A stretch of 64,000 nt of DNA from Planctomyces sp. SH-PL14 (lineage in GTDB: Bacteria; Planctomycetota; Planctomycetia; Planctomycetales; Planctomycetaceae): positions 4,916,001 to 4,980,000 of the forward strand of contig NZ_CP011270.1 in assembly GCF_001610835.1 (NCBI RefSeq), in the 5' to 3' direction. Both the position numbers and the translations under genes were made by a program. The notes under the pieces are model-generated. The model was not told the origin of the DNA. It worked only from the letters and a program-made list of their open reading frames with translations, and did no database searches. Positions 1-64,000 of the stretch are shown in pieces; positions within the stretch are counted from its first letter, which is position 1; each line of letters opens with the position of its first letter.

Positions 1-1
1 G

Positions 2-457
2 TGGAACTACTCCAAGTGGCGGTTCGGCAAGATGCTCCACACGGGGCGGCCGCGGTTCCAGGACCTGGCTCCCGCTCTCTGGCCGCACGCCGAATGGTCC
101 GCGGGCTTCCTGCAGGACGCGGCGATTGAAGTCTCGGCCACGATGCGGAAGCACCAGCTCAAGCTCGCCGACCGACAGTGCCGGATGGCGGAGCTCTCGA
201 AGCGAATTCAGACCGCCGTTGTGATCCTCTGCACGAGCCTGTACGCCGGCAGCCAGTCCGACGAACGGATCCGCAAAGCGGGCGAGCTCCTGGCCCGCCG
301 GCTCACCGCCGAGCTGACCGGCCGCCGTCCCTCGGACGCCTATCTGCGGGCGGTCACGGAACTCGGCGCCGAGCTCGCCGACCACGACCTCCCCGGCACC
401 AGCGACATCCTCGAACGCCCGATCCTCATGCCTTACGACGCCGAGGCCGCGTCATAG
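2..457 (+). CDS. C-terminal part of an acyl-CoA dehydrogenase-like protein (gene cut by window edge)
   Basis: The reading frame is open from the first bases of the window, so this is the 3' end of a gene that starts outside it. About 150 residues are visible. They are mostly helical, with an RIQTAVVILCTSLYAG stretch, which fits the helical C-terminal region of acyl-CoA dehydrogenase family flavoproteins but shows no catalytic residue. The next gene on the same strand, 130 bp downstream, is a thiolase, and a dehydrogenase/thiolase pairing would suit fatty-acid beta-oxidation. Identity is inferred from weak resemblance plus context. That the frame is coding is fairly sure; the family is not. 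Confidence 0.45.
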   Translation, partial: WNYSKWRFGKMLHTGRPRFQDLAPALWPHAEWSAGFLQDAAIEVSATMRKHQLKLADRQCRMAELSKRIQTAVVILCTSLYAGSQSDERIRKAGELLARRLTAELTGRRPSDAYLRAVTELGAELADHDLPGTSDILERPILMPYDAEAAS

Positions 458-491
458 CGACCGGCGGCCTCAGTGGCTCATCTCTTCTCTT

Positions 492-553
492 ATCTGTGTT
501 GATCCGTGTTCATCTGTGGCTAGAAACCATTTGAGCCACGGATCAACACAGAT
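492..553. repeat. Palindromic intergenic repeat (atctgtgttgatccgtg type)
   Basis: The left arm atctgtgttgatccgtg (492-508) is matched exactly by its reverse complement at 537-553, leaving a 28-nt centre. The words CATCTGTG and GATGGACACAGAT recur inside it. It lies between the dehydrogenase-like gene and the thiolase. I recall similar ATCTGTGTTCATCTGTG words as intergenic repeats in several large bacterial genomes, but could not check this. It could act as a bidirectional terminator or be a REP-like element. Confidence 0.6.
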
Positions 554-588
554 GGACACAGATCAAGGCAAAGGCTTGGGAGCGGAGC

Positions 589-1770
589 ATGTCGAACGAG
601 TCCTACATCGTCGGGGCCGTGCGGACGCCGATCGGGGCCCTCGGCGGTGCGCTGGCGACGGTTCCCGCTCCGGAGCTGGGGGCGACCTGCATCCGGGCGC
701 TTCTCGAACGGTCCGGGCTCGCTCCCGGTGAACTCGACGAGGTCATCCTCGGCAACGTCGTCAGCAGCGGCATCGGCCAGAACCCCGCGCGGCAGGCGGC
801 GATCCGCGGCGGCGTCCCGGTCTCGGTCGGGGCCATGACGGTCAACAAGGTCTGCGGTTCAGGCCTGCGGGCCGTGGCGCTGGCGGACCAGGCGATCCGG
901 CTCGGCGAGGCGCACGCCGTCGTCGCGGGCGGGATCGAGAGCATGAGCCTCGCCCCCTATCTGCTGCCTTATGCCCGCCGCGGGTACCGGCTCGGGAATG
1001 CAGAGCTTGTCGACGCCATGATTCACGACGGCCTGTGGGACGTCTACCACGGGAAGTCGATGGGCTGTTTCGGCGACCAGTGTGCGGCGAAGTTCGGCTT
1101 CTCGCGGGAGGAGCAGGACGACTACGCGGTCCGCAGCTACACCCGCGCTCAGCGGGCGATCGCCGACGGAGTCTTCCGGGATGAGATCGTCCCGGTCGAG
1201 GTCCCCGGCCGAAAGGGGCCGACGCTTGTCACCGAGGACGAAGAGCCGGCCCGCTTCCAGGAGGACAAGCTCCGCTCCCTCCGCCCGGCCTTCAGCGACC
1301 ACGGAACCGTGACCGCCGGCAACGGCTCGAGCGTCAATGACGGTGCCGCGGCCCTCCTTGTTCTGTCCAAGGCCCGCTGCGAGGAGCGGGGGCTGACTCC
1401 CCTGGCGCGGATCGTCGGCAGCGCGACGTTCAGCCGGGAGCCCGAGTGGTTCACGATCGCGCCGATCGACGCCATTCGGGAACTGATGGCCAAGACCGGC
1501 TGGTCGATCGATCGAACCGACCAGTTCGAGATCAACGAGGCCTTCTCCTGCGTGGCTCTGGCGGCCCAGCGGGAACTGGGGATCCCGGATGAAAAGCTCA
1601 ACCCGTTCGGCGGGGCAGTCGCCCTCGGCCATCCGATCGGCGCCAGCGGCGCCCGGCTGATCGTGACCCTCCTGACCGGCCTCGCCCGCACCGGCGGGAC
1701 GCGGGGGGTCGCCTGTCTCTGCGTTGGCGGGGGAGAAGCGGTCGCGCTGGCGGTCGAGCGAATTGTCTGA
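589..1770 (+). CDS. Acetyl-CoA C-acyltransferase (thiolase)
   Basis: A thiolase that joins or cleaves acyl-CoA at the beta-keto position, working in beta-oxidation or acetoacetyl-CoA synthesis in the cytoplasm. At 393 residues it has the normal family length. The nucleophilic cysteine is Cys89 in NKVCGSGLRAV. NEAFSCVAL lies in the second half, followed by the ALGHPIGASGAR motif carrying the catalytic His, and CLCVGGGEA at the C-terminus carries the second catalytic Cys. The start ATG at 589 follows a GGGAGCGGAG purine-rich stretch. It is probably co-functional with the dehydrogenase-like gene upstream. Whether the enzyme is biosynthetic (two-carbon) or degradative (long-chain) cannot be decided from the sequence. 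Confidence 0.93.
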   Translation: MSNESYIVGAVRTPIGALGGALATVPAPELGATCIRALLERSGLAPGELDEVILGNVVSSGIGQNPARQAAIRGGVPVSVGAMTVNKVCGSGLRAVALADQAIRLGEAHAVVAGGIESMSLAPYLLPYARRGYRLGNAELVDAMIHDGLWDVYHGKSMGCFGDQCAAKFGFSREEQDDYAVRSYTRAQRAIADGVFRDEIVPVEVPGRKGPTLVTEDEEPARFQEDKLRSLRPAFSDHGTVTAGNGSSVNDGAAALLVLSKARCEERGLTPLARIVGSATFSREPEWFTIAPIDAIRELMAKTGWSIDRTDQFEINEAFSCVALAAQRELGIPDEKLNPFGGAVALGHPIGASGARLIVTLLTGLARTGGTRGVACLCVGGGEAVALAVERIV

Positions 1771-2040
1771 ATTCTTTAAGGGCGTCGGAGTTGCAAGTGT
1801 CTTTGGTGCAGTGAGTTGCGGGTTTCGGTTGTCGTCTTATCCTCGGCCGACGGGCTCCCGGACGAATCCCGCCGATTCGAAATTCCGAGACAAATCGAAA
1901 GCCTTGCCGGCAGCCAACCGACCGATTATCCTTCCGAACTTCCATTTTTGGCAGCATTTCGGCCCGCGTCCGCAGGCCCCGCTGGATCAAAGCCATAGCC
2001 GGTTCCCAGCAACGGCTATTCGAGACAAGGTAAGCGAGTC

Positions 2041-2292
2041 ATGGCACATAAGAAGGGACAAGGGTCCACCCGGAACGGACGCGATTCCAACGGCCAGCGT
2101 CGGGGCGTCAAGCGGTACGGCGGCGAGCAGGTCATCGCCGGCAACATCCTCGTCCGCCAGTGCGGCACCAAGTTCCACGCGGGACGCGGCGTCGGCCAGG
2201 GGAAGGATTACACGCTGTTCGCCCTCGTCGACGGCACCGTCCTGTTCGACCAGGAAGGCCGCCGCGTCAACATCGTCGCTGCCGCCGGCTGA
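2041..2292 (+). CDS. rpmA: 50S ribosomal protein L27
   Basis: L27 sits on the large ribosomal subunit close to the peptidyl-transferase centre. The 83-residue product starts [16 protein letters not shown] and carries the conserved [15 protein letters not shown] core, all typical of L27. It begins directly with the short mature-like N-terminus, with no cleavable extension as in Firmicutes. Unusually, rplU (L21), which normally lies immediately upstream, is absent: the upstream neighbour is a thiolase and the 270-bp gap holds no L21-like frame. A good terminator hairpin follows at 2368. Identification is certain; the missing partner gene is the odd point. Confidence 0.97.
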
Positions 2293-2367
2293 TCGCCGCC
2301 CGCATCGCGACGTCGCTCTCCGGCCCTCATCCGCCGGAGAGTCGCGAGCTACTTCGAATGGCAATTC

Positions 2368-2398
2368 AGGCAGTCTGGCGCAAATGCCCAGACTGCCT
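2368..2398 (+). terminator. Terminator hairpin after rpmA
   Basis: An 11-bp perfect stem (aggcagtctgg at 2368-2378, ccagactgcct at 2388-2398) with a 9-nt loop is followed by a T-rich tract (tgtcttt). It lies 75 bp after the rpmA stop, so it most likely ends that transcript. Confidence 0.7.
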
Positions 2399-2473
2399 TG
2401 TCTTTGCGCGGTGTGGGAATTGTGAGGAAGCGAAGGAACGCACCGGGTCGATACCCCTGACACAGAAAAAATC

Positions 2474-2500
2474 GTTCGAGCGGCGGCACTCCGCTCGAAC
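2474..2500. other. Perfect 10-bp hairpin ahead of a membrane-protein gene
   Basis: gttcgagcgg (2474-2483) pairs with ccgctcgaac (2491-2500) around a 7-nt loop. It starts 24 bp after the next gene's likely promoter-side region begins and ends 11 bp before that gene's ribosome-binding site. It lacks a T tract, so a leader structure or an operator is as likely as a terminator. Confidence 0.4.
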
Positions 2501-2524
2501 ATCGCTGAGTCAGGAGACATGGGG

Positions 2525-3670
2525 ATGGATCCCACCACGCGGCCGCGGCTGTCCGAGATCGACATCGAGCGGATTGCCTATTCGGCAATCGGACGGCACC
2601 TGCGGGTCATGTGTGTGCTGTGCCTGCTGCTGCTCGGGCTGGGGTTCCTGCTGGGACACCACGTCGCCAACCTCCACGCCAAGAAGATCGCTCACGAGTT
2701 CGAGCGGCAGAGCGGCGGCTATGCGAAGCAGATTGTCGAACTCGGCCACGAGCTCGATATGCTCCGCCAGTCGCAGACGGTCGACCGCAACCTGCTGACC
2801 AGCCTCCGTTTCGACTCCGAGAAGCATGTGGCGGTCGTCGAATCGCTCCGGAAGGAGATCGACTCCGCCGAGGTCCTGCGGAGTTCGCTCGTCGCCTCCA
2901 GCCTCGAGCAGATCGAGGCGGACCGCCGCGAAGCGCTCCATCAGCTCGAAGCCTGCCGGAGCGCCGACACGCCGCTGAAGGCGGACGCCGTCACGCAGAT
3001 GATGACGCGGATCGTCGACGGCCAGATGGACCGTCTCCATCGGCTTCTCGGAAAGACCGTCCCGGCGGCCTGCCCGGCGACGGCCGATCTCGCTTCGCTG
3101 CCGCTGGTCCCGGTTTCGGAAGCGGGGCCGTCCCCGACAGTGGCCGAGACCCCGGCTCCGGTCGCCTCGGCTACTTCCGTGGCTCCCGCGGTCTCCGTCG
3201 CTCCGGCGGCCGAGGAGATCACGTTCTTCCCGCCGATCCCGGCGTCGCCCGCCGCGATTCCGGAAGCCCGGCCGATGCCCGCCGCGGCTCTCGCTCCGGT
3301 GGCGGCTGTCCCCGGTCCCATGCCGGTCACGCTCTCTCCGAGCGTCCGGATCAGCGAGACCGTCGAGTTCCAGCCTCCCGCTCCTCGCGCTCCGGCTCCC
3401 AATCCTTTCCCTCCGGCCTCGGTCGTGACCAGCGTCGCGCCGGAACCGATGGGCTCGCCCATCGGACTGCCGGCTGCCGCCGACTCTTCGGCTCCGGCGT
3501 TCGCGCCCGCTCCGCCCGTTCCCGCGACCGGGCCCAAGGTTCCGCGATCGAGCCTGTTCTTCGCTCCGTCCCGCAAGGTCGAATCGGCCGCCAACGCGGA
3601 GACCGCTCCGCGGCTGATCGCCCCCAGCACCGCCAGTGCCCCGGCTCCGCTCTCCTCACGGGTGAAATGA
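2525..3670 (+). CDS. Membrane-anchored coiled-coil protein with Pro/Ala-rich tail, function unknown
   Basis: I do not recognise a named family. The 381-residue product has a short cytoplasmic N-terminus, one transmembrane segment (roughly residues 25-46, rich in Leu and Val), a charged helical region likely to form a coiled coil to about residue 165, and a long low-complexity tail dominated by Pro, Ala, Val and Ser. The layout suggests an inner-membrane anchor with a rod and an extended periplasmic linker. Of two possible ATGs, 2525 is preferred: AGGAG at 2512-2516 is 8 nt from it and only 2 nt from 2519. Its last 15 bases overlap the end of the convergent larE gene. Confidence 0.75.
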   Translation: MDPTTRPRLSEIDIERIAYSAIGRHLRVMCVLCLLLLGLGFLLGHHVANLHAKKIAHEFERQSGGYAKQIVELGHELDMLRQSQTVDRNLLTSLRFDSEKHVAVVESLRKEIDSAEVLRSSLVASSLEQIEADRREALHQLEACRSADTPLKADAVTQMMTRIVDGQMDRLHRLLGKTVPAACPATADLASLPLVPVSEAGPSPTVAETPAPVASATSVAPAVSVAPAAEEITFFPPIPASPAAIPEARPMPAAALAPVAAVPGPMPVTLSPSVRISETVEFQPPAPRAPAPNPFPPASVVTSVAPEPMGSPIGLPAAADSSAPAFAPAPPVPATGPKVPRSSLFFAPSRKVESAANAETAPRLIAPSTASAPAPLSSRVK

Positions 3671-4528
3671 GGTCAGGAGCGCGTCGGAAGAGAGCAGGGC
3701 GTTGAACCCGCCGCTCTGGAACCCCTTGAGGTCCAGCGTCACGGCGCGGAAGCCGAGCCGGGTGAACGCGCTCACGAGGGCCAGCCGGACCGGCTCTTCG
3801 GCGAGCCGGGCGATGTCTGCCGGGGTGACCTCGATGCGGGCCAGGTCGTTCTGTTCGAGGCGGACCCGCAGCTCGCGGATTCCGAGCCGCTGCCGGAGGA
3901 ACTGCTCGGCGGCGTCGATATTCGCGACGCGTTCCGGCGTGACTTCGACGCCGTAGGCGATGCGGCTGGAGAGGCAGGGCATCGCCGGCTTGTCCCAGAT
4001 CGGGAGTGCCCAGTCTTTCGCCAGGGCCCGGACGTCTTCCTTGTTGAGCTTCGCTTCGATGAGCGGGCTGCGGACGGAGTGCTCCCGGGCCGCGACCATG
4101 CCGGGGCGATGGTCTCCGAGGTCGTCGAGGTTTGCGCCGTTGACGATGACGTCGACCCCGAGGGGGCCGGCGAGTCCTTCCAAGTGGGTGTAGAGTTCGG
4201 ACTTGCAGTAGTAGCAGCGGTCGCCGGCGTTGCGGCGGTAGCGTTCGTCGGCGAACTCCTCTGTTTCGATGACGCGGTGGGTGATTCCGATCTCGCGGGC
4301 GAGCGTCTCCGCCTCTTCCAGTTCTCCCGAGGCGAGGCTGGCGCTGCGGGCGGTGACCGCGAGGGCCCGGTCACCGCAGGCGAGGGCGGCGGCCTTGGCG
4401 ACGACGGTGCTGTCGACTCCGGCGGAGAACGCGACGGCGACGCGTCCGCAGCGGGCCAGGATCTCCAGCAGGTGGTCTCGCTTGGTAGTTTGTTCGATCG
4501 ACAGACCAGACACGTGACTCGCTCCCAT
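3656..4528 (-). CDS. larE: ATP-dependent sacrificial sulfur transferase LarE
   Basis: LarE adenylates a carboxylate of the lactate racemase cofactor precursor and donates sulfur from its own cysteine to build the nickel-pincer nucleotide. The sequence shows the PP-loop SAGVDST near residues 36-42, a NAGDRCYYCKSELY block around 101-114, and PCLSSR around 185-190 with Cys186 at the sacrificial position. Length is about 290 residues, normal for LarE. AAGGAGG precedes the start. A TTG three bases upstream (4531) has better spacing than the ATG at 4528, so either may be used. No larA, larB or larC is near, so the cofactor's client enzyme must lie elsewhere if this is its role. Confidence 0.88.
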   Translation of the reverse strand: MGASHVSGLSIEQTTKRDHLLEILARCGRVAVAFSAGVDSTVVAKAAALACGDRALAVTARSASLASGELEEAETLAREIGITHRVIETEEFADERYRRNAGDRCYYCKSELYTHLEGLAGPLGVDVIVNGANLDDLGDHRPGMVAAREHSVRSPLIEAKLNKEDVRALAKDWALPIWDKPAMPCLSSRIAYGVEVTPERVANIDAAEQFLRQRLGIRELRVRLEQNDLARIEVTPADIARLAEEPVRLALVSAFTRLGFRAVTLDLKGFQSGGFNALLSSDALLTSFHP

Positions 4529-4572
4529 CAAAAACAGGTCCTCCTTCTATCATAGCCGGTCTCCAGAAAACC

Positions 4573-4916
4573 CGTCCTGGCCGGCACAGCGTTGCTCGCT
4601 CAAACCCAACGTGCCACGGCAGTCTGGGGTCAAGGGGGGCTGTGTTGTCTTCTTGGCCCCCTTGCCGCCGGAGGCACTCCTGTGAGGAACCGTGGAACAC
4701 AACGGATGACCCCTTTGTGGTACCGGCGCTGAGGACTCCACGCTCGCTCTGCAATTCCCGCGGGTTGGTGAGGGGGCATCCGGCGCCGTGTCCGCGCTTG
4801 GACACGGGCTTCTTCAGACATCTCTCGACGAGAGGGCCTCCGGCGGGCAAAGGGCCAAGAAGACAACACCGGCCCCTCTGCACTCCCCATCAGGGGTGAC
4901 CCCCTGGACCCCGGCT
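4573..4916 (+). repeat. Dispersed structured repeat, copy A (full length)
   Basis: First full copy of the roughly 335-bp family. It opens with CTGGCCGGCACAGCG and CTCAAACCCAACGTG. Next comes a left arm (GGGGTCAAGGGG, a tip cassette with GTGTTGTCTTCTTGG, then GCCGCCGGAGGC). A central part holds CCCGCGGGTTGGTGAG and a small TGTCC/GGACA hairpin. The right arm is the inverted image of the left, with GCCTCCGGCGGGC and AAGAAGACAACAC, and ends CCCCTGGACCCCGG. It lies between the divergent genes larE and kdsD, upstream of both. No target-site duplication is visible at its edges. Confidence 0.9.
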
Positions 4917-5110
4917 GTCCTTTGTAACTGATGGTCCTTCAATGCTTTGCAACTCGCGTTGACCCTCTCCGCCAACCAGCCGTACAGTTCTGGTCCCGAA
5001 TTCCGGGACGTCTCAGGGAAGAGACACGCCAGACCGGGCGCACCACCGCCCCGCACTGCCGCTTCACCCTGGGCCCTCTCCGGACACGTCATTCCGCGAG
5101 AGGTGTAGTC

Positions 5111-6127
5111 ATGTCCGCCGCCGAGAAGATCCTTTCCTTCGCGGACATCGAACCCCTCCGCCAGGCCCGCGAAATCATCCGCCTGGAAGCGGAAGCCCTC
5201 GCCGACCTCGCCCGCCGCCTCGACTCCGGCTTCTGCGACGCCGTCGACCGCCTCTCCGAATGCCGCGGCAGCGTCATCGTCTCCGGCATGGGCAAAGCCG
5301 GCCTCATCGGCCAGAAGATCACCGCCACCCTCTCCTCCACCGGCACCCGCGCCCACTTCCTCCACCCCGCCGAAGCAGTCCACGGCGACCTCGGCTGCCT
5401 CCACCCCGAAGACGTCTTCCTCGCCCTCTCCAACAGCGGCGAAACCGAAGAACTGACCGCCATCCTCCCGACCGTCCGCCGGCTGCGGATCCCCATCGTC
5501 GCCATCACCTCCTCCGAACGCAGCACCCTCGGCCGCAACGCCGACATCCGCGTCCTCCTCGGCAAGATCCCCGAGGTCGACCCCTGGGGCCTCGCCCCCA
5601 CGACCACCACCACCGCCATGCTGGCGGTCGGAGACGCCCTCGCCCTCGTCCTCAGCCGCCGCCGCGGCTTCACCCCGGAACAGTTCGCCGTCTTCCACCC
5701 CGCCGGCAGCCTCGGCCGCAAGCTCCGCGTCGTCACCGAGATGATGCGGGGCCTCGACCGGATCCGCAGTGCCCCCGAGACCGCCACGGTCCGCGAGGTC
5801 CTGACCGCCTCTTCGCAAACCGGCCGCCGGATCGGTGCCGTCGTCCTGACCGACGCCGAGGGCCGCCTCTCCGGCATCTTCACCGACAGCGACCTCGCCC
5901 GGCTCCTGGGGCGGCGACAGGACGCCTCGCTCGATCAACCGGTCTCGCAGGTCATGACCCGCAACCCGCTGAACGTCCCCACTACGGCGACCCACGGAGA
6001 CGTCGTCGCCATCCTGGCCTCCCGCAAGATCAGCGAACTCCCGGTCGTCGACGCCGACCGCCGCCCGGTCGGAATGATCGACATCACGGACGTCATCGGC
6101 TGGGAGGGGGAGGAGGGAAGGATCTAG
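5111..6127 (+). CDS. kdsD: D-arabinose 5-phosphate isomerase (SIS domain plus two CBS domains)
   Basis: Interconverts ribulose 5-phosphate and arabinose 5-phosphate, the first step of KDO synthesis for lipopolysaccharide. The N-terminal SIS domain has SGMGKAGLIGQK and HPAEAVHGDLG, followed by SNSGETEEL and the family hallmark FHPAGSLGRKL. Two CBS domains fill the C-terminal third, ending in SELPVVDADRRPVGMIDI. The predicted length of 338 residues matches KdsD/KpsF. The frame is open upstream to 4931, but ATG 5111, after GAGAGGTG, starts at the usual N-terminus. The next gene is OstA/LptC-like, which resembles the kdsD-lptC-lptA order of proteobacteria and supports a role in LPS. Confidence 0.92.
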   Translation: MSAAEKILSFADIEPLRQAREIIRLEAEALADLARRLDSGFCDAVDRLSECRGSVIVSGMGKAGLIGQKITATLSSTGTRAHFLHPAEAVHGDLGCLHPEDVFLALSNSGETEELTAILPTVRRLRIPIVAITSSERSTLGRNADIRVLLGKIPEVDPWGLAPTTTTTAMLAVGDALALVLSRRRGFTPEQFAVFHPAGSLGRKLRVVTEMMRGLDRIRSAPETATVREVLTASSQTGRRIGAVVLTDAEGRLSGIFTDSDLARLLGRRQDASLDQPVSQVMTRNPLNVPTTATHGDVVAILASRKISELPVVDADRRPVGMIDITDVIGWEGEEGRI

Positions 6128-6231
6128 GAGTCACGATTCAGGAAAGCCCATTGAAATCGGGCCCCTGAACCGACCCCTTCTCGCAGTCACAGCGTCGACT
6201 CAATCCCTGAATCCAGCTCCTCGTCTCCTCC

Positions 6232-9200
6232 ATGCCCCGCCTGCTGCTCACTGTCGCGACAGCCATCTGCCTGGTGGGGGTGTATCGGATCTACGCGCTC
6301 ATCGTGACGCCGCTGGTGACCCCGGTGGAGCAGGGGGAAGTCCGGCCGCCGGTCATGATGGCCTCCGGGGCCAAGTCGTCCGCCTCGTCCGACCTCGCCC
6401 GCGAGTTCCTGCCGAACTCCGCCTGGGCGCAGGAAGCCAAGATGTGCTGGCAGCAGTCGGAAGACGCCTGCATCTTCTTCAACGATCACCAGCGCCTGCA
6501 GGACGGCGGGAACAAGCTCCGGCTGGCTCCGTACGCCATGGTGTGGCGGGACCCGAAGCGGACCGACGGCGGCCGGTACACGATCGAAGCGGAAGGGGCG
6601 ATCGTCAGTTTCCAGAACGAGTTCTTCGACGAAGCGGTCGAATTCAGCCGCAAGCCGGGCCGGATCGTCCACCTGACTCTCGAAGGGAAAGTCCGGCTGA
6701 CGGGCCCGGACAACCTCGCGATCGAAGGGGAGAAGTTCATCTTCTCCGAGGAGTCCGCCCAGCTCTACAGCGACTGGCCCGTCACGTTCCGCTACGGCCC
6801 CGCGCCGGGTCAGTCCAACGCCGTCCGCGGACAGGCGGACCAGCTCACGGTCGAGTTCATCAAGTCGACCACGTCGGACTTCGGTCCCGATATGCCCCGC
6901 GTCGGCGGACTCTCCCGCGTCCGGCTGCGGCGGGCGGTTCAATTCGACATGACGTACGAGCTGAACGGTGCTCTCGCCCGGACCCTGGTGACCAGCGACG
7001 GCCCGTTCCTGTTCCACTATCCCGAGAAGCGGATCGAGTTCGAGGAGAACGTCAGCGTCGTCCGCCCGCAGATCATCAAGGGGGTGAAGCACATCGACTC
7101 CCTGAAAGCCCACTGGCTGGGACTCCAGTTCGTAGAAGCCGACGCACCCCCCGCCGAGGGCTCAGGCGAAACCAAGCCGGCTGTTCAGCCCGCCAGCGGA
7201 ACCAAGTTCGGCGCCGACTCCTCCATGCTGTCGAAGATCCAGTTCCGCTATCTGCGGGCGCTCGGGCGGGAGGAACCGGGGAAGCCGGTCGTCCCGCTCC
7301 ACCTCGAATCGACCTCGAACCAGTTTGCCGCCGACCTCCAGGATCTGCGGTACGACGCCCAGACGCGGGACATCGCACTGATCGATCCCGTGCAGGTCCG
7401 GATGCAGCACGGCGCGACCCGGCTCTACTCTCCTCTTGTCCGCGTCCGGCACGGCCAGCAGGGACAACCGTTCGAGGCGATCGACTGCGAAGGCGAAGGG
7501 CAGTTTGAGCAGCTGGACGAGGCGCTCGAACGGCCGATGTTCGTGGGCTCGTGGAAGGAGCGAGTCCACGTCGCCCCGGACACCCAGTCGCCGGGCAACA
7601 TTCTCACGATCCAGGGGAACGCGTCGCTGGCCCAGCCGGGGCGGTTCCAGCTGGAGAGCCAGGCGATCCAGGTGTGGCTCGAGCCGACCGCGTCCCGCGG
7701 CCAGCCTGGTGCCGCCGGCCTTGCCGGATCGGCCCTTCCGAACGCCGCCCGCAAGCTGCCGGTCCGCCGGGCGGTCGCCCAGGGGGGTGTCCGGATGGCG
7801 ACGCCGGAAGTCGTCGTCCTGACGAACCTTGCCGACGCCCGCTTCTCGGCGGGGGAGGCCGCCCCGAGGCCCGGCCGCGGGGGACCGGACCCCGCCGGCG
7901 ACGGCAATCCGCGGCAGATGCCCGGAGCCCGCGAGGAGCAGCCGCCGTTCATCGTCAACGCCGATCGGATCGAAGCCCACGTGGTCCGCGATCCGCGAAC
8001 GCAGGCGTTCGACGCTCGCGAGCTCATCGGCGAAGGGGGCATCCACATCACCCGCGAAGCGTTGGAGCGCGGCGCCGCGGCGGCGGCGGGGCCGCCGAAC
8101 CGCATCGGCGGCGATGGTCCGGTCGACATCCAGGGGCACCGCCTGCAGATGACGAACACCGGCGGCAGCCACGGTCACATCATCACCCTCGCCGGGATGC
8201 ACGATCCCCGGACGAACACGACGCGGGATGCCACGCTTCAGTTCGGCGACTACCGGGTCGAGGCCGCCGTCCTGACGTTCGACCGGTCCCGGAACGCGAT
8301 CGAAGTGCCCGGCCCCGGCCGCCTCAACATGCCCGTCTCCTCCGACCTGCGGGGGGGAAAGACCGACCGGCCGCAGATCATGAATGTTGTCTGGCTGGAG
8401 CGGATGACGTTCGACGGCCAGACCGCCAAGTTCTTCGAGCGGGTCAAGACGCAGCTGGGGCACAGCCTGCTCCTGTGCGAGGCGATGGACGTCGCCCTCA
8501 ACCGGAAGATCGACTTCACCAGCGACCACCCGGACACCAAGGGGCTTGAGCTCAAGACGGTCGACTGCCGCCACAAGGTCGTGGTCGAGACGTACGACTA
8601 CGCGGACTCGCGGCTGATCGAAGTCCTGAAGGGGAACCTCGCGGAGTTCCATGTCGATAACGCGACCGGGGAGTTCTCCGGCCTGGGGCCCGGGACCGTT
8701 CAGGACTGGCGGATCTCCAAGGGGGGCTCGTCGCGGCTGCTCTCGCTGGAGCCGACCACGACCGCCAAGGCGAATCAGCCCGTCCCGGCCCGCGAGGACA
8801 AGCGGTTCCCCTGGGAGTACGTGAAGCTCGAGTTCAAAGGGAACGTGACGGGAAACCTGAAGCGGCAGGACGCGACGTTCCGCCGGAGCGTCCAGGTCCT
8901 GTACGCCCCCGTCGCGCAGGCCCTTCAGGTGTTTCAGCGGGCAGATCTCTCGCCCGGCAGCGGGAAGGACAACGCCAACAACGCGGCGTGGCTCGGCTGC
9001 CGCGAGCTCGACATCATGATCGCCACCAAGCCCGACGGCGAGCCGAGCGCGCAGCTCCGGGCCGAAGGGGGTGATGGGGAAGACGCCTGGTTGGAAGGGC
9101 AGAAGTTTACGGCGAACGGTCACGAGGTCATCTATGACCAGGCGAAGGACCAGTTCATTCTCCGTGGCCGCGGCAAAGACAAGGCGGATATCCATTTTCA

Positions 9201-9312
9201 GGACCAGCCGGGGCAGGCGCAACACGACGTCAACGCCCGTGTGATTCAGTTCGTTCCGTCGCGGCGGGAAGTGATCCTGGATGGAGCGGGCGTGAGCGGG
9301 CAGGCAAACTGA
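6232..9312 (+). CDS. Large OstA/LptC-like envelope protein, putative LPS transport component
   Basis: A 1026-residue protein with a hydrophobic N-terminal segment (about residues 4-25, including TAICLVGVYRIYALIV), so probably tethered to the inner membrane facing the periplasm. The body is rich in alternating beta-type segments such as VHLTLEGKVRLTG, LAIEGEKFIFSEE and ILTIQGNASLAQPGRFQLE. These recall the repeating strands of the OstA/LptA/LptC jellyroll that carries LPS across the periplasm. The position right after kdsD supports this, since lptC and lptA follow kdsD in many Gram-negatives. It is far longer than LptC or LptA and could hold several such units. No lptB ATPase gene is adjacent. 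Function is inferred. Confidence 0.6.
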   Translation: MPRLLLTVATAICLVGVYRIYALIVTPLVTPVEQGEVRPPVMMASGAKSSASSDLAREFLPNSAWAQEAKMCWQQSEDACIFFNDHQRLQDGGNKLRLAPYAMVWRDPKRTDGGRYTIEAEGAIVSFQNEFFDEAVEFSRKPGRIVHLTLEGKVRLTGPDNLAIEGEKFIFSEESAQLYSDWPVTFRYGPAPGQSNAVRGQADQLTVEFIKSTTSDFGPDMPRVGGLSRVRLRRAVQFDMTYELNGALARTLVTSDGPFLFHYPEKRIEFEENVSVVRPQIIKGVKHIDSLKAHWLGLQFVEADAPPAEGSGETKPAVQPASGTKFGADSSMLSKIQFRYLRALGREEPGKPVVPLHLESTSNQFAADLQDLRYDAQTRDIALIDPVQVRMQHGATRLYSPLVRVRHGQQGQPFEAIDCEGEGQFEQLDEALERPMFVGSWKERVHVAPDTQSPGNILTIQGNASLAQPGRFQLESQAIQVWLEPTASRGQPGAAGLAGSALPNAARKLPVRRAVAQGGVRMATPEVVVLTNLADARFSAGEAAPRPGRGGPDPAGDGNPRQMPGAREEQPPFIVNADRIEAHVVRDPRTQAFDARELIGEGGIHITREALERGAAAAAGPPNRIGGDGPVDIQGHRLQMTNTGGSHGHIITLAGMHDPRTNTTRDATLQFGDYRVEAAVLTFDRSRNAIEVPGPGRLNMPVSSDLRGGKTDRPQIMNVVWLERMTFDGQTAKFFERVKTQLGHSLLLCEAMDVALNRKIDFTSDHPDTKGLELKTVDCRHKVVVETYDYADSRLIEVLKGNLAEFHVDNATGEFSGLGPGTVQDWRISKGGSSRLLSLEPTTTAKANQPVPAREDKRFPWEYVKLEFKGNVTGNLKRQDATFRRSVQVLYAPVAQALQVFQRADLSPGSGKDNANNAAWLGCRELDIMIATKPDGEPSAQLRAEGGDGEDAWLEGQKFTANGHEVIYDQAKDQFILRGRGKDKADIHFQDQPGQAQHDVNARVIQFVPSRREVILDGAGVSGQAN

Positions 9313-9460
9313 CACGTCTTGGCTGAGCCGACGCGTCGAGAGGCGAGATCCCGGTCTTTGTGGGCTCTCTCCCGTCACCCTGGTCGCGCAGGGTCCAATC
9401 GGACGGCATTCACCGCGTGGTGCCTCGTCTTGTTCGCTGCATGGAGCCGGCAGAGCGGCA

Positions 9461-9476
9461 CGGCATAGGGATTGCC
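9461..9476 (+). promoter_or_regulatory. Possible sigma54 (-24/-12) promoter
   Basis: CGGCATAGGGATTGCC has GGCA at the -24 position (GG at 9462-9463), exactly 10 nt between GG and the GC at 9474-9475, and TTGC at -12. That matches the key bases of the sigma54 consensus. Transcription would start near 9487, about 30 nt before the ATG at 9518. This is a pattern match only, and no activator gene is next to it. Confidence 0.35.
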
Positions 9477-9517
9477 TTCTTGGTGCAAGCCATGTTCCCC
9501 TTGCAGGAGAGACGATC

Positions 9518-9901
9518 ATGTCCATCAGGCCAGAAGTCGATCGCGGACAGGATGCGAAGTTGTATGCCGGGCGGGTTCTGGGTTTTGCCGACACCCGCGA
9601 GCAGGTCGATCGCATTGCATCGGAGTTGAACGACGCAGGAATCGGCGACGAGCGGATTCTGATCCTGGCCGGAGACGACGGGATTGAGATTCTGAACCGG
9701 ACGCTGAAGGAGTTCTTTTTCAGTGACGGCGAAGACCAGACGGTTATTAACGGCCTCCGGGAGCTCCGGGATGGCCATCTGGTGATTGAGGTCGAGGTGG
9801 CTGACCGGGACGAGGCGGTGAAGGTGGTGAATCTCTCGGCCCCGCACGGCGGCCGGACGTTCACTTACTTCGGCACGCTCATGAATGAACAGATGAGCTG
9901 A
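9518..9901 (+). CDS. Small soluble protein of unknown function, resembling stress-protein (YflT-type) folds
   Basis: A 127-residue soluble protein, preceded by AGGAGAG at a good distance from the ATG. The pattern GRVLGFADTREQVDRIASEL, a helix, then DERILILAGDDG and later GHLVIEVEVADRDEAVKVV suggests two alternating beta-alpha-beta halves. That is reminiscent of the small general-stress protein domain of the YflT/17M type, which starts with a similar strand and EQ-rich helix. The resemblance is weak and no catalytic motif is visible. It stands alone, with a possible sigma54 promoter in front and repeat copy B beginning 7 bp after its stop. Confidence 0.7.
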   Translation: MSIRPEVDRGQDAKLYAGRVLGFADTREQVDRIASELNDAGIGDERILILAGDDGIEILNRTLKEFFFSDGEDQTVINGLRELRDGHLVIEVEVADRDEAVKVVNLSAPHGGRTFTYFGTLMNEQMS

Positions 9902-9907
9902 TCCACC

Positions 9908-10243
9908 TGGGTCCAGGGGTACCCTGGTGGGGAGTGCAGAGGGGCCTGTGTTGTCTTCTTGGCCCTTTGCCCGCCGGAGGCCCCCTCGTCGAGAGATGTC
10001 TGAAGAAGCCCGTGTCCAAGCGCGGACACGGCGCCGGATGCCCCCTCACCAACCCGCGGGAATTGCAGAGTGAGCGCGGAGTCCTCAGTGCCGGTACCAC
10101 AATGGGGACATCTGTTGTGTCCCACGGTTCCTCACAGGAGTGCCTCCGGCGGCAAGGGGGCCAAGAAGACAACACAGCCCCCTTGACCCCAGACTGCCGT
10201 CGCACGTTGGGTTTGAGCCAGCAAGGTCGCGCCGGCAATGACG
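9908..10243 (-). repeat. Dispersed structured repeat, copy B (full length)
   Basis: Same element as copy A but in the opposite orientation, lying between two convergent genes (stops at 9901 and 10254) and nearly filling the gap. Read on the + strand it starts GGGTCCAGGGGTACCCTGG and ends GGGTTTGAGCCAGC. Both arms carry the GTGTTGTCTTCTTGG cassette in the same relation as in copy A, which makes A and B the closest pair in the window. Confidence 0.9.
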
Positions 10244-10253
10244 GTGTCTAACC

Positions 10254-12416
10254 CTACTGCTGCTCTTCCAGGTCCACAAACCGCGATTCCGTGTGCGTCA
10301 CGATCGCATCCTTCTCCGCGTACCGGATCGCCGTCGTCCCCCGGTAACACCGCAGCACGGACAGCACACTCTCCACCTGCCCGTGAATCGCGTTCACCCC
10401 AAAGCCCGAGGCCGCTCCCTCTTCCTGCGGGATCTGGGCAAACCCATAGTTGATCCACGGGACAAGGGCGTCGATGAACCCCGCAAAGTTCACATGCTGG
10501 ACCGACAGCAGATTCGTCTTCCCGGCCAGCGGCCCCTCGAACTGGAACGGCTTCTCCAGGATCACTCGTTCCGCCTGCGGAATCGACGTCGTGAAGATCG
10601 CGTAGCTGGACCCCACACCCAAAGTGCCGGCCAACTGGTCATCCACACCCGCCGCTTTCGGAATCTCGATCAGATACACATTGCCGCCCGCCACGCCCCG
10701 CTCCGACCACGCCGGCAGATCGATTTCCGGCAGGTCGTCCGGACTCTCGGCCTGGATCGTCTTCATCAGGTCGCCGACAAACGTGTAAAGCTGGTCCATC
10801 CCGGACAGGAACTTGTCCTGATCGCTCAGTCCCAGAACGATCCCCAGCTCCAGCATCGGCAGCGGCTCCGAAGCCTCCGGCATGTCGCGGAACCACTGGG
10901 TTGACGTCGCCTTGGCGTCGATGACCAGCCCGATCTGCCCGTCCTGCAGGGCCGGAACAAAGTAATCTCCGAGCAGCACGTCGAACCGCTTGAGATACGG
11001 AACGGCCAGCTGCCGGAAGTGCTCATACTCCCCCTTGTCATCCTCATCGATGTTGCTGAGGACCGTGGTGTCGACATAGCCGAGGATCCGCTGCAGCGTC
11101 GGCCGCATCTCCTTGTACTCGTCGGGCGAAGCCTGGCTGCGGGTCACCGCGAAGAGCAGCGGCGAGCCCCCGACGTGCGAGAGGATCGGCAGCGGCGTTC
11201 CCGTCTGCTTGCCCACCCCGCCCACCTCGTACTGGAACGACTCCGTTCCGCGGTCGGTGAGGAAGGAGCAGCCGACGGTCGCGTGCGGCGTTCCGGTCGT
11301 CTCCTGCTTCACCCGCTCTTCGAGGGACTTGAGATCCTTCTCGAAGGCCTCCTTGGTGGCGTCCGGCGTGTTCGAGGCGTCCATCGCCTGCCGGACCACT
11401 CCCGAAAGGGCCATGATCTGGCCCGCGGCCGCCTGCTGCTGGATCTCGATCAGCCGCCGGCTGGAGTACCAGATGTTCGTGATCTTCTGGTCCTGGTGCG
11501 GGAAGATCTTCTGGAAGTCCGGAACGTCGGCGAGGGTCTTCCCCTGGCCGAGCAGCTTGAGGTGATCGTTGGACTCTCCGGCGGTGAAGAAGAAGTAGCC
11601 GTCGCGGACACCGAGCGAGACGAGCAGGGTCTTGCTCTTGAGGTGGTCGAGGAGCGGCTTGACCTCCTCGGCGACATCTTCGTCGATCTCGGATTCCAGG
11701 TCCGTCCAGTCGATCGATTTGAGGGCGAGGGAGATCGTCAGGAAATCGCCGCCGGCGATCTGCTGTCGGCTGACTTCGAACTTGGCCTGCTCGATCGACG
11801 GGAGGTTCTCGTCCGCCATCTTTTCCAGCCGGTCGAGTTGGGCGCGGGCGACCTCGGGCTTGGTGATTTTGGCACCGAAGACAATGGGGGAGAACCGGAG
11901 CTTGTCCTTGCTCTTGAGAAGCCGGGCCACGATTTCGCGAATGACCTTCTTCTGGGCTTCCTCGTCCTCTTCGCCAGCGATTCCCGCCTGCATCTGGGCG
12001 AACCGGACGTCGTTGCTGATCTCCTGGATGAGGGCGAACGACTCGATCAGTGCCGGATCGCTGTAGGCGAAGATCTCCTGCGTTCCGGCGTCCTGGAGGA
12101 GGTCGACGAGGTCCTTGTTGGCCTTCTTCTTGAGGAAGTCGCGGAGGGGGGCGAAGGTTTTGGAGCGGTACTGGGCCTGGAGGAGGTTGAGGCCGAGCTG
12201 GACGCTCGGCATGTTGTAGAGGCGGTCGTAGGCGCGGCTCTTGATGAACTTGTTGTACTGTTCTTCGAGCCGCATCGACGACATGTAGAAGCCGGCGTCG
12301 GCGGGGACGAAGCGGAGTGAGGTCGTCGTCTTGAGGTCTTCGCCGCGGCAGACCGCGATGAGGGTGGTGAGCAGGAGGGTGGCCGTTGCGAATCCTCTGG
12401 CCAGAACGACGCGCAT
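10254..12416 (-). CDS. Large secreted protein of unknown function
   Basis: A 720-residue product starting MRVVLARGFATATLL, a clear signal peptide of about 25 residues with a cleavage region near VCRGED, so the mature protein is exported. AAGGA lies 7 nt before the ATG at 12416. The frame is open further upstream but there it runs through repeat copy C and is not credible. The mature part is soluble with charged helical stretches and no motif I recognise. Segments on an FVPADAGFYMSSM theme resemble no enzyme family known to me. Repeat copies B and C bracket the gene on both sides. Confidence 0.8.
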   Translation of the reverse strand: MRVVLARGFATATLLLTTLIAVCRGEDLKTTTSLRFVPADAGFYMSSMRLEEQYNKFIKSRAYDRLYNMPSVQLGLNLLQAQYRSKTFAPLRDFLKKKANKDLVDLLQDAGTQEIFAYSDPALIESFALIQEISNDVRFAQMQAGIAGEEDEEAQKKVIREIVARLLKSKDKLRFSPIVFGAKITKPEVARAQLDRLEKMADENLPSIEQAKFEVSRQQIAGGDFLTISLALKSIDWTDLESEIDEDVAEEVKPLLDHLKSKTLLVSLGVRDGYFFFTAGESNDHLKLLGQGKTLADVPDFQKIFPHQDQKITNIWYSSRRLIEIQQQAAAGQIMALSGVVRQAMDASNTPDATKEAFEKDLKSLEERVKQETTGTPHATVGCSFLTDRGTESFQYEVGGVGKQTGTPLPILSHVGGSPLLFAVTRSQASPDEYKEMRPTLQRILGYVDTTVLSNIDEDDKGEYEHFRQLAVPYLKRFDVLLGDYFVPALQDGQIGLVIDAKATSTQWFRDMPEASEPLPMLELGIVLGLSDQDKFLSGMDQLYTFVGDLMKTIQAESPDDLPEIDLPAWSERGVAGGNVYLIEIPKAAGVDDQLAGTLGVGSSYAIFTTSIPQAERVILEKPFQFEGPLAGKTNLLSVQHVNFAGFIDALVPWINYGFAQIPQEEGAASGFGVNAIHGQVESVLSVLRCYRGTTAIRYAEKDAIVTHTESRFVDLEEQQ

Positions 12417-12506
12417 CGCAGAATCCTTGGTGGGGATGGCGGGGGAGCTGAAGTTGGCTTCAGTGTCGAAAGCGTGGGCCCAAGTGTAAAGACCAGCGTC
12501 AGGTCG

Positions 12507-12842
12507 CCGGGGTCCAGGGGCTCGCCCTTGGTGGGGGATGCAAGGGGGCCTGTGTTGTTTTTTGGCCCCCTTTGCCCGCCGGAGGCCCGTCTCGTCTCGA
12601 TCTCTCTGAAGGAGCGAGTGTCCAAGCGCGGACGACGTGGCGGATGCCCCCCTCACCAACCCGCGGGGATTGCAAAGCCAGCGGTGTGGCGGGAGGGAGT
12701 CCTCAAAGCTGGTACCACAAAGGGGACGCCCGTTGCTTACCACGGTTCCTCATGGAAGCGCCTCCGGCGGCAAGGGGTGACCCCCTTGACCCCGGCTGCC
12801 GTCACAAGTTGGGTTTGAGCCAGCAGAACCGTGCCGGCGAGA
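12507..12842 (-). repeat. Dispersed structured repeat, copy C (full length)
   Basis: Full copy in minus orientation, between the start of the secreted-protein gene and the stop codon of carA. It reaches to within one or two bases of the carA stop at 12844. The right arm carries the TGTTGTTTTTTGG cassette; the left arm has only a short TGA tip. The arms of one copy can therefore differ in tip content. Confidence 0.9.
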
Positions 12843-12843
12843 A

Positions 12844-13983
12844 CTACTTCGCCCCGACCATCATCTTCCGGAACTCGCCGAACAGGTAATGGCTGTCGTG
12901 CGGACCCGCGGACGCTTCCGGATGGTACTGCACGCTGAACGCCCCCTTGGACTTCGAGCGGATCCCCTCGACGGTGTCGTCGTTGAGGTTGATGTGGGTC
13001 ACTTCCACGTCGGACGGCAGCTTGTCCGGCGCGAGAGCAAAACCGTGGTTCTGCGAGGTGATCTCCACACGGCCCGTGTCCTTGTTGAGGACTGGCTGGT
13101 TCCCGCCGCGGTGGCCGAACTTGAGCTTGTAGATCTCGCCGCCGAGAGCCAGCCCAAGGAGCTGGTGTCCCAGGCAGATCCCGAAAACCGGCTTCTTCCC
13201 GAGCAGTCCCTGGATCGTCTCGACCGCGTAGTCGAGGGGCCGCGGGTCGCCGGGGCCGTTCGAGAGGAACACGCCATCCGGGTTCTGAGCCAGGACTTCA
13301 TCGGCCGAGGAGGTCCCCGGCATGACGGTGACACGGCAGCCCATCTCGGCGAGGTGCCGGGGGATGTTCCACTTCATGCCGTAGTCGAGAGCCACCACGT
13401 GCGGCAGCGTTCCGGACTTGTCACCGCTGAAGGTCTTGGGCGTCGTCGGATCGCGTTCGAGATCGTGAACCCCGTCCTTCCACTCGGACGCCTGCTTCGG
13501 AGAGACCTCCCGAACGAGGTCGTGTCCGACGATGTTCCAGCTCCGGGCCTTTTGAACGAGCGAAGCGTCGTCCAGATCGACCGAAGAGAGGACTCCGGTC
13601 ATGGCGCCGTTCACCCGCAGCCGCCGCACGAGAGCCCGTGTGTCGATCCCTTCGATGCCGGGGATGCCGTTCCGCTTGAGGTAGTCGGAGAGCGATTCCT
13701 GCGAGCGGTAGTTGCTCGGCTCCTTGCAGACTTCCTTGGCAATGAAGCCGCGGATCGCCAGCCGTCCGCTCTCGACGTCTTCGGAATTGATGCCGTAGTT
13801 CCCGATGAGCGGATACGTCATGCAGACGATCTGCCCATTGTAGGAGGGGTCGGTCAGGATCTCCTGATACCCCGTCATGCTCGTGTTGAAGCAGACTTCC
13901 CCGCAGACTTCGGCATCCGCTCCGAAGGACTGCCCCGTAAAGACTGTCCCATCCGCCAGGGCCAGCTTCGCAGGTTTCGACAT
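12844..13983 (-). CDS. carA: Carbamoyl-phosphate synthase small chain (glutamine amidotransferase)
   Basis: Supplies ammonia from glutamine to the large subunit CarB for carbamoyl phosphate, feeding pyrimidine and arginine synthesis. The N-terminal CPSase domain has the typical FNTSMTGYQEILTDPSY block. The C-terminal class I amidotransferase domain has LSNGPGDP, the nucleophile Cys270 in VFGICLGHQLLG, and the His/Glu pair in VQYHPEASAGPHD. Predicted length is 379 residues. ATG 13983 follows GGGAG by 8 nt; a TTG one codon upstream is also in frame. No carB or pyr gene is adjacent. Confidence 0.97.
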   Translation of the reverse strand: MSKPAKLALADGTVFTGQSFGADAEVCGEVCFNTSMTGYQEILTDPSYNGQIVCMTYPLIGNYGINSEDVESGRLAIRGFIAKEVCKEPSNYRSQESLSDYLKRNGIPGIEGIDTRALVRRLRVNGAMTGVLSSVDLDDASLVQKARSWNIVGHDLVREVSPKQASEWKDGVHDLERDPTTPKTFSGDKSGTLPHVVALDYGMKWNIPRHLAEMGCRVTVMPGTSSADEVLAQNPDGVFLSNGPGDPRPLDYAVETIQGLLGKKPVFGICLGHQLLGLALGGEIYKLKFGHRGGNQPVLNKDTGRVEITSQNHGFALAPDKLPSDVEVTHINLNDDTVEGIRSKSKGAFSVQYHPEASAGPHDSHYLFGEFRKMMVGAK

Positions 13984-14379
13984 CAACGTTTCTCCCTCTC
14001 GCCGGATGGGGCGAATGTCCCCCGCACACCGTCCCGGGAGGCGAAATCCGCGTCGCAGGATCGACGGGCGGGCGCACCGGGAGCGCGAGGGAATTTTCGG
14101 ACGGTTTCTATCATATCCCCCGGGGGGCCGAAAGCGTCTCGGCGCGTTCTCTCCCGCGTGCGAGAGAAGCTGTCGGCGATGTCATGCACCGCCGAAAACC
14201 GTTGGAAAACCGCTGACCGCCGAGGCTCGCTTCGAGGGGGGCGGGTTCGGCGGTAGAATTCCGCGGCGGATGCGCCGCGGATTCCTCATCGGAGCGCGGC
14301 CCCAGGTGTCCCGGTTCCGGCCCCCCGGCTCCCCGCTCCTCCACGCCGAGGCCGCCCGGCGGGACGTCAGGAGACCTTT
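13984..14379. promoter_or_regulatory. Divergent intergenic region between carA and the cyclase gene, with hairpin
   Basis: Nearly 400 bp without a gene separates two divergent starts and must hold both promoters. On the + strand TAGAAT (14254-14259) is a fair -10 element for the cyclase gene. It is immediately followed by a perfect 9-bp hairpin, tccgcggcg (14260-14268) with cgccgcgga (14273-14281), which would lie at the very start of that transcript. No convincing -35 is seen. No known leader or riboswitch was recognised for carA. Confidence 0.35.
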
Positions 14380-16161
14380 GTGCTGCAACTGATCGTCGTC
14401 GGTCCTGAGCCCAGGCTCCGCGTGCGGCATCCGCTTCTTCGGGGGCAGGCGTACACCATTGGCCGCACGGGGGACGCCCAGATCCCGGTCCCGTGGGAGC
14501 AGTCGCTCTCCCGCCTCCATGTGACGCTGCACGTCGAGGACGGCTCCGTGCGCCTCGTCCGCGAGCCCGACGCCCGCAACCCCGTCTACATCAGCGGCGA
14601 GGAGATCACCGAAGGGCGGCTCTCGGGGGGCGAGGCATTTGTCATCGGCGAGACGCAGTTTGCCGTCTCCCGCGGCGAGTCGGAGTCGAGCAGCGCCAAG
14701 GACTCGCCGGTCGAAGAGGTCGTCTTCACCCGCAAGCAGCTCGAACAGGTCCGGTACGAGGACCCCGACCGCCGGATCGAAGTCCTCTCGCGGCTCCCGG
14801 ACATCATCTGGGGGGCGAGGTCGGAGGCGGAGCGGGACTCCCGGCTTGTGAACCTGCTCCTCACCGGAGTCCGCAACGCGGAGGCGGTCGCGATCGTCTC
14901 GATGAACAAGTCCGGCCATGTTCAGCTCCGCAGCTGGGAGCGGCGGCGCGAGACCGCCGGCGCTTTCCGTCCCAGTCGGCGGCTCATCGCGGAAACGGTC
15001 GAGCAGTCGCAGACGATCCTTCATCTGTGGGACAGCTCCGACGCCGTGGTCCACGACTACACGGTCTCGGGGGAGTTCGACTGGGCCTACTGCACGCCGG
15101 TCGGAGAAGTCCGGGGCCAGCAGTGTGCGCTGTACGTCGGGGGCCGCTTCGCCCCGCTCCCCGGCCAGGACTCGCGGTCGGGCGCTCCACACCTCCAGGC
15201 CGATGTCAAATTCACCGAGCTCCTGGCGGACGTCCTGAATTCGATCGAGCGGCAAAACCGGATGGAAGGGACGCTCTCGGTCCTGCGTCAGTTTCTCTCG
15301 CCCCCGATCCTCGCGGCGATCGAGCGTTCGGGTGAAGGGACGTTCGACACCGACATCCTCAATCCCCGCGAGTGCGACGTGACGGTCCTGTTCTGCGACC
15401 TCCGCGGCTTCAGCCATCGGGCCGAGTCATCGGCGGGGGACCTGCACGGCCTGCTCGACCGAGTGAGCCGGGCGCTGCAGCTCATGACGGGTGAGATCCT
15501 GGCGCACGGCGGCGTCACGGGGGATTTCCTCGGCGACGCGGCGCTGGGGTTCTGGGGCTGGCCCTTTGCCAGTGACGAGGCGCCGCTCAATGCGTGTCGG
15601 GCGGCGCTGGCGATCCGCAAGGCGTTCGCGGCGATCCAGCAGACGCCGGAGCATCCGCTGGCCGACTTCGAGATGGGGATCGGCATCGCCCACGGCCGAG
15701 CCGTCGCGGGGAAGATCGGGACGAGCGATCGGGTCACCGTGACGGTCTTCGGGCCCGTCGTGAACCTGGCCAGCCGCCTGGAAGGGATGACGAAGCAGCT
15801 CCGCGTTCCGATCCTGCTGGACGAGCCGACCGCCGAGATTGCGCGGACGCGGCTTTCGAAAGAGGAGGGGCGGACGCGGCGGCTGGCCCGGGTTCTGCCG
15901 TACGGGATGGAGACGCCGCTGGTGGTGACGGAGTTGCTGCTTCCGCATGCGGACTATCCGGACCTGACGGACGAGCATCTGGCCCAGTACGAGCAGGGGG
16001 TCGAGCACTTTATTGCCGGCCGTTGGGACCAGGCGTACCGGTGTCTGCACGCGATGCCTTCGGCGGATCAGGCGCAGGACTTTCTGACGCTGCGTATTGC
16101 CCAGCATGGACGTTCCGCACCGCCGGGCTGGAAGGGGATTGTCGAGCTCCCCAAGCAGTAG
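14380..16161 (+). CDS. FHA-domain class III adenylate/guanylate cyclase
   Basis: A 593-residue three-part signalling protein with no membrane segment. Residues 1-100 form an FHA phosphothreonine-binding domain, with GR at 29-30, SLSRLH around 42-47 and NPVYISG around 67-73. Residues 130-290 resemble a GAF-like sensor. From about 330 comes the class III nucleotidyl cyclase domain with metal-binding Asp340 (FCDLRGF) and Asp386 (GDFLGDAALGFW), and the later VFGPVVNLASRLE block. It would make cAMP or cGMP in response to phosphorylation-dependent docking, plausibly from the many Ser/Thr kinases of planctomycetes. The GTG start follows AGGAG. Substrate choice cannot be settled by eye. Confidence 0.9.
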   Translation: MLQLIVVGPEPRLRVRHPLLRGQAYTIGRTGDAQIPVPWEQSLSRLHVTLHVEDGSVRLVREPDARNPVYISGEEITEGRLSGGEAFVIGETQFAVSRGESESSSAKDSPVEEVVFTRKQLEQVRYEDPDRRIEVLSRLPDIIWGARSEAERDSRLVNLLLTGVRNAEAVAIVSMNKSGHVQLRSWERRRETAGAFRPSRRLIAETVEQSQTILHLWDSSDAVVHDYTVSGEFDWAYCTPVGEVRGQQCALYVGGRFAPLPGQDSRSGAPHLQADVKFTELLADVLNSIERQNRMEGTLSVLRQFLSPPILAAIERSGEGTFDTDILNPRECDVTVLFCDLRGFSHRAESSAGDLHGLLDRVSRALQLMTGEILAHGGVTGDFLGDAALGFWGWPFASDEAPLNACRAALAIRKAFAAIQQTPEHPLADFEMGIGIAHGRAVAGKIGTSDRVTVTVFGPVVNLASRLEGMTKQLRVPILLDEPTAEIARTRLSKEEGRTRRLARVLPYGMETPLVVTELLLPHADYPDLTDEHLAQYEQGVEHFIAGRWDQAYRCLHAMPSADQAQDFLTLRIAQHGRSAPPGWKGIVELPKQ

Positions 16162-16179
16162 TGACGTTTGCTCAAACCG

Positions 16180-16495
16180 CGTCCTTGCCAGCACAGCGAT
16201 GCTCGCTCAAATCCAACGTGCCACGGCAGCCGGGGTCAAGGGGGTCTCACCCCCTTGCCGCCGGAGGCGCTTTCACGAGGAACCGTGGTAAGCAACGGAC
16301 GTGCCCTTTGTGGTACCGGCGTTGAGGACTCACCACGCGCTTTGCAATCCCCGCCGGTTGGTGAGGGGGCATACGGCACGTTGTCCGCGTTTGGACACAA
16401 ACTCCTTCAGGCATCTCTCGACGGCCAGGCCTCCGGCGGGCAAGAGGGCGTTGCCCCCTTGCATCCCCCACCAGGGGTGCCCCTGGACCCGGTTC
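16180..16495 (+). repeat. Dispersed structured repeat, copy D (full length, short tips)
   Basis: Plus-orientation copy starting 18 bp after the cyclase stop. Both arms have short tips instead of the long cassette (TCTCA on the left, CGTT on the right), while the stems CAAGGGGG/CCCCCTTG and GAGGG/CCCCCTTGC are intact. That makes it about 30 bp shorter than copy A. Confidence 0.9.
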
Positions 16496-16629
16496 AAAAA
16501 CACCTCTCTCGGTAATCGCGGCGGATTCGTAGATTCGCCACGCATCAAACCTGTCCCACCGCCCACCAAGAAGCTAGCGTTCAAGAATGGCCGCCCACTC
16601 CCGGGCGACGCCCCCCATTTGCCCAACGC

Positions 16630-17670
16630 ATGCCCGTTGTTCCCCCCCTCCCGATGTCGTTCGTTCCCTACCTGCGACCGCAGGTCTGGGGCAGCCGACA
16701 TCTGGAAACCCTCGGCCGGAACCTCCCCCCAAACCAGCCCGTCGGCGAGTCCTGGGAACTCAGCACCCACCCCATGCACATCAGCCGCGTCGCCATGCCG
16801 GCGGCGCTCGCAGGGCAAGGGTTCGATCGACTTTGGCGCAGCGCCCTCACCGGACGCGACTCCACCGAAGACGCGGGGGACTTCCCGCTCCTCATCAAAC
16901 TCCTCGACTGCCGCGACTGGACGTCGATCCAGCTCCATCCCGACGACCTCCAGGCCCGCCAGAACGCCGAGGGCTCCCCCGGCAAGACCGAAGCCTGGTA
17001 CGTCCTCCACACCGAGCCCGACGCCGAACTCCTCCTGGGGACGCGGCCGGGCGTGACCGCGGAGGACCTGGCGGCCCTCACCGCCAACGCCGCAGGCCCG
17101 CCTCCCGTCCCGGACGAAACCCTCGACCGACTCTTCGTCCGCAGCCGCCCCTCGGTCGGGGACTTCATCCTGATCCGTCCCGGAGTCGTCCACTCCTGCA
17201 AGGGGATCACGGCCTGGGAAATCCAGACCCCCTCGGACCTCACGTACCGCCTCTTCGACTGGAACCGCCTCGGCCCCGACGGCCGCCCGCGGGAACTCCA
17301 TGTCGCCAAGGCCCTGGCCTCCGTCCGCTGGGCCGCTCCCAAAGCGGTGATGACGCACTGGCCCGGCGTCCTCCGGGAGCAGGAGCAGACTCCGCGGTTC
17401 TTCCGCTACCTCGACGCTCCGTTCCAGGTCGAACACTGGACCGTCGGCACCAAACCGTTCCGCCTCCCTCCCGGCCCGATGCGCGTCCTCTGCACGATCC
17501 GCGGCGAACTCCGCCTGCGGGGAAACGGCTTCGAGGAGGAGGTGCCGGGGATCCAGTTGCGGCTCCTCCCGGCCGGTCTCGAGGAGTGCTGGATCTCGGC
17601 CCGCACCGGCGAGGCGGAGCTGCTGCTCGTGATGCCGGAGTCGTCGCCGTCGCCGGGAGAAGCCGGCTGA
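16630..17670 (+). CDS. manA: Class I mannose-6-phosphate isomerase
   Basis: Zinc enzyme interconverting fructose 6-phosphate and mannose 6-phosphate, feeding GDP-mannose and related sugars for polysaccharides. Metal ligands are visible as Gln101 and His103 in SIQLHPDD, Glu121 in GKTEAWY, and His188 in RPGVVHSC. PQVWGSRHLETLGR near the N-terminus and the cupin-type C-terminal half fit the class I family. Length is 346 residues, near that of short bacterial forms. The start may be ATG 16630 or the internal ATG at 16654, just before FVPYLRPQVWG. Neither has a strong Shine-Dalgarno. Confidence 0.9.
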   Translation: MPVVPPLPMSFVPYLRPQVWGSRHLETLGRNLPPNQPVGESWELSTHPMHISRVAMPAALAGQGFDRLWRSALTGRDSTEDAGDFPLLIKLLDCRDWTSIQLHPDDLQARQNAEGSPGKTEAWYVLHTEPDAELLLGTRPGVTAEDLAALTANAAGPPPVPDETLDRLFVRSRPSVGDFILIRPGVVHSCKGITAWEIQTPSDLTYRLFDWNRLGPDGRPRELHVAKALASVRWAAPKAVMTHWPGVLREQEQTPRFFRYLDAPFQVEHWTVGTKPFRLPPGPMRVLCTIRGELRLRGNGFEEEVPGIQLRLLPAGLEECWISARTGEAELLLVMPESSPSPGEAG

Positions 17671-17861
17671 TCCGCCGGGCATCCGGAGGGGGCCGCCAAC
17701 CTCTCGATTTGGTCAGGATTTCCTCGGAAATTCGTTGGATTTTGTCGAGTCGACCCCATTGATTGGCGGTCCCCGCGAATCCTCGCCGATGAAGTGGCTG
17801 AAACGCGGTCGCCCGGCTACCATCGACCCGGTTGCACGCGCCGATTTCTTACGGACACCCC

Positions 17862-19148
17862 ATGCCCGACACGCTGACGATTCAAGACAACCGGACCGGC
17901 AAGACCTACGAGATTCCGATCGTCGACGGCACGATCCGCTCCACCGATCTGAAGCAGATCAAGACCGGTGCGGACGACTTCGGGCTGATGGCCTACGACC
18001 CGGCGTTCCTCAACACCGCGTCGACCCGCTCCGCCATCACCGACATCGACGGCGACAAGGGGATCCTCCGCTACCGCGGCTACCCGATCGAACAGCTCGC
18101 CGAGCACAGCACCTACCTTGAGGTTGCCTACCTCCTCCTGCACGGCGACCTCCCCAACGAGTCCCAGCTCCAGGAGTGGGAAACCTCGATCTCGCAGCAC
18201 ACCGTGGTGCACGAGAACGTCAAGCAGCTCATGGAGGGCTTCCGCTACGACGCACATCCCATGGGGATGTTCATCAGCACCGTCGCGGCGATGTCGACGT
18301 TCTATCCGGACGCCAAGAACGTCCGCGATCCCGAATGCCGGATGAAGCAGATCCACCGGCTGATCGCCAAGGCCCCCACGATCGCCGCCTTCTCGTACCG
18401 GCACTGCCAGGGCCGCCCGTACAACTACCCGCACAACCGCCTGGGCTACACCGCCAACTTCCTGGCGATGATGTTCAAGATGACCGACAACCCGTACGAG
18501 CCGCACCAGGTGCTCGCCCGGGCCCTCGACATCCTGTTCATCCTCCACGCCGACCACGAGCAGAACTGCAGCACGAACGCCATGCGGGCGATCGGCTCCT
18601 CGGAAGCGGACCCCTACAGCGCCCTCGCCGGCGCCGCGGCGGCCCTCTACGGCCCGCTCCACGGCGGCGCCAACGAGGCAGTCCTGAACATGCTTCAGGA
18701 GATCGGCCACGTCAAGAACGTGCCGGGCTTCATCGAAGAGGTGAAGGCGGGCAAGCGGAAGCTGATGGGCTTCGGCCACCGGATCTACAAGAACTACGAC
18801 CCGCGGGCCAAGATCATCAAGCGGACGGCGGACGAAGTCTTCGCCGTCACGGGCCGCAACCCGCTTCTCGACATCGCGATCGAGCTCGAAAAGATCGCTC
18901 TCAACGAAGAGTACTTCGTCAAGCGGAAGCTCTACCCGAACGTCGACTTCTACTCCGGCCTCATCTACGAAGCGATGGGCCTCCCGATGTCGATCTTCCC
19001 GGTGCTGTTCGCCATCCCGCGTGCGGCCGGCTGGCTCGCCCAGTGGTCCGAGATGCTGCAGGACAGCGAACAGAAGATCGCCCGCCCCCGCCAGATCTAC
19101 ACCGGCAGCGACGTCCGCGACTACGTTCCGCTGGGCAAGCGCAAGTAG
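17862..19148 (+). CDS. gltA: Citrate synthase
   Basis: Condenses oxaloacetate with acetyl-CoA, the entry step of the TCA cycle. The 428-residue protein has the type II (hexameric Gram-negative) layout with a small N-terminal beta domain. Catalytic residues lie in GPLHGGANEAVLNM (His), GFGHRIYKNYDPRA (His), and VDFYSGLIYEAMG (Asp). Start at ATG 17862 gives MPDTLTIQDN; the longer frame begins with a TTG at 17832 and is less likely. No other TCA gene is adjacent. A fragment of the dispersed repeat begins about 30 bp after the stop. Confidence 0.96.
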   Translation: MPDTLTIQDNRTGKTYEIPIVDGTIRSTDLKQIKTGADDFGLMAYDPAFLNTASTRSAITDIDGDKGILRYRGYPIEQLAEHSTYLEVAYLLLHGDLPNESQLQEWETSISQHTVVHENVKQLMEGFRYDAHPMGMFISTVAAMSTFYPDAKNVRDPECRMKQIHRLIAKAPTIAAFSYRHCQGRPYNYPHNRLGYTANFLAMMFKMTDNPYEPHQVLARALDILFILHADHEQNCSTNAMRAIGSSEADPYSALAGAAAALYGPLHGGANEAVLNMLQEIGHVKNVPGFIEEVKAGKRKLMGFGHRIYKNYDPRAKIIKRTADEVFAVTGRNPLLDIAIELEKIALNEEYFVKRKLYPNVDFYSGLIYEAMGLPMSIFPVLFAIPRAAGWLAQWSEMLQDSEQKIARPRQIYTGSDVRDYVPLGKRK

Positions 19149-19180
19149 CCAGCGGCGAGGCCCCTGGGCCCGGTGGCCGT

Positions 19181-19242
19181 CAGCGACCCGCTGGACCGGG
19201 CGGCCGTGGAGTAGTGGGATTGAGCTATGGTTACCGTGCCGG
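19181..19242 (-). repeat. Dispersed repeat fragment J (terminal piece only)
   Basis: About 60 bp related to the outer end of the repeat family: CCCGCTGGACCGGG, then GGCCGTGG, then GATTGAGCTATGG and GTGCCGGC. It matches the piece at 53116-53165 (CCCGCTGGACCGGG, GGGTTTGAGCTATGG) more closely than the full copies, so the two belong to one sub-family. No arm hairpin or central part is present. Confidence 0.6.
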
Positions 19243-19562
19243 CGGGCGCGGTGTTCGAGCGGGTGTCACTGCTGCCAGCTTTGGGCCAGCAGTGATTGGG
19301 CATCCAACTCGAACTCGGCACTGCGGGTCAAAGCACCCGCAGTGGCATCCGGCGAGCATTTCGGCCAGGACCTCGCATCGAGGTGGTCGAACTTCCGGGT
19401 AAGCAGAGCGATGATCCGGAGCTCGCCGGGATGGGCCAGGATGATTCGTGTGGCGCGCGGCTCGACAAGCATGCCCATCAAGCCGAGGTTGGAATGCACG
19501 CCTGGGCAGCACTGCCGGCGGATGAACTGATTCATGACGCCGTGTCACTGCGGCCGGCGAAG
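19243..19562. repeat. Gene-poor stretch with two adjacent hairpins of a CACTGC...GCAGTG type
   Basis: Between citrate synthase and the patatin gene no convincing gene is seen. Two hairpins stand 24 bp apart: cactgctg (19267-19274) with cagcagtg (19287-19294), and the perfect 10-bp stem cactgcgggt (19319-19328) with acccgcagtg (19335-19344). Both end in GCAGTG followed by a CATCC word, so they look like two members of one short palindromic repeat. A minus-strand frame at 19266-19535 (89 codons) crosses them and has no supporting feature. Confidence 0.5.
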
Positions 19563-20864
19563 TCAGGTGCCGAACGGCTTTGTTAAGACCCACCTCCCAT
19601 AATTCAGGTCCACATTGGCCGAGCCGATCCATCGTCCTTCCAGTCGAAGCACGTCGTCCGCCATGATGCGGAATTGAAACACTCCGTCAAACGGACGCTT
19701 GCTGCTACGCCACTTCCCGGTGAGAATCGGATACTTTAGCTCTCCCTCAAATGTGTACGTGATTTCGGCTGTCTGGTCGGTTGTGACGCCTTTGTAAGCG
19801 TTCCCCGAAGAGGTGATCTGGACTTTATCATTGTAAGTCTCTTCGCTGCCATCCATGTCGACGGCAGTAAACTCAGAGTCCCATACGCCATCGAGTGTGA
19901 ATGCTTTATTCTTCGCCGTCTTCAAGCAGTCGACCATTCTGTTCCAGCGAGGGAGGTCCTGTCCTCGATAGTTGCTGGCGTCCAACTTGAGATTGTCGAG
20001 GTTTGTTTTCGAGCAGTCGTCAAGCTTGTCGTTCGCCAGTGTCAATGGAATTTGCCAGCGATAGTACTGGTCCAACGGCAACCAGCAGCGGACAAGATCT
20101 TCCGCGTGATGGCTGCTCATGTCAAACATCCAGTTGATGAGATGCCGCATCCAAAAGAAGCCGCCTCTGTCTATGCATCCGCCGAGTGGAAAGCCCTTGC
20201 CAGAGGAGCCGGTCCCCATCGAAACCAATGTCATGTCCTGCGGAAGTTCGCCCGCCTTGATCGCCCGCCCGACAGCCAACGTCGAAGGATTGTTGGCGGC
20301 CATTCCACCGTCGAAGAAGACTCGCTCATTGTCTTCGAATCTCATCTGATAGCCAGGAAAATATACCGGCGCTGCAGAAGAGGCTGTGCAGATATCGCGA
20401 AGCAGCAATGGCTGATGCGTTGGTTCCAAGCTGTCGAAAACTCGGGGGGTGCGTGCCTGTCCGTCAATGGCCGTAATCAACAGCCTTGTCTTCACGCTTT
20501 GCATAGTGGCATTGCCAAGCCTTGTGTTTAAAAGGCTTCTTATTCCGGAAGCGGTGTAGAGCGGGTCTCGATACTCCGAATAAGGGAACCAGTTCCATGA
20601 CGAGCCAGCCCACTTCTTGAAAACATGGCTCTCGTCGGCCAAGGCATTGTCGGACTGTCCTTCATAGAGTTGCAAGAGCTCAGAGGCTCGCTTCCCGATC
20701 GCCAGTCCCGCGGCAATAATGGATCCCGTCGATGTTCCAGCAATGATGTCGAAGACATCGCAAAGTCGGCGGTCTCCGAGATCGGCTTCCAGTTGCTGTA
20801 AAAGCGCTGCTGGAATGATCCCGCGAATTCCTCCGCCGTCAATTGATAGAATGCGAAAAGACAT
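19563..20864 (-). CDS. Patatin-like phospholipase with extra C-terminal beta-rich domain
   Basis: A serine lipid acyl hydrolase of the patatin family. The oxyanion loop GGGIRG is at residues 10-15, the nucleophile Ser45 in GTSTG at 43-47, and the catalytic Asp185 in DGG at 185-187, so the dyad is complete. About 300 residues make the patatin domain. From roughly 325 a separate domain begins ([14 protein letters not shown]) with strand-type segments and repeated G-W pairs, ending near [13 protein letters not shown] do not recognise it. Base composition is clearly less GC-rich than the neighbours and an IS element lies just upstream, so recent acquisition is likely. Patatins serve as membrane-damaging effectors in some anti-phage systems, but no nucleotide cyclase partner is present. 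Confidence 0.88.
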
Positions 20865-21088
20865 CAGATGGCCCTCTGGGAAAGCTGACTGCCCAAACCT
20901 TCAGCTTGAAACTGTAATAGTCGAGGGGCCATCCTTCAACTCAGGTGGCGGCCGCGTCCGGTGTTAAGTGTTCTTCTCGTTTTGTTCTCACAGTCTCAGC
21001 TTGATGTTCATCCGCGGCTCCGCATGCGGCGAGGGTCTGAGGCGTTGATCTTGAGCTGACCGTTTCTCGAAGACGAAGGGTGGAGCTA

Positions 21089-22001
21089 AGAGCCTATCCG
21101 AGAACCCCCGCAGTCCTCCAAGCGGTGATGGCGAACTGCAGGTGGAGAAGTGCGAGATAGTTGGCGGCGGTCTTTTCCCAGCGGGTCAGCAGGCGTCGGG
21201 CGCGGTTCGTCCACGAGTGCAGCCGTTCCACCACCCACCGTCGCGCCCGGCCTCGTCGCCGCACAGGACGCGGAGGCTCGGTCCCCTTCCGAGGGATATG
21301 GACGACGTATCCTCGACGGGCCGCCGTCTGGCGGATTGTCTGCGCGTCATAGCCCTTGTCCGCGCACAGATGCTGACGACGACGTCGTCCCGGGGGACGG
21401 CGAACGGGAAGCCTTTGGAACGTCTCGACCACCAACTTCTGATCGTGCACGTTGGCGCCGGCCACGGCCACTCCCACCGGCACACCCCGGCCATCAGTCA
21501 GCACCGAGCGTTTGACCCCCAGTTTCCCGCGATCTGTGGGGTTCTTCCCCGTCTTTTTCCCCCCCGAGCGGCGCTTTGGTCATGGCCCCATCCAGACTCT
21601 GCCACTCCCAGTCGATCCCTTTCAGATCATCGTATTCCTCAAGCGCGGCCCGCCACAGTTTGCGGAACAGGCCGCGCCTGACCCACTCCTGGAAGTAGGC
21701 GTGAATGGCGCTGCCGGAGCCGAACTCCTGGGGCATTGCCTTCCATTGGCAACCCGTCCGCAGCACGTACAGGATGCCTGTCACAACACGGCGTAGAGGC
21801 AGACGTGGACGTCCCCTCGACAATTCGGTTTGTAAACCGGGAGCGCGGGCTCGATCCGTTCCCAGAGCGAATCGGAGATCTGGTGAAACTTTGACGCGTC
21901 GCTGGCAGCCACGGGCACACCTCCATGCACCTTTCGAGAGCAGACACTTCTCGAAATGCACAGAGCGGGCCAATTCACGAGACGGTTCTCGGATAGGCTC
22001 T
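21089..22001 (-). mobile_element. IS5-family insertion sequence, 913 bp
   Basis: The element is bounded by perfect 18-bp terminal inverted repeats, agagcctatccgagaacc at 21089-21106 and its complement at 21984-22001. Each is flanked by TA (21087-21088 and 22002-22003), which fits the 2-bp TA duplication of IS5-family members of the IS427/IS1031 type. It carries one transposase reading on the minus strand, with its stop codon lying inside the terminal repeat. It is inserted between the patatin gene and a DUF1080 gene. Confidence 0.92.
21094..21912 (-). pseudogene. IS5-family transposase, broken by two frame changes
   Basis: A DDE transposase spread over three frames. The N-terminal part (ASDASKFHQISDSLWERIEP) starts at GTG 21912 after GGAGG. 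Around 21815 one base appears to be missing and the frame passes to GRPRLPLRRVVTGILYVLR. At the GGGGGGGAAAAA run near 21560 one A too many moves it on to GVPVGVAVAGANVHDQ, then LCADKGYD and the C-terminal VVERLHSWTNRARRL. The DDE residues are therefore in different frames. The second site sits on a slippery-looking run, as in relatives that use programmed frameshifting, but the needed shift is +1 or -2 rather than -1. Likely inactive. Confidence 0.75.
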
Positions 22002-22063
22002 TAGAAAGATCGCCACGGCCCCAGTCCGATCTCGCAGAGGAATGGTGGAGACTCTTGTGGTCA

Positions 22064-22708
22064 TCAGGGGAGCGGCTTGACGCGGATCTCCTTGAAGTAC
22101 CATACGCTTCCCCGGTCGTGCGCCTGGAGAGCGATGGCGCCTCCGTCTGCGGAGAAGCGCCGGCCCGCGCGGGTCGGTGGCCGTTCCACGTTGACCGGCT
22201 CCGTGTAGTCGACGACCTGTTGGCCATCGAGCTGGATCACGATCCGCTTGTCCCGGACGGTCACGTTGACCCGGAACCAGTCGGTCTCCTTAACGGGTGA
22301 CTCCGCCAGGTCGACGATCGCATACAGGCTCCCGGTCTTCCGCTTCTCCTTCTCGGTGCTGTTGAGCTGAATCTCGTAGCCCTTCGCCAGATGCCGGGCC
22401 GCGTCCCGCAGCTCGTGATCGGCATGCACGAAGATCCCCCCGTTCGAGTTGGGCTCGGCCCGCACGACCGCCTGCAGCTCGAAGTTCTTGAATCGCACGA
22501 ACTCGTCAGGCCCGCTCCCTACGAAGAACAGGTGCGCCGATTTCTCGCCGGCCGCCTGGATGCGGAGCGTCCCGTCGACAACCTTGAACGACTCTGGGTC
22601 GTAGTCAGCCTTCCAACCCGACAGGTCCCGGCCGTTGAACAGCTCCCGCCACTCCTCCGCGCCGGCGGGCGTCCAGGCCAGGAGGCAAAACAGAAGGATC
22701 AATCGCAC
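22064..22708 (-). CDS. Secreted DUF1080 (3-keto-disaccharide hydrolase-type) protein
   Basis: An exported lectin-fold protein of the DUF1080 family, which is greatly expanded in planctomycetes. Some members hydrolyse 3-keto-glycosides, others probably only bind sugars. The GTG start at 22708 gives a signal peptide (VRLILLFCLLAWTPAGA) followed by EEWRELFNGRDLSGWK, the family's N-terminal signature. Later come NSNGGIFVHAD and KGYEIQLNS, and the C-terminus ends IALQAHDRGSVWYFKEIRV, all typical. The frame extends upstream to 22777, but that would bury the signal peptide. Mature length of about 195 residues is a single domain. It lies 63 bp beyond the IS element. Confidence 0.88.
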   Translation of the reverse strand: MRLILLFCLLAWTPAGAEEWRELFNGRDLSGWKADYDPESFKVVDGTLRIQAAGEKSAHLFFVGSGPDEFVRFKNFELQAVVRAEPNSNGGIFVHADHELRDAARHLAKGYEIQLNSTEKEKRKTGSLYAIVDLAESPVKETDWFRVNVTVRDKRIVIQLDGQQVVDYTEPVNVERPPTRAGRRFSADGGAIALQAHDRGSVWYFKEIRVKPLP

Positions 22709-22810
22709 GGTCGTCTCCCGCGGAAAGCGTTGTCCGATCACTGCCGTAGGCCGGCCTAAGTCCTCGAAACCCAGCATCCCATCCTCCAGCCACGATAAAC
22801 AGTTTGCATC

Positions 22811-23281
22811 CTACGGCGAGGTCTCAAGTCGGACGGAGGTCCCATCCGGCAGGTCCTTCAGTTGCTCATGGATGTGTCCGGAGGCGCAGAGGTACTCGAC
22901 TAGGGGAATCGGGCTGATGTTGTCGAGAGTATATCTTCCGCCCAGGACGGGCGGCTGTTTGAAGCCGTAACATTGGAAGGGCTGTAGATGAACCCCAGAG
23001 GCGACCAGCTTGTCGACGAGCGGAATCGACAGCCACTCGTTGGCATTGTTTCCCTTGTCGATCCGGGAGGCGAAGTCGTCCCGGCTGTCGGCGAGGCGCG
23101 TCAACGTTCCACCGGCGACTTCCAGCATGTGGACGCTGTTGTCCGGGAGAACGAGAAAGCAGTCCGCGAAGCGTGAAACGATCCACAGCGTGAACTCGCT
23201 GGGGACCAGCCAACTCCACCGACCAAATGCCGTCTGCCAGTCGAGATCATTCTGATCGAGGAGGTAGTCGGTCAGCTGCAT
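22811..23281 (-). CDS. Orphan T6SS immunity protein Tdi1-like (DUF1851)
   Basis: A 156-residue cytoplasmic protein. The C-terminal block with QCYGFKQPPVLGGRYTLDN, PLVEYL and GHIHEQLKDLPDGT matches the DUF1851 domain found in Tdi1-type immunity proteins, which neutralise DNase effectors delivered by type VI secretion. The ATG at 23281 follows GGGAAG; an upstream GTG is less likely. No effector, VgrG or PAAR gene is near. It is probably an orphan immunity gene protecting against neighbours, a common situation in accessory regions. Its composition is somewhat less GC-rich than the flanks. Function is inferred from family alone. Confidence 0.75.
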   Translation of the reverse strand: MQLTDYLLDQNDLDWQTAFGRWSWLVPSEFTLWIVSRFADCFLVLPDNSVHMLEVAGGTLTRLADSRDDFASRIDKGNNANEWLSIPLVDKLVASGVHLQPFQCYGFKQPPVLGGRYTLDNISPIPLVEYLCASGHIHEQLKDLPDGTSVRLETSP

Positions 23282-23325
23282 CGAACTTCCCACTCCACAC
23301 CGTCAGCCAGCGGCGGAGGCCTCTC

Positions 23326-24024
23326 CTACTTCGCGGGGCCGGGGACGTTCGCCGCCAGCAGGTTGAGGAACGTCTCCACTTCCGCCTGCGCCGCAAGGTT
23401 CGTTCGGACCAGGAGATTCGTGCCCAGCTGCTGAATCGTTCCTGTCCCGGGCTCATCGGCGTCCCACGGCCCGTAACAATGGGCGACGACCAGCTCCCGG
23501 ATCTTCTCCTGAACCGTCGTGCTCAGGCTGGCGACGTTGTAGACCCGGAGAGTCCGCGCTTCCAGCGCCTCAAAGCGATACTGCAGCACCAGCCGCCCGT
23601 GCCGGATGTTGTAGCCCGCCTCGATTTCGTCCAGGGAAGAGAGCAGTTCATGGACCGTGGTCTCGGAGACGTCGACGGAAAACTCCGCAGTCAGGTCCCG
23701 CCCCGCTTCTTCAAAGGAGAGCCGGTCGATCACCACCGGAACCTGGAGCACCGCTTCCAGCGCCTCCGCGAACGTCGCCAGCGAAAATCGCTGGTTGCGG
23801 ATCGTCACGATCCGCCAGAGGGCGTCGTCAACCTTCCTGTCTCCCGGTCCGCCGAGTCCCACGCCGCGAATTGCCGACACCCGTAGCGTCTCGCCGGCGA
23901 CGATCGCCGCGGGGTTCGGTTTCGGCGGCGACTCGGACGGAGCGTTCGCCGCCGCCAGCAAGCACGCCACGCACAACGCCATCACCGCGACGCGGGACCC
24001 GGAACGCGACACGACCGTCTCCAT
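23326..24024 (-). CDS. Exported protein with secretin/TonB short N-terminal-like domain, function unknown
   Basis: A 232-residue protein with an N-terminal hydrophobic stretch (VAVMALCVACLLAAANA) acting as signal peptide. In the middle, VPVVIDRLSFEEAGRDLTAEFSVDVSETTVHELLSSL and the following NIRHGRLVL resemble the STN-type fold at the start of secretins and TonB receptors: a strand, then a helix with a beta hairpin. A second, looser domain (RTLRVYNVASL onward) looks like a similar alpha-beta unit. There is no secretin channel domain. Such proteins are frequent and uncharacterised in planctomycetes. The gene is real; the role is not known. Confidence 0.7.
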   Translation of the reverse strand: METVVSRSGSRVAVMALCVACLLAAANAPSESPPKPNPAAIVAGETLRVSAIRGVGLGGPGDRKVDDALWRIVTIRNQRFSLATFAEALEAVLQVPVVIDRLSFEEAGRDLTAEFSVDVSETTVHELLSSLDEIEAGYNIRHGRLVLQYRFEALEARTLRVYNVASLSTTVQEKIRELVVAHCYGPWDADEPGTGTIQQLGTNLLVRTNLAAQAEVETFLNLLAANVPGPAK

Positions 24025-24130
24025 GATTGAGGATGAGCAACCCCCTGACGATGAACATGCTAACCGTCGGCCGTCATCGTCACCAAAGAATTCCTGCCGG
24101 ACTCGGTGGGGGCGGGACGAGCGGCTCCGC

Positions 24131-25528
24131 TCATTGGCCGGTCGGAACCGGCCCCAGCGTCAGCCATCCCGGCGCATGGCGATTCTGGTCTTCGTTCGCG
24201 AAGTGAAACACCTTGCCTCCTTTCAGGGGATTGATCACCCGCAGCGCGACATGCCGCGCCGCGGCGGCACCGCCGATCCGCGCCGACCACTTCCGCGGTG
24301 GCGCCTCCGGGAGCAGCCGGGTCAGCGACCAGTCGACCGGCTCCGAACTCACGACCGCCCCTTGCCCGTCCAGCAGCCCCAGCTCCAGCGTCCACTCCCG
24401 GTAGAACGGCGCGACCCCTCGGTTGACCACGTCCGCCGTCACCGACAGTTCGCCGCCGGTCCGCGCGATCTCTGCCCGGATGACGTGGAAGTCGTACCCC
24501 ATCGCCTGCACCTGCGTTGCGGCGCGGCGGAACCGGTCAGGGCTTGGCGTCTCCTGAAACATCCCCGTGTCCATCAGCCACGTCGCGTGGGTCTGGCGGA
24601 CGCATTCGGCGAAGTCCTGTGCTTCCGGGATCCCGGGCCGGGCGTCGAAGATCTTTCCCCACAGTTCCGGCCGGATCTCGCCGCCGATGGGCTGCGTCTT
24701 CCACTTCGCCACCGCGGCCGGTCCCGCCTGCCGAAGGGCCGCCAGATAGAACCAGTCGTCCTGTTTCCGTCCGGTCTCCAGCGTCGCCCAGGCAAAGGAG
24801 TCGTCGTGGTATCCGAACGGCCGGTCGGCGTTGGCCGTCTGCTCGCCGTTCCCCGGGCCGGCGGGATAGCGGAGCAGCACCGGGGTCTGCCGGAACGCTT
24901 TGGCGTAGGCGGTCAGGACCTCGTCCTGCACCTCCTTGGCGGCCCACAGATCCCCGCGCGGGTAGGTGTGCCACTCTCCCCACGTCCCGAGCAGCCCGGC
25001 GGTGATGTAGGCGATCCGCGGATCGCCGTCGTAGCGGGCTCCCAATGCCGCGATGTAGGTCCGCAGCGCGGCCCGCAGCCGGGGATCGGCGTAGTCGGGT
25101 GTGCGGACCTCGGCCGGGGGGAAAGGAGCGGTGTTGGTGTTCTGGTAGGCGTGGACCTTGAGTCCCTGTCGGACGAGGAACGGGGGGATCCCTTCCTGTT
25201 TATCCGGGTACTCGAGAAAGACTCGAAAGATGAGCTGGTTGCCGCGCGAGGCGACGTCGTCCAGCAGGCGTTCCAGCGGCTGCCAGTCAAACGTCTCCGG
25301 TCCGGTCATGAGATCGCTCAGCGGGAGGTAGCTGAACTCCATGCTGTGCGGGAATCGTCCTGGCGTCGGTCGGGCATAGGGGACAAGGCCTTTGAGGGGG
25401 TTGTCGGCCGGCGTGGAGGCGGGCGCGAGCGCTCGCGGCTCGGCGGTCGCGGGAGATGGCACGAGGGCGGCGCAGATCGCGGCAACTAACCTGCTCGACG
25501 GTCGTCCGAACTGGAAGCGGAGGTTCAT
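24131..25528 (-). CDS. Secreted DUF4832-type glycoside-hydrolase-like protein
   Basis: A protein of about 465 residues with an N-terminal signal peptide (RLVAAICAALVPSPATA) and then PLKGLVPYARP, which fits the start of DUF4832/DUF4874 proteins. A TIM-barrel region follows, with EFSYLPLSDLMTG, FRVFLEYP, ITAGLLGTWGEWHTYP and DDSFAWATLE, and the C-terminus has a beta-sandwich (VTADVVNRGVAPFYREW). Acidic residues in GTWGEW and the DDSF stretch are candidates for catalysis. A polysaccharide target outside the cytoplasm is likely but unknown. ATG 25528 is chosen for the signal peptide. The frame is open to 25615 and no start has a good ribosome-binding site. Confidence 0.75.
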   Translation of the reverse strand: MNLRFQFGRPSSRLVAAICAALVPSPATAEPRALAPASTPADNPLKGLVPYARPTPGRFPHSMEFSYLPLSDLMTGPETFDWQPLERLLDDVASRGNQLIFRVFLEYPDKQEGIPPFLVRQGLKVHAYQNTNTAPFPPAEVRTPDYADPRLRAALRTYIAALGARYDGDPRIAYITAGLLGTWGEWHTYPRGDLWAAKEVQDEVLTAYAKAFRQTPVLLRYPAGPGNGEQTANADRPFGYHDDSFAWATLETGRKQDDWFYLAALRQAGPAAVAKWKTQPIGGEIRPELWGKIFDARPGIPEAQDFAECVRQTHATWLMDTGMFQETPSPDRFRRAATQVQAMGYDFHVIRAEIARTGGELSVTADVVNRGVAPFYREWTLELGLLDGQGAVVSSEPVDWSLTRLLPEAPPRKWSARIGGAAAARHVALRVINPLKGGKVFHFANEDQNRHAPGWLTLGPVPTGQ

Positions 25529-25665
25529 CCCACGAAGGGCCGGTCCGAGCAACGTCATCGCGCAATTCTCGAATGAGCGGACGAGGGTGAGGAGAGCGCC
25601 TTCACCGGCGATCATAAGGGCGCGGGCTCAAAGGGGAACCGTGTTGACCGTCCGGAGCTCGTCGC

Positions 25666-26454
25666 TCATGATCGAAGATTCTTCCGGCGTCCGAGCGCTC
25701 CGGCGATCCGCTGGACGAACTGCGGCACTCCCGACGCACTCCCGACGTCATTCCGGTGGAGCGGGACCTCGAGATGCTCAGCCAGGACGTAGCCGATGTA
25801 CTCCGCCTGCCGGATCGCGATCGACGAGAGCAGGACGAGCTGCCGTCCGTCGGTATGGTGGAGGCTCAGGCTGAACTGCTGCTGCCCGTTCTCCTTCGAC
25901 GTCGCATCGATCTCGATCCCCTGGATCTCCAACACCGCCACCCGTCGGTTGCCCCACCACGGAACCGGGCCGTGCCGGACGTCGAGCTCGTCGCGGTCGA
26001 TTCGCAGCCGCGTCTGGTTGAGGAACCCGGCGAGCGTGAAGTACGTCAGCCCAACTCCGACCGCCACATGGCAGATCGGGAACAGGACCATCAGCCAGAA
26101 CTGTTCCGCCTTCGGCGGGTCTCCGACCAGGGCCATCGAATACCAGAACACCAGGAAGCCGTCCCAGGCGATGCAGAAGAACAGCAGAAAGATCAGGCCC
26201 GGAGTGAACCACCGCATCCGAAGGTTCAGTTCGCCGTCGAACCCGGGCTCATGCACGATCCCGCTGGGTCGCGACGGAGGTCCCTCTTCGAGCGCCAAAG
26301 TCCCCCCGCGGCCGACGGCGGGAACGTCCGCCAGCGGAAGGCGGAAGATGTGGTTGCACCCGGCGCACTTCCCCACGAGGGCGGCAATGTTGATGTCGTC
26401 GGCGACGACGAGCGCCGCGCAGTTCGGACAGAAGACCTGCTGCGATTCCGCCAC
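25666..26454 (-). CDS. Zinc-ribbon membrane protein, function unknown
   Basis: The GTG start at 26454 gives a 262-residue protein beginning VAESQQVFCPNC. An N-terminal zinc ribbon uses Cys9, Cys12, Cys30 and Cys33 (CPNC and CAGC). Two transmembrane segments follow (around 81-103 and 115-140, starting WFTPGLIFLLFF and WLMVLFPICHVAVG). After them comes a soluble C-terminal domain with RLRIDRDELDVRHGPVPWWG and LEIQGIEIDATS, which resembles a PH-like domain. The longer frame to 26559 has no supporting start. It stands alone on its strand, divergent from a TadE-like gene. Confidence 0.72.
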   Translation of the reverse strand: MAESQQVFCPNCAALVVADDINIAALVGKCAGCNHIFRLPLADVPAVGRGGTLALEEGPPSRPSGIVHEPGFDGELNLRMRWFTPGLIFLLFFCIAWDGFLVFWYSMALVGDPPKAEQFWLMVLFPICHVAVGVGLTYFTLAGFLNQTRLRIDRDELDVRHGPVPWWGNRRVAVLEIQGIEIDATSKENGQQQFSLSLHHTDGRQLVLLSSIAIRQAEYIGYVLAEHLEVPLHRNDVGSASGVPQFVQRIAGALGRRKNLRS

Positions 26455-26674
26455 CGCCGTTCTCCCCCTTCCTGCCGACCTGGCCGCGATCCGGCTGGCC
26501 CGCGACCGGACATCATAGCACACGGGCGCTGGCTCACGGTTCGCGGATGCAGGCGGCAAAGAGATCCGGGGAGCGCTGACGGCACACCGGCTGGTTGCCT
26601 TCGATTGCTGGAGATCGCATCATGCGGAGAAGCTGGCTCGCACCTCTGACCCAACAGGCTCTCGCAGACGCGGT

Positions 26675-27637
26675 ATGACGGCGCACTGGATCCTCCGAGC
26701 AGCACCGGGCCTCCTGGCCCTCCTCGCCGGCGCCTTCGCCCTCCTGGCTCTTCTGTACATCCGCCGTCGCGAACTGAGCGTCCGCCGCCTCGCCTACATC
26801 GTCGGCAACGAGTCGGGCGGCGTGCAGAGCGTCAGCTTCGTCCTCACCGTGCCGCTCTTCATCTTCTTTGTCATGTTCATGGTCCAGATCGGACAGATCA
26901 TGATCGGCATGATGGTGGTCCACTACGCCGCCTTCGCCGCCTCGCGGGCCGCGCAGGTCTGGATCCCCGCCAGCGTCCCCGGCACCTTTGTCGGCCTGGG
27001 GCCGAACGAGTTCCCCCAGGACATCGACGTCCGCCAGCCAATCCTCCTCGACGGCAACACGATCGCGGCCTCCTCGGACCGCAAGCGGGAGAAGATCTGG
27101 ACCGCGGCCGTCCTGGCCTGCGCCCCCATCGCCCCCTCCCGCGCCTCGCGGACCGCCACGACATCCTCGTTCCCGCTCACACAGCACCTTGCCGCGCTCC
27201 AGACCTTTTACCCCCGCTTCGATCCCGCGGCGGCCACCAACGGCGCCATTCCCGCGCGGCTCGCCAACAAGCTCACCTACAGCGCCGCCAACACCCGCGT
27301 TTACCTCACGCTCCAGGACCGCTCCTCGGGGCCGCCGCAGAGCTCGGAAACCTACAACCCGTCGAGCCATCCGGACATCCCCTACCGCCCGTATGAAGCG
27401 GGATGGCAGGACCCCGCCATGCTCGTCGTGCAGCACGACTTCCGGATCCTTCCCGGCCCGGCCCGCAGGTTTGCCCAGTACGTCGTCGATCGCTACGGTC
27501 GCTACCCGATCCGCCCCAACGGAAGCGTCTACCAGATCACCTTGTCCGCCTCGACAACCCTGACCATCGAAGGGCTGAAGTCCGTCCGCCCGGTCACGGA
27601 ACCTGATCCGCTTTCGGGCCAAGGAACCGCTCCCTGA
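26675..27637 (+). CDS. TadE/TadG-like pilus-assembly or prepilin-like membrane protein
   Basis: A 320-residue protein with two hydrophobic segments: an N-terminal one (residues 9-27) and the block ESGGVQSVSFVLTVPLFIFF at about 45-64, which continues hydrophobic. The latter carries the Gly-Gly-Glu/Val-rich start and long helix typical of TadE-like minor pilins, followed by HYAAFAASRAAQVW. The C-terminal part would lie outside the membrane. The gene's stop overlaps the start of the transporter gene downstream (TGATG at 27635-27639), so the two are translationally coupled. No tad secretion ATPase is nearby. The domain call is moderate, the gene itself firm. Confidence 0.68.
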   Translation: MTAHWILRAAPGLLALLAGAFALLALLYIRRRELSVRRLAYIVGNESGGVQSVSFVLTVPLFIFFVMFMVQIGQIMIGMMVVHYAAFAASRAAQVWIPASVPGTFVGLGPNEFPQDIDVRQPILLDGNTIAASSDRKREKIWTAAVLACAPIAPSRASRTATTSSFPLTQHLAALQTFYPRFDPAAATNGAIPARLANKLTYSAANTRVYLTLQDRSSGPPQSSETYNPSSHPDIPYRPYEAGWQDPAMLVVQHDFRILPGPARRFAQYVVDRYGRYPIRPNGSVYQITLSASTTLTIEGLKSVRPVTEPDPLSGQGTAP

Positions 27638-28875
27638 TGTCTGGTTTCGAAACTGTGGACTTCGGCCGCTACCACGGCCTGATCGGCTTCGTCGCGCTGC
27701 TTCTCGTGGGGCTGGCGGTCTCGAACAACCGCCGCAAGATCGACTGGCGGCCGGTCGTGTGGGGGCTTGTCCTGCAGTTCGGCTTTGCCCTCGTCACGCT
27801 CAAGACCGAGCAGGGGAAGTGGCTCTTCTCCCGCGCGGACGAACTGGCCCGGCAGCTCCTCGCCTTCGCGGACTCGGGGACGACGCTCCTGCTCGCCTCG
27901 CATGTCGACGGCCAGGTCTCGGCGACGCTCGAGAACCTCGCCTTCCGCACGCTGCCGACGGTGATCTTCTTCTCCGCTCTGACGTCGCTGCTCTACCACC
28001 TCGGGATCATGCAGCTCATCGTCAAGGTCTTCGCCTGGACGATGGTCCGCACGATGGGGACCAGCGGGGCCGAGTCCCTCAGCTGCTCGGCCGATATCTT
28101 CGTCGGCCAGACCGAAGCGCCGCTGCTGGTGAAGCCGTACCTCGCCACCATGACCCGTTCGGAGCTTGTCGCCATCATGGCCGCGGGATACGGGACGATC
28201 GCCGGCGGCGTGATGATGGTCTACATCGCGCTGCTCAAGGATGTCCCGGGGATCGCCGGCCACATGCTGACCGCCTCGGTCATGAACGCCCCGGCAGCCC
28301 TCGTCTTCGCCAAGCTGATGTACCCGGAGGACGGCGAGCCCGTGACGCGGGGAACGCTGCACGTGCCGATCGAGAAGCAGACGATCAACGTCTTCGAGGC
28401 GGTTGCCGCCGGCGCTTCGGACGGACTCAAGCTGACCGCCAACATCGCCGCCATGCTGCTCGCCTTCACGGCCCTCGTCGCCATGCTGAATGCCGGTCTG
28501 CAGCTCACCGGTTTGTCCCTGGACCAGATCCTCGGCATCCCGTTCCGCCCGCTTGCCTGGGCGATGGGGGCGACCGGCAGCGACACGACCGTGCTGGCGA
28601 ACCTGCTCGGCAAGAAAACCGCCCTCAATGAGTTCCTGGCCTACCGGGACATGCAGGGTGTCGTGGGCCAGATCTCCCCGCGGACAGCGATCATCGCCAG
28701 CTATGCGCTGTGCGGGTTTGCGAACTTCGCCTCGATCGGCGTCCAGATCGGCGGCCTGAGCGCGATGTGTCCCGAGCGGCGGAAGGACGTCTCCGAGCTC
28801 TCGCTGCGGTCGATGGCCGCGGGCGCGATGGCCTCGTGTCTCAGCGGCTGCCTCGCGGGTGTTCTTGTCGGGTGA
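27637..28875 (+). CDS. Concentrative nucleoside transporter (NupC/CNT family)
   Basis: An inner-membrane symporter importing nucleosides with Na+ or H+. The 412-residue protein is mostly transmembrane. It shows the family motifs GTSGAESLSCSADIFVGQTE in the middle and ANRL-type substitutes near TALNEFLAYRDM, then YALCGFANFASIGVQIG near the end. NupC-type proteins have about 400 residues, which matches. The ATG overlaps the stop of the TadE-like gene, an unexplained pairing. Repeat copy E starts 21 bp after its stop. Confidence 0.92.
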   Translation: MSGFETVDFGRYHGLIGFVALLLVGLAVSNNRRKIDWRPVVWGLVLQFGFALVTLKTEQGKWLFSRADELARQLLAFADSGTTLLLASHVDGQVSATLENLAFRTLPTVIFFSALTSLLYHLGIMQLIVKVFAWTMVRTMGTSGAESLSCSADIFVGQTEAPLLVKPYLATMTRSELVAIMAAGYGTIAGGVMMVYIALLKDVPGIAGHMLTASVMNAPAALVFAKLMYPEDGEPVTRGTLHVPIEKQTINVFEAVAAGASDGLKLTANIAAMLLAFTALVAMLNAGLQLTGLSLDQILGIPFRPLAWAMGATGSDTTVLANLLGKKTALNEFLAYRDMQGVVGQISPRTAIIASYALCGFANFASIGVQIGGLSAMCPERRKDVSELSLRSMAAGAMASCLSGCLAGVLVG

Positions 28876-28896
28876 AGATCCCGATGGCCCATGTCG

Positions 28897-29226
28897 CGTC
28901 CTTGCCGGCACGACGCTGTTTGCTCAAACCCAACGTGCGACGGCAGCCGGGGGGCAAGGGGCCAAAGAAACAACACAGGCCCCTTGCCGCCGGAGGCGCT
29001 TCCATGAGGAACCGTGGTACGCCACGGGTGTCCGCTTTGTGATACCAGCGTTGAGAACTCAACGCTCGCCTTGGGAGCCCCGCGGGTTGGTGGGGGGGCA
29101 TACGACACGGTGTCCGCGTCTGGACACGGCGCGCTTCAGACAGTTCTCGACGGCCAGGCCTCCGGCGGGCAAAGGGGCGTTGCCCCTCTGCACTCCCCAC
29201 CAGGGGTGCCCCCTGGACCCCGGTCT
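28897..29226 (+). repeat. Dispersed structured repeat, copy E (full length, inverted tip cassette)
   Basis: Plus-orientation copy between convergent genes. Its left arm carries the long cassette in the opposite orientation to copy A (GGCCAAAGAAACAACACAGG instead of its complement), while the right arm has a short CGTT tip. The central part holds a perfect small hairpin, AGCGTTGA with TCAACGCT, and the TGTCC/GGACA hairpin. Confidence 0.9.
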
Positions 29227-29243
29227 TCAGACTTCCCTCCACC

Positions 29244-30263
29244 TCAGAGCGTTTCCACCTCCGAGTCCCGCCGCTGCAGCCACAACAGCCGCTTGCGGTA
29301 TCGACCTGCCCACTTCGACTCCGGATCTCGCTCAAGGACCGTGTCGACATATTGCAGGGCCGCCTCATAGTCGTGACCCCGCGCCGCCTGTTCCGCCTTG
29401 TAGCCGAGCCAGATCTCAAGCCACGGCGCCCAGAAGAGCGAGACCACGACCGCGGCCGCCATCGCCAGGCCTCCCACGGCTCCCACCGCCCTGGGGACCG
29501 GCTGGCGGGCCGTGAAAGCCAGTCCCGTCGCCAGCCCCCACAGGAGACCCGCGACATGCGCAGCGTTGGCGATCGGCAGCAGGTCCAGCCACGTGACGAT
29601 AAAGCACACGCCCAGCCAACCGAGCAGCATCACCAGATTGGCCCGATGGATGACGCGCCGGAATTCCGGATACCGCGCGACGCCGGCCCAGAGAAAGCCG
29701 AAGATCGCGAAGACGACACCCGAGAAGCCGATCCCCGTCGATCCGCTCGCCGCCAGTTGAATCCCCGTGGTGATCGGCGCGGAGGCGAGACAGAACAGCA
29801 GGAATTTCCACGGGCCGACGGTCCGCTCCATCGTGCTGCCGAGGGTCCAGGTGGCCATCATGTTCAGGACCACGTGCCAGAAGTCGACGTGGACAAAGGC
29901 CGCCGGCCAGAGCGCCCAGTAGGCTCCGCTCCAGATCTCGTCGGCGATGCGGACGCCATACGGCCTCAGCTGGGGGATCAGCTCGGGCTTCGAATCCCCC
30001 GAGTTGACCCACACCCAGATCCCCAGGCAGGTCAGGATGATGAGACGGGTCACCCGGACTCCGCGGTCGATCGCCGGTCGCGGGATCGGCACACGTCGGA
30101 CCGTCGGAGCCGGTCCCGGAGAGGCGGAAGCCGGCGTCGTCGCAGCGACGCGGTCCAGGGCCGGCCCCGCTGACGGCGGAATCCGCACGGCCCCCTCGGG
30201 AGCCGAGGGGGCGGGGGGCACGGGAGCGGGGGTAGTCGGTTCGGGCGTTGGTTCGGAATTCAT
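29244..30263 (-). CDS. Rhomboid-family intramembrane serine protease
   Basis: Cleaves transmembrane proteins within the bilayer. After a 65-residue Pro/Ala-rich cytoplasmic N-terminus come about six or seven transmembrane helices. The catalytic dyad is Ser181 in GFSGVVFAIFG and His236 in NAAHVAGLLWG. The upstream HVDFWHVVLNM motif (124-134) provides the conserved His and Asn of the family. The C-terminal 40 residues are soluble and TPR-like (YEAALQYVDTVLERDPES). Length is 339 residues. It precedes nothing on the same strand for 18 bp except repeat E, and lies 12 bp after the TlpA-like gene, so the two probably form one transcript. Confidence 0.93.
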   Translation of the reverse strand: MNSEPTPEPTTPAPVPPAPSAPEGAVRIPPSAGPALDRVAATTPASASPGPAPTVRRVPIPRPAIDRGVRVTRLIILTCLGIWVWVNSGDSKPELIPQLRPYGVRIADEIWSGAYWALWPAAFVHVDFWHVVLNMMATWTLGSTMERTVGPWKFLLFCLASAPITTGIQLAASGSTGIGFSGVVFAIFGFLWAGVARYPEFRRVIHRANLVMLLGWLGVCFIVTWLDLLPIANAAHVAGLLWGLATGLAFTARQPVPRAVGAVGGLAMAAAVVVSLFWAPWLEIWLGYKAEQAARGHDYEAALQYVDTVLERDPESKWAGRYRKRLLWLQRRDSEVETL

Positions 30264-30275
30264 CAGTCGGAAGGC

Positions 30276-31673
30276 CTATCGGGCCTTCAGAGCATACTGG
30301 ATTCCGGACTCAAGTTGCTCGATCGGCAGCGGAGCGGCAAGGACCCGGGCGTTTCCGTCGATCAGCCAGTAGGTCGGGACGTTCGTCACGCCGTAGTGGG
30401 CCGCCACGGGATTCCGCGTCCCGCGCTGGTTCGGCGAGGAGTGGAAAATCTGCCGCCAGGCGATGCCGTTCTTCCCCATGTACTCTTCGAGACCGAGCTC
30501 GTCGCGGTCCATGTTGATCCCGACCACCGAGAACCCCTGCTGGCCGTACTTCTTCTCCATCGCCAGGAGCTGGGGCAGGTGCTGGTTGAAGGTCCCCGAG
30601 TCCTTCGACCAGAAGACGATCAGGAGCGGCCGTCCGCGGTAGTCCGAAAGATTGAAGAACCCGCCGTCGAGCGTCGGCCCGCCGAACTCCGTCAGTGTCT
30701 GGCCGGGGAGGCGGATCCGCCGCAGGATGCCGGCGACCTCGTCGGCGAATGGTGTTTTGGGATACTTCGATTCGACCAGCTCGTAGCAGATCTTCCCTTC
30801 GGCCGGCTGGTTGAAGAACTCGCACAGGCGTCCGGCGGTCATGAGCGCGATCGCGCCGCGGTTCGTCTGCGACGGGAAGTTCTCGGCGAAGAGCCGCGCC
30901 TGCCGGGCGCAGGCGATGACGGTGTTCGGATCCTGCTTGCCCTGCTGTTCGGCCAGCGTCTGCGAGAGGAGGACGACCTTGTAGCCCGCCTCGGAGGCGG
31001 CAAAGGAGTCTGCCTTGCGGCGATGGAGCGAGACGGCGTCGCGGCTCAGGAGGTCCGCCTGTTCCTTCTCTCCGGCGAGAGCCAGCGACATCCGGGCGTC
31101 GCACAGGTAGTGGACGGCGTTGTTGAACAGGGTTTCCTTCGAGGCGTCCTTGGTGGTCGCCACGATGACCTGCATCGCCTTGTCGATGATGAGGTGGCAG
31201 CGGCGGCTGACTTCCGCGACGCTCTGCTGTTCGGTGAGCTTGCGTTCCTGGAACTGGCCGGGCTTGCCCGGGACCGGCTCCTTGACGACATCGACCGGGG
31301 CGGACTTGAGCCGCGCCATCTCGCGGAGCAGGGCCTCGGGGCTCCCGGGAGCGACCTTCAGGTCCTTCTCGTCGTCATCGGTGGCAAAGACGTCGACCCC
31401 CTCGTCGTCGCCGGGGTCGACCTTCTTCTTCTCGCCGGCGGTCAGGACGATCCCCGAGTCCGGCTTGCCGGAGTCGATCGGCTGCAGCGCCGGCGGAGCG
31501 GCCAGCTCGGTCAGCGCCGCGGTCTGAACTTCGTCAGCGCTCGACTGTCCTTCGGCGACGGTCCCCGTCGGTGTTCCGTTACCGCATCCGGAGGCGAGCG
31601 CCAGTCCCAGCAGGAGTCCGGTCGAGAGGCGACCGTTGGCAATGGAAGAGTGCTCCGGGGAAATCCGTTTCAT
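30276..31673 (-). CDS. TlpA-like lipoprotein with thioredoxin fold lacking the CXXC motif
   Basis: A 465-residue lipoprotein, with the lipobox at LASGC (Cys30), followed by a charged linker, a helical TPR-like region (about 110-320) and a C-terminal thioredoxin-like domain (about 325-460). That domain has the AhpC/TlpA layout (LPGQTLTEFGGPTLDG, VVGINMDRD, and the cis-Pro loop NVPTYWLID). However, where WCXXC should stand it reads FWSKDSGTF (354-362), so both redox cysteines are missing. A thiol-redox role is therefore unlikely; binding or structural use fits better. It lies 12 bp upstream of the rhomboid gene, suggesting an envelope-protein operon. Confidence 0.85.
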   Translation of the reverse strand: MKRISPEHSSIANGRLSTGLLLGLALASGCGNGTPTGTVAEGQSSADEVQTAALTELAAPPALQPIDSGKPDSGIVLTAGEKKKVDPGDDEGVDVFATDDDEKDLKVAPGSPEALLREMARLKSAPVDVVKEPVPGKPGQFQERKLTEQQSVAEVSRRCHLIIDKAMQVIVATTKDASKETLFNNAVHYLCDARMSLALAGEKEQADLLSRDAVSLHRRKADSFAASEAGYKVVLLSQTLAEQQGKQDPNTVIACARQARLFAENFPSQTNRGAIALMTAGRLCEFFNQPAEGKICYELVESKYPKTPFADEVAGILRRIRLPGQTLTEFGGPTLDGGFFNLSDYRGRPLLIVFWSKDSGTFNQHLPQLLAMEKKYGQQGFSVVGINMDRDELGLEEYMGKNGIAWRQIFHSSPNQRGTRNPVAAHYGVTNVPTYWLIDGNARVLAAPLPIEQLESGIQYALKAR

Positions 31674-31807
31674 GGCGTCGATTCCTTTCGAACGCGGCGA
31701 TGCGGCCGTTTCTGCCGCCCCGTTCTAAGCGAATCCGCCAATCCGGGACAAGAGCGAATCCCGGCGGGCCCAGGGGAGCGAGAGGACGAAAGGGGACGCG
31801 GCGAGCC

Positions 31808-31836
31808 GGGGGTGGGGCGGGGGACGAGGGGCGGGG
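31808..31836 (+). other. Strong G-quadruplex motif
   Basis: Five runs of 5, 4, 5, 4 and 4 G on the + strand are separated by loops of 1, 1, 4 and 1 nt, inside the 245-bp gap between two minus-strand genes. The + strand is the template for those genes, so in RNA it would appear as C runs. A fold could act at DNA level during transcription of the TlpA-like gene. Confidence 0.5.
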
Positions 31837-31918
31837 CTCAAAGGGTGAGCCGCCACCCCGAGCGCCTGGAGCGTCGTCACCCTCTTTGTCCCGCCCCGTT
31901 GTCCCACCCGTTCCGTTC

Positions 31919-32401
31919 TCAGCGTCCCGGAGGGCGGGCCGATGCGGTTCCGGCGGGCGCCAGGACCGCGGCCGAGCCGCCGGGAGCCGCCTTCTTCGCC
32001 GACTCGAAGGCGACGCTCAGGTCGCCGACTTTCCCCGCGCCATCCTTGCGGATCGTGAGCCGCACCGGTTTGACCGCGGGAACGGCGCCCATCGTCGTCG
32101 CGTCCGGCCGGAGAGTCGCGTCGAACTCCCCTTCGGCGGCTCCATCGCCTTCGCCGAACGTGGAGAGCTGAAACGTCCCATCCGACTGCACCCGGCCGAT
32201 CGCCCCCGGCTGCTTCGGGTCGGGCTTCACCGGAGTCAACGTCAGCCGGCCGGTCGTGGCGGGCTTGCCGTCGATCGTGATCTGTCCCTTCGCCGGCACG
32301 ACCGGCGGCCGGTCAGGGCCACTCTTGCCGCATCCCGCAAGGGCCGCGGCCAGCGCGATCAACATCCAGTGGCAGGGGAACGGCCTGACAATGCTTTTCA
32401 C
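31919..32401 (-). CDS. Small lipoprotein typical of DUF1559 neighbourhoods
   Basis: The GTG start at 32401 yields a 160-residue product with a lipoprotein signal (LALAGC-type lipobox, Cys24). Next comes KGQITIDGKPATTGRLTLTP and further beta-type segments, which resemble the transthyretin/carboxypeptidase-regulatory-like fold. The C-terminal 30 residues are rich in Ala, Pro and Gly. Small lipoproteins of this kind commonly follow DUF1559 genes in planctomycetes, and here it lies 95 bp behind one on the same strand. Role unknown, presumably in the periplasm or on the cell surface. The frame is open far upstream into the DUF1559 gene, but only this start gives a signal. Confidence 0.75.
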   Translation of the reverse strand: MKSIVRPFPCHWMLIALAAALAGCGKSGPDRPPVVPAKGQITIDGKPATTGRLTLTPVKPDPKQPGAIGRVQSDGTFQLSTFGEGDGAAEGEFDATLRPDATTMGAVPAVKPVRLTIRKDGAGKVGDLSVAFESAKKAAPGGSAAVLAPAGTASARPPGR

Positions 32402-32496
32402 AATCCAACCTCGGTGCGCAGAGCCATTTTCGATCCGCTGAACGCGGACATCGATCCGCCGAAGGCGGACCGCAGACTGCAATTCCTGAGATGACC

Positions 32497-33516
32497 TCAG
32501 TCGACGACCGGCTTGATCTCGCCCCGTCCGCCGTTCATGGTGTGGAGGGCATTCCACACATTGGACTGCGGGGCCGGGCCGCTGTACTGATGGCCGTAGG
32601 GAATCGACTGGATCGACTCGCTCAGGAACTTGACCGAGCCGTCGGAGAACAGGAAGTGGGCGCCCCCTTCGTGGTCGCTTCCCGCGGCGTACCACTCGGA
32701 GTTCATCCCCAGGAACGACATGTAGCTGGGAGCCCAGGCGTACGGAGCGGCCCGCCACCAGAACGGCGGTTCGACCGCGGTGGTGCCGTCCGGGTTCTTG
32801 TCGACGCCGATCGCATTCATCGTCACGGGATGCGTGTGCGTGGCCAGCAGGGCGCTGCGGAAAACGCGATCACCCCCGACGCGGAGCCGTCCTCCACCCC
32901 CCTGGTCCGAGCCGGTGTAGCCGGAGGAGCACGTCTCGCCGATCATGATCGTGTTCGAGGTCCCATCCTTGATCTTGTTGATCGAGGTGAACTTGCCCAG
33001 GGTGAAGACTCCGCCGTGTTCGTCTTCGCGGGACCACCAGTCGTATCCCTGGGACGCGCCGTAGCTCGTCCAGGCGATGCCGTGCGGAAGCGAGTCGAAG
33101 CCCGGGTCGGACGGGCACATGGCGGTCTGGAGCTTGACCGCCTGGGCGGTCAGGTTGGGAGCGACCTGCTGGTTCAGCAGCGGCGCGCTCAGGTCCAGTT
33201 TGTTGTACACCGCCGCCTGGTCCAGTTGCGGCAGGATCGACACCAGCCACGAGTAGTGACGGGGCTGGGCGTTGGGACCGGGCTGATTGACCCAGATGGC
33301 GTCGGCCGGAAACGTTCCAAACGTTTCGTGGTAGCCGTGCATGGCGACCCCCAGCTGCTTCATGTTGTTCCGGCACTGAGAGGCCCGTGCGGCCTCGCGT
33401 GCCTGTTGAACGGCAGGGAGCAGGATCGCAACAAGCACCGCGATGATCGCGATGACGACCAGAAGCTCAATCAACGTAAAAGCAGGACGTGAATGACCCG
33501 AGCGCAAGCGGCGCAT
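32497..33516 (-). CDS. DUF1559 pseudopilin-like protein
   Basis: A 339-residue protein with an N-terminal type IV prepilin leader: RPAFTLIELLVVIAIIAVLV with the conserved Glu five residues after the cleavage site, followed by LLPAVQQAREAAR. The C-terminal part has the family's HFLFSDGSVKFLSE block (H-X9-DG type). DUF1559 is hugely expanded in planctomycetes; proteins are thought to be processed by prepilin peptidase and to form or decorate surface structures. ATG 33516 is chosen because translation from 33624 would put 36 residues before the leader. A promoter-like sequence lies about 100 bp upstream. It is followed by the small lipoprotein gene. Confidence 0.9.
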   Translation of the reverse strand: MRRLRSGHSRPAFTLIELLVVIAIIAVLVAILLPAVQQAREAARASQCRNNMKQLGVAMHGYHETFGTFPADAIWVNQPGPNAQPRHYSWLVSILPQLDQAAVYNKLDLSAPLLNQQVAPNLTAQAVKLQTAMCPSDPGFDSLPHGIAWTSYGASQGYDWWSREDEHGGVFTLGKFTSINKIKDGTSNTIMIGETCSSGYTGSDQGGGGRLRVGGDRVFRSALLATHTHPVTMNAIGVDKNPDGTTAVEPPFWWRAAPYAWAPSYMSFLGMNSEWYAAGSDHEGGAHFLFSDGSVKFLSESIQSIPYGHQYSGPAPQSNVWNALHTMNGGRGEIKPVVD

Positions 33517-33611
33517 GCGAATACTCCTGTAGACAGGGAGACACGCGAACGGAGATATGACCGAAGAATCCGGAGAGAACCGGAGGGGGATGTGACCTGA
33601 ATAGGTATCGT

Positions 33612-33641
33612 TGATTACATCCAAAAAAAACGAATCGTCAA
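33612..33641 (-). promoter_or_regulatory. Putative sigma70 promoter of the DUF1559 gene
   Basis: On the minus strand TTGACG (33636-33641) and TAATCA (33612-33617) are separated by 18 nt. A T8 run lies in the spacer. It is the only good match in the 245-bp gap before the DUF1559 start. Confidence 0.45.
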
Positions 33642-33761
33642 CAATCGATCTGAAAGATTGTTTGCTCGCTCAGCAGAAGTTGCGGCGCGGAGCGATGAGG
33701 GCGCTTTGGAAAGCGCGGCAAGGTCGGGGGAGGCAGCGGACGACGCGCCGCCCCGCTCCGG

Positions 33762-35828
<2,067 letters not shown>

Positions 35829-35974
35829 TTAACCACGCAATCTCGTCGTAGGGCCGGCGGCGGAGAAACTCTCAAGAATGCCGGAAAAATGTCGATCTAT
35901 GGTGGGCACTTGAGGCAGGAAGCCGCAAGGGCGAAGGAATTCATCAAAGTTGGCGTGTGGGCAGGGAGGCTGGT

Positions 35975-36787
35975 ATGCGCGTGATCGCGGTCATGAATCA
36001 GAAGGGTGGAGTCGGCAAGACCACCTCCAGCGTCAACATCGCCGCGGGACTGGCCCGCGCTGGCCGCCGCGTCTGTCTGATCGACCTCGATCCCCAGGCC
36101 CACTCGTCGATCCATCTCGGCCTGGAAGCGACCGGGAAGGATTCCATCTACCAGATCTTCGCCGGGGCCAAGGCGTTCAACGACGTCCGGCAGATGATCT
36201 CGAGCAACCTCTGGATCGCCCCCGCCGATCTCGACCTGGCGGCGACCGAGCTGGAGCTCGTCGACGCTCCCGGCCGCGAGTTCGTCCTCCGCAAAGCTCT
36301 CGAAGAGGCCAAGGCGAGCGAGCAGTTCGATTACGTGATCCTCGACTGCCCTCCGTCGCTCGGCGTCCTGACGATCAACGCCCTGACCGCCGCCACGGAA
36401 GTCTTTATTCCGCTCCAGCCGCACTTCTTCGCCCTCCAGGGGCTGTCGAAGCTCCTCGAAACGACCGCCCTCGTCGCCCGGCGACTCAACAGGAATCTCA
36501 AGGTCAGCGGGATCCTGCTCTGCCTGTTCGAGACCGGCACCCGCCTGGCGACCGACGTCACGGACGACCTGCTGCGGTTCCTCCGCAATTCCGATCCGCA
36601 GGCCCCGTGGGCGGGAGCCAAGGTCTTCGGCACCCGGATTCGCCGGAATATCAAGCTTGCCGAAGCTCCCAGCTTTGCCCAGTCCATCTTTGAATACGCC
36701 CCCGGTTCGTCGGGAGCCCAGGACTACGGCAACCTGGTCACGGAAATGCTCTCCGCGGAGCCGGGCTTCGTGGCTCAGGCGGCCTGA
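35975..36787 (+). CDS. ParA/Soj-family ATPase
   Basis: A deviant Walker A ATPase that positions DNA or protein cargo on the nucleoid. The N-terminus carries QKGGVGKTT (Lys10 and Lys15), followed by [11 protein letters not shown] (A' region) and [10 protein letters not shown] (Walker B). ATG 35975 follows GGGAGG; the upstream in-frame GTG at 35957 is less well placed. Predicted length is 270 residues, a standard ParA. No parB follows and no parS-like sequence was noticed, so this is probably one of several orphan ParA/MinD-like paralogues rather than the chromosome-partition pair. Its cargo cannot be guessed. Confidence 0.88.
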
Positions 36788-37022
36788 GCGGATCGCCGGC
36801 TCGCGCCGTGGCTGGCCGGGCAGGAGAAGCAGGGCAGGGGAAGCCGGATGCGGATCGGGAGGGCGTCCGGTTTCCAGGACTTCAGGCAAAGTTCAGAGCC
36901 CGGCGGGTGTTCTGCAAAATTTGCCAATTCGGAAGCCGGTCCGCCGATCCGGGTGGGAGTGTTCGGCCTGACGACATACCGTTTCCGGTGACCCGCGGTC
37001 CCGGAACGGAGTCCTTGTCAGT

Positions 37023-38192
37023 ATGTGGCGGTGTCGGTCCCGATCGTTCTCCTCGCTGCACCCAGCGTGCGCGCTCCTCGCGTGCGCGCTGGCGGCACTG
37101 TCGGGATGCGGAACGACCCAGGCCCGGATCGCCACGGACCAGATGCTCGCCTCGGACGCCGTCGATCACGCGGTGTCGCATCTCGACTTCTCCCCGCTCT
37201 CCGGGCAGAAGGTGTTCTTCGACGACAAGTTCCTGCAGCAGCCCCCGGGCGTCATCATCGGCGTCGGGGTTGTGAATCAGATCTATGTGGCGAGCGCCCT
37301 GCGGCAGCACCTGCTTGCCTCGGGGGTTCTGCTGGCGGACAAGCTGGAGAACGCCGACATCGTCATGGAGGCCCGGGTCGGGATCCTGGGGGCGGACCGC
37401 CACGACCTGACCTACGGTCTCCCGGCTTCGGCCGCCAACAACCTGGCCGCAAGCGCCGCGACGGCCGCCACGCAGGTGCCGATCGTCATCCCGGAAGTCT
37501 CCCTGGCCCGCCGGGTCGATCAGACCGCCGCCGCCAAGATCGCCTGTTACGCGTACGCCCGCGACACGCGGGAGCGGATCTGGCAGTCCGGGACCTCGCT
37601 GGCCCGCTCCACCTCTAAGGACTCCTGGCTCTTCGGCGCGGGACCGTTCCAGAAAACGACCGTGGAGAACGGCGTCCAGTTCGCGGGGACCAGCTTCTCG
37701 CCGTTCGGCAAGGGCCCGAAGAAGCAGCGGATCGACGCGAGTTTCGATCGCTCCGTGGTCTTCAAGGAGGGGCACAAGGTGAAGCCCCCCGAAGAGGCCA
37801 AGACCGCCACTCCCGCCATCCAGCAGGCCGCCGCCGAGGTGAAGGCCCCCGATCCCAAGGCCCCGGGCGACAAGCTGTCCGATTCGAAATCGGCTGATGC
37901 CAAGGGGGCGGCCTCCGGGACCGCACCCAAGGAGCTGGAAAAGGTCGCCGAAGCGCCGCAGCTCCTCCCCGCAGGCGACTCGCAGGCCCCACGGCCCTTC
38001 CCCGGTCCCCCCTCCCCGGCCGTCGCCCCGTCGGGCAGCACCCCGCCCGAGGGCCCTGCCGCCGACTCCGCTCCGAAGACCGAGGCCGGGCCCGAGACGG
38101 CGGACGATCAGCCGCGCCCCGCTCCGGCTCGCGCCGCCGCTGCGGAGGAGGCCACCGAGGCCCCCTCCCGCTTCCCCTGGGCACCCCGCTGA
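37023..38192 (+). CDS. Lipoprotein of DUF6655-like type with Pro/Ala-rich tail
   Basis: A 389-residue protein with a lipoprotein signal ending in the lipobox LSGC (Cys29), followed by GTTQARIATDQMLASDAVDHA. The first 230 residues include KVFFDDKFLQQPPG, NADIVMEARVGILGADRHD and a run of Ala. They form a compact domain that I associate with the planctomycete DUF6655 family, from memory and without a search. The last 140 residues are low-complexity Pro, Ala, Ser and Glu. Probably anchored in the outer or inner membrane. Function unknown. It is the last gene before the tRNA-rRNA cluster. Confidence 0.72.
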   Translation: MWRCRSRSFSSLHPACALLACALAALSGCGTTQARIATDQMLASDAVDHAVSHLDFSPLSGQKVFFDDKFLQQPPGVIIGVGVVNQIYVASALRQHLLASGVLLADKLENADIVMEARVGILGADRHDLTYGLPASAANNLAASAATAATQVPIVIPEVSLARRVDQTAAAKIACYAYARDTRERIWQSGTSLARSTSKDSWLFGAGPFQKTTVENGVQFAGTSFSPFGKGPKKQRIDASFDRSVVFKEGHKVKPPEEAKTATPAIQQAAAEVKAPDPKAPGDKLSDSKSADAKGAASGTAPKELEKVAEAPQLLPAGDSQAPRPFPGPPSPAVAPSGSTPPEGPAADSAPKTEAGPETADDQPRPAPARAAAAEEATEAPSRFPWAPR

Positions 38193-38380
38193 ACCTGCCG
38201 CCGGAGCCGCGTGTCTCAGAGGAGATTGTTCGGCTGTTCACTGCCTTGCGGCCACAAGGTGGGCCTCGCGCCTCCCTTCTGTCGTCGCCCCGCCAATTTT
38301 TTGACTTCAACGCTTGTCCGCGCGGGCCGGGTGCCGATAAGATCGCCCACTCGCCTCATGACTGGGGCGAAACGCATTTA

Positions 38381-38454
<74 letters not shown>

Positions 38455-38546
38455 TTTGGAGAAAGGTTTTCGGTCGTCAGTTTTCCGTTCTCGGCGCAAG
38501 CTGGGAATCGCTGGCGACTGATGGCTGAGACCGGCAACTCCTCCCA

Positions 38547-38619
38547 GGGGACGTAGCTCAATTGGGAGAGCACCGGCTTTGCAAGCCGGGGGTTGAGGGT
38601 TCGATCCCCTTCGTCTCCA
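38547..38619 (+). tRNA. tRNA-Ala (TGC)
   Basis: 73 nt with acceptor stem GGGGACG/CGTCTCC (one G-U pair), the D-loop GCTCAATTGGGAGAGC, anticodon TGC in CTTTGCAAG, and T-arm GAGGGTTCGATCCCC. It follows tRNA-Ile by 92 bp, the classic Ile-Ala spacer pair. Confidence 0.97.
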
Positions 38620-38682
38620 TGAACGGTTGTTGAAGCTCGCGAGAGTCCTTCCGCAAAAGTTCAAAAAAGTGGTCCCGGACGA

Positions 38683-38710
38683 TTGACCCCAAGTTGTCGC
38701 CCGATAGACT
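38683..38710 (+). promoter_or_regulatory. rRNA promoter P1
   Basis: -35 TTGACC (38683-38688) and -10 TAGACT (38705-38710) with a 16-nt spacer, in the first tandem unit. Confidence 0.65.
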
Positions 38711-38832
38711 GCTCGACCCGCCCGGCCGACACGGCCAAGTGGCTCGAAAGAGCTGGTTGGAAGTTGTTGATGCGAGTGGGTTTCGGACGATTCGGTGAAA
38801 ACTGAATCGAAAGAAAAAGTGGTCGCGAGAGG

Positions 38833-38860
38833 TTGACTCCAAGTCGCCGATCGATAGACT
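38833..38860 (+). promoter_or_regulatory. rRNA promoter P2
   Basis: -35 TTGACT (38833-38838) and -10 TAGACT (38855-38860) with a 16-nt spacer, at the same relative place as P1 in the second unit. Confidence 0.65.
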
Positions 38861-38993
38861 GCCCGACCCGCCGGCCGACAAGGCCAAGTGACTCGCGAGA
38901 GTTGATTGGAAGTTGTTGGCGGAGATGGGTTTCGGTTGAACTGGCGAGAAACAGGTTGACCGAAAAAGTGGTTCGAAAAAAGTTTTCAGACGC

Positions 38994-39022
38994 TTGACGA
39001 ACTGAAACGCGAACCTTAAACT
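38994..39022 (+). promoter_or_regulatory. rRNA promoter P3
   Basis: -35 TTGACG (38994-38999) and -10 TAAACT (39017-39022) with a 17-nt spacer, preceded by an A/T-rich stretch. It is the closest promoter to 23S, about 300 bp from it. Confidence 0.65.
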
Positions 39023-39111
39023 TCTCGACCCGCACGAAACCAATCGTGCGAGCGACACCGGAAGGTGAAGCACCACAAGGAGTTACGCCGAGAGGCGATC
39101 TTCGGGTGGTC

Positions 39112-39121
39112 TGATCTTTGA
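39112..39121 (+). promoter_or_regulatory. boxA-like antitermination site
   Basis: TGATCTTTGA resembles the rRNA boxA consensus (TGCTCTTTA) and sits in the 23S leader after P3 and just before the processing stem. This is where NusB/S10-type antitermination sites lie. Confidence 0.5.
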
Positions 39122-39127
39122 AAAGTT

Positions 39128-39144
39128 GGTTGAAGCAAGTGTGG
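39128..39144 (+). other. 5' half of the 23S processing stem
   Basis: GGTTGAAGCAAGTGTGG pairs with the sequence at 42307-42326 across the 23S gene. Such long stems are the RNase III sites of pre-23S RNA. Confidence 0.65.
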
Positions 39145-39326
39145 CATCTCAAAATGGCAACGTAAGTTGTAGTTTTGCGATCTTAGGAACTTGAACGTCT
39201 ATCAGGTTTTGCGAAGCGAGTCTCGCGGAAACGCGAGATTGTATCGTGAGAGCTGTGACCTGGTTCTGTTCTGTGCTGCCGGGGTGGCTTAGCTGTCACT
39301 CGGGTTGAGCGGATTGGAACTATTTT

Positions 39327-42193
<2,867 letters not shown>

Positions 42194-42306
42194 ATTTTAG
42201 TTCTGGATCGTTCGCCGGCCCTGTTCGCAGGGTCGGACGCGAGAGCAGGATTAGGTCAAAACCATATCGCAAAGCGATATCACAGCGCCTGGTGGACGAA
42301 TAGGTT

Positions 42307-42326
42307 CCACACACTTGCTTCAAACC
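42307..42326 (+). other. 3' half of the 23S processing stem
   Basis: CCACACACTTGCTTCAAACC is complementary to 39128-39144 with one small irregularity. It lies between 23S and 5S. Confidence 0.65.
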
Positions 42327-42368
42327 ATCTTGATACTCCGGCTGAGTCCTAACGGGCTCAGTCGGACA

Positions 42369-42479
42369 TCTCGGTGACTTTATCTAGAGGGTCACACTCG
42401 TTCCCATTCCGAACACGACCGTTAAGCCTCTGGAGCCGATGATAGTGCCGAAAGGTGCGAAAGTAGGTTATTGCCGGGA
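42369..42479 (+). rRNA. 5S ribosomal RNA
   Basis: About 111 nt. The terminal stem TCTCGGTGA/TTGCCGGGA closes it. TTCCCATTCCGAACACG is the conserved loop B/C block and GAAAGTAGGTTATTGCC the 3' part. It follows 23S by 175 bp and is followed at once by a terminator. Confidence 0.94.
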
Positions 42480-42485
42480 ACTTTT

Positions 42486-42521
42486 AAACCTCTCTTGGTT
42501 CACTCCAAGAGAGGTTTTTTT
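42486..42521 (+). terminator. Rho-independent terminator of the rRNA unit
   Basis: AAACCTCTCTTGG pairs with CCAAGAGAGGTTT (12-13 bp) around a short loop, followed by an uninterrupted T run. A textbook terminator. Confidence 0.93.
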
Positions 42522-42588
42522 GTGCGCGCTGAGCTGACCTCCAGATCCGATTCCCGTCGGAACGTTGGATTATAGAGGGACGGGGCGC

Positions 42589-44082
42589 TCAGGCGGAATC
42601 GAAAGGCCGGAGTGCCGCCAGGAGATTGACGGGACGCTCTTCGGGATGCAGGGCCAGGCAACAGGAGAGCAGCTCCGGCAGTTGTTGTGCGATGGCGGGG
42701 CCGAGTTCGTCGTGCGCATTGGCGAAGGCGACGCGAAGTTCAGCACTGGAAGGCGTGGCGTGGCCCCGTCCGGCAGGAGATTGACCGGTCAGAAGGAAGT
42801 GCAGGATCGCTCCGAATCCATAGACATCGGCTGAGGGGGCGGCCGGGTGATGTGGGTCGGCCAGGAGCTCCGGTGCCAGGAATCCGGGTGTTCCCCCCGC
42901 GGTGCCTGGATGGTGAGGGCGGTCGCGCTGTTGGGCGAAGCCGAAATCGGTCAGCAGAACGTGTCCGTTTCGGGTGCGGAGGACATTGGCAGGGCTGAGA
43001 TCCCCGTGGGTTATTCCCAAGGAGTGGGCCGCGGCCAGGGCCTCGGCGATCTGACGGGCAATGCTGAGTGTTTCGCGCAGCAGGTGGTTGTTGCGATTCC
43101 ATTCGGCGAGCCTGGTGCCATCGATCCATTGGAGGACCAGGAACGGCGCGGCGGCGCGAGTGATTCCCCATCCGCGGACTCCGACGATGCCGGGGTGGTC
43201 GAGTCGGCGGAGGATCTCATGCTCCCGGACGAGAGCGGCGACGGCGCGGGGGTCGCTCCACTGGTCCTTCTTGAGGAATTTGACGGCGACCGTCTCTCCG
43301 TTCGTCCGGTCGAGAGCGCGGTAGACCTTCGAAAAGCTTCCCTCACCGGCCATCTGTTGGAGCAGCAGGTCGGTCTGCCGGTGTGTCGGGTTGAGATCGG
43401 GGTCAGAAATTCCCCGAACGGGTGCTCCGGGCAGGGATTCCGCCGCCCGCCGGGAGGAAATTGCGTCATCGATCCGGTGGCGGGCGCGGCGGACCGTCCG
43501 TTCGGCGCAGTTCAGTTCCGCGGCGATCTCCGCGGAGGTCAGTCCCTGAAGCGATCGAATCAGGACCTCCCGATCGGTGGGCCGCAGCGAGGCGACAAGC
43601 TGCTCGACTTCCTCCTCCAGAACGGCGGCCGCCTCGGCCGGCGCCGCGGAGGCAACCGGCTCGAGCGAGGCACCGTCCGAAATCTCACGGGCGACGCTCC
43701 GCCTCCCGGCCCAGTGCCGGCGCGACTGCTTCGCGATTTTTCGGCGGGTGATCGTGACCAGAAGGGCCCACAGATCGTCGGCGGTTTCCGTTTCGGGAAA
43801 CCCTGAGTCGTCCCGCAGGCGGATGAAGAAGCTCCGGTAGGCCGAGAGCACGACGTCTTCCGCATCGATCCGGCGGGCGAGACGCCGCGAGAGGCGGCGT
43901 CGGGCCAGCTCGACCAGCTTGGAAAAGTACTGGCGAAAGAGGGCGTCGGCCGCCCCCGGGTGTCCCTGGCGGCAGGCCGCCAGGATCTCGGCGGTTGTTG
44001 CACCGCCCGGCAGCGGTCCCGCAATTCGCGGTGGAATCGGCGGAGGCAGAGGCTCGGATGGGGGCAGGGGCGGAACGGTCAT
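42589..44082 (-). CDS. Fusion of an ECF-type sigma factor with a Ser/Thr protein kinase
   Basis: A 497-residue single chain. Residues 30-205 look like an ECF sigma factor: region 2 with [20 protein letters not shown] and [16 protein letters not shown], then region 4 with [20 protein letters not shown] and the [20 protein letters not shown]. From about 235 a complete Hanks-type kinase domain follows: Gly loop GEGSFSKV (247-254), Lys268 in VAVK, catalytic Asp361 in [10 protein letters not shown] and DFG at 379-381. The usual HRD arginine is Gly, so it is a non-RD kinase. In planctomycetes ECF factors often lie next to kinases; here both are one protein. It may autoregulate promoter binding by phosphorylation. 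No transmembrane segment. It converges on the rRNA terminator. Confidence 0.9.
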
Positions 44083-44207
44083 GGAATTCTGGCCGAAATC
44101 GTTCCCGCCGGCGAATCCGCTGTCCGGGGTCGGGCCTGCAATGCCATCTCTCCCGGGGGCGGTCTCCTGTCGGAGGTCGCCGGAAGGTCCTGATCCGGAG
44201 GTGCGCG

Positions 44208-44480
44208 ATGGCGATGGTCGTGACGGAGCCGTGTTTCGGCTGCAAGTATACCGATTGCGTGGTGGTCTGCCCGGCGGAGTGTTTCTACGAAGGGGCGCAG
44301 ATGCTGTTCATTCATCCCGACGAATGCATCGACTGCGGGGCGTGCGTTCCGGAATGCCCGGTCGCCGCGATCTACCACGAGGGGGACGTCCCGGCCCGCT
44401 GGACGGACTACATCGCGCTGAACGGCGAGATGGCTCCCCTCTCCCCGCACATCACAACCCGGAAGCCACCGCTGATATGA
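44208..44480 (+). CDS. fdxA: Seven-iron ferredoxin ([3Fe-4S] and [4Fe-4S])
   Basis: A 90-residue electron carrier closely resembling the Azotobacter FdI type. By alignment with it, Cys9, Cys17 and Cys50 would hold the 3Fe cluster and Cys21, Cys40, Cys43 and Cys46 the 4Fe cluster ([14 protein letters not shown] and [12 protein letters not shown]). [14 protein letters not shown] matches the conserved extension, although the longer FdI C-terminal tail is missing. ATG 44208 has CCGGAGG at good spacing; the longer frame upstream overlaps the divergent sigma-kinase gene. Cytoplasmic; partners are unknown, since no oxidoreductase is adjacent. Confidence 0.93.
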
Positions 44481-44921
44481 ATGCGGTTCCGGTCCAGCCT
44501 CTGCCGGCCACCGGAGTCGACAGGACCGGCACAGGTCCTGGGCGTCGGATTTCCCGCCTTGAATCATGGATTTGCCGCGAAGCGGAGCGGCGGTTGGATC
44601 CGACGCTCGACGGCATACTGTTTGCCTATATCCTGAGCAATGAGTGGGGAGGGCACGCAATTGTCGGGAATTTCCTCTGTATTCTCTGACAACACCTCGC
44701 ATGGCTGCGAGGTTTGTGTGCATTCCTGCTGAAGAGAAGGGCACTGTGCCCGACTCTGCCTGTTTGAGGCAGCATGAGTTGACGGACCGCCAGCGGAGTA
44801 GGACGAAGTTCCGGTGGATCGGTGGAGCGCTCGACTTCGGCACCGGGCGGGGACATGGTTCCCTGTCTCCCTGAGAACATGCAGGCGCCTCGCCACATGA
44901 TTTCGTTTGGAGAATTGACTG
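44481..44921. other. 441-bp gap before glnA, no gene seen
   Basis: No coding frame with a sensible start or family resemblance was found. The stretch must carry the glnA promoter, and TATTCT near 44683 and TTGACG at 44779-44784 are the best fragments, but neither forms a complete pair. A small CTGCCT/AGGCAG hairpin lies near 44757-44773. No sigma54 signature was seen. Confidence 0.4.
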
Positions 44922-45944
44922 ATGGCTTCCGCCGACAAGTACAAGTTGGAGTACGTGTGGCTCGACGGCTACCTGCCCGAGCCGAACCTGCGCAGCAAGA
45001 CAAAGGTCGTCTCGAAGGCCCCCAAGACCGTCGCCGACCTCCCGCTGTGGGGCTTTGACGGCAGCTCGACCCAGCAGGCTGAAGGCAAGAGCTCGGACTG
45101 CGTTCTGAAGCCGGTCGCCCTCTATCCGGACTCGACCCGGAAGAACGGCTTCCTGGTCATGTGCGAAGTTCTCCTCCCGAATGGCGAACCGCATCCGTCG
45201 AACTTCCGCGCCACGGTCGAAGAGTCGGAAGACCTCTGGATCGGGTTCGAGCAGGAATATTTCTTCTGGGAAGAGGGCAAGCCCCTCGGATTCCCGACGG
45301 AAGGCTACCCGGCTCCGCAGGGTCCGTACTACACCGGCGTCGGCTACAAGAACGTCGGCTCGGTCGCCCGCCAGATCGCTGAAGAACACATCGACATTTG
45401 CCTCGACGCCGGCATCGAGCTCGAGGGGATCAACGCCGAAGTGGCGAAGGGTCAGTGGGAATTCCAGATCTTCGGCAAGGGTTCGAAGAAGGTCTGCGAC
45501 GACATGTGGATGGCCCGCTACCTCCTGCTCCGCCTGACCGAAGAGTACGGCGTCGACATCAACTGGCACTGCAAGCCGCTGGGCAAGGACGTCGACTGGA
45601 ACGGCTCGGGCATGCACACGAACTTCTCGACCGCGATCCTCCGGGACAAGGGCGGCAAGGAATACTTCGAGAAGCTGATGGGCGCCTTCGACAAGTTCAA
45701 GGACGAGCACATCGCCGCCTACGGTCCGGACAACCACATGCGGCTGACCGGTCTCCACGAAACGCAGTCGATCGACAAGTTCAACTACGGTGTCGCCAAC
45801 CGCGGCGCTTCGATCCGGATCCCCCACAGCTTCGTCGCTGGCGACGCTTACAAGGGCTACCTCGAAGACCGCCGGCCGAACAGCCAGGCCGACCCGTACA
45901 AGATCGTCAGCCGGATCCTCAAGACGATCAAGTCGATCGCCTAG
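44922..45944 (+). CDS. glnII: Glutamine synthetase, type II (eukaryote-like)
   Basis: Makes glutamine from glutamate, ammonia and ATP. The 340-residue length and the motifs identify GSII rather than the 470-residue GSI: LPLWGFDGSSTQQAEG, then IGFEQEYFFWEEGKPLGFPT with the metal-binding glutamates. NGSGMHTNFST is the nucleotide/glutamate region, and NRGASIRIPHSFVAG lies near the C-terminus. GSII lacks the adenylylation site of GSI, so control is expected at transcription. It has its own terminator just behind it. A type II enzyme is known in some bacteria, including several planctomycetes and rhizobia. Confidence 0.94.
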   Translation: MASADKYKLEYVWLDGYLPEPNLRSKTKVVSKAPKTVADLPLWGFDGSSTQQAEGKSSDCVLKPVALYPDSTRKNGFLVMCEVLLPNGEPHPSNFRATVEESEDLWIGFEQEYFFWEEGKPLGFPTEGYPAPQGPYYTGVGYKNVGSVARQIAEEHIDICLDAGIELEGINAEVAKGQWEFQIFGKGSKKVCDDMWMARYLLLRLTEEYGVDINWHCKPLGKDVDWNGSGMHTNFSTAILRDKGGKEYFEKLMGAFDKFKDEHIAAYGPDNHMRLTGLHETQSIDKFNYGVANRGASIRIPHSFVAGDAYKGYLEDRRPNSQADPYKIVSRILKTIKSIA

Positions 45945-45982
45945 TTCCGACTGGGATCGGACCTCGATAGTCTCTCCTCGAA

Positions 45983-46018
45983 GCGCATCGTCCTCACTGT
46001 GGGGGCGATGCGTTTTTC
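45983..46018 (+). terminator. Terminator after glutamine synthetase
   Basis: GCGCATCG and CGATGCGT bracket an inner CCTCAC/GTGGGG pair, followed by TTTTTCTTTT. It starts 39 bp after the glnII stop. Confidence 0.9.
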
Positions 46019-46072
46019 TTTTGGGCCGCTGAGTCTTCTCCGGACGAGTGTTTCTGGAATCGTGGTGGCTGC

Positions 46073-46609
46073 TCATTCGGAAGCAGGAGGGGCACTGGCG
46101 AGGGGAAAATGGTCGAGGCCGCGGTGGGCGAGTTCCCAGCTGAGGGCATCTCCTTCCGGTAAATCGGCCGCGCCGAGCCGGCGGAGGAAGTAGAGGCACT
46201 GGGCCCGGTGGTGCATTCCGTGCGTCGCGATGTGGACGAGGCCCGCTCCGAGCGGCTTTCTCCGGGGAGGATTGTCGAGAGCGTCGACGAACTCGTCGTC
46301 CGCCCGGTCCTCGCGCTCGACCGATTCGCCCAGGGCCAGCAGCTCCGCCGCCACGCGATCGAGTCGCTCGATCAGTCCGGCGATCGAATTCGCGGCTTCT
46401 CCGGGAACGTTTTCCCGTTGAGGAGATCCGGTCATCAGATCGCACCAGCATTCCATGTTGCTGATCATGTGGACGAAGGTGCGACGGAGTGTCCGGTAGC
46501 CGAGGTCGAACTCCTGGTCCAGCGCGGCGTCCGGCAGCTTTGCCGCTCGCAGCAGCAGCTCCCGGGTTGTCCAAGCGTCGTGCCGCAGCAGGCGTTCGAG
46601 AATCGTCAT
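46073..46609 (-). CDS. DinB-family four-helix metalloprotein
   Basis: A 178-residue helical protein with the three metal-binding histidines of the DinB/YfiT fold: His47 in TFVHMISN, and His130 and His134 in IATHGMHHRAQ. Helix pattern and length fit the family, whose members include thiol transferases and proteins of unknown role. The N-terminus MTILERLLRHDAWTTREL is typical. The next gene on this strand, the M19-like protein, ends about 57 bp upstream of it, so the two may be transcribed together. A specific substrate is not predictable. Confidence 0.85.
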   Translation of the reverse strand: MTILERLLRHDAWTTRELLLRAAKLPDAALDQEFDLGYRTLRRTFVHMISNMECWCDLMTGSPQRENVPGEAANSIAGLIERLDRVAAELLALGESVEREDRADDEFVDALDNPPRRKPLGAGLVHIATHGMHHRAQCLYFLRRLGAADLPEGDALSWELAHRGLDHFPLASAPPASE

Positions 46610-46666
46610 GGCTCTATCGGTACAGACATTCGATGGGCTGGTCGCCTACTGTGGCAACAGGTTCGG

Positions 46667-48061
46667 TCAGGCCGACGGTGTGCTGTCGACGAGGACATCG
46701 CGGCAGACGCGGAGCACGTTCTCTCCAAGGATCTTTCGGATGTCGTCGTCCTTGTAGCCCCGCTGGACGAGGCCGACAGTGAAGAGGGGCCAGTTGGTCC
46801 AGGCGAGGCTGTCCTGCCGGGGCCAGTTTCCGCCGAGGGCGCCGTCGGGCCAGAGGGCGGCGAAGCGGGTGCGGCGGGCCGCGCGGCGGGGGACTTTGGC
46901 GTTTTCGGCGGCGCTGTGCTGGGAGGTGTGGGAGACGTCCGTCCCGATCGCGACGTGTTCGACACCGAAGGTTTTCGCGGCGTAGTCGATGTGGTCGAGG
47001 AGGGCGGCAATGTCGCCGGTCCGGGCCAGGAACGGGGCGATGCAGCAGATCCCGATGAGGCCGCCGGTGTCGCAGATGGCGCGGATCACCTCGTCCGGCT
47101 TGGAGCGGATGTGGCTGTTGAGGGCGCCGCAGACCGTGTGGCTCGCGACCATCGGCTTTTTCGAGGCTTTGGCGGCTTCGAGACTGGTCTTCCAGCCGGA
47201 ATGCGCGACGTCGACGATCACACCGACGCGGTTCATCTCTTCGATGGCCAGTCGCCCGAGGTCGCTGAGGCCGCCGTTGGCCGGCTCCGCGCAGCCGTCG
47301 CCGAGCATGTTGCGGCGGTTGTAGGTGAGGTGCATCATCCGGATGCCGAGTTGGTAGAAGACCCGGATGTAGCCGAGCTCCTCTTCCGCCGTGACCCAGG
47401 CCTGCGGGAGTGGAACGCCGTTGCCCGTGAGATAGAGGCAGTGCCGGTCGGCCTTCTTGGCGGCGAGGATGTCGTCGGGCTGGGTGGCGCGGACGAGCGT
47501 GCCGCGGAGTTTGTCCCCCAGGTAGGTGAAACGGGCCAGCCGCTTGAGGAGCATCAGCGGGTCCTGCCCCTCCTCGCCGGCGTTCTGGAAGATGGCGGTG
47601 ACGCCGCTGCAGGTCAGCGCCTCGCGGAACTCTTCGCTCTCGAGCGTGCTGAGCGCCGGCCGGATCATCCCCATCTCTTCGCGGGCGTCCTGCATCTCGG
47701 CGTCGGAGGCCTTCGCCTCGTCGAGGGCCTTGAGGGCGGCGCCGTCGACCGCGGCGCGGGGGGCGAAACCGTAGGAATCGAAGACGAGGCTCTCCCGATG
47801 CAGCGCCAGTCCCCGTTCCAGCTCGGCCGGCGTGGGCCGGAGGATGGCGAGAGCGGCGTCGCGGACGCGGGCGATTCCGGCGTGAGCCGTGGCCATCAGG
47901 GGATGCGGCCGCAGAGTGGCGGAGGGGGAGGGTGAGGGGGACGGGGCGGGTGTCGAATCCTTTTCCTGGGCCGAGGCGGTCAGGGCCAGGCTGGCGGCGG
48001 AGAGTCCGGCTGCGGTTCCGAGAAACTGACGGCGGGGAAGCGGAGTGTCGAAGGGGGGCAT
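46667..48061 (-). CDS. Tat-exported M19 (membrane dipeptidase) family protein with altered metal site
   Basis: A 464-residue protein with an N-terminal twin-arginine signal (RRQFLGTAAGLSAASLALTASA). The M19 barrel is recognisable from DVAHSGWKTSLEA (His287) and IGTDVSH (Asp375) and by overall layout. Two usual zinc ligands are not where they should be: the N-terminal HXD motif reads FDSYGF (94-99), and the LTHN motif reads LTYN (245-248). So one or both metals may be lost or rebuilt from other residues. M19 enzymes cleave dipeptides, but catalysis here is uncertain. An exported role is clear. Confidence 0.85.
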   Translation of the reverse strand: MPPFDTPLPRRQFLGTAAGLSAASLALTASAQEKDSTPAPSPSPSPSATLRPHPLMATAHAGIARVRDAALAILRPTPAELERGLALHRESLVFDSYGFAPRAAVDGAALKALDEAKASDAEMQDAREEMGMIRPALSTLESEEFREALTCSGVTAIFQNAGEEGQDPLMLLKRLARFTYLGDKLRGTLVRATQPDDILAAKKADRHCLYLTGNGVPLPQAWVTAEEELGYIRVFYQLGIRMMHLTYNRRNMLGDGCAEPANGGLSDLGRLAIEEMNRVGVIVDVAHSGWKTSLEAAKASKKPMVASHTVCGALNSHIRSKPDEVIRAICDTGGLIGICCIAPFLARTGDIAALLDHIDYAAKTFGVEHVAIGTDVSHTSQHSAAENAKVPRRAARRTRFAALWPDGALGGNWPRQDSLAWTNWPLFTVGLVQRGYKDDDIRKILGENVLRVCRDVLVDSTPSA

Positions 48062-48163
48062 CGGCAGGTTGGGGAAGGAGGATCGTGGGGCGGGCAGTCT
48101 TCTCTTGCTGAGGCGTTTGGCGATTGAGGGAGGCGTGTTCGATCTCTCGGGGACCTTCGCGCC

Positions 48164-48481
48164 GCGTTCTCGCCGGCACGACGATGCTCCCTCAGGCCCA
48201 ACGTGCGACGGCAGCCGGGGTCAAGGGGGCCTCGCCCCTTTGCCGCCGGAGGCGCTTCCATGAGGCCCCGTGGGATACAACGGACGTCCGTTTTGTGGAG
48301 CCGGCGTTGAAGACTCAACGCTTGTTCTGCAATCCCCGCGGGTTGGTGAGCGAGCATCCGACACGGTGGCCGCGTTTGGACACGCGCTCCTTCAGTGAGA
48401 TCGAGACAGGCCAGGCCTCCGGCGGGCAAAGGGGCGTTGCCCCCTTGCATCCCCCACCAGGGTAGCCCCTGGACCCGGTTC
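48164..48481 (+). repeat. Dispersed structured repeat, copy F (full length, short tips)
   Basis: Plus-orientation copy between two minus-strand genes (M19 start and DUF1501 stop). Tips are CCTC and CGTT. The central hairpin GCGTTGA/TCAACGC is perfect. Outer end CGCCGGCACGACG resembles copy E. About 100 bp on the M19 side and 70 bp on the DUF1501 side hold nothing recognisable. Confidence 0.9.
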
Positions 48482-48548
48482 TTAGGCCTTCTTGTCTTTG
48501 AGTCTTTGTGTTGAACCACGGACCGGTCGATCCGCAGAGCGCTGGCCG

Positions 48549-50021
48549 TCACGCCAAAATTCCCTCCACCACCTCACCATGAACATCCGTCAGACGATAC
48601 TGCCGTCCCTGATAACGGAACGTCAGCCGCGTATGATCAATTCCACAACAATGCAGCATCGTCGCCTGCATGTCATGAACGTGGACCGGGTTCTCCACGA
48701 TGTTCCAAGCGAAGTCATCCGTCGCACCATAAACCGTCCCCGGCTTGATCCCACCACCCGCCAGCCACCAGCTGTAAGCCTTGCCAAAGTGGTCCCGCCC
48801 CTTGGGACTCGCCGGGTCCCCCTGACCAAACGGCGTGCGGCCGAACTCGCCCCCCCAGACGACCAGCGTGTCGTCGAGGAGCCCCCGGTCCTTGAGGTCC
48901 TGGACGAGAGCGGCCGACGGAGCGTCGGTGTCCTTGCAGTTCTCTTCGAGCTGCGTGAACAGGTTGCCGTGCTGGTCCCAGCCGGCGTGCATGAGCTGGA
49001 CGAACCGGACCCCGCGCTCGAGCAGCCGCCGGGCGATGAGGCAGTTGTTCGCGTAGGAACCCTTCACGAGAGCGTCCGGTCCGTAGCGCTCGATGGTCGA
49101 CTTCGTCTCGCCTGAGAAGTCGACAAGGTCCGGGACGCTCGACTGCATCCGGAACGCCATCTCGTACTGGGCGATGCGGGTGTCGATCTCGGGGTCGCCA
49201 TAGTCCGCCAGGTGCTGGGCGTTCATCGACGCGATGTCGTCAAGGAGCGCCCGCCGGGCCTCACCCGTCACGCCGGGCGGGTTCGCGAGATACGGGACGA
49301 GGTCACCCGAGTTGCGGAACTTGACCCCCTGGAACCGGCTCGGGAGGAAGCCGCTTCCCCAGTAGTAGTCGAAGAAGAGCTGCCCGCAGGTCTTCCCTTT
49401 GTCGCTCGACGTCATGACGACGAACGTCGGCAGGTTGTCGGTCTCGCTCCCGAGGCCGTAGGAGAGCCAGGCTCCCATGCTGGGGCGGCCGGGGACCTGG
49501 GCTCCGGTCATGAAGAACGTGACGCCGGGGGCGTGGTTGACCGCCTCGGTGTGCATGGAGCGGACGAGGCACAGGTCGTCGGCGAGGGCCCCGATGTTGG
49601 GCAGCATCTCGCTCATCCGGGTGCCGGCTTTGCCGTAGTTCTTGTGGGGCTTGATCGCGGGGACGCAGGGCCATTTGCCGTAGCCGCTCGACATCGTCGA
49701 GAGCCGGGTCGAGCCGCGGACGGTGTCGGGGATGTCTTTGCCGGCCATCTCGCGGATGACCGGTTTGTCGTCGAAGAGGTCGAGGTGCGAGGGGCCGCCT
49801 CCCTGCCAGAAGACGACGACGCGTTTGGCCTTGGGGGCGTGGTGCGGCAGGCCCGGGAGGCCGCGCGGGGTCTTGTCTCCTTCGGTGGCGGCGGAGGCGC
49901 CGGACTGCTGCATCAGGCTGGCGAGGGCGGCGACGCCGATCCCGCCGGCGGTTTGGCCGAACATCTGCCGCCGCGTGACGCGGTGGATGTTCTCGCGGAA
50001 GAGGTCGTGGGAGAAGTTCAT
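48549..50021 (-). CDS. DUF1501 Tat-exported sulfatase-fold protein
   Basis: A 490-residue member of DUF1501, a planctomycete-rich family with an alkaline-phosphatase/sulfatase-like fold. The N-terminus has TRRQMFGQTAGGIGVAALA, a Tat signal. KRVVVFWQGGGPSHLDLFD (about residues 66-84) is the family start, and VVWGGEFGRTPFGQ with KGRDHFGKAYSWWLAGGG is the hallmark of the C-terminal half. Nearly always it follows a DUF1549/DUF1553 gene and is co-transcribed with it; that gene is at 50477-53062 here, on the same strand, but repeat copy G lies between them. The substrate of the pair is unknown. Confidence 0.93.
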   Translation of the reverse strand: MNFSHDLFRENIHRVTRRQMFGQTAGGIGVAALASLMQQSGASAATEGDKTPRGLPGLPHHAPKAKRVVVFWQGGGPSHLDLFDDKPVIREMAGKDIPDTVRGSTRLSTMSSGYGKWPCVPAIKPHKNYGKAGTRMSEMLPNIGALADDLCLVRSMHTEAVNHAPGVTFFMTGAQVPGRPSMGAWLSYGLGSETDNLPTFVVMTSSDKGKTCGQLFFDYYWGSGFLPSRFQGVKFRNSGDLVPYLANPPGVTGEARRALLDDIASMNAQHLADYGDPEIDTRIAQYEMAFRMQSSVPDLVDFSGETKSTIERYGPDALVKGSYANNCLIARRLLERGVRFVQLMHAGWDQHGNLFTQLEENCKDTDAPSAALVQDLKDRGLLDDTLVVWGGEFGRTPFGQGDPASPKGRDHFGKAYSWWLAGGGIKPGTVYGATDDFAWNIVENPVHVHDMQATMLHCCGIDHTRLTFRYQGRQYRLTDVHGEVVEGILA

Positions 50022-50070
50022 AATGTCGAAGTTAAGTGAACTGGTGGTCGGTCTCTATCGGTTCGAGCCA

Positions 50071-50401
50071 TGTCCTTGCCGGCACAGCGTTGTTAGCTCA
50101 AACCCAACGTGCCACGGCCACCTGGGGTCAAGGGGGCCACGCCCCCTTGCCGCCGGAGGCATTCCTGTGAGGAACCGTGGTACACAACGGACGTCCCCTT
50201 TGTGGCACCAGCTATGAGGACTCCCTCAATCCACACAGCTTGCTTTGCAATCCCCGCGGGTTGATGAGGGGGGCATACGACACGGCGTCCGCGCTTGGAC
50301 ACCCTCTCCTTCAGACATCTCTCGACGGTCAGCCTCCGGCGGGCAAGAGGGCGTTGCCCCCTTGCATCCCCCACCAGGGGTGACCCCCTGGACCCCGGTT
50401 C
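50071..50401 (+). repeat. Dispersed structured repeat, copy G (full length) inside a conserved gene pair
   Basis: Plus-orientation copy lying in the 455-bp gap between DUF1549 (upstream) and DUF1501 (downstream), both on the minus strand. Tips are CCA (left) and CGTT (right). The central part has an extra short insertion near ACTCCCTCAATCC, relative to the other copies. The flanks have no gene. Confidence 0.9.
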
Positions 50402-50476
50402 ATATTGATGATGTTGGGTTGGGATTTAAAACTCTTTTTATACTTGGAGTTGGGGGGGACTAACTATTGCTAACGC

Positions 50477-53062
50477 TCACTCTCTCGTCATCGCTTCATC
50501 AAGGTTCAGGAGGCCGAGGCAAACCGCAGACAGAGCAGCGTGCTCGGGGGCGGGAATCGCTTCGTCCCGCGGGGCGGAGCCGACCGCCAGGAACGACTTG
50601 GCGTTTTCGGGATGAGCCTGGAAGAGCGCGAGCTGCCGCTCGTACGACTTCCGCAACGCGGCCAGGTCCCGGTCCGCAGGACGGCGTCCAAGGACCTTAC
50701 GAAACGCATCGGTCAACCGGGCGTCGAGCTCTCCCGCCGACTTCCACGCGTTCTGAGCGAGAGAGCGGGCAGCCTCGACCCAGGTCGGGTCGTTGAGGGT
50801 CGTCAGCGCATGGAGCGGCGTGCTGGTGGTCGCCTGACGGACACGGCAGGTCTGGCGGTTGGAGGCATCGAACATGTTCGCCGGGCCGACCGTCCGCCGC
50901 CAGAAGGTGTAGAGACTCCGCCGGTACAGGTCCGTCCCCTTGGAAGCGGGGTACGTAAAGTCCCGCTCCTTCGTGATGGCGAGCGCTTCCCAGATGTCGT
51001 CGGGCTGATAGGGATAGACCGGCACACCGCCAATCTTCGAATCGAGCATCCCCGCCGCCCCGAGGGCCCAGTCCCGCAGAAGCAGGGAGGGCATGCGGAA
51101 GCGGCTGGCCCGGGCGAGGAGGCGGTTCTCCGCGTCGCGGCTTTGCAGGTCGGGGGTAATGCGGCTCGACTGACGATAGGTGCTGCTGGTGACGATCAGC
51201 CGGTGGATCGTCTTCATGCTCCAGCCCTTCTCGCGGAACTCGACCGAGAGCCAGTCGAGGAGCGGGCCGTGGATCGGGAACTCGCTCTGGACGCCGAAGT
51301 CCTCGGCGGTCTTCACGAGTCCGGTCCCGAAGAAGTGCTGCCACATCCGGTTGACCTGCACGCGGGCGGTCAGCGGGTGCTCCGCCGAGACGAGCCACCG
51401 CGCCAGTCCCAGCCGATCCCGCGGCGCCCCTTCCGGCAGCGGCGGCAGGAAGGCGGGCGTGTTGAAGGTCACCTTCTCCTTGGGATTGAGGTACTCGCCG
51501 CGGTCGAGGATCGAGGTCTCGCGGGGCTTGGCGTCGCTCATGACCATGACCCGCGGGATCTGGTCCGCCTTGTAATTCGCCAGGTCGTTGCGGGCCTTCT
51601 CCAGGCGTCCGAGCGCCGGGATCTGTCCCGCGATCCCCGGCCGGACTTTCTCTTCGAAGTGCTTCCGCAGGCTGGCTTCGAGGGTCTTCTTCTCCTCGTC
51701 CGACCGCTCTCCGTCGGGCTTCTTGAGGATCGCGACGATCGGCTCGGGAAGCTGCTTCCCTTCGCCCGGCTTGCCATCCACGAGGAGGCCGGTCCGCCAG
51801 CCAATGAAGGCCGCGTCCGCCCCCTGCTTGGCCTGGGGCTCGAGGTCGGCGATCTTCTTTTCGAGCTCCGCGATCCGCTGCTGGTTCTCTTCGGTCGGCA
51901 GCTCGATGAGAGGCGGGGCGACGCGGATCCGCGAGGAGAACCGCTGAGGGGTGCCGCTCTCGGGGACGCGGTTGAAGGCGTCCATGAGGCTGTAGTAGTC
52001 CCGCTGCGTGATCGGGTCGTACTTGTGGTCGTGGCACTGGGCACAGGCCATGGTGAGGCCGAGCCACGTCGTCGCCGTGGTGTCCATGCGGTCGAAGAGG
52101 ATCACGAACCGCTGCTCTTCGGCGATGGCGCCCCCTTCGCCGTTGAGGAGGTGGTTGCGGTTGAAGCCGCTGGCGATCTTCTGGTCGGTCGTGGCGTCCG
52201 GCAGGAGGTCGCCGGCGAGCTGCCAGACCGTGAACTGGTCGAAGGGGAGGTCGGTGTTGAGGGCCCGGACGACCCAGTCCCGCCAGATCCATTGCCAGGT
52301 GTCGCCGTCCTGCTGGAAGCCGTTGCTGTCCGCGTAGCGGGCGGCGTCGAGCCAGGGGAGAGCCATCCGCTCGCCGTAGTGCGGGCTGTCGAGGAACCGT
52401 TCGACGAGTTTCTCGTAGGCCTTGGGGTCGGGGTCGGCGACGAAGGCGTCGACTTCCGCCGGCGTGGGAGGCAGTCCGACGAGGTCGATCGAGAGCCGGC
52501 GGATCAGGGTGGCGCGGTCCGCTTCGGGGGAGGGGGCGAGGCCTTCGGCTTCCAGCCGGGCGAGGATGAAGCGGTCGACCGAGTTGCGGACCCAGTCCGT
52601 CCGCTTGGTCTCCGGTTCGGGAGGACGCTGAGGGGGGACGAAGGCCCAGTGGGTTTCGTATTCGGCCCCTTCGGTGACCCAGCGTTCGAGCCGGGCCTTC
52701 TGCTCCGCCGAGAGGACGCGGTTGGAGTTGGGGGGCGGCATCATGACGTCGGGATCGGTGGAGCGGATCCGTTCGAGGAGGCTGCTCTTTTCGATGTCCC
52801 CGGGGGTGATGGCGCCCATGTCGATCGCGGTTTTGCGGTCGTCGAGGCGGAGGTCGGCCTGGCGTTTGTTGCTGTCCTGTCCGTGGCAGTAGAAGCAGTT
52901 CTCCGAGAGAAGGGGGCGGATGTCTCGGTTGAAGTGCAGGGGTTCGCTCGCCCGAGCGAGGTGGGGCCCGGCCAAGGCGATGGAGACGACGAGCCAGAGT
53001 GACGAACGCAATGCCAACCCCATCCCCGGCGTGGTGCCGGGTTTCCTTTTGAGACGCATCAA
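50477..53062 (-). CDS. DUF1549/DUF1553 protein with planctomycete cytochrome C domain
   Basis: An 861-residue exported protein. After a signal peptide (LWLVVSIALAGPHLARA) comes PLHFNRDIRPLLSENCFYCH with a CXXCH heme site (Cys56, Cys59, His60), the PSCyt1 domain. Residues about 155-400 form DUF1549, with SIDLVGLPPTP and a second CXXCH (340-344, CAQCHDHKYDP). The C-terminal DUF1553 has VNRMWQHFFGTGLV and the ending ALTTLNDPTW block. These proteins occur in dozens of copies per planctomycete genome, paired with DUF1501, and are thought to take part in polymer turnover in the periplasm; the chemistry is not established. Confidence 0.94.
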   Translation of the reverse strand: MMRLKRKPGTTPGMGLALRSSLWLVVSIALAGPHLARASEPLHFNRDIRPLLSENCFYCHGQDSNKRQADLRLDDRKTAIDMGAITPGDIEKSSLLERIRSTDPDVMMPPPNSNRVLSAEQKARLERWVTEGAEYETHWAFVPPQRPPEPETKRTDWVRNSVDRFILARLEAEGLAPSPEADRATLIRRLSIDLVGLPPTPAEVDAFVADPDPKAYEKLVERFLDSPHYGERMALPWLDAARYADSNGFQQDGDTWQWIWRDWVVRALNTDLPFDQFTVWQLAGDLLPDATTDQKIASGFNRNHLLNGEGGAIAEEQRFVILFDRMDTTATTWLGLTMACAQCHDHKYDPITQRDYYSLMDAFNRVPESGTPQRFSSRIRVAPPLIELPTEENQQRIAELEKKIADLEPQAKQGADAAFIGWRTGLLVDGKPGEGKQLPEPIVAILKKPDGERSDEEKKTLEASLRKHFEEKVRPGIAGQIPALGRLEKARNDLANYKADQIPRVMVMSDAKPRETSILDRGEYLNPKEKVTFNTPAFLPPLPEGAPRDRLGLARWLVSAEHPLTARVQVNRMWQHFFGTGLVKTAEDFGVQSEFPIHGPLLDWLSVEFREKGWSMKTIHRLIVTSSTYRQSSRITPDLQSRDAENRLLARASRFRMPSLLLRDWALGAAGMLDSKIGGVPVYPYQPDDIWEALAITKERDFTYPASKGTDLYRRSLYTFWRRTVGPANMFDASNRQTCRVRQATTSTPLHALTTLNDPTWVEAARSLAQNAWKSAGELDARLTDAFRKVLGRRPADRDLAALRKSYERQLALFQAHPENAKSFLAVGSAPRDEAIPAPEHAALSAVCLGLLNLDEAMTRE

Positions 53063-53115
53063 GGAATACGGATTTCAAAGTACGGCGAAACTGGGTCGGG
53101 GACAACCCAGCGTCC

Positions 53116-53165
53116 CGCTGGACCGGGGTGGCCGGGGCACGATGGGTTTGAGCTATGGGAGCCGA
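53116..53165 (-). repeat. Dispersed repeat fragment H1 (terminal piece)
   Basis: CCCGCTGGACCGGGG, GGCCGGGGCACG and GGGTTTGAGCTATGG make up about 50 bp of the outer end in minus orientation. It is the same sub-family as the piece at 19181. In a complete minus-strand copy it would lie after, not before, the arm at 53252, so the two pieces are rearranged or independent. Confidence 0.6.
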
Positions 53166-53251
53166 CTCGGCGAGTTCGGTTTTTGAGCGAAGGCCAGAAA
53201 GCGTGCCCGGCGGACGGATGTTCTTTGCGCAGTTCGATGCCATTCGCCAGC

Positions 53252-53415
53252 TGGGTCCAGGGGACACCCTGGCGGCGTGCAGGGGCCGCCCCCTGCCCGC
53301 CGGAGGCCTGGCCGTCGGGAGTTGTCTGAAGGAGGGAGTGTCCAGGCGCGGCTCGGTGCGAGATGCCCCCTTCACCTCTGCGCAGCCTGCGGGTTCGAGT
53401 CTTGAGCAGAGGCTT
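53252..53415 (-). repeat. Dispersed repeat fragment H2 (right arm and part of the centre)
   Basis: CTGGGTCCAGGGGACACC, then GGCGTGCAGGGGCCGCCCCC and GCCCGCCGGAGGCC, followed by GTGTCCAGGCGCGG. This is the right arm plus part of the centre in minus orientation. The piece at 60271 shares the CCCTGGCGGCGTGCAGGGG arm, so these two form one variant. Confidence 0.7.
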
Positions 53416-53486
53416 CCTCGGTGGCGCGTCGCTGCGGCGTAGGACCGGGCTCGCATTTCTGCGTCGACGTCCGCGAAGGGCGTCGA

Positions 53487-54194
53487 AGAAATCTCTCCAC
53501 TGTCAGGTTTCCTTCTTTTCCGCCGGGTGCGGGGCCGGCGGAACTTTGCGGGGTTGTTGGCTTCGAGGAGGCAGATCAGGAGGCGGTCGGAGTACCGGCG
53601 CCGGACGCCGACGATCTTTCGGCCGTAGTAGACCGGTTCGGGGAGGCCCTGGATCGCGATGGTTCGGGCTTCTTCTTCGAGGCGGAGGGCGTGCAGCTGC
53701 TTGAGCGAGGCGAGGGACTGCTGCTCGGCTGTCAGGGGGCCGGTCAGGGGCGGAGTCGGTGGGGAACGTCGTTTCGGTGGCCTGCGACGTGTTCGGGCTG
53801 TTCGGTGCGGGCGGAAAACCACCTGAGTGTCAGGTTTGGGGCGTCGCGTGCGGGGAGCTTTGGGGCGGCGGAACTTTTCGGGGTTGTTGGCTTGGAGGAG
53901 GCAGATCAGGAGCTTGTCGGAGAAGCGGCGTTGGAAGCCGACGAGCTTTCGGCCGTAGAAGACCGGCTCGGGGACGCCCTGATTCCGGGCGATGGTTCGG
54001 GCCTGCTCTTCGAGGTGCAGCGCATGCTCCTGATCGATGGCGGCGAGGGCCTGGCGGTAGGTTTCGGAGACCCGGAGGGCGTTGTAGTGGAGTTCGCGGG
54101 AGACGCCCGCTTTGACGGCGGCGATCCGGACGATGCCGTAGGTTTGGTAGGCTCCGAGGAAGGCCCGCTGCTTTGTTGTGAGGGATTTGCTCAT
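53487..54194 (-). CDS. Terminase small-subunit-like HTH protein with duplicated motif, end unclear
   Basis: Starts MSKSLTTKQRAFLGAYQTYG, with the helix-turn-helix of phage terminase small subunits (AAVKAGVSRELHYNALR). A typical C-terminal block follows: EEQARTIARNQGVPEPVFYG, then RRFSDKLLICLLQANNPEKF. This block appears twice, at residues 57-110 and 167-220, joined by a basic Pro-rich linker. No other phage gene is near, so it may be a domesticated DNA-binding protein. The frame has no stop after the second block. It runs on through repeat fragment H2 and into the DUF1549 gene, in another frame, for about 1165 codons in all. The end given here is only the last residue that looks like the family. 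Confidence 0.6.
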
Positions 54195-54557
54195 GGCGTC
54201 GGTCCGAGGAGGGGACGCCGCTCAATCGGCGCACGCCTGTCGTGCCTGGGAAATATCGCCAGAGAACGCTCGATGATCCGTGTTCTCGGTTAACGGAGCC
54301 AGCCAGAACATTGAGGGCTCGCCAACCCGATTCGACGTTCCTCAGGCCCCTTGACGGCGGTCCCTTCGATCGCACGGGTTTTGGTGCGTTTCGCAAGGCC
54401 TCAACGCACCCGACTTAACTGTGGTTCGCTCGACGGCGATCGGAGCGATGAATCGCCTCGGGAGATCCCGCTGCCGCGAGACGGTAGACTGTCTCCCACA
54501 GCCCCGGGCCCGGGCCAACGTCGAGGCCGGACGGCTCCACCTTCGTCCGAGAACGCG
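54195..54557. other. 363-bp divergent gap, no gene seen
   Basis: Lies between the divergent terminase-like gene and a large membrane-protein gene. TAGACT near 54486 is a possible -10 for the latter, with no good -35. No conserved element was recognised. Confidence 0.35.
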
Positions 54558-57500
54558 ATGTCCGACCACGAACACGAGCCCTTGCCCGCGCCGAGGGTCA
54601 ACCTCCGCCTCCTCCTCCTGGGAGCCGTTCTGATTTCTCTCACCGCGGGCCTGGGACTCCAGCTCTGGTCCGCCTTCGACAATGCCCGCCGCCAACGGGA
54701 TGAGCGGGCCGCGCGGCTCGCCGCGTTGCAACGCGGACCAGTCGCCCGGGGCTTCGCCGATGACTCGCTGATCGAGGTCGCCTCCGAAGTCCGGCTCGCC
54801 ACCGCCCGGTCTGCCTTCGCCTCCGTCGCGGCGCAACGGGTCCGGAAGCAGTCCTGGAGGTTCTGGGACCAGTCCCTCCCCACCCCGGAGACGATCCGCA
54901 CGCAGGCCACCGTCGCCGAGGAATACCTGCGGTTCCGCCTGCGGGAACTGGAGGCGTATCGCACCCGCACGCAAGACCAGGGACCGGCCCGCACCGCCGG
55001 CGAAGCGTTCCTTGACGCCTACCTGCGGCAGGTGGCGACCCGTCCGAACGATCCTCGCGCCCAGCCGGGGCTGCGCGACCTGGCGACAAAGGCGATCGAC
55101 GCGGGGAGCCGCGATCCGATGATCCGGGTCCACCACGCGAATCTGCAATGGGAAGGGGGACGAGACCGTGAAGAGTGCCGGACTCTCATCCTGGAGGCCC
55201 TGCGGGATCTGGCCGACTCCGGCTACCCCAGGATCGTTGCCTCGTACGGGCGGCTCTATCTTCGAGACTTCATCCCCGCGGAAGACTCGGACCGCCGCGT
55301 CGCCGCCCTTCGGGACGCCCTTCCGGCGCTGGTCGCATGGCTGGAGGAAGAGGCGGCCGACCCGGCCTGGACCCGCAGCTCCATGGAGCGAGTATCCCGT
55401 CTCTATCGCTCCTGGCCGGCCGCCGACCGGCGGCTGTTCCTCCTGGCCCTGACTGAAGCCCGGGCGATCGATCCCTACATCCCCCACACACTGCTCGGCG
55501 AGGTGTTCATGGATCAGGGCTGGTCCAGCCGCGGCTGGCGGTGGGCGGCCCAGGTCCGTCCCGACCAGTGGAAGGGGTTCGAGAAATACATGCAGATGGC
55601 GACTGACCACCTCGAATACGCATGGTCCCTCCGCCCGGATCTCCCTTATGCCCCCGCGCTCATGATTCAGATCGCGATGGGAGGCCAGGGGAGCGGCGAA
55701 GGGACGCGGTTCTGGTTCCTCCAGACGATCGAGGCGCAGTACGACGACGCCTCCGCGTATGAAAGCTACCTGTTCTCGCTGACGACGAGGTGGGGCGGCC
55801 GCCCCGGATTGATCCTCGGCACCGGCCGGTTCTGTCTCGAAACGGACCGCTTTGACACGCGGATCCCCTACATGGCTCTCGAGGCGGTCGATACCCACCG
55901 GATCTACGAACTGGACAAAGGGGAGACCCTGGCCGACGCCCCCGACGCGGTGGAACTGCTGCGGAAGTTCCTGACTCACCGGAAAGCGGCGATCGCGGGG
56001 CGCGGCATGGCGGCGCTCCACGAGGCGGATGGCTCTTATCGCAGCCTGTTGCTGCGGCTGCTCGAGTCGGCCGGACTCCGGCACGAGGCGGCCCTCCTGC
56101 TGACCGAAGTGGGAGAGGACCTGAACTGGATCGACCAGCGGAAGGACAACCGTCCGGGCCGCTACCTGGCAGCCCGGCTCGTGGCCGAAGACGCGGGAGA
56201 CGCCGCGGCGATCGCGGCCTTCGACGACCGGCTTCGCGGCCCTCTCCTACCCGGATTCGGTCCCGCCGACGTCGCTCTCCTGGAGACGGAGTGGACAGCG
56301 CTCCGCGGCCGCGCCCCCGCCCAGCCCGGTCCGCACGATTACTTCCGGCATGCCGAGGCGATGCTCGGCCAGTTGCGGGACTTCGCCGCGGGGAACTGGG
56401 TTGCGCTCCGCGCGGAGGCTCCCCTGTGGGGCTGGGAACCCTACGCGGACGAATGGTTCGCCGATCCCGAGGTCGGAGTGACGCTCTCGGCCCGGGCGGC
56501 GCGGGCTCCCCTGGTGTGCCTGCGGCCCCTGATCGGCCTGCAGCCGCCGCTCGAAGCCGAGGCGGTGCTCGTCATTCCCGACCCCGCGCCGTATCCCGGC
56601 GCGGTCGGCATCGGCTGGTCGCGGGAAGGGGACGCGCAGGTCTTCAGCCGTCCCCAGGGCCTCACGCTGGGGGCGGTCGAGGCCAGCCTGTCGATGCGGC
56701 ATCCGGAGAAGAAGCTCGAGCGGCGCGACCGGGGGTACGTCAGTCACGTGGGCTGGCACTCCGCCAACTTGCCGCTTGAGGCGGGAGTCCCGCATCGGAT
56801 CAAGTTCAAGACGTGGGGGACGGAGGTTGAGTTCCAGGTCGACGATCTCGCGCGGTCCGAGCCGCTGCCGGCGGGTCTGGAGTCGCGGGGCTGGCTCGCC
56901 TTCGGAACCGTCTCGCCACAAGATCAGCCGGAGAGCCGGGGCCGGCGAGCGGGCGCGGTGATCTTTCGCGATGTCCGGTTCCGACGGCTGGACGCCCCCC
57001 GTCCTCCCGCGGCGGGTCTCCCTCGGGAGGAGCGGCTGCAATACTGGTCGGCGAGGATGACTCGCGACCCGGCCGACTTGATCGCGGCGGTTCAGGTTGC
57101 GCGGCTGCGGGTCGAGGGGGAGGAGTTCGAGGCCGCGCTCGCCGGGACGGACGCGATCCGGCAGCAGTGGCCACGGGCCAACAAGGTCCCGGCCATTCGC
57201 GGGGCAGCCCTCAAGGGGCTCCGCCGCTATGAGGAGGCGTTGCGGGAGTTCGAGGCGGCGGGCGAGGAATGGGAGGATGATCCCGAGTCCGATGGGCACT
57301 GGGGGGAGATTCTCTCCTCCGCGCCGCAGGAGTCGCTTCGCGATCCGCAGCGCGGCCTGTCGAAGTCCGAGTTCGCTGTCCGGATCGCCCGCACGCCACA
57401 CACCTGTGCCGCCTTTGCCGCGGCCCAGGCGGCGCAGGGGAACTTCGAGCAGGCGGTGGTCCTCCAGGAAGAGGCGATTCGCGGAGCCTCGGAAGGCCAG

Positions 57501-57581
57501 CTCGCTGAATTCCGGGAGCGGCTCACCCTTTACCAGAACAAGCAGCCGTATCGGCTCCCCGAGCCGGCCGCAGAGAAGTGA
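54558..57581 (+). CDS. 1007-residue membrane-anchored protein with helical repeats, function unknown
   Basis: Short cytoplasmic N-terminus, one transmembrane helix (about residues 15-36, starting NLRLLLLGAVLISLTAGLGL), then a very long extracytoplasmic part. Most of it is helical and resembles TPR-type repeats (for example the stretch with HLEYAWSLRPDLPYAPALM). Around residues 650-800 comes a beta-rich, lectin/LamG-like segment (GAVGIGWSREGDAQVFSR, HRIKFKTWGTEVEFQVDD), after which TPR-like helices resume (RRYEEALREFEAAGEEW). ATG 54558 is preferred to the upstream frame start at 54351 because the membrane anchor then sits at the N-terminus. I do not recognise a named family. Possibly a surface scaffold. 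Confidence 0.75.
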   Translation: MSDHEHEPLPAPRVNLRLLLLGAVLISLTAGLGLQLWSAFDNARRQRDERAARLAALQRGPVARGFADDSLIEVASEVRLATARSAFASVAAQRVRKQSWRFWDQSLPTPETIRTQATVAEEYLRFRLRELEAYRTRTQDQGPARTAGEAFLDAYLRQVATRPNDPRAQPGLRDLATKAIDAGSRDPMIRVHHANLQWEGGRDREECRTLILEALRDLADSGYPRIVASYGRLYLRDFIPAEDSDRRVAALRDALPALVAWLEEEAADPAWTRSSMERVSRLYRSWPAADRRLFLLALTEARAIDPYIPHTLLGEVFMDQGWSSRGWRWAAQVRPDQWKGFEKYMQMATDHLEYAWSLRPDLPYAPALMIQIAMGGQGSGEGTRFWFLQTIEAQYDDASAYESYLFSLTTRWGGRPGLILGTGRFCLETDRFDTRIPYMALEAVDTHRIYELDKGETLADAPDAVELLRKFLTHRKAAIAGRGMAALHEADGSYRSLLLRLLESAGLRHEAALLLTEVGEDLNWIDQRKDNRPGRYLAARLVAEDAGDAAAIAAFDDRLRGPLLPGFGPADVALLETEWTALRGRAPAQPGPHDYFRHAEAMLGQLRDFAAGNWVALRAEAPLWGWEPYADEWFADPEVGVTLSARAARAPLVCLRPLIGLQPPLEAEAVLVIPDPAPYPGAVGIGWSREGDAQVFSRPQGLTLGAVEASLSMRHPEKKLERRDRGYVSHVGWHSANLPLEAGVPHRIKFKTWGTEVEFQVDDLARSEPLPAGLESRGWLAFGTVSPQDQPESRGRRAGAVIFRDVRFRRLDAPRPPAAGLPREERLQYWSARMTRDPADLIAAVQVARLRVEGEEFEAALAGTDAIRQQWPRANKVPAIRGAALKGLRRYEEALREFEAAGEEWEDDPESDGHWGEILSSAPQESLRDPQRGLSKSEFAVRIARTPHTCAAFAAAQAAQGNFEQAVVLQEEAIRGASEGQLAEFRERLTLYQNKQPYRLPEPAAEK

Positions 57582-57624
57582 CTGAGCGGACGCGGGGCGA
57601 AATGCTCCTGCCCGAGGTGAGGCG

Positions 57625-58158
57625 ATGACGGATCTGTGCAAGCAGATGCTCGCGACCCAGTTTGCCGCCAGCTTGTGCACCTTGGCGCATGCCGTGGAGC
57701 GGTGCCCGGACGAACTCTGGAACGCGCCGGTGGCGAAGTATCCCTTCTGCCAGGTGGCGTTCCATACGCTGTTCTTTGCGGACCTTTACCTGGAGCTCAA
57801 CGAGGAGGGGCTGAGCCGGCAGCCGTTTCATCAGGCGAATCCGGAGCTCTTCGGCGACTACGAACAGCTCCAGTACCGCGAGCCGCAATCGCTCTACGAA
57901 CGATCGCAGATCCGGACGTATCTGGAGTTCGTGCGCGACAAGGCGAACGCGACCCTCGCCGCGGAGACGGCGCAGACCCTGGCCGCGCCTGAGCAGTTTC
58001 AGAGGCGGCTGTCGTCGCGGGCGGAGCTGTACCTCTACAACCTGCGTCACATTCAGCATCACGCCGCGCAGCTGATCCTGAGGCTGCGACTTGACTCCGA
58101 TGTCGATGTGCCGTGGGTCGGCGGCGGCTCGATCCGATGGCCGGGACAACCGTCGTGA
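57625..58158 (+). CDS. DinB-family four-helix protein (second in the window)
   Basis: A 177-residue helical protein with metal-binding histidines at His47 (VAFHTLFF) and in RHIQHHAAQL (around 142-146). It differs from the DinB protein at 46073 in sequence, so the two are paralogues and not a recent duplication. It starts 43 bp after the membrane protein on the same strand. GAGGTGAGGCG precedes the ATG. Family members include damage-inducible proteins and thiol transferases; no substrate can be assigned. Confidence 0.85.
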   Translation: MTDLCKQMLATQFAASLCTLAHAVERCPDELWNAPVAKYPFCQVAFHTLFFADLYLELNEEGLSRQPFHQANPELFGDYEQLQYREPQSLYERSQIRTYLEFVRDKANATLAAETAQTLAAPEQFQRRLSSRAELYLYNLRHIQHHAAQLILRLRLDSDVDVPWVGGGSIRWPGQPS

Positions 58159-58287
58159 TCGCCCGTGACGGCGCTGGTCGTCGGTGGCGTTTGTTCTGGT
58201 GTGTCGACTGGCCGCGCCGAAGGGCGTGACCCGGCATCCAGCCGAGGACGGGATGCCGGGTTCGACGACCTGGGCCGGTCTGTGTGA

Positions 58288-58662
58288 CTACCCGGCCGAT
58301 CCGCAGCCGGAATCGCCCATCGACTCGTCATACAGCTGGTAGATCTCGCACGTTCCCTGGCCGGCCACTTCGAGGAAACGCCGGGTGTGCTCGACGATCT
58401 CTTCCTTGCTCGCGGCCTGGAGAAGGGCGTAGCCCCCCAGGACCTCCTTGGCCTCCGCGAACGGGCCATCCGTGACGCGGAACTGGCCGCCGGCACTCCG
58501 GTGGACGCGAACCCCCGTGCTGCCGAAGCTGACGCCTTCGGTGGCGATCAGCCACCCGGCCTTCATGGCGTCTTCGATGAGCTGGCCCATTTTGGCCATT
58601 TCGGCCTCGGTGGGCGGGGTGTTGCTGTTGGGTTCGTGCGTGAAAATGCTGATGAATCGCAT
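58288..58662 (-). CDS. YciI/DGPF-domain protein
   Basis: A 124-residue ferredoxin-like-fold protein. The DGPF signature lies at residues 65-68 (RVTDGPFAEAKE), followed by LGGYALLQAASKEE. The ATG at 58662 has a strong GGAGG; the frame extends upstream to 58848 without support. DGPF-domain proteins often sit beside ECF sigma factors of the ECF41/SigI type and may take part in small-molecule sensing or monooxygenase-like chemistry. No sigma gene is adjacent here. Confidence 0.88.
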   Translation of the reverse strand: MRFISIFTHEPNSNTPPTEAEMAKMGQLIEDAMKAGWLIATEGVSFGSTGVRVHRSAGGQFRVTDGPFAEAKEVLGGYALLQAASKEEIVEHTRRFLEVAGQGTCEIYQLYDESMGDSGCGSAG

Positions 58663-58893
58663 GTCGATCCTCCGGGGGTCAAGTTGTGCTGCCACACAAC
58701 CGTCGAACAGGCTGAGCGCGGATCGACACGAGATCCCGTTTTTTTTGCAGGCGATTCCGAGCGGGTGCGCTCCAGCGGGTGCGCGGCGGACGACTCCATC
58801 GTGGCCGGTGCGACCGGCGGGCGGCAGCGCGGCGCATCCGGGGGTCATCGACCCGAGAGACCCGGAGACCGGGAGACGTTGGAGTCGTGCACT

Positions 58894-60129
58894 TCAGGCG
58901 GCGCGGCGCTGTGGCAGCGGGGCGGCCATCGCCCGCTCGGCGTTGAACATGTAGTCCCGCGTCTGGGGGACCGCGGACCGGTCTTTGGCGAGCTGCATCT
59001 GGAACACCATTCCGCTGCCGTGCCGGAAGACCATCTCCGCACAGGCCAGATAGAACTCGAACATCCGGCAGAACCGCTCGTCATAGATCGCTTTGATTCG
59101 CTCCCGGTTCTCCGCGAACTTGGCGGCCCAGCACCGGAGCGTTTCGGCGTAGTGCAGACGCAGGACTTCCACGTCGGTGACCCACAGCCGCTGGCGCTCG
59201 GTCGCCGGAAAGACTTCGGACAGCGACGGGGTGTAGCCGCCGGGGAAGATGTACTTCCGGATCCACGGGCCCGTCCGTCCCGGGATGGCCATCCGCCCGA
59301 TGGAGTGCAGGAGCATGACGCCGTCGTCGGTCAGCAGTCCTTTGACCTTGGTGAAGAACTCGTCGTAGTGCGTCACGCCGACATGCTCGAACATTCCGAC
59401 CGACACGATCCGGTCGAACTGTCCCGTCAGTTCGCGGTAGTCCCGCAGCTCGAACTTGACCCGGTGAGCCAGGCCGAGGTTGGCCGCTCGCGCGGTCGCG
59501 ATCTGGTGCTGTTCGACCGAGAGCGTCACGCCGGTGACGTGGACGTCTTCCAGCTGTGCCAGGGCCAGGGCCATCCCGCCCCAGCCGCAGCCGATGTCGA
59601 GGACTTTCTGTCCGGGGCGGAGCAGGAGCTTGGCTGCGATGTGCCGCTTCTTCTGGATCTGGGCGGCTTCGATCGTGTCGGACGGATCCTGGAAGTAGGC
59701 GCAGGAGTATTGCTGGTCCGGGTCGAGGAACAGCGAGTAGAGCTCCGCCGAGAGGTCGTAGTGGTGGGCGACGTTCTGCTGGGCTTTGCCGATGGGGTTG
59801 TGCTGGGTGATGAACCGCAGGGCCTTGGAGAACCGCCGGAGCACGGACTGGAGTGGGTAGCCGTCGAGCGAGAGCTTGTTGAGGTTGAAGAGCTCCAGGA
59901 AGTCGTAGAGGGTCCCCTCTTCGAACTGGATCTCGCCGTTCATGTACCCTTCGCCGAGGGCCAGGTCCGGGTTGAAGAACAGCCGGCGGTGGAGGGCGGG
60001 GTTGGTGATGCGGAAGGCGACGCGGGGGCCCGCGGAGCCGGTAAATGTGTGCTGGCGGCCGTGGGCGTCGATGACCGTGAGAGTCCCGACTTGAACGAAG
60101 CGCTTGAGCAGATGGCCGAGCAGAAACAT
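58894..60129 (-). CDS. cfa: Cyclopropane-fatty-acyl-phospholipid synthase
   Basis: Uses S-adenosylmethionine to add a methylene bridge across the double bond of membrane phospholipids. The 411-residue protein has the SAM motif VLDIGCGWGG at 176-185 and AHHYDLSAELYSLFLD and QYSCAYF before it (Cys143, matching the conserved cysteine of Cfa). FEHVGVTHYDEFF follows and YLACAEMVFRHGSGMVFQMQL closes the C-terminus. N-terminal residues 1-110 form the small lipid-binding domain. It ends close to the YciI gene and lies upstream of repeat fragment I. Confidence 0.94.
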   Translation of the reverse strand: MFLLGHLLKRFVQVGTLTVIDAHGRQHTFTGSAGPRVAFRITNPALHRRLFFNPDLALGEGYMNGEIQFEEGTLYDFLELFNLNKLSLDGYPLQSVLRRFSKALRFITQHNPIGKAQQNVAHHYDLSAELYSLFLDPDQQYSCAYFQDPSDTIEAAQIQKKRHIAAKLLLRPGQKVLDIGCGWGGMALALAQLEDVHVTGVTLSVEQHQIATARAANLGLAHRVKFELRDYRELTGQFDRIVSVGMFEHVGVTHYDEFFTKVKGLLTDDGVMLLHSIGRMAIPGRTGPWIRKYIFPGGYTPSLSEVFPATERQRLWVTDVEVLRLHYAETLRCWAAKFAENRERIKAIYDERFCRMFEFYLACAEMVFRHGSGMVFQMQLAKDRSAVPQTRDYMFNAERAMAAPLPQRRAA

Positions 60130-60270
60130 GGCGGAGTCCTTCCCTGGATACCGTGGTCACCTGGCAACGCTAGGGGCGATGGTCGAAGGGTGTCAATGTC
60201 AGTGTCGGAGGAGAGGCTGGAGGCTTAAGGCGGAAGGCTGAAGGAAGAGTTGGAGAAGGTGGCTGGCTGT

Positions 60271-60455
60271 CCGGGTCCAGGGCTGGCCCTGGCGGCGTGC
60301 AGGGGCCGCCCCCTGCCCGCCGGAGGCTGAGTGCTCGAGAACCGTTGGAAACGACGCGTATCCAAGCGCGGACAACGTGTCGTATGCCCCCGCCCCAACC
60401 CGCAGGGAGTGCAGAGCGGACGTCGTGGAGAGAAGGGAGTCCTCCCTGCTGTTTC
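60271..60455 (-). repeat. Dispersed repeat fragment I (right arm and half the centre)
   Basis: CCGGGTCCAGGGCTGGCCC, then GGGGCCGCCCCCTGCCCG and CCGGAGGCTGAGTGCTCGAG, a TATCCAAGCGCGGAC hairpin part and CCCGCAGGGAGTGCAGAG. Similarity to the full copies fades near 60455 and the left arm is missing. It lies between the cfa and M14 peptidase starts. Confidence 0.7.
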
Positions 60456-60556
60456 CGTGAGGAGCCATCGACCGGATCAGCGGCGCCGCCCCGGCCGGGC
60501 TTGTGTGGTGATCGACGCTGGGCCAGCATGGGGCCTTCGACTCAGGGAGCGCTTCC

Positions 60557-61819
60557 ATGCTGCGAATGATCGGACTCGGTCTGTGCCTGCTCGCGATCTG
60601 GCCTGCCTCGGAACAGGCGGTTTTCGCCGATGAGCTGAAGGTGTCGTCCGACTTTGAGGGGGGCTCCGTTCGAGTCGTTTCGGTCGACCCGGAGCGGCGG
60701 ACGATCGCCTTTACACCCGGCGGAGACCCGAACCGCGGGTGGCCCTGCTGGTGGTTCTTCCGGATCGACGGGCTTGGTGAAGGGCAGACGGCGACGCTGG
60801 ATCTCTCCGGAAGTCCGGCTCCGGCCCGGAACAACGGACGCGATACCGGGAAGCCGCTCGACTCCGGATGGGCGATGCCGGAACGGGCCTCGGTCTCGAA
60901 CGATGGGGTCGCCTGGCGGCACACGGAGCCGGGCGAACGGGCCGGGGCCGTTCTGCGATACAAGGTCCTCGGTACCGGAGGCCCGCTGTGGGTCGCCTGG
61001 GGGCCGCCGTTCACACCGAAGGATACGGAACACCTTATTGCCGAGGCCCGGAAGGCGCAGCCGGATGTCGAGGAGTTTGTTCTCTGCAGGACCCGGGAGG
61101 GCCGGCCCGTGCAGGGGCTTCGCGTCGGGGCGGCGGACAAGCCGAAGGCTCCGGTCGTGTGGATCCACGCCCGCCAGCACGCCTGGGAATCGGGAGCGAG
61201 CTGGGTGGCGCGGGGACTCGTCGAATGGCTCGTGAGCGGCGATGCCGAAGCGGCGCGGCTCCGATCCAGCGTCGAGGTGGTTGTCCTCCCGATCATGGAC
61301 GTCGACAACGTTGCGACCGGCAACGGAGGGAAAGAGGCGGACCCGCGGGATCACAACCGGGACTGGGCCGAGAAGCCGGTCTATCCGGAGATCGAAGCTG
61401 CCCAGGCCCGTCTCAAAGAGTTCTCGAAGGAGGGGCGTCTCGGCCTCTTCATTGACCTCCACAACCCGGCGCCGGGGGACAAGCGGCCGTTCTTCTTCGT
61501 CGCGCCTCCGTCGCTGCTCGCCCCCATCGGTCAGCTCCGGCGGGAGCGGTTCCTCGAGACCGCCGCGCGGCAGATCAAGGGGCCCCTCCCTGTTCTGGAG
61601 AAGCCGCGGATCACGGGGGCGGACTATCACCCGCTGTGGCGTCAGATCAGCGGCGTGTGGGTCAGCGAGAACGGGAACCCGGAGACCGTCGCGGTCTGCC
61701 TGGAGACATCCTGGAATACGCCGCACTCGACCACGGAGGGCTATCGAACCGTGGGCCGGCAGCTGGGGCTGACGATCGCGGAGTTTGTTCGCGTGATGCC
61801 GGAGAGGGAGTCGCGGTGA
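60557..61819 (+). CDS. Secreted M14 zinc carboxypeptidase
   Basis: A 420-residue protein with signal peptide (LGLCLLAIWPASEQAVFA). Residues 25-150 form a beta-rich N-terminal domain like the one preceding the catalytic part of cytosolic carboxypeptidases. The M14 domain follows: zinc ligands His208 and Glu211 in HARQHAWESG, substrate-binding Asn-Arg in DHNRDW (267-268), third ligand His302 in FIDLHNP, and a Glu in VAVCLETSW near 378 as the general base. GGGAG precedes the ATG. The substrate cannot be told; exported M14 enzymes may trim peptides or cell-wall peptides. Confidence 0.88.
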   Translation: MLRMIGLGLCLLAIWPASEQAVFADELKVSSDFEGGSVRVVSVDPERRTIAFTPGGDPNRGWPCWWFFRIDGLGEGQTATLDLSGSPAPARNNGRDTGKPLDSGWAMPERASVSNDGVAWRHTEPGERAGAVLRYKVLGTGGPLWVAWGPPFTPKDTEHLIAEARKAQPDVEEFVLCRTREGRPVQGLRVGAADKPKAPVVWIHARQHAWESGASWVARGLVEWLVSGDAEAARLRSSVEVVVLPIMDVDNVATGNGGKEADPRDHNRDWAEKPVYPEIEAAQARLKEFSKEGRLGLFIDLHNPAPGDKRPFFFVAPPSLLAPIGQLRRERFLETAARQIKGPLPVLEKPRITGADYHPLWRQISGVWVSENGNPETVAVCLETSWNTPHSTTEGYRTVGRQLGLTIAEFVRVMPERESR

Positions 61820-61867
61820 AGCAGGCAGGTCGTGAGGGAATCCCTCACGACCCGCTGGTGCGTGCGA

Positions 61868-62227
61868 TCAGTTTGCCGGAGCGGGGGCCGCAGGCGGTGC
61901 CGCAGGGGCCGGCGCCACAGGAGCCGGGGTCGCGGGTGTCGCCGGGGCTGCGGCGGGCGGAGTCGCCATGCCGGCGGCGCCGTTCGTCGCCGGCACCGAG
62001 TTGTTGACCGGCGCCAGTCCGTAGTACGAATACGAGTGGGGACCGGTCCAGGTGGGACCGTAGCCGTACCCCGCGCAGTAGCGGCCTGTTCCGACATAGG
62101 GGGCGGCGAAGTAGCAGCCGTAGCCCTGATCCCAGCCCGGCCGGCAGCGATGGCGGGCCTCGGCGGGGTTGGCCATCGTCAGCATAAGCCCGAGGGACAA
62201 CAGTCCCAACGCGAAATTGTGCTTCAT
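61868..62227 (-). CDS. Small secreted Gly/Tyr- and Ala/Pro-rich protein
   Basis: A 119-residue product with signal peptide (FALGLLSLGLMLTMANPAEA). The mature part starts with RHRCRPGWDQGYGCYF, a Tyr/Gly-rich segment with three cysteines, and ends in a pure Ala/Pro/Thr tail of about 45 residues. AAGGAGC is 8 nt before the ATG at 62227. Probably a surface-exposed or periplasmic protein. No function is known to me; small proteins of this composition are frequent in planctomycetes. Confidence 0.75.
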   Translation of the reverse strand: MKHNFALGLLSLGLMLTMANPAEARHRCRPGWDQGYGCYFAAPYVGTGRYCAGYGYGPTWTGPHSYSYYGLAPVNNSVPATNGAAGMATPPAAAPATPATPAPVAPAPAAPPAAPAPAN

Positions 62228-62657
62228 CGAGATGCTCCTTGGGCGGGTGCCGCGCTGATCATCACTCTTAAGGTGATGGCCCTGGGCACACACGCGGGTT
62301 CCAATCCGTTCCGCCGGAAACTAGCAGACGCCGGGGCGGTTTGACGAGGCGCGTTGCGGCGACGCAATCGCCACGGTGTCGACGGCGCTGCGGGCTGGGT
62401 TCGCCCCTGCGGAGTCTGTCCGTGTGATGCCCCGAGCCTGAGCCGGGCTGCCCGCAGGGGCAGCCCGTGTCTCAGTCGACTTCAATCGTTGATCGAGGCG
62501 GCTCGCCGAGGCGACGCGTCGGCGGTGCCACCCGCTTCTGTCGGTCAACACGCGGGCTGTGAATGGGGAGCGGACACTCCCCGCGGCTCGACGCTTCTGG
62601 TCAAGGACCGGCCGCCCCAGAGTCTCTTCCTGACCACGGCCCGCTGAGGCGGTTGTT
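62228..62657. other. 430-bp gap with a perfect 10-bp hairpin
   Basis: No gene was found. CGGGCTGCCC (62444-62453) pairs with GGGCAGCCCG (62458-62467) around a GCAG loop. No T run follows, so it may be a structural element rather than a terminator. The rest shows no feature. Confidence 0.4.
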
Positions 62658-62804
62658 TCAGTCTTTCCAGAAGCCGTAGCCGATCCCGATCAGGATCCCG
62701 ACCCCCACCAGGGTCACAACCGAAACCACCGAGAAACCATTCCAGGCCCCAATCGCCACCGTCAGGAAACCGGCGCGGAGGCCACACCCTACTGCTCCCA
62801 CCAT
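62658..62804 (-). CDS. 48-residue single-span membrane protein
   Basis: Small product starting MVGAVGCGLRAGFLTVAIGA, with a hydrophobic stretch to near its end (SVVSVVTLVGVGILIGIGYG) and FWKD at the C-terminus. AAGAGG stands 6 nt before the ATG at 62804. The Gly- and Val-rich hydrophobic run suggests one long or two short membrane helices. Too short for family assignment. Confidence 0.6.
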   Translation of the reverse strand: MVGAVGCGLRAGFLTVAIGAWNGFSVVSVVTLVGVGILIGIGYGFWKD

Positions 62805-62949
62805 GACGAGCCTCTTGACTCGAAGGCTTGTGCCTTCACCACGATTGCATCGTGCAAGTCATTCGAACATCGTGTTGGTGGTATGGTGCGTCGTGTATAG
62901 GAGTTGTTCGCGCTGTTTCGGTGAATAATCGAAAAAGGTGGCTTATGCG

Positions 62950-63153
62950 TCAGGCCGGGGGACTGAGGACATCGGAGCCCGAGTTGAGATATCCCCGAGT
63001 CAGGTTCCAGTCGATGGGAGGGATCGAGGGACGCGGCCACACGCCGCTCTGCTGGCTTGTCGCGAGCGGTTCGTCGCATCCGGCAATCCGCTTCCGCAAA
63101 CCGAACTTCTCCAGAATCGACTCGATCACCTTACGTGAAGATTGAGCTCCCAT
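62950..63153 (-). CDS. 67-residue small protein, unknown
   Basis: Starts MGAQSSRKVIESILEKFGLR, an amphipathic helix, followed by a Pro- and Trp-containing tail (VWPRPSIPPIDWNLTRGYLN). A strong GGAGG is 6 nt before the ATG, and the HTH gene on the same strand ends upstream with 61 bp between, so an operon is plausible. No family recognised. Confidence 0.5.
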   Translation of the reverse strand: MGAQSSRKVIESILEKFGLRKRIAGCDEPLATSQQSGVWPRPSIPPIDWNLTRGYLNSGSDVLSPPA

Positions 63154-63214
63154 CTTGTCCTCCGTTTCTCAAGCTGCTGGGGTCCGTTTGCCCGGCACGA
63201 CCGACTCCCGGTCC

Positions 63215-63709
63215 TCAGCGAGGCTTCCGAACGCTCGTTCCCTGTGGATAGGTCTCTATCAGATTTTTGACTTTCGAAATCATACCCGGGATCAAACTGC
63301 TGCTTTGAATCAATTCGCCAAAATGCATCGGAACTCGAAAATGCTTAACCTCGAGGCCTAGCGCCTCCAGACGCTTATAAACGGCGTTTCTAGTCAGGTT
63401 CAGTTGTTCTGCGACCCCTCCCGGCCCCTGAATGGATCGGCTTGGGCTGCGGTGAAAGTAGTTCTGCAACTGTCGAACCTGCAGCAGTGCGATCACCATG
63501 GCGTGAATGGATTCGACCGCTTCCACGTCGCCGCGATCGATCGCCATGTCCTCGAGTGCTTGAGAGTCCGTCAGCAATGTGTCCAGCCAAGGTTCCGCCG
63601 CCGCGCTGGGGGCAAACGTCGCGGGAGGTTCGGCCAAGGCTGCGTCGTCAGATTCCATGGTGCTGAGTCTGTCCGCTGCGGGAGTTCGAGTACCGGGCTC
63701 GTCATCCAT
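63215..63709 (-). CDS. HTH-domain regulatory protein, unknown specificity
   Basis: A 164-residue protein. The N-terminal 45 residues are acidic and low in structure. Residues 45-85 are helical (DTLLTDSQALEDMAI). At 95-120 lies a helix-turn-helix of Fis or MarR-like outline (GPGGVAEQLNLTRNAVYKRL). The C-terminal 45 residues are more hydrophobic. GGAGGG precedes the ATG. Base composition upstream falls clearly. Target genes could include the 67-residue gene behind it. It is not a recognised family to me. Confidence 0.7.
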   Translation of the reverse strand: MDDEPGTRTPAADRLSTMESDDAALAEPPATFAPSAAAEPWLDTLLTDSQALEDMAIDRGDVEAVESIHAMVIALLQVRQLQNYFHRSPSRSIQGPGGVAEQLNLTRNAVYKRLEALGLEVKHFRVPMHFGELIQSSSLIPGMISKVKNLIETYPQGTSVRKPR

Positions 63710-64000
63710 CGTTCCCTCCGTCGGATGGAAGTTCTGAACTCCGCGTATTAACAGAATGTAAACATGCTGTATACGCGTTCAACGATTCTGGCCTGTGGAT
63801 CTAAAAGAGCAAGCACGACATCCGGATTTCTAAGCATTCTTCACATACTTTTCTTGCGCCGTCTTCACATTCAGGGGTCTTTCTCGGATCGATAGAGATT
63901 ACCTCGCGTGATATTCGCCTTTTGTCTTTGTGCGTACGTCTGAATAGGGTGTCCGCCTCCTGGAGTCGAAAATGGATCGCGGCGGAGCGGGGAGCCTCCC
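63710..64000. other. AT-rich region with a possible gene start at the window edge
   Basis: From 63710 the sequence is clearly richer in A and T than the rest of the window and holds no gene. Near the end GGAG (63962-63965) stands 6 nt before an ATG at 63972, and the frame stays open to the edge (MDRGGAGSL). This may be the start of a + strand gene, but 29 bases are too few to say. Confidence 0.3.

What the first reader, a model, noticed from the sequence alone, without database searches (positions are those of the whole stretch)
4573..50401. A dispersed, structured intergenic repeat family (7 full copies, 4 pieces) that I do not recognise
Seven copies of 315-345 bp (4573-4916 +, 9908-10243 -, 12507-12842 -, 16180-16495 +, 28897-29226 +, 48164-48481 +, 50071-50401 +) share an ordered set of words: CTCAAACCCAACGTG, GGGGTCAAGGGG, GCCGCCGGAGGC, CGCGGGTTGGTGAG, a TGTCC/GGACA hairpin, GCCTCCGGCGGGC and CCCCTGGACCCCGG. 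The two ends are inverted repeats of each other (CCGGGGTC with GACCCCGG, GCCGCCGGAGGC with GCCTCCGGCGGGC), and each arm is itself a GC-rich hairpin. Stems stay paired while tips change. Copies lie only between genes, in either orientation, and make up about 4% of the window. It carries no transposase and I see no target duplication. The design suggests selection on a fold, so a mobile non-autonomous element or a structured RNA/DNA element.
Basis: seen in the sequence. Interest (0 to 1): 0.88.

Follow-up and report, generated by a model that had tools for sequence, protein, structure and literature searches.

The report
Shuffled intergenic repeat, about 900 copies
About nine hundred versions of one roughly 316-letter hairpin-armed DNA repeat sit between the genes of a single planctomycete bacterium, and the versions look as if they have swapped short pieces with each other freely, which is unusual for repeats in a bacterial chromosome.

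Summary
In detail: seven full copies and four pieces lie in the window. A profile finds 204 near-full copies in 2.0 Mb sampled evenly from the 8.44-Mb genome, so about 860 genome-wide (3.2%). None of 230 copies overlaps a called gene; no Rfam match. The exact arm pattern is absent from 247 other genomes of the class, but a solo hairpin plus GCCGCCGGAGGC recurs in Desulfoluna, Oscillibacter, Aminicenantes, Myxococcota and others. There the word side lies within 30 bp of a stop codon in 36 of 77 modules, the hairpin side in 1 of 77.

The 212 aligned copies show no average linkage beyond about 50 nt, although they share complex local alleles; no pair exceeds 93% identity. So short segments seem exchanged between copies, unlike a recent or clonal transposon burst. 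Constraint is very uneven and weaker in truncated copies. Compensatory changes stand out only in the arm hairpins.

I read it as an old, non-autonomous REPIN/MITE-like repeat evolving by gene conversion, tolerated and perhaps used just behind stop codons. Its mobiliser was not found: a RAYT and an IS200-type transposase exist, neither bracketed by the element. No target duplication was found.

The parts
4573..4916 (+). full copy; long hairpin tip of the CTGTGTTGT/ACAACACMG type in both arms
   Evidence: nhmmer 3.7e-104; alignment
9908..10243 (-). full copy; nearest relative of 4573 (93%), sharing an 86-column identical stretch (columns 163-248) between divergent flanks; lies 6 and 10 bp from two convergent stop codons (called genes end at 9901 and 10254)
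12507..12842 (-). full copy; one base from the end of a carA-like gene (12844-13983 -)
16180..16495 (+). full copy
   Evidence: nhmmer 1.1e-108; arm 1 at 16232-16268
28897..29226 (+). full copy; long tip in arm 1 only
48164..48481 (+). full copy
50071..50401 (+). full copy
   Evidence: RNA fold z -5.3
50124..50160 (+). arm 1 of the 50071 copy, the hairpin-plus-GCCGCCGGAGGC module whose pattern recurs in other phyla
53242..53377 (-). piece: 3' part (model 209-350)
53113..53190 (-). piece: 5' part (model 18-95), lying after the 3' part on the minus strand (permuted order, as in L125)
60266..60457 (-). piece: 3' half (model 161-346), left arm lost
19185..19260 (-). weak piece: 5' part (model 20-96, E 3e-4)

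Best explanation
It is an old, non-autonomous interspersed repeat of about 316 bp, built as a 5' hairpin plus two inverted, outward-facing GC-rich hairpin arms around a ~160-bp core. It probably spread through one planctomycete lineage by an enzyme acting on the arms in trans; the lack of target duplication and the REPIN-like architecture fit a single-strand (HUH/IS200-like) route better than a DDE route. Since then the ~860 full copies have exchanged short stretches (tens of bp) with each other by gene conversion or template switching, so variants at distant positions are independent. Insertions survive only in gene-free gaps outside tight operons, mostly just behind stop codons. Shown: copy number, architecture, absence from sampled relatives, placement, uneven constraint, linkage equilibrium, no detectable target duplication. 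Inferred: past mobility, the type of enzyme, gene conversion as the exchange route.
For: Dispersed in both orientations: 442 forward and 423 reverse arm words genome-wide; the four gene-orientation contexts are evenly filled, 59/58/51/50 of 218. Chance-like spacing: 2.18 per 20 kb, variance 2.41, 19 of 100 stretches empty. Exact arm pattern in 0 of 247 other genomes of the class; BLAST hit in 1 of 39 relatives, a 37-bp match inside a stretch conserved at 77-78% over 301 bases in two congeners, probably coding and not the element. Two relatives sampled at 200 kb each have 0 and 20 bases with 5 or more repeat partners, against 6403 here. Exchange: mean G between variable columns is 6.92 at 51-100 nt and 6.99 beyond 100 nt (permuted 6.98, 6.94), against 61.7 at 1-3 nt. 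Binary statistic 1.06, permuted 1.07, simulated clonal family 142. For ten multi-base local alleles, carriers are not clearly more alike more than 40 nt away than random sets (closest: 5 of 60 sets as high), while 8 of 10 are more alike within 15 nt. The closest pair shares an 86-column identical tract between divergent flanks; longest identical runs reach 110 columns, 69 when columns are shuffled. Not recent: best pair 93%, median 82%. Target-duplication scan: best excess 7 seen against 1.3 expected among 7200 combinations, away from the ends.
Against: No mobilising enzyme found. The genome has one clear RAYT (L133, NF047646, 182 bits) and one IS200-type transposase (L132), but the 3.4-kb RAYT locus holds no element and no 14-mer with 12 or more copies in the sample, and L132 is bracketed by a different palindromic family. 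Only 7 of 14 module-bearing genomes of other phyla have a Y1_Tnp match. No clean empty site was recovered. Low divergence at 103 of 316 columns (<2%) without recent copying is not what an inactive parasite should show. Some distant associations remain (arm-1 tip with arm 2, 10 of 400 permutations as high; largest G beyond 100 nt 29.5 against 24.4 permuted). A star phylogeny with saturated, constrained sites could mimic part of the pattern.
Confidence: 0.5

Rival explanations
1. A host-maintained gene-boundary element: the outward-facing hairpin arms cap or terminate transcripts arriving from either side, and each copy is under purifying selection. The GCCTCCGGCGGC-hairpin module would be a general bacterial 3'-end device, doubled here into a bidirectional one.
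For: In tandem gaps median distance to the stop codon 20 bp, relative position 0.13 from stop (0) to start (1); 1 of 148 tandem gaps under 60 bp occupied, against 16-19% of longer ones; in 18 of 52 occupied convergent gaps 20 bp or less is left beside the element. In other phyla the word side of the module is within 30 bp of a stop in 36 of 77, the hairpin side in 1 of 77; outside Desulfoluna 13 and 1 of 41. Truncated copies (63) diverge 3.7% at columns that diverge 0.8% in full copies (1.2% held out), but only 1.1 to 1.6-fold more elsewhere. In the 11 closest pairs 11 of 285 differences fall in the conserved third of columns.
Against: Avoidance of promoters and operons also follows from selection against harmful insertions. 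The arms face the other way from the solo modules (hairpin side outward). Outside Desulfoluna the word side faces a stop no more often than the hairpin side (25 and 24 of 41); only the closeness differs. No T-run follows the hairpins in the consensus, so they do not look like intrinsic terminators. Not found in the sampled relatives.
Confidence: 0.27
2. Copies arose by reverse transcription of element RNA with template switching, which would create mosaics as they were made.
For: Linkage equilibrium and mosaic alleles; five reverse-transcriptase genes in the genome. Of three tested, two score best with retron models and one with the group II intron model, all below the curated cut-offs.
Against: No group II intron RNA at the five RT loci. 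One element 0.3 kb from one RT is no more than the element's density predicts. Truncations are seen at either end. No evidence of transcription.
Confidence: 0.08
3. A structured non-coding RNA gene family expressed from hundreds of loci.
For: Strong predicted fold and compensatory changes in the arm hairpins.
Against: No compensatory support for the core, the closing helices or, above slid controls, the 5' hairpin; no Rfam relative; both strands fold about equally well (-205 and -201 kcal/mol consensus energy on 100 of 176 copies); orientation indifferent to genes.
Confidence: 0.05
4. An ordinary MITE or IS remnant decaying neutrally after one burst.
For: Interspersed, non-coding, short terminal inverted repeat, roughly equal distance of all copies to the consensus.
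Against: Per-column divergence ranges from <1% (73 columns) to >30% (48 columns) where neutral decay predicts about 12% everywhere. Shared multi-base alleles do not come from independent decay. No target duplication. No parent with an internal transposase was seen among adjacent partial hits; one copy (L063) holds a 395-bp insertion with a 96-aa ORF of no Pfam family, and two (L058, L095) hold other insertions.
Confidence: 0.1

Closest known systems
REPINs / REP doublets with RAYT transposases (PMC3116915, PMC3733652; passages read)
   Same: High copy, extragenic, either orientation, two inverted palindromic ends more conserved than the spacer, predicted hairpins, no transposase inside, an intragenomic sequence population.
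   Different: About 316 bp with a long partly conserved core and a 5' extension. The genome's RAYT is not flanked by the element, whereas the REPIN paper reports a REP beside each RAYT it examined. Linkage equilibrium among copies does not appear in the passages I read.
CGTC-tagged REPs (PMC3733652; passages read)
   Same: Palindromic repeats without a known dedicated transposase; the element's left end reads CGCGTCC, so a CGTC tetranucleotide lies beside its 5' hairpin.
   Different: REPs are 20-40 bp; one tetranucleotide near an end is weak evidence and I did not compare with their families.
TIRYT / IS200-type elements with repeated terminal inverted repeats (PMC3733652; passages read)
   Same: In this very genome an IS200-type transposase (L132) is bracketed by inverted, hairpin-bearing repeats (CCTGGGGCAACGCCCCAGG type) that also occur as stand-alone palindromic repeats: a similar design with its enzyme still present.
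   Different: Sequence unrelated to the element; matches in only 3 stretches of the 2.06-Mb sample.
Bacterial MITEs (e.g. MITEAba12, PMC6382973; search listing and start of abstract only)
   Same: Non-coding, dispersed, short inverted ends.
   Different: No target duplication or parental insertion sequence found, very high copy number, mosaic rather than clonal variation.
Other intergenic palindromes of this genome (CCACAGATAAACACAGAT, TTAAACACCAAGACACC, GGAGGCGGAAGG families)
   Same: Intergenic, imperfect palindromes.
   Different: Shorter (median 47-115 bp), 25-40 segments each in the sample, no sequence shared with the element that I saw.

Membership tests
REPIN / REP (RAYT-associated) | two inverted, highly conserved ends with a less conserved spacer | tested here: met
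   columns under 2% divergence: 26 of 39 in arm 1, 43 of 64 in arm 2, 34 of 213 elsewhere
REPIN / REP (RAYT-associated) | cognate copy beside the RAYT gene | tested here: not met
   RAYT locus L133 (3.4 kb) has no element hit and no 14-mer with 12 or more copies in 2.06 Mb
REPIN / REP | GTAG or CGTC tag next to the palindrome | tested here: inconclusive
   by eye on the consensus: no GTAG; CGTC is part of the left end CGCGTCC beside the 5' hairpin, none at the right end
MITE | terminal inverted repeats | tested here: met
   short imperfect AACCGSGTCC ends; left end poorly conserved
MITE | target-site duplication | tested here: not met
   no convincing flanking direct repeat of 2-10 bp over 800 offset pairs, 194 anchored of 212 copies
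MITE | autonomous parent with the same ends | tested here: inconclusive
   none seen among adjacent partial hits in 2.06 Mb, 24% of the genome
Rfam RNA families | score above the gathering threshold | tested here: not met
   only rRNA and tRNA in the window; three sub-threshold hits in eight element loci, none on the element; 16 module stretches of other phyla: only tRNA and glycine riboswitch
Structured RNA with a conserved fold | compensatory changes across helices | tested here: inconclusive
   arm-2 hairpin and arm-1 tip yes; closing helices, core and 5' hairpin not above controls
tRNA-derived repeat | tRNA match in the copies | tested here: not met
   the only window tRNAs are at 38381-38454 and 38547-38619
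IS200/IS605-derived non-autonomous element | ends shared with a Y1 transposase gene of the genome | tested here: not met
   two Y1_Tnp matches; one bracketed by another repeat family, one without the element in its locus

The most novel reading that the evidence does not exclude
The ~900 copies behave as one freely recombining population inside a single chromosome, held together by copy-level selection as gene-end boundary elements, and their arms are an undescribed module (stop codon - GCCTCCGGCGGC - hairpin) that several phyla carry singly at gene 3' ends and this lineage has doubled into a bidirectional form.
Probability: 0.18. Interest if true: 0.82.

Novelty: new variant of a known kind. 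Interest (0 to 1): 0.58.

Why it matters
Bacterial repeat families are usually read as bursts of a mobile element. Here about 860 copies of a 316-bp element, 3.2% of the genome, are close to linkage equilibrium, which makes segment exchange between dispersed repeats measurable from one genome sequence. The arm resembles a hairpin-plus-word module often found just behind stop codons in other phyla, with no Rfam match in the 16 stretches tested and no description found by searching its letters in the held papers, so it is a concrete, testable candidate for a 3'-end element. The same genome also holds the parallel case of a palindromic repeat with its IS200-type enzyme attached.

Tried and rejected
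RAYT or IS200 as the mobiliser: not supported for the two Y1 genes of this genome; in other phyla 7 of 14 module-bearing genomes have no Y1_Tnp match. The RAYT here scores only 24 bits with Y1_Tnp, so such searches can miss RAYTs.

A relative in the same family (G023 hit): probably a coding gene, not the element.

Plasmid, phage or virus origin: no match in plasmids or phages; viral contigs 0 for an exact arm-plus-core pattern and 1 for the arm alone.

Target duplication and empty sites: none convincing. One copy (L095:15210) lies between two oppositely oriented units of another palindromic family, but these also occur singly, so it shows no insertion site. Flanks of 210 copies are inverted repeats of each other in 2 cases, against 1 of 1043 mispaired flanks at score 28; at 24 it is 2 of 210 against 5 of 1043.

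Distance effect: pairs under 10 kb are slightly more alike (0.828 against 0.823, 9 of 500 permutations as high).

Tree-aware covariation null: its maxima were very high (74 to 221), so it is conservative; I rely on helix counts with slid controls.

Reverse transcriptases: five, none tied to the element.

Corrections made on re-checking: the weak fourth piece and the truncated-copy counts without overlapping or cut-off hits (an earlier count of 69 included such hits); the orientation bias of solo modules split by genus, which showed that facing a stop is a Desulfoluna result while closeness to a stop is wider. For that reason I lowered the boundary-element rival from 0.30 to 0.27 and the novel reading from 0.22 to 0.18.

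Papers: the sequence search returned 18 papers, unrelated by their listing; other searches listed no description of this repeat or of the module, judged from titles and abstract starts. PMC4666352 (passages read) describes an E. coli triplex motif of different sequence.
Full report
WHAT IS THERE. The window lies at C1:4916001-4980000 of a single-contig 8,442,773-base genome. Some of its genes are of planctomycete type (PSCyt1/PSCyt2/PSD1 and DUF1501 proteins) beside ordinary ones such as a carA-like gene and a SIS/CBS protein (9 proteins scanned). I took 100 evenly spaced 20-kb stretches, which with the window make 2.06 Mb, 24% of the genome. A profile from the seven copies gave 325 matches at E <= 1e-3, 211 of them over 85% of the model: 7 in the window and 204 in the 2.0 Mb of stretches, hence about 860 near-full copies in the genome, 3.2% of it. 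Exact word counts over the whole genome agree: CCCCTNGCCGCCGGAGGC 442+423, reversed control 0. Of the 400 most frequent 16-mers of the sample, all but a run of N (masked sequence) occur in the 212 extracted copies.

ANATOMY. The consensus is about 316 bp: (1) a short imperfect terminal repeat AACCGCGTCC, poorly conserved on the left; (2) a 5' hairpin TGCCGGCACG/CGTGCCACGGCA; (3) arm 1, GGGGTCAAGGGGG-tip-CCCCCTTG followed by GCCGCCGGAGGC; (4) a core of about 160 bp with a TGTCC/GGACA hairpin and a variable insertion; (5) arm 2, GCCTCCGGCGGGC followed by two hairpins and ending in GGACCCGGTT. The arms are inverted and face outward. Over 212 copies the seven helices are 88-99% paired, against 2-73% when slid by 1-3 columns (the structure was drawn from the consensus, which favours it; the two-pair arm-1 tip is 47% paired). 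Changes on both sides of a pair stand out in the arm-2 hairpin (130 cells, 4 of 10 pairs, slid at most 47) and the arm-1 tip (54 cells, slid at most 6). The 5' hairpin has 21 such cells, but slid versions reach 44; P1, P2 and H3 have none, arm-1 stem and core hairpin 2 each. Against a tree-aware null only two pairs stood out, both non-complementary alternatives. A single copy folds well below shuffles (z -5.3 as RNA, another -3.05 as DNA).

A CROSS-PHYLUM ARM. One exact arm-plus-core pattern had no match in a collection of 84,980 species, from which the own genome may be left out. The arm pattern did: the scan stopped at 120 stretches, of which the 80 listed come from Desulfoluna, Desulfovibrio and relatives, Oscillibacter and other Clostridia, Aminicenantes, Myxococcota, Acetobacteraceae and others. 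In 18 such genomes the shorter word occurs 1 to 186 times, reversed control 0. In the window's own class only this genome has the arm pattern (1 of 248). Elsewhere the module is mostly solo: 154 modules in 120 stretches, 11 neighbour pairs closer than 700 bp, 2 of them in the orientation seen here. With codon-trained gene calls on the 80 titled stretches (105 modules: 77 used, 14 near an end, 11 inside a called gene, 3 without neighbour), the GCCGCCGGAGGC side faces a stop codon in 53 of 77 (median 18 bp) and the hairpin side in 36 of 77 (median 209.5 bp). Split by genus, facing a stop is a Desulfoluna result (28 against 12 of 36); in the other 41 modules it is 25 against 24. Closeness is wider: within 30 bp of a stop the word side has 36 of 77 and the hairpin side 1 of 77 (13 and 1 of 41 outside Desulfoluna, from Oscillibacter, Aminicenantes, Desulfovibrio, Acutalibacter and one other). 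A second hairpin often precedes the module, which lengthens the hairpin-side distance. A naive first version gave 56 of 73.

PLACEMENT HERE. None of 230 copies overlaps a called gene by more than 60 bp; orientation relative to the neighbours is even. In tandem gaps with one full copy (99) it sits near the upstream stop (median 20 bp) and away from the downstream start (137 bp). Tandem gaps under 60 bp, presumably inside operons, hold 1 copy in 148, longer ones 16-19%. In 18 of 52 occupied convergent gaps the element leaves 20 bp or less; the copy at 9908-10243 lies 6 and 10 bp from two convergent gene ends.

THE COPIES ARE CLOSE TO LINKAGE EQUILIBRIUM. 212 copies have a median pairwise identity of 82% and no pair above 93%. 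With 85 columns varying in more than 15% of copies, association falls from a mean G of 61.7 (1-3 nt) through 21.5, 13.5 and 7.9 to 6.92 at 51-100 nt and 6.99 beyond 100 nt, with permuted means of 6.98 and 6.94. A simulated clonal family gives 142 on a binary version of the statistic, the real data 1.06, permutation 1.07. The variants are not simply independent point mutations: blocks have a few complex alleles at high frequency, including a 17-base AACAACACAG-type tip that occurs in arm 1 of 28 copies (four of them reversed) and in arm 2 of 24, both arms in 5 (3.2 expected). For ten such alleles, carriers are not clearly more alike beyond 40 nt than random sets (closest 5 of 60 as high), while 8 of 10 are more alike within 15 nt. 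Exceptions: neighbouring blocks in and beside arm 1 are associated, and the arm-1 tip is weakly associated with arm 2 (10 of 400 permutations as high). The closest pair, 4573 and 9908, shares an 86-column identical tract between divergent flanks, and the longest identical runs reach 110 columns, against 69 after shuffling columns. I infer exchange of short segments among copies; gene conversion is the simplest route.

CONSTRAINT. 103 of 316 columns diverge by less than 2%, 48 by more than 30%, unlike uniform decay. In 63 truncated copies (1 overlapping and 5 cut-off hits dropped) the conserved columns diverge 3.7%, against 0.8% in full copies (1.2% when the columns are chosen on half of the copies and measured on the other half), while mid and variable columns rise only from 6.8 to 10.8% and from 32 to 37%. 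In the 11 closest pairs 11 of 285 differences fall in conserved columns, where a third would be expected. Either intact copies are selected, or only intact copies take part in copying and conversion; the data do not decide.

MECHANISM. No target duplication, no usable empty site. The genome encodes a RAYT (L133; NF047646, 182 bits) whose 3.4-kb locus has neither the element nor any 14-mer with 12 or more copies in the sample; its flanks hold a few short palindromes of the type GTGGTGCGTTGNCACGC. It also encodes an IS200-type transposase (L132) bracketed by inverted hairpin-bearing repeats that match stand-alone repeats elsewhere in the genome (L105, L075, L059). So an HUH enzyme beside an arm-hairpin-arm repeat exists here for another family, which makes a similar route plausible for the element, but its own enzyme is unknown.

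VERDICT. Real, so far seen in one lineage only, unmatched in the libraries searched, and built like REPINs and MITEs while failing a defining test of each (cognate RAYT; target duplication). The unusual facts are the linkage equilibrium and the arm module shared across phyla near gene 3' ends. Interest 0.58.

Noticed in passing
L132 (G000:C1:6246572-6246910): IS200-type transposase gene bracketed by inverted hairpin repeats (ACGCTGAAGGCGT...CCTGGGGCAACGCCCCAGG...CCCTGAAGGGGCG) that also form stand-alone palindromic repeats (e.g. L105:14554-14744): a REPIN-like family with its enzyme.
   Followed up: partly
L133 (G000:C1:2097753-2098121): Clear RAYT gene (NF047646, 182 bits) that Pfam Y1_Tnp scores at only 24 bits; flanks hold short palindromes of the type GTGGTGCGTTGNCACGC.
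   Followed up: partly
e.g. L072:13284-13458, L121:6267-6434, L091:7464-8147: Other intergenic palindromic families: CCACAGATAAACACAGAT (40 segments), CGGGAGGGCGAGGCTCC (30), TTAAACACCAAGACACC (29), GGAGGCGGAAGG (25). From recall, the first and third types are widespread in other bacteria; not tested.
   Followed up: no
window:53113-53377 and L125:13226-13515: Pieces of the element in permuted order (3' part, about 50 bp, 5' part) at two loci, suggesting a second arrangement of the same modules.
   Followed up: partly
L063:9940-10679: A copy with a 395-bp insertion in arm 1 that holds a 96-aa ORF (10109-10399 +) with no Pfam match at E 1.
   Followed up: partly
L105:1892, L126:3014, L098:1380, L124:9483: Solo arm-like modules outside element hits, joined to a diverged sequence (GGACCGTT beside the GCCTCCGGCGGC word): possibly a second, rarer related family.
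   Followed up: no
window:38381-42479: Two tRNAs, 23S and 5S rRNA genes with no 16S match in the window: an rRNA operon without its small-subunit gene.
   Followed up: no
L293-L297: Five reverse-transcriptase genes in the genome; of three tested, two score best with retron models and one with the group II intron model, all below the curated cut-offs; no group II intron RNA at the five loci.
   Followed up: partly
window:53532-54053: Two direct repeats about 330 bp apart (120 nt at 88%, 65 nt at 77%) in a stretch without a called gene; similar sequence recurs in L053:9335-12817.
   Followed up: no

Follow-up and report, generated by a model that had tools for sequence, protein, structure and literature searches.

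Hairpin tips of both orientations in a high-copy, two-hairpin intergenic repeat family of Planctomyces sp. SH-PL14

The locus, the element and its family

The window (the whole stretch of DNA that was analysed, 64,000 nucleotides) corresponds to positions 4,916,001–4,980,000 of an 8.44 Mb single-contig genome. Between two genes assigned by Pfam to a nucleoside transporter and a rhomboid protein lies copy E, one member of an intergenic repeat family of approximately 1,200 copies with a unit of about 314–320 bp and two hairpins (Table 1). Seven near-complete copies (A–G) and two degraded ones are found in the window. The window also contains tRNA-Ile, tRNA-Ala, 23S and 5S rRNA genes (38381–42479, plus strand) without a 16S gene, and direct repeats of about 330 bp at 53532–54053 that lie in a minus-strand open frame (50697–54194) and probably encode repeated protein domains.

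Read in its own direction, the element has a 5' hairpin (TTGCCGGCACG ... CGTGCnACGGCA) and a left hairpin (GGGGTCAAGGGGG-tip-CCCCCTTGCC) that continues into the closing stem GCCGCCGGAGGC. The middle of the element is variable and about 160 bp long. The closing-stem partner GCCTCCGGCGGGC continues into the right hairpin (CAAnGGGG-tip-CCCCnnTGCA), and the 3' hairpin is CCAGGGnnCCCCTGGACCC. The arms are 98–100% conserved across the family and the middle about 85–90%. The bodies of any two copies share 83% identity on average (1st–99th percentile 76–89%, maximum 95%). In copy E, the left stem is perfect, with GGCAAGGGG (28953–28961) paired to CCCCTTGCC (28980–28988), and the right hairpin bears the commonest short tip (GGGGCGTTGCCCC).

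Table 1. Positions of copy E, its parts and neighbours, the other copies in the window, and other genes and insertions elsewhere in the genome (positions are those of the window unless marked as genome positions).
Feature	Position	Strand	Description or basis
Nucleoside transporter gene	27637–28875	+	Pfam; flanks copy E
Copy E, full element	28895–29224	+	nhmmer match to model 5–328
Copy E, 5' hairpin	28898–28947	+	TTGCCGGCACG ... CGTGCGACGGCA; sequence, conserved columns
Copy E, left-arm hairpin	28953–28988	+	Sequence, family alignment
Copy E, long tip cassette	28962–28979	+	CCAAAGAAACAACACAGG; forward (common) orientation
Copy E, right arm	29158–29192	+	Closing stem GCCTCCGGCGGGC and right hairpin
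Copy E, 3' terminal hairpin	29200–29223	+	CCAGGGGTGCCCCCTGGACCCCGG; sequence, conserved columns
Rhomboid gene	29244–30263	-	Pfam; flanks copy E
Copy A	4568–4913	+	Left arm reversed cassette (pattern 4630–4666), right arm forward cassette
Copy B	9905–10247	-	Left arm reversed cassette (pattern 10151–10186), right arm its exact complement
Copy C	12508–12845	-	Left short tip TCA, right forward cassette
Copy D	16175–16494	+	Short tips TCTCA / CGTTG
Copy F	48163–48481	+	Short tips CCTCG / CGTTG
Copy G	50066–50399	+	Short tips CCACG / CGTTG
Degraded, rearranged copy	53112–53388	-	Partial matches
Degraded copy, 3' half only	60270–60460	-	Partial match
DDE_Tnp_1 insertion sequence, copies L161–L167	Genome 4542452, 4525034, 4489360, 2326562, 749338, 149609, 958759
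Reverse transcriptase genes, five	Genome 331748, 1587736, 2772058, 3840332, 4043268

A repeat profile seeded by copies A–G was iterated (nhmmer) and run on 2.864 Mb of stretches (34% of the genome), where it identified 428 copies, 300 of them full length. A first look at the whole genome gave about 1,190 candidates, and scaling of the sample gives about 1,260 copies, or some 4–5% of the genome. The abundance is far beyond chance. None of the 168 copies tested overlaps a called gene; the median distance is 9–24 bp to stop codons versus 105–139 bp to starts, and gaps between convergent genes are enriched in copies (54 of 137 hold one), the gene calls behind these counts being approximate and made with a simple codon-usage method. 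A directional RNA element was rejected, since gaps between co-directional genes show no orientation preference (46 vs 38). A structured non-coding RNA was likewise rejected: pairing equals the independence expectation for nearly all pairs, with no compensatory excess. Outside the conserved arms, neither RNAalifold nor covariation supported a conserved RNA fold, and no Rfam match to the element was obtained.

No match to the repeat was found among 39 relatives or 169 other genomes of the order, the latter all from other genera. Two exact repeat patterns gave no hit among 84,980 species, a collection in which records close to the source genome may be missing. Shared 6–10-mers between the left and right flanks are not in excess, and no target-site duplication was found at the repeat ends. 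In the broad sense the family is REP/BIME-like, a high-copy, intergenic set of imperfect palindromes, and it is probably species-specific.

The repeat is itself a target of insertion. Seven complete and practically identical copies of a 1.5 kb insertion sequence (DDE_Tnp_1) are present in the genome. Each of them occupies the left tip of a repeat; both directions of insertion occur, and the duplication is 11 bp long and has the form GGG-N5-CCC, exactly so in six of the seven. IS231 prefers GGG-N5-CCC targets. Two identical copies of a 209-bp non-coding element with palindromic ends (genome 1574700–1574908 and 1898863–1899071) are both inserted in the left stem of repeats, in opposite directions, with the duplication GGTCAAGGGGG. 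Insertion sequences that target REPs are known, including an IS4-family member with all nine copies in REPs (PMC1525189), and the duplications made by the IS4 family span roughly one turn of the helix (PMC2266710).

Tip types, orientations and inverted hairpins

Tips were called by pattern matching. The long cassette, CCA(n)AAACAACACAGG, measures 17–18 nt and is present in both arms and in both orientations. In the 2.86 Mb sample, 44 forward and 6 reversed cassettes occupy the left arm, and 42 forward and 1 reversed the right arm. Genome-wide, mirrored strict patterns detected 46 forward and 20 reversed forms in the left arm, and the reversed cassette occurs at three places in the right arm. 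The original prediction had described copies A–G and their tips accurately, as judged from the sequence and the tip table, and the tally of tip type and orientation per arm that it proposed establishes that both orientations are real, in the sample as well as in the genome-wide patterns. Its polarity has to be exchanged: copy E, which was taken as the flipped form, has the common orientation, and copies A and B, with the left tip CTGTGTTGTCTTCTTGG in the opposite orientation to that of copy E, belong to the flipped minority (44:6; 46:20).

The short tips fall into discrete kinds that differ between the arms. Left tips are CCACG (70), TCTCA (48), CAA (43), CCTCG (35), TCA (16) and others, and right tips are CGTTG (162), CATTCTG (28), ATTCT (22) and others. 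None is inverted among about 225 in the left arm or about 180 in the right, and none is found in direct orientation in the opposite arm; the single overlap is the right tip CGTGG, the inverse of the left tip CCACG. Left short tips are A/C-rich and right ones G/T-rich, and the two sets are roughly complementary, yet they are arm-specific and never inverted. Outside the repeat, no cassette was found in 1.26 Mb. The reversed cassettes comprise six core variants, three of which (AAGAAAA, AAAGAAA and AAGAAA) also occur in forward left tips, and 17 of the 20 strict left-arm reversed forms have runs of 5G and 5C.

In several copies the loop is inverted exactly and the stem is retained, as expected of template-switch loop inversion. 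The forward left hairpin GGGGGCCAAGAAACAACACAGGCCCCC (R6_5600) and GGGGGCCTGTGTTGTTTCTTGGCCCCC (R3_141465 and R4_200747) are exact inverses over 27 nt, and R3_115789 inverts the right-arm form GGGGCCAAGAAAACAACACAGGCCCCC exactly, with its unequal 5G/4C runs. In copies A and B, the two arms bear mirror images of one rare core variant, AAGAAGAC, as copying of one arm from the other would produce. In a few cases the stem has been corrected so that it pairs with its own partner arm: in place of the common 5' stem GTCAAGGGG, copy E and R2_78634 have GGCAAGGGG opposite the partner TTGCC, and the one-hairpin copy at R2 202641 has GGATGCAAGGGG opposite TTGCATCC. Homogenisation of arms and inversion of loops are two recognised outcomes of template switching between inverted repeats (PMC8604942), and template-switch loop inversions have been found in bacterial rRNA too (PMC8794818). 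We infer that template switching is the molecular step acting in the repeat tips. Left-arm flips may number no more than one or two; the count is uncertain because slippage in A-tracts could yield shared core variants in parallel.

The one-hairpin copies (R1 30598, R1 314463, R2 188133 and R2 202641) are reduced to one hairpin between the left flank and the right flank. The whole inner part is missing, and in one of them the stem has been lengthened so that it pairs perfectly with its own 3' partner. Deletion between the hairpins can produce such copies, since the two arms carry the cassette as a direct repeat. A duplicating insertion in a one-hairpin ancestor could equally have given rise to the full element, and that origin would explain why the cassette has the same orientation in both arms and the short tips are arm-specific. 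Before arm-specific short tips appeared, both arms presumably carried the cassette, directly repeated.

Linkage decay and exchange among copies

Across 77 polymorphic columns, the association between sites (mean Cramer's V) is 0.36 at 1–2 bp and reaches the shuffled level of 0.095 by 40–80 bp. The association of left tip type reaches no further than columns about 15 positions away; right tip type is linked essentially only to its own hairpin region, with two weakly associated columns in the middle as the exception. The tip types of the two arms are independent of each other (p = 0.68). When copies are compared pair by pair, identity in one segment does not predict identity in another (r from -0.01 to 0.01, and 0.04 for one pair of adjacent segments), and therefore the copies have no tree in common. 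A burst from a single master also predicts no correlation, but would not leave common alleles in strong local association; together, these two properties require recombination among the copies or their sources.

Tracts of identity point to individual exchanges. The three most similar of 44,850 copy pairs are all neighbours, 5–10 kb apart. R2_732657 and R2_727594, 5 kb apart, share about 195 identical bases without interruption, are 75–88% identical within the element on one side of this tract, and have unrelated flanks. R2_517025 and R2_511260, also with unrelated flanks, are 100% identical over 85 nt and roughly 80% identical otherwise. Copies A and B likewise have a long identical tract in common. 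Between copies that are not neighbours, 250 identical runs of at least 80 nt were found versus 116 expected from a block-shuffled null; this excess is only about twofold, which suggests that most conversion is old or short.

Strand switching together with recombination is probably the best explanation for a repeat family that exchanges segments and whose tips are shuffled and flipped, given the directly observed tip states, orientations, linkage decay, conversion tracts and partner-dictated stem changes. Both mechanisms had been offered by the original prediction, and both are supported here (by the exact inverses, partner-dictated stems, identical tracts and linkage decay). A polymerase would switch template at the G/C-run stem, either within one hairpin or between the arms of one copy. 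The switch would correct the stem to its partner and would occasionally copy the 17–18 nt tip in reverse, leaving a flipped cassette. Tip alleles would spread among copies by ectopic gene conversion, in tracts measuring from tens of nucleotides up to about 200 nt, and this conversion of tips would make them assort independently of the bodies. Conversion appears to act at fixed loci and not solely in a mobile pool. The wider proposition, for which we see even chances, is that the family is a freely recombining population inside one genome, at linkage equilibrium beyond approximately 40–80 bp, with tips exchanged and inverted as separate alleles through continual ectopic conversion and template switching.

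Four observations weigh against strand switching with recombination. No short tip flips on the same stems, although a generic flip at hairpins predicts that some would; selection against inverted short loops, or an inability of loops so short to invert, would reconcile the two. In the majority of reversed left tips the runs are 5G/5C, versus the 5G/4C expected from simple inversion. Mismatch repair should hinder conversion at a mean identity of 83%, and the excess of long identical tracts between copies that are not neighbours is only about twofold. The 5G/5C runs, together with the minority status of reversed cassettes and the parallel core variants that A-tract slippage could make, are what would be expected if flipping were not ongoing, with one ancient flip per arm in source copies that was later only spread by recombination. 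That history is rather unlikely, since the three core variants listed above are found in both orientations, copies A and B require a separate copying event between arms, and R3_115789 exactly matches a right-arm form. The original prediction would have given way to a simple tree with a single ancient flip; no single tree of copies exists, and the single flip is only partly countered, slippage being possible. It is less probable that the copies came from a recombining mobile pool (e.g. by template switching on an intermediate of RNA or single-stranded DNA) and were then frozen, with mosaicism predating insertion. Such a pool would fit the mosaicism, which is genome-wide and nearly distance-independent, and a genome that encodes five reverse transcriptases and two Y1 transposases; against it, the longest shared tracts connect neighbouring copies at different loci, target duplication is absent, and no enzyme linked to the repeat was seen in the one Y1 neighbourhood examined.

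The arm-specific, orientation-fixed short tips also bear on readings that treat the cassette as a unit of its own. Only the long cassette occupies both arms and both orientations, and the tips of the family's hairpins strongly attract insertions, as a tiny mobile insert entering tips in either arm and orientation, independently of any general flipping, would lead one to expect. Such an insert is nevertheless improbable: the cassette is never found outside the repeat in 1.26 Mb, no autonomous or mobilised unit anywhere near as short as 17–18 nt is known, and the orientation biases of 44:6 and 42:1 are better explained if the cassettes descend from a direct repeat than if they were inserted at random. 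Site-specific inversion by a recombinase at the GGGGCC/GGCCCC repeats, a switch resembling phase variation, is very improbable. The cassette is indeed flanked by inverted repeats, but these are G/C runs of 6–8 nt and variable length, identical stems with short tips never invert, no linked invertase or recombinase gene or recombination site was seen, and the hundreds of copies are dispersed, with a cassette that contains neither gene nor promoter.

Comparison with known systems

The kind of object, a REP/BIME-like repeat, and the mechanisms, template switching and gene conversion, are already known. The size of the repeat and its tip alleles appear to be unreported in the limited literature searched, and so, most notably, does the near-complete linkage equilibrium of the copies. 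Like the REP, BIME and REPIN sequences of E. coli and Pseudomonas, the repeat is high-copy, strictly intergenic and hairpin-forming, lies near gene ends and between convergent genes, and is a target of insertion sequences (PMC1525189, PMC3116915). It differs from these 20–120 bp elements in its length of about 314 bp, its two hairpins around a variable middle, the mosaicism of its copies at a scale of about 40 bp, and the lack of an evident RAYT partner. A REPIN/RAYT system was rejected, since the better of the two Y1 genes is more than 1 kb from the nearest full copy with no repeat ends around it, and the conserved element ends have no GTAG/CGTC tag.

MITEs are similarly short, non-coding, high-copy repeats with complementary arms; this class was rejected on the lack of target-site duplication. 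No parent autonomous transposon with the ends of the repeat was found in 34% of the genome, where long gaps between ends proved to be insertion sequences or the 209-bp insertions. The insertion sequence that enters the repeat resembles the REP-targeting ISRm22, ISPpu9, IS621 and IS1397 in that all seven complete DDE copies lie in one hairpin, and differs in that its target is the left tip of a longer repeat, its transposase is DDE_Tnp_1 and its duplication is 11 bp.

Whether bacterial intergenic repeats evolve through transposition and descent or through gene conversion among copies is a long-standing question, asked for REPs in 1988 (cited in PMC3116915). The high copy number and the linkage decay over 40–80 bp would permit the conversion rate, tract length and template switching to be measured in one genome. 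The retained stems and partner-dictated homogenisation of arms are like the loop and spacer inversions attributed to template switching in yeast genes, rRNA and E. coli quasipalindromes (PMC8604942, PMC8794818), and small inversions in chloroplasts are a similar case. In contrast to the known template-switch inversions, which have the opposite length preference, the 3–5 nt loops of the repeat do not flip, and the loop involved is 17–18 nt long, with the same cassette at many loci and in both orientations. The family is also a rare natural set of 18-nt hairpin-loop inversions at many loci.
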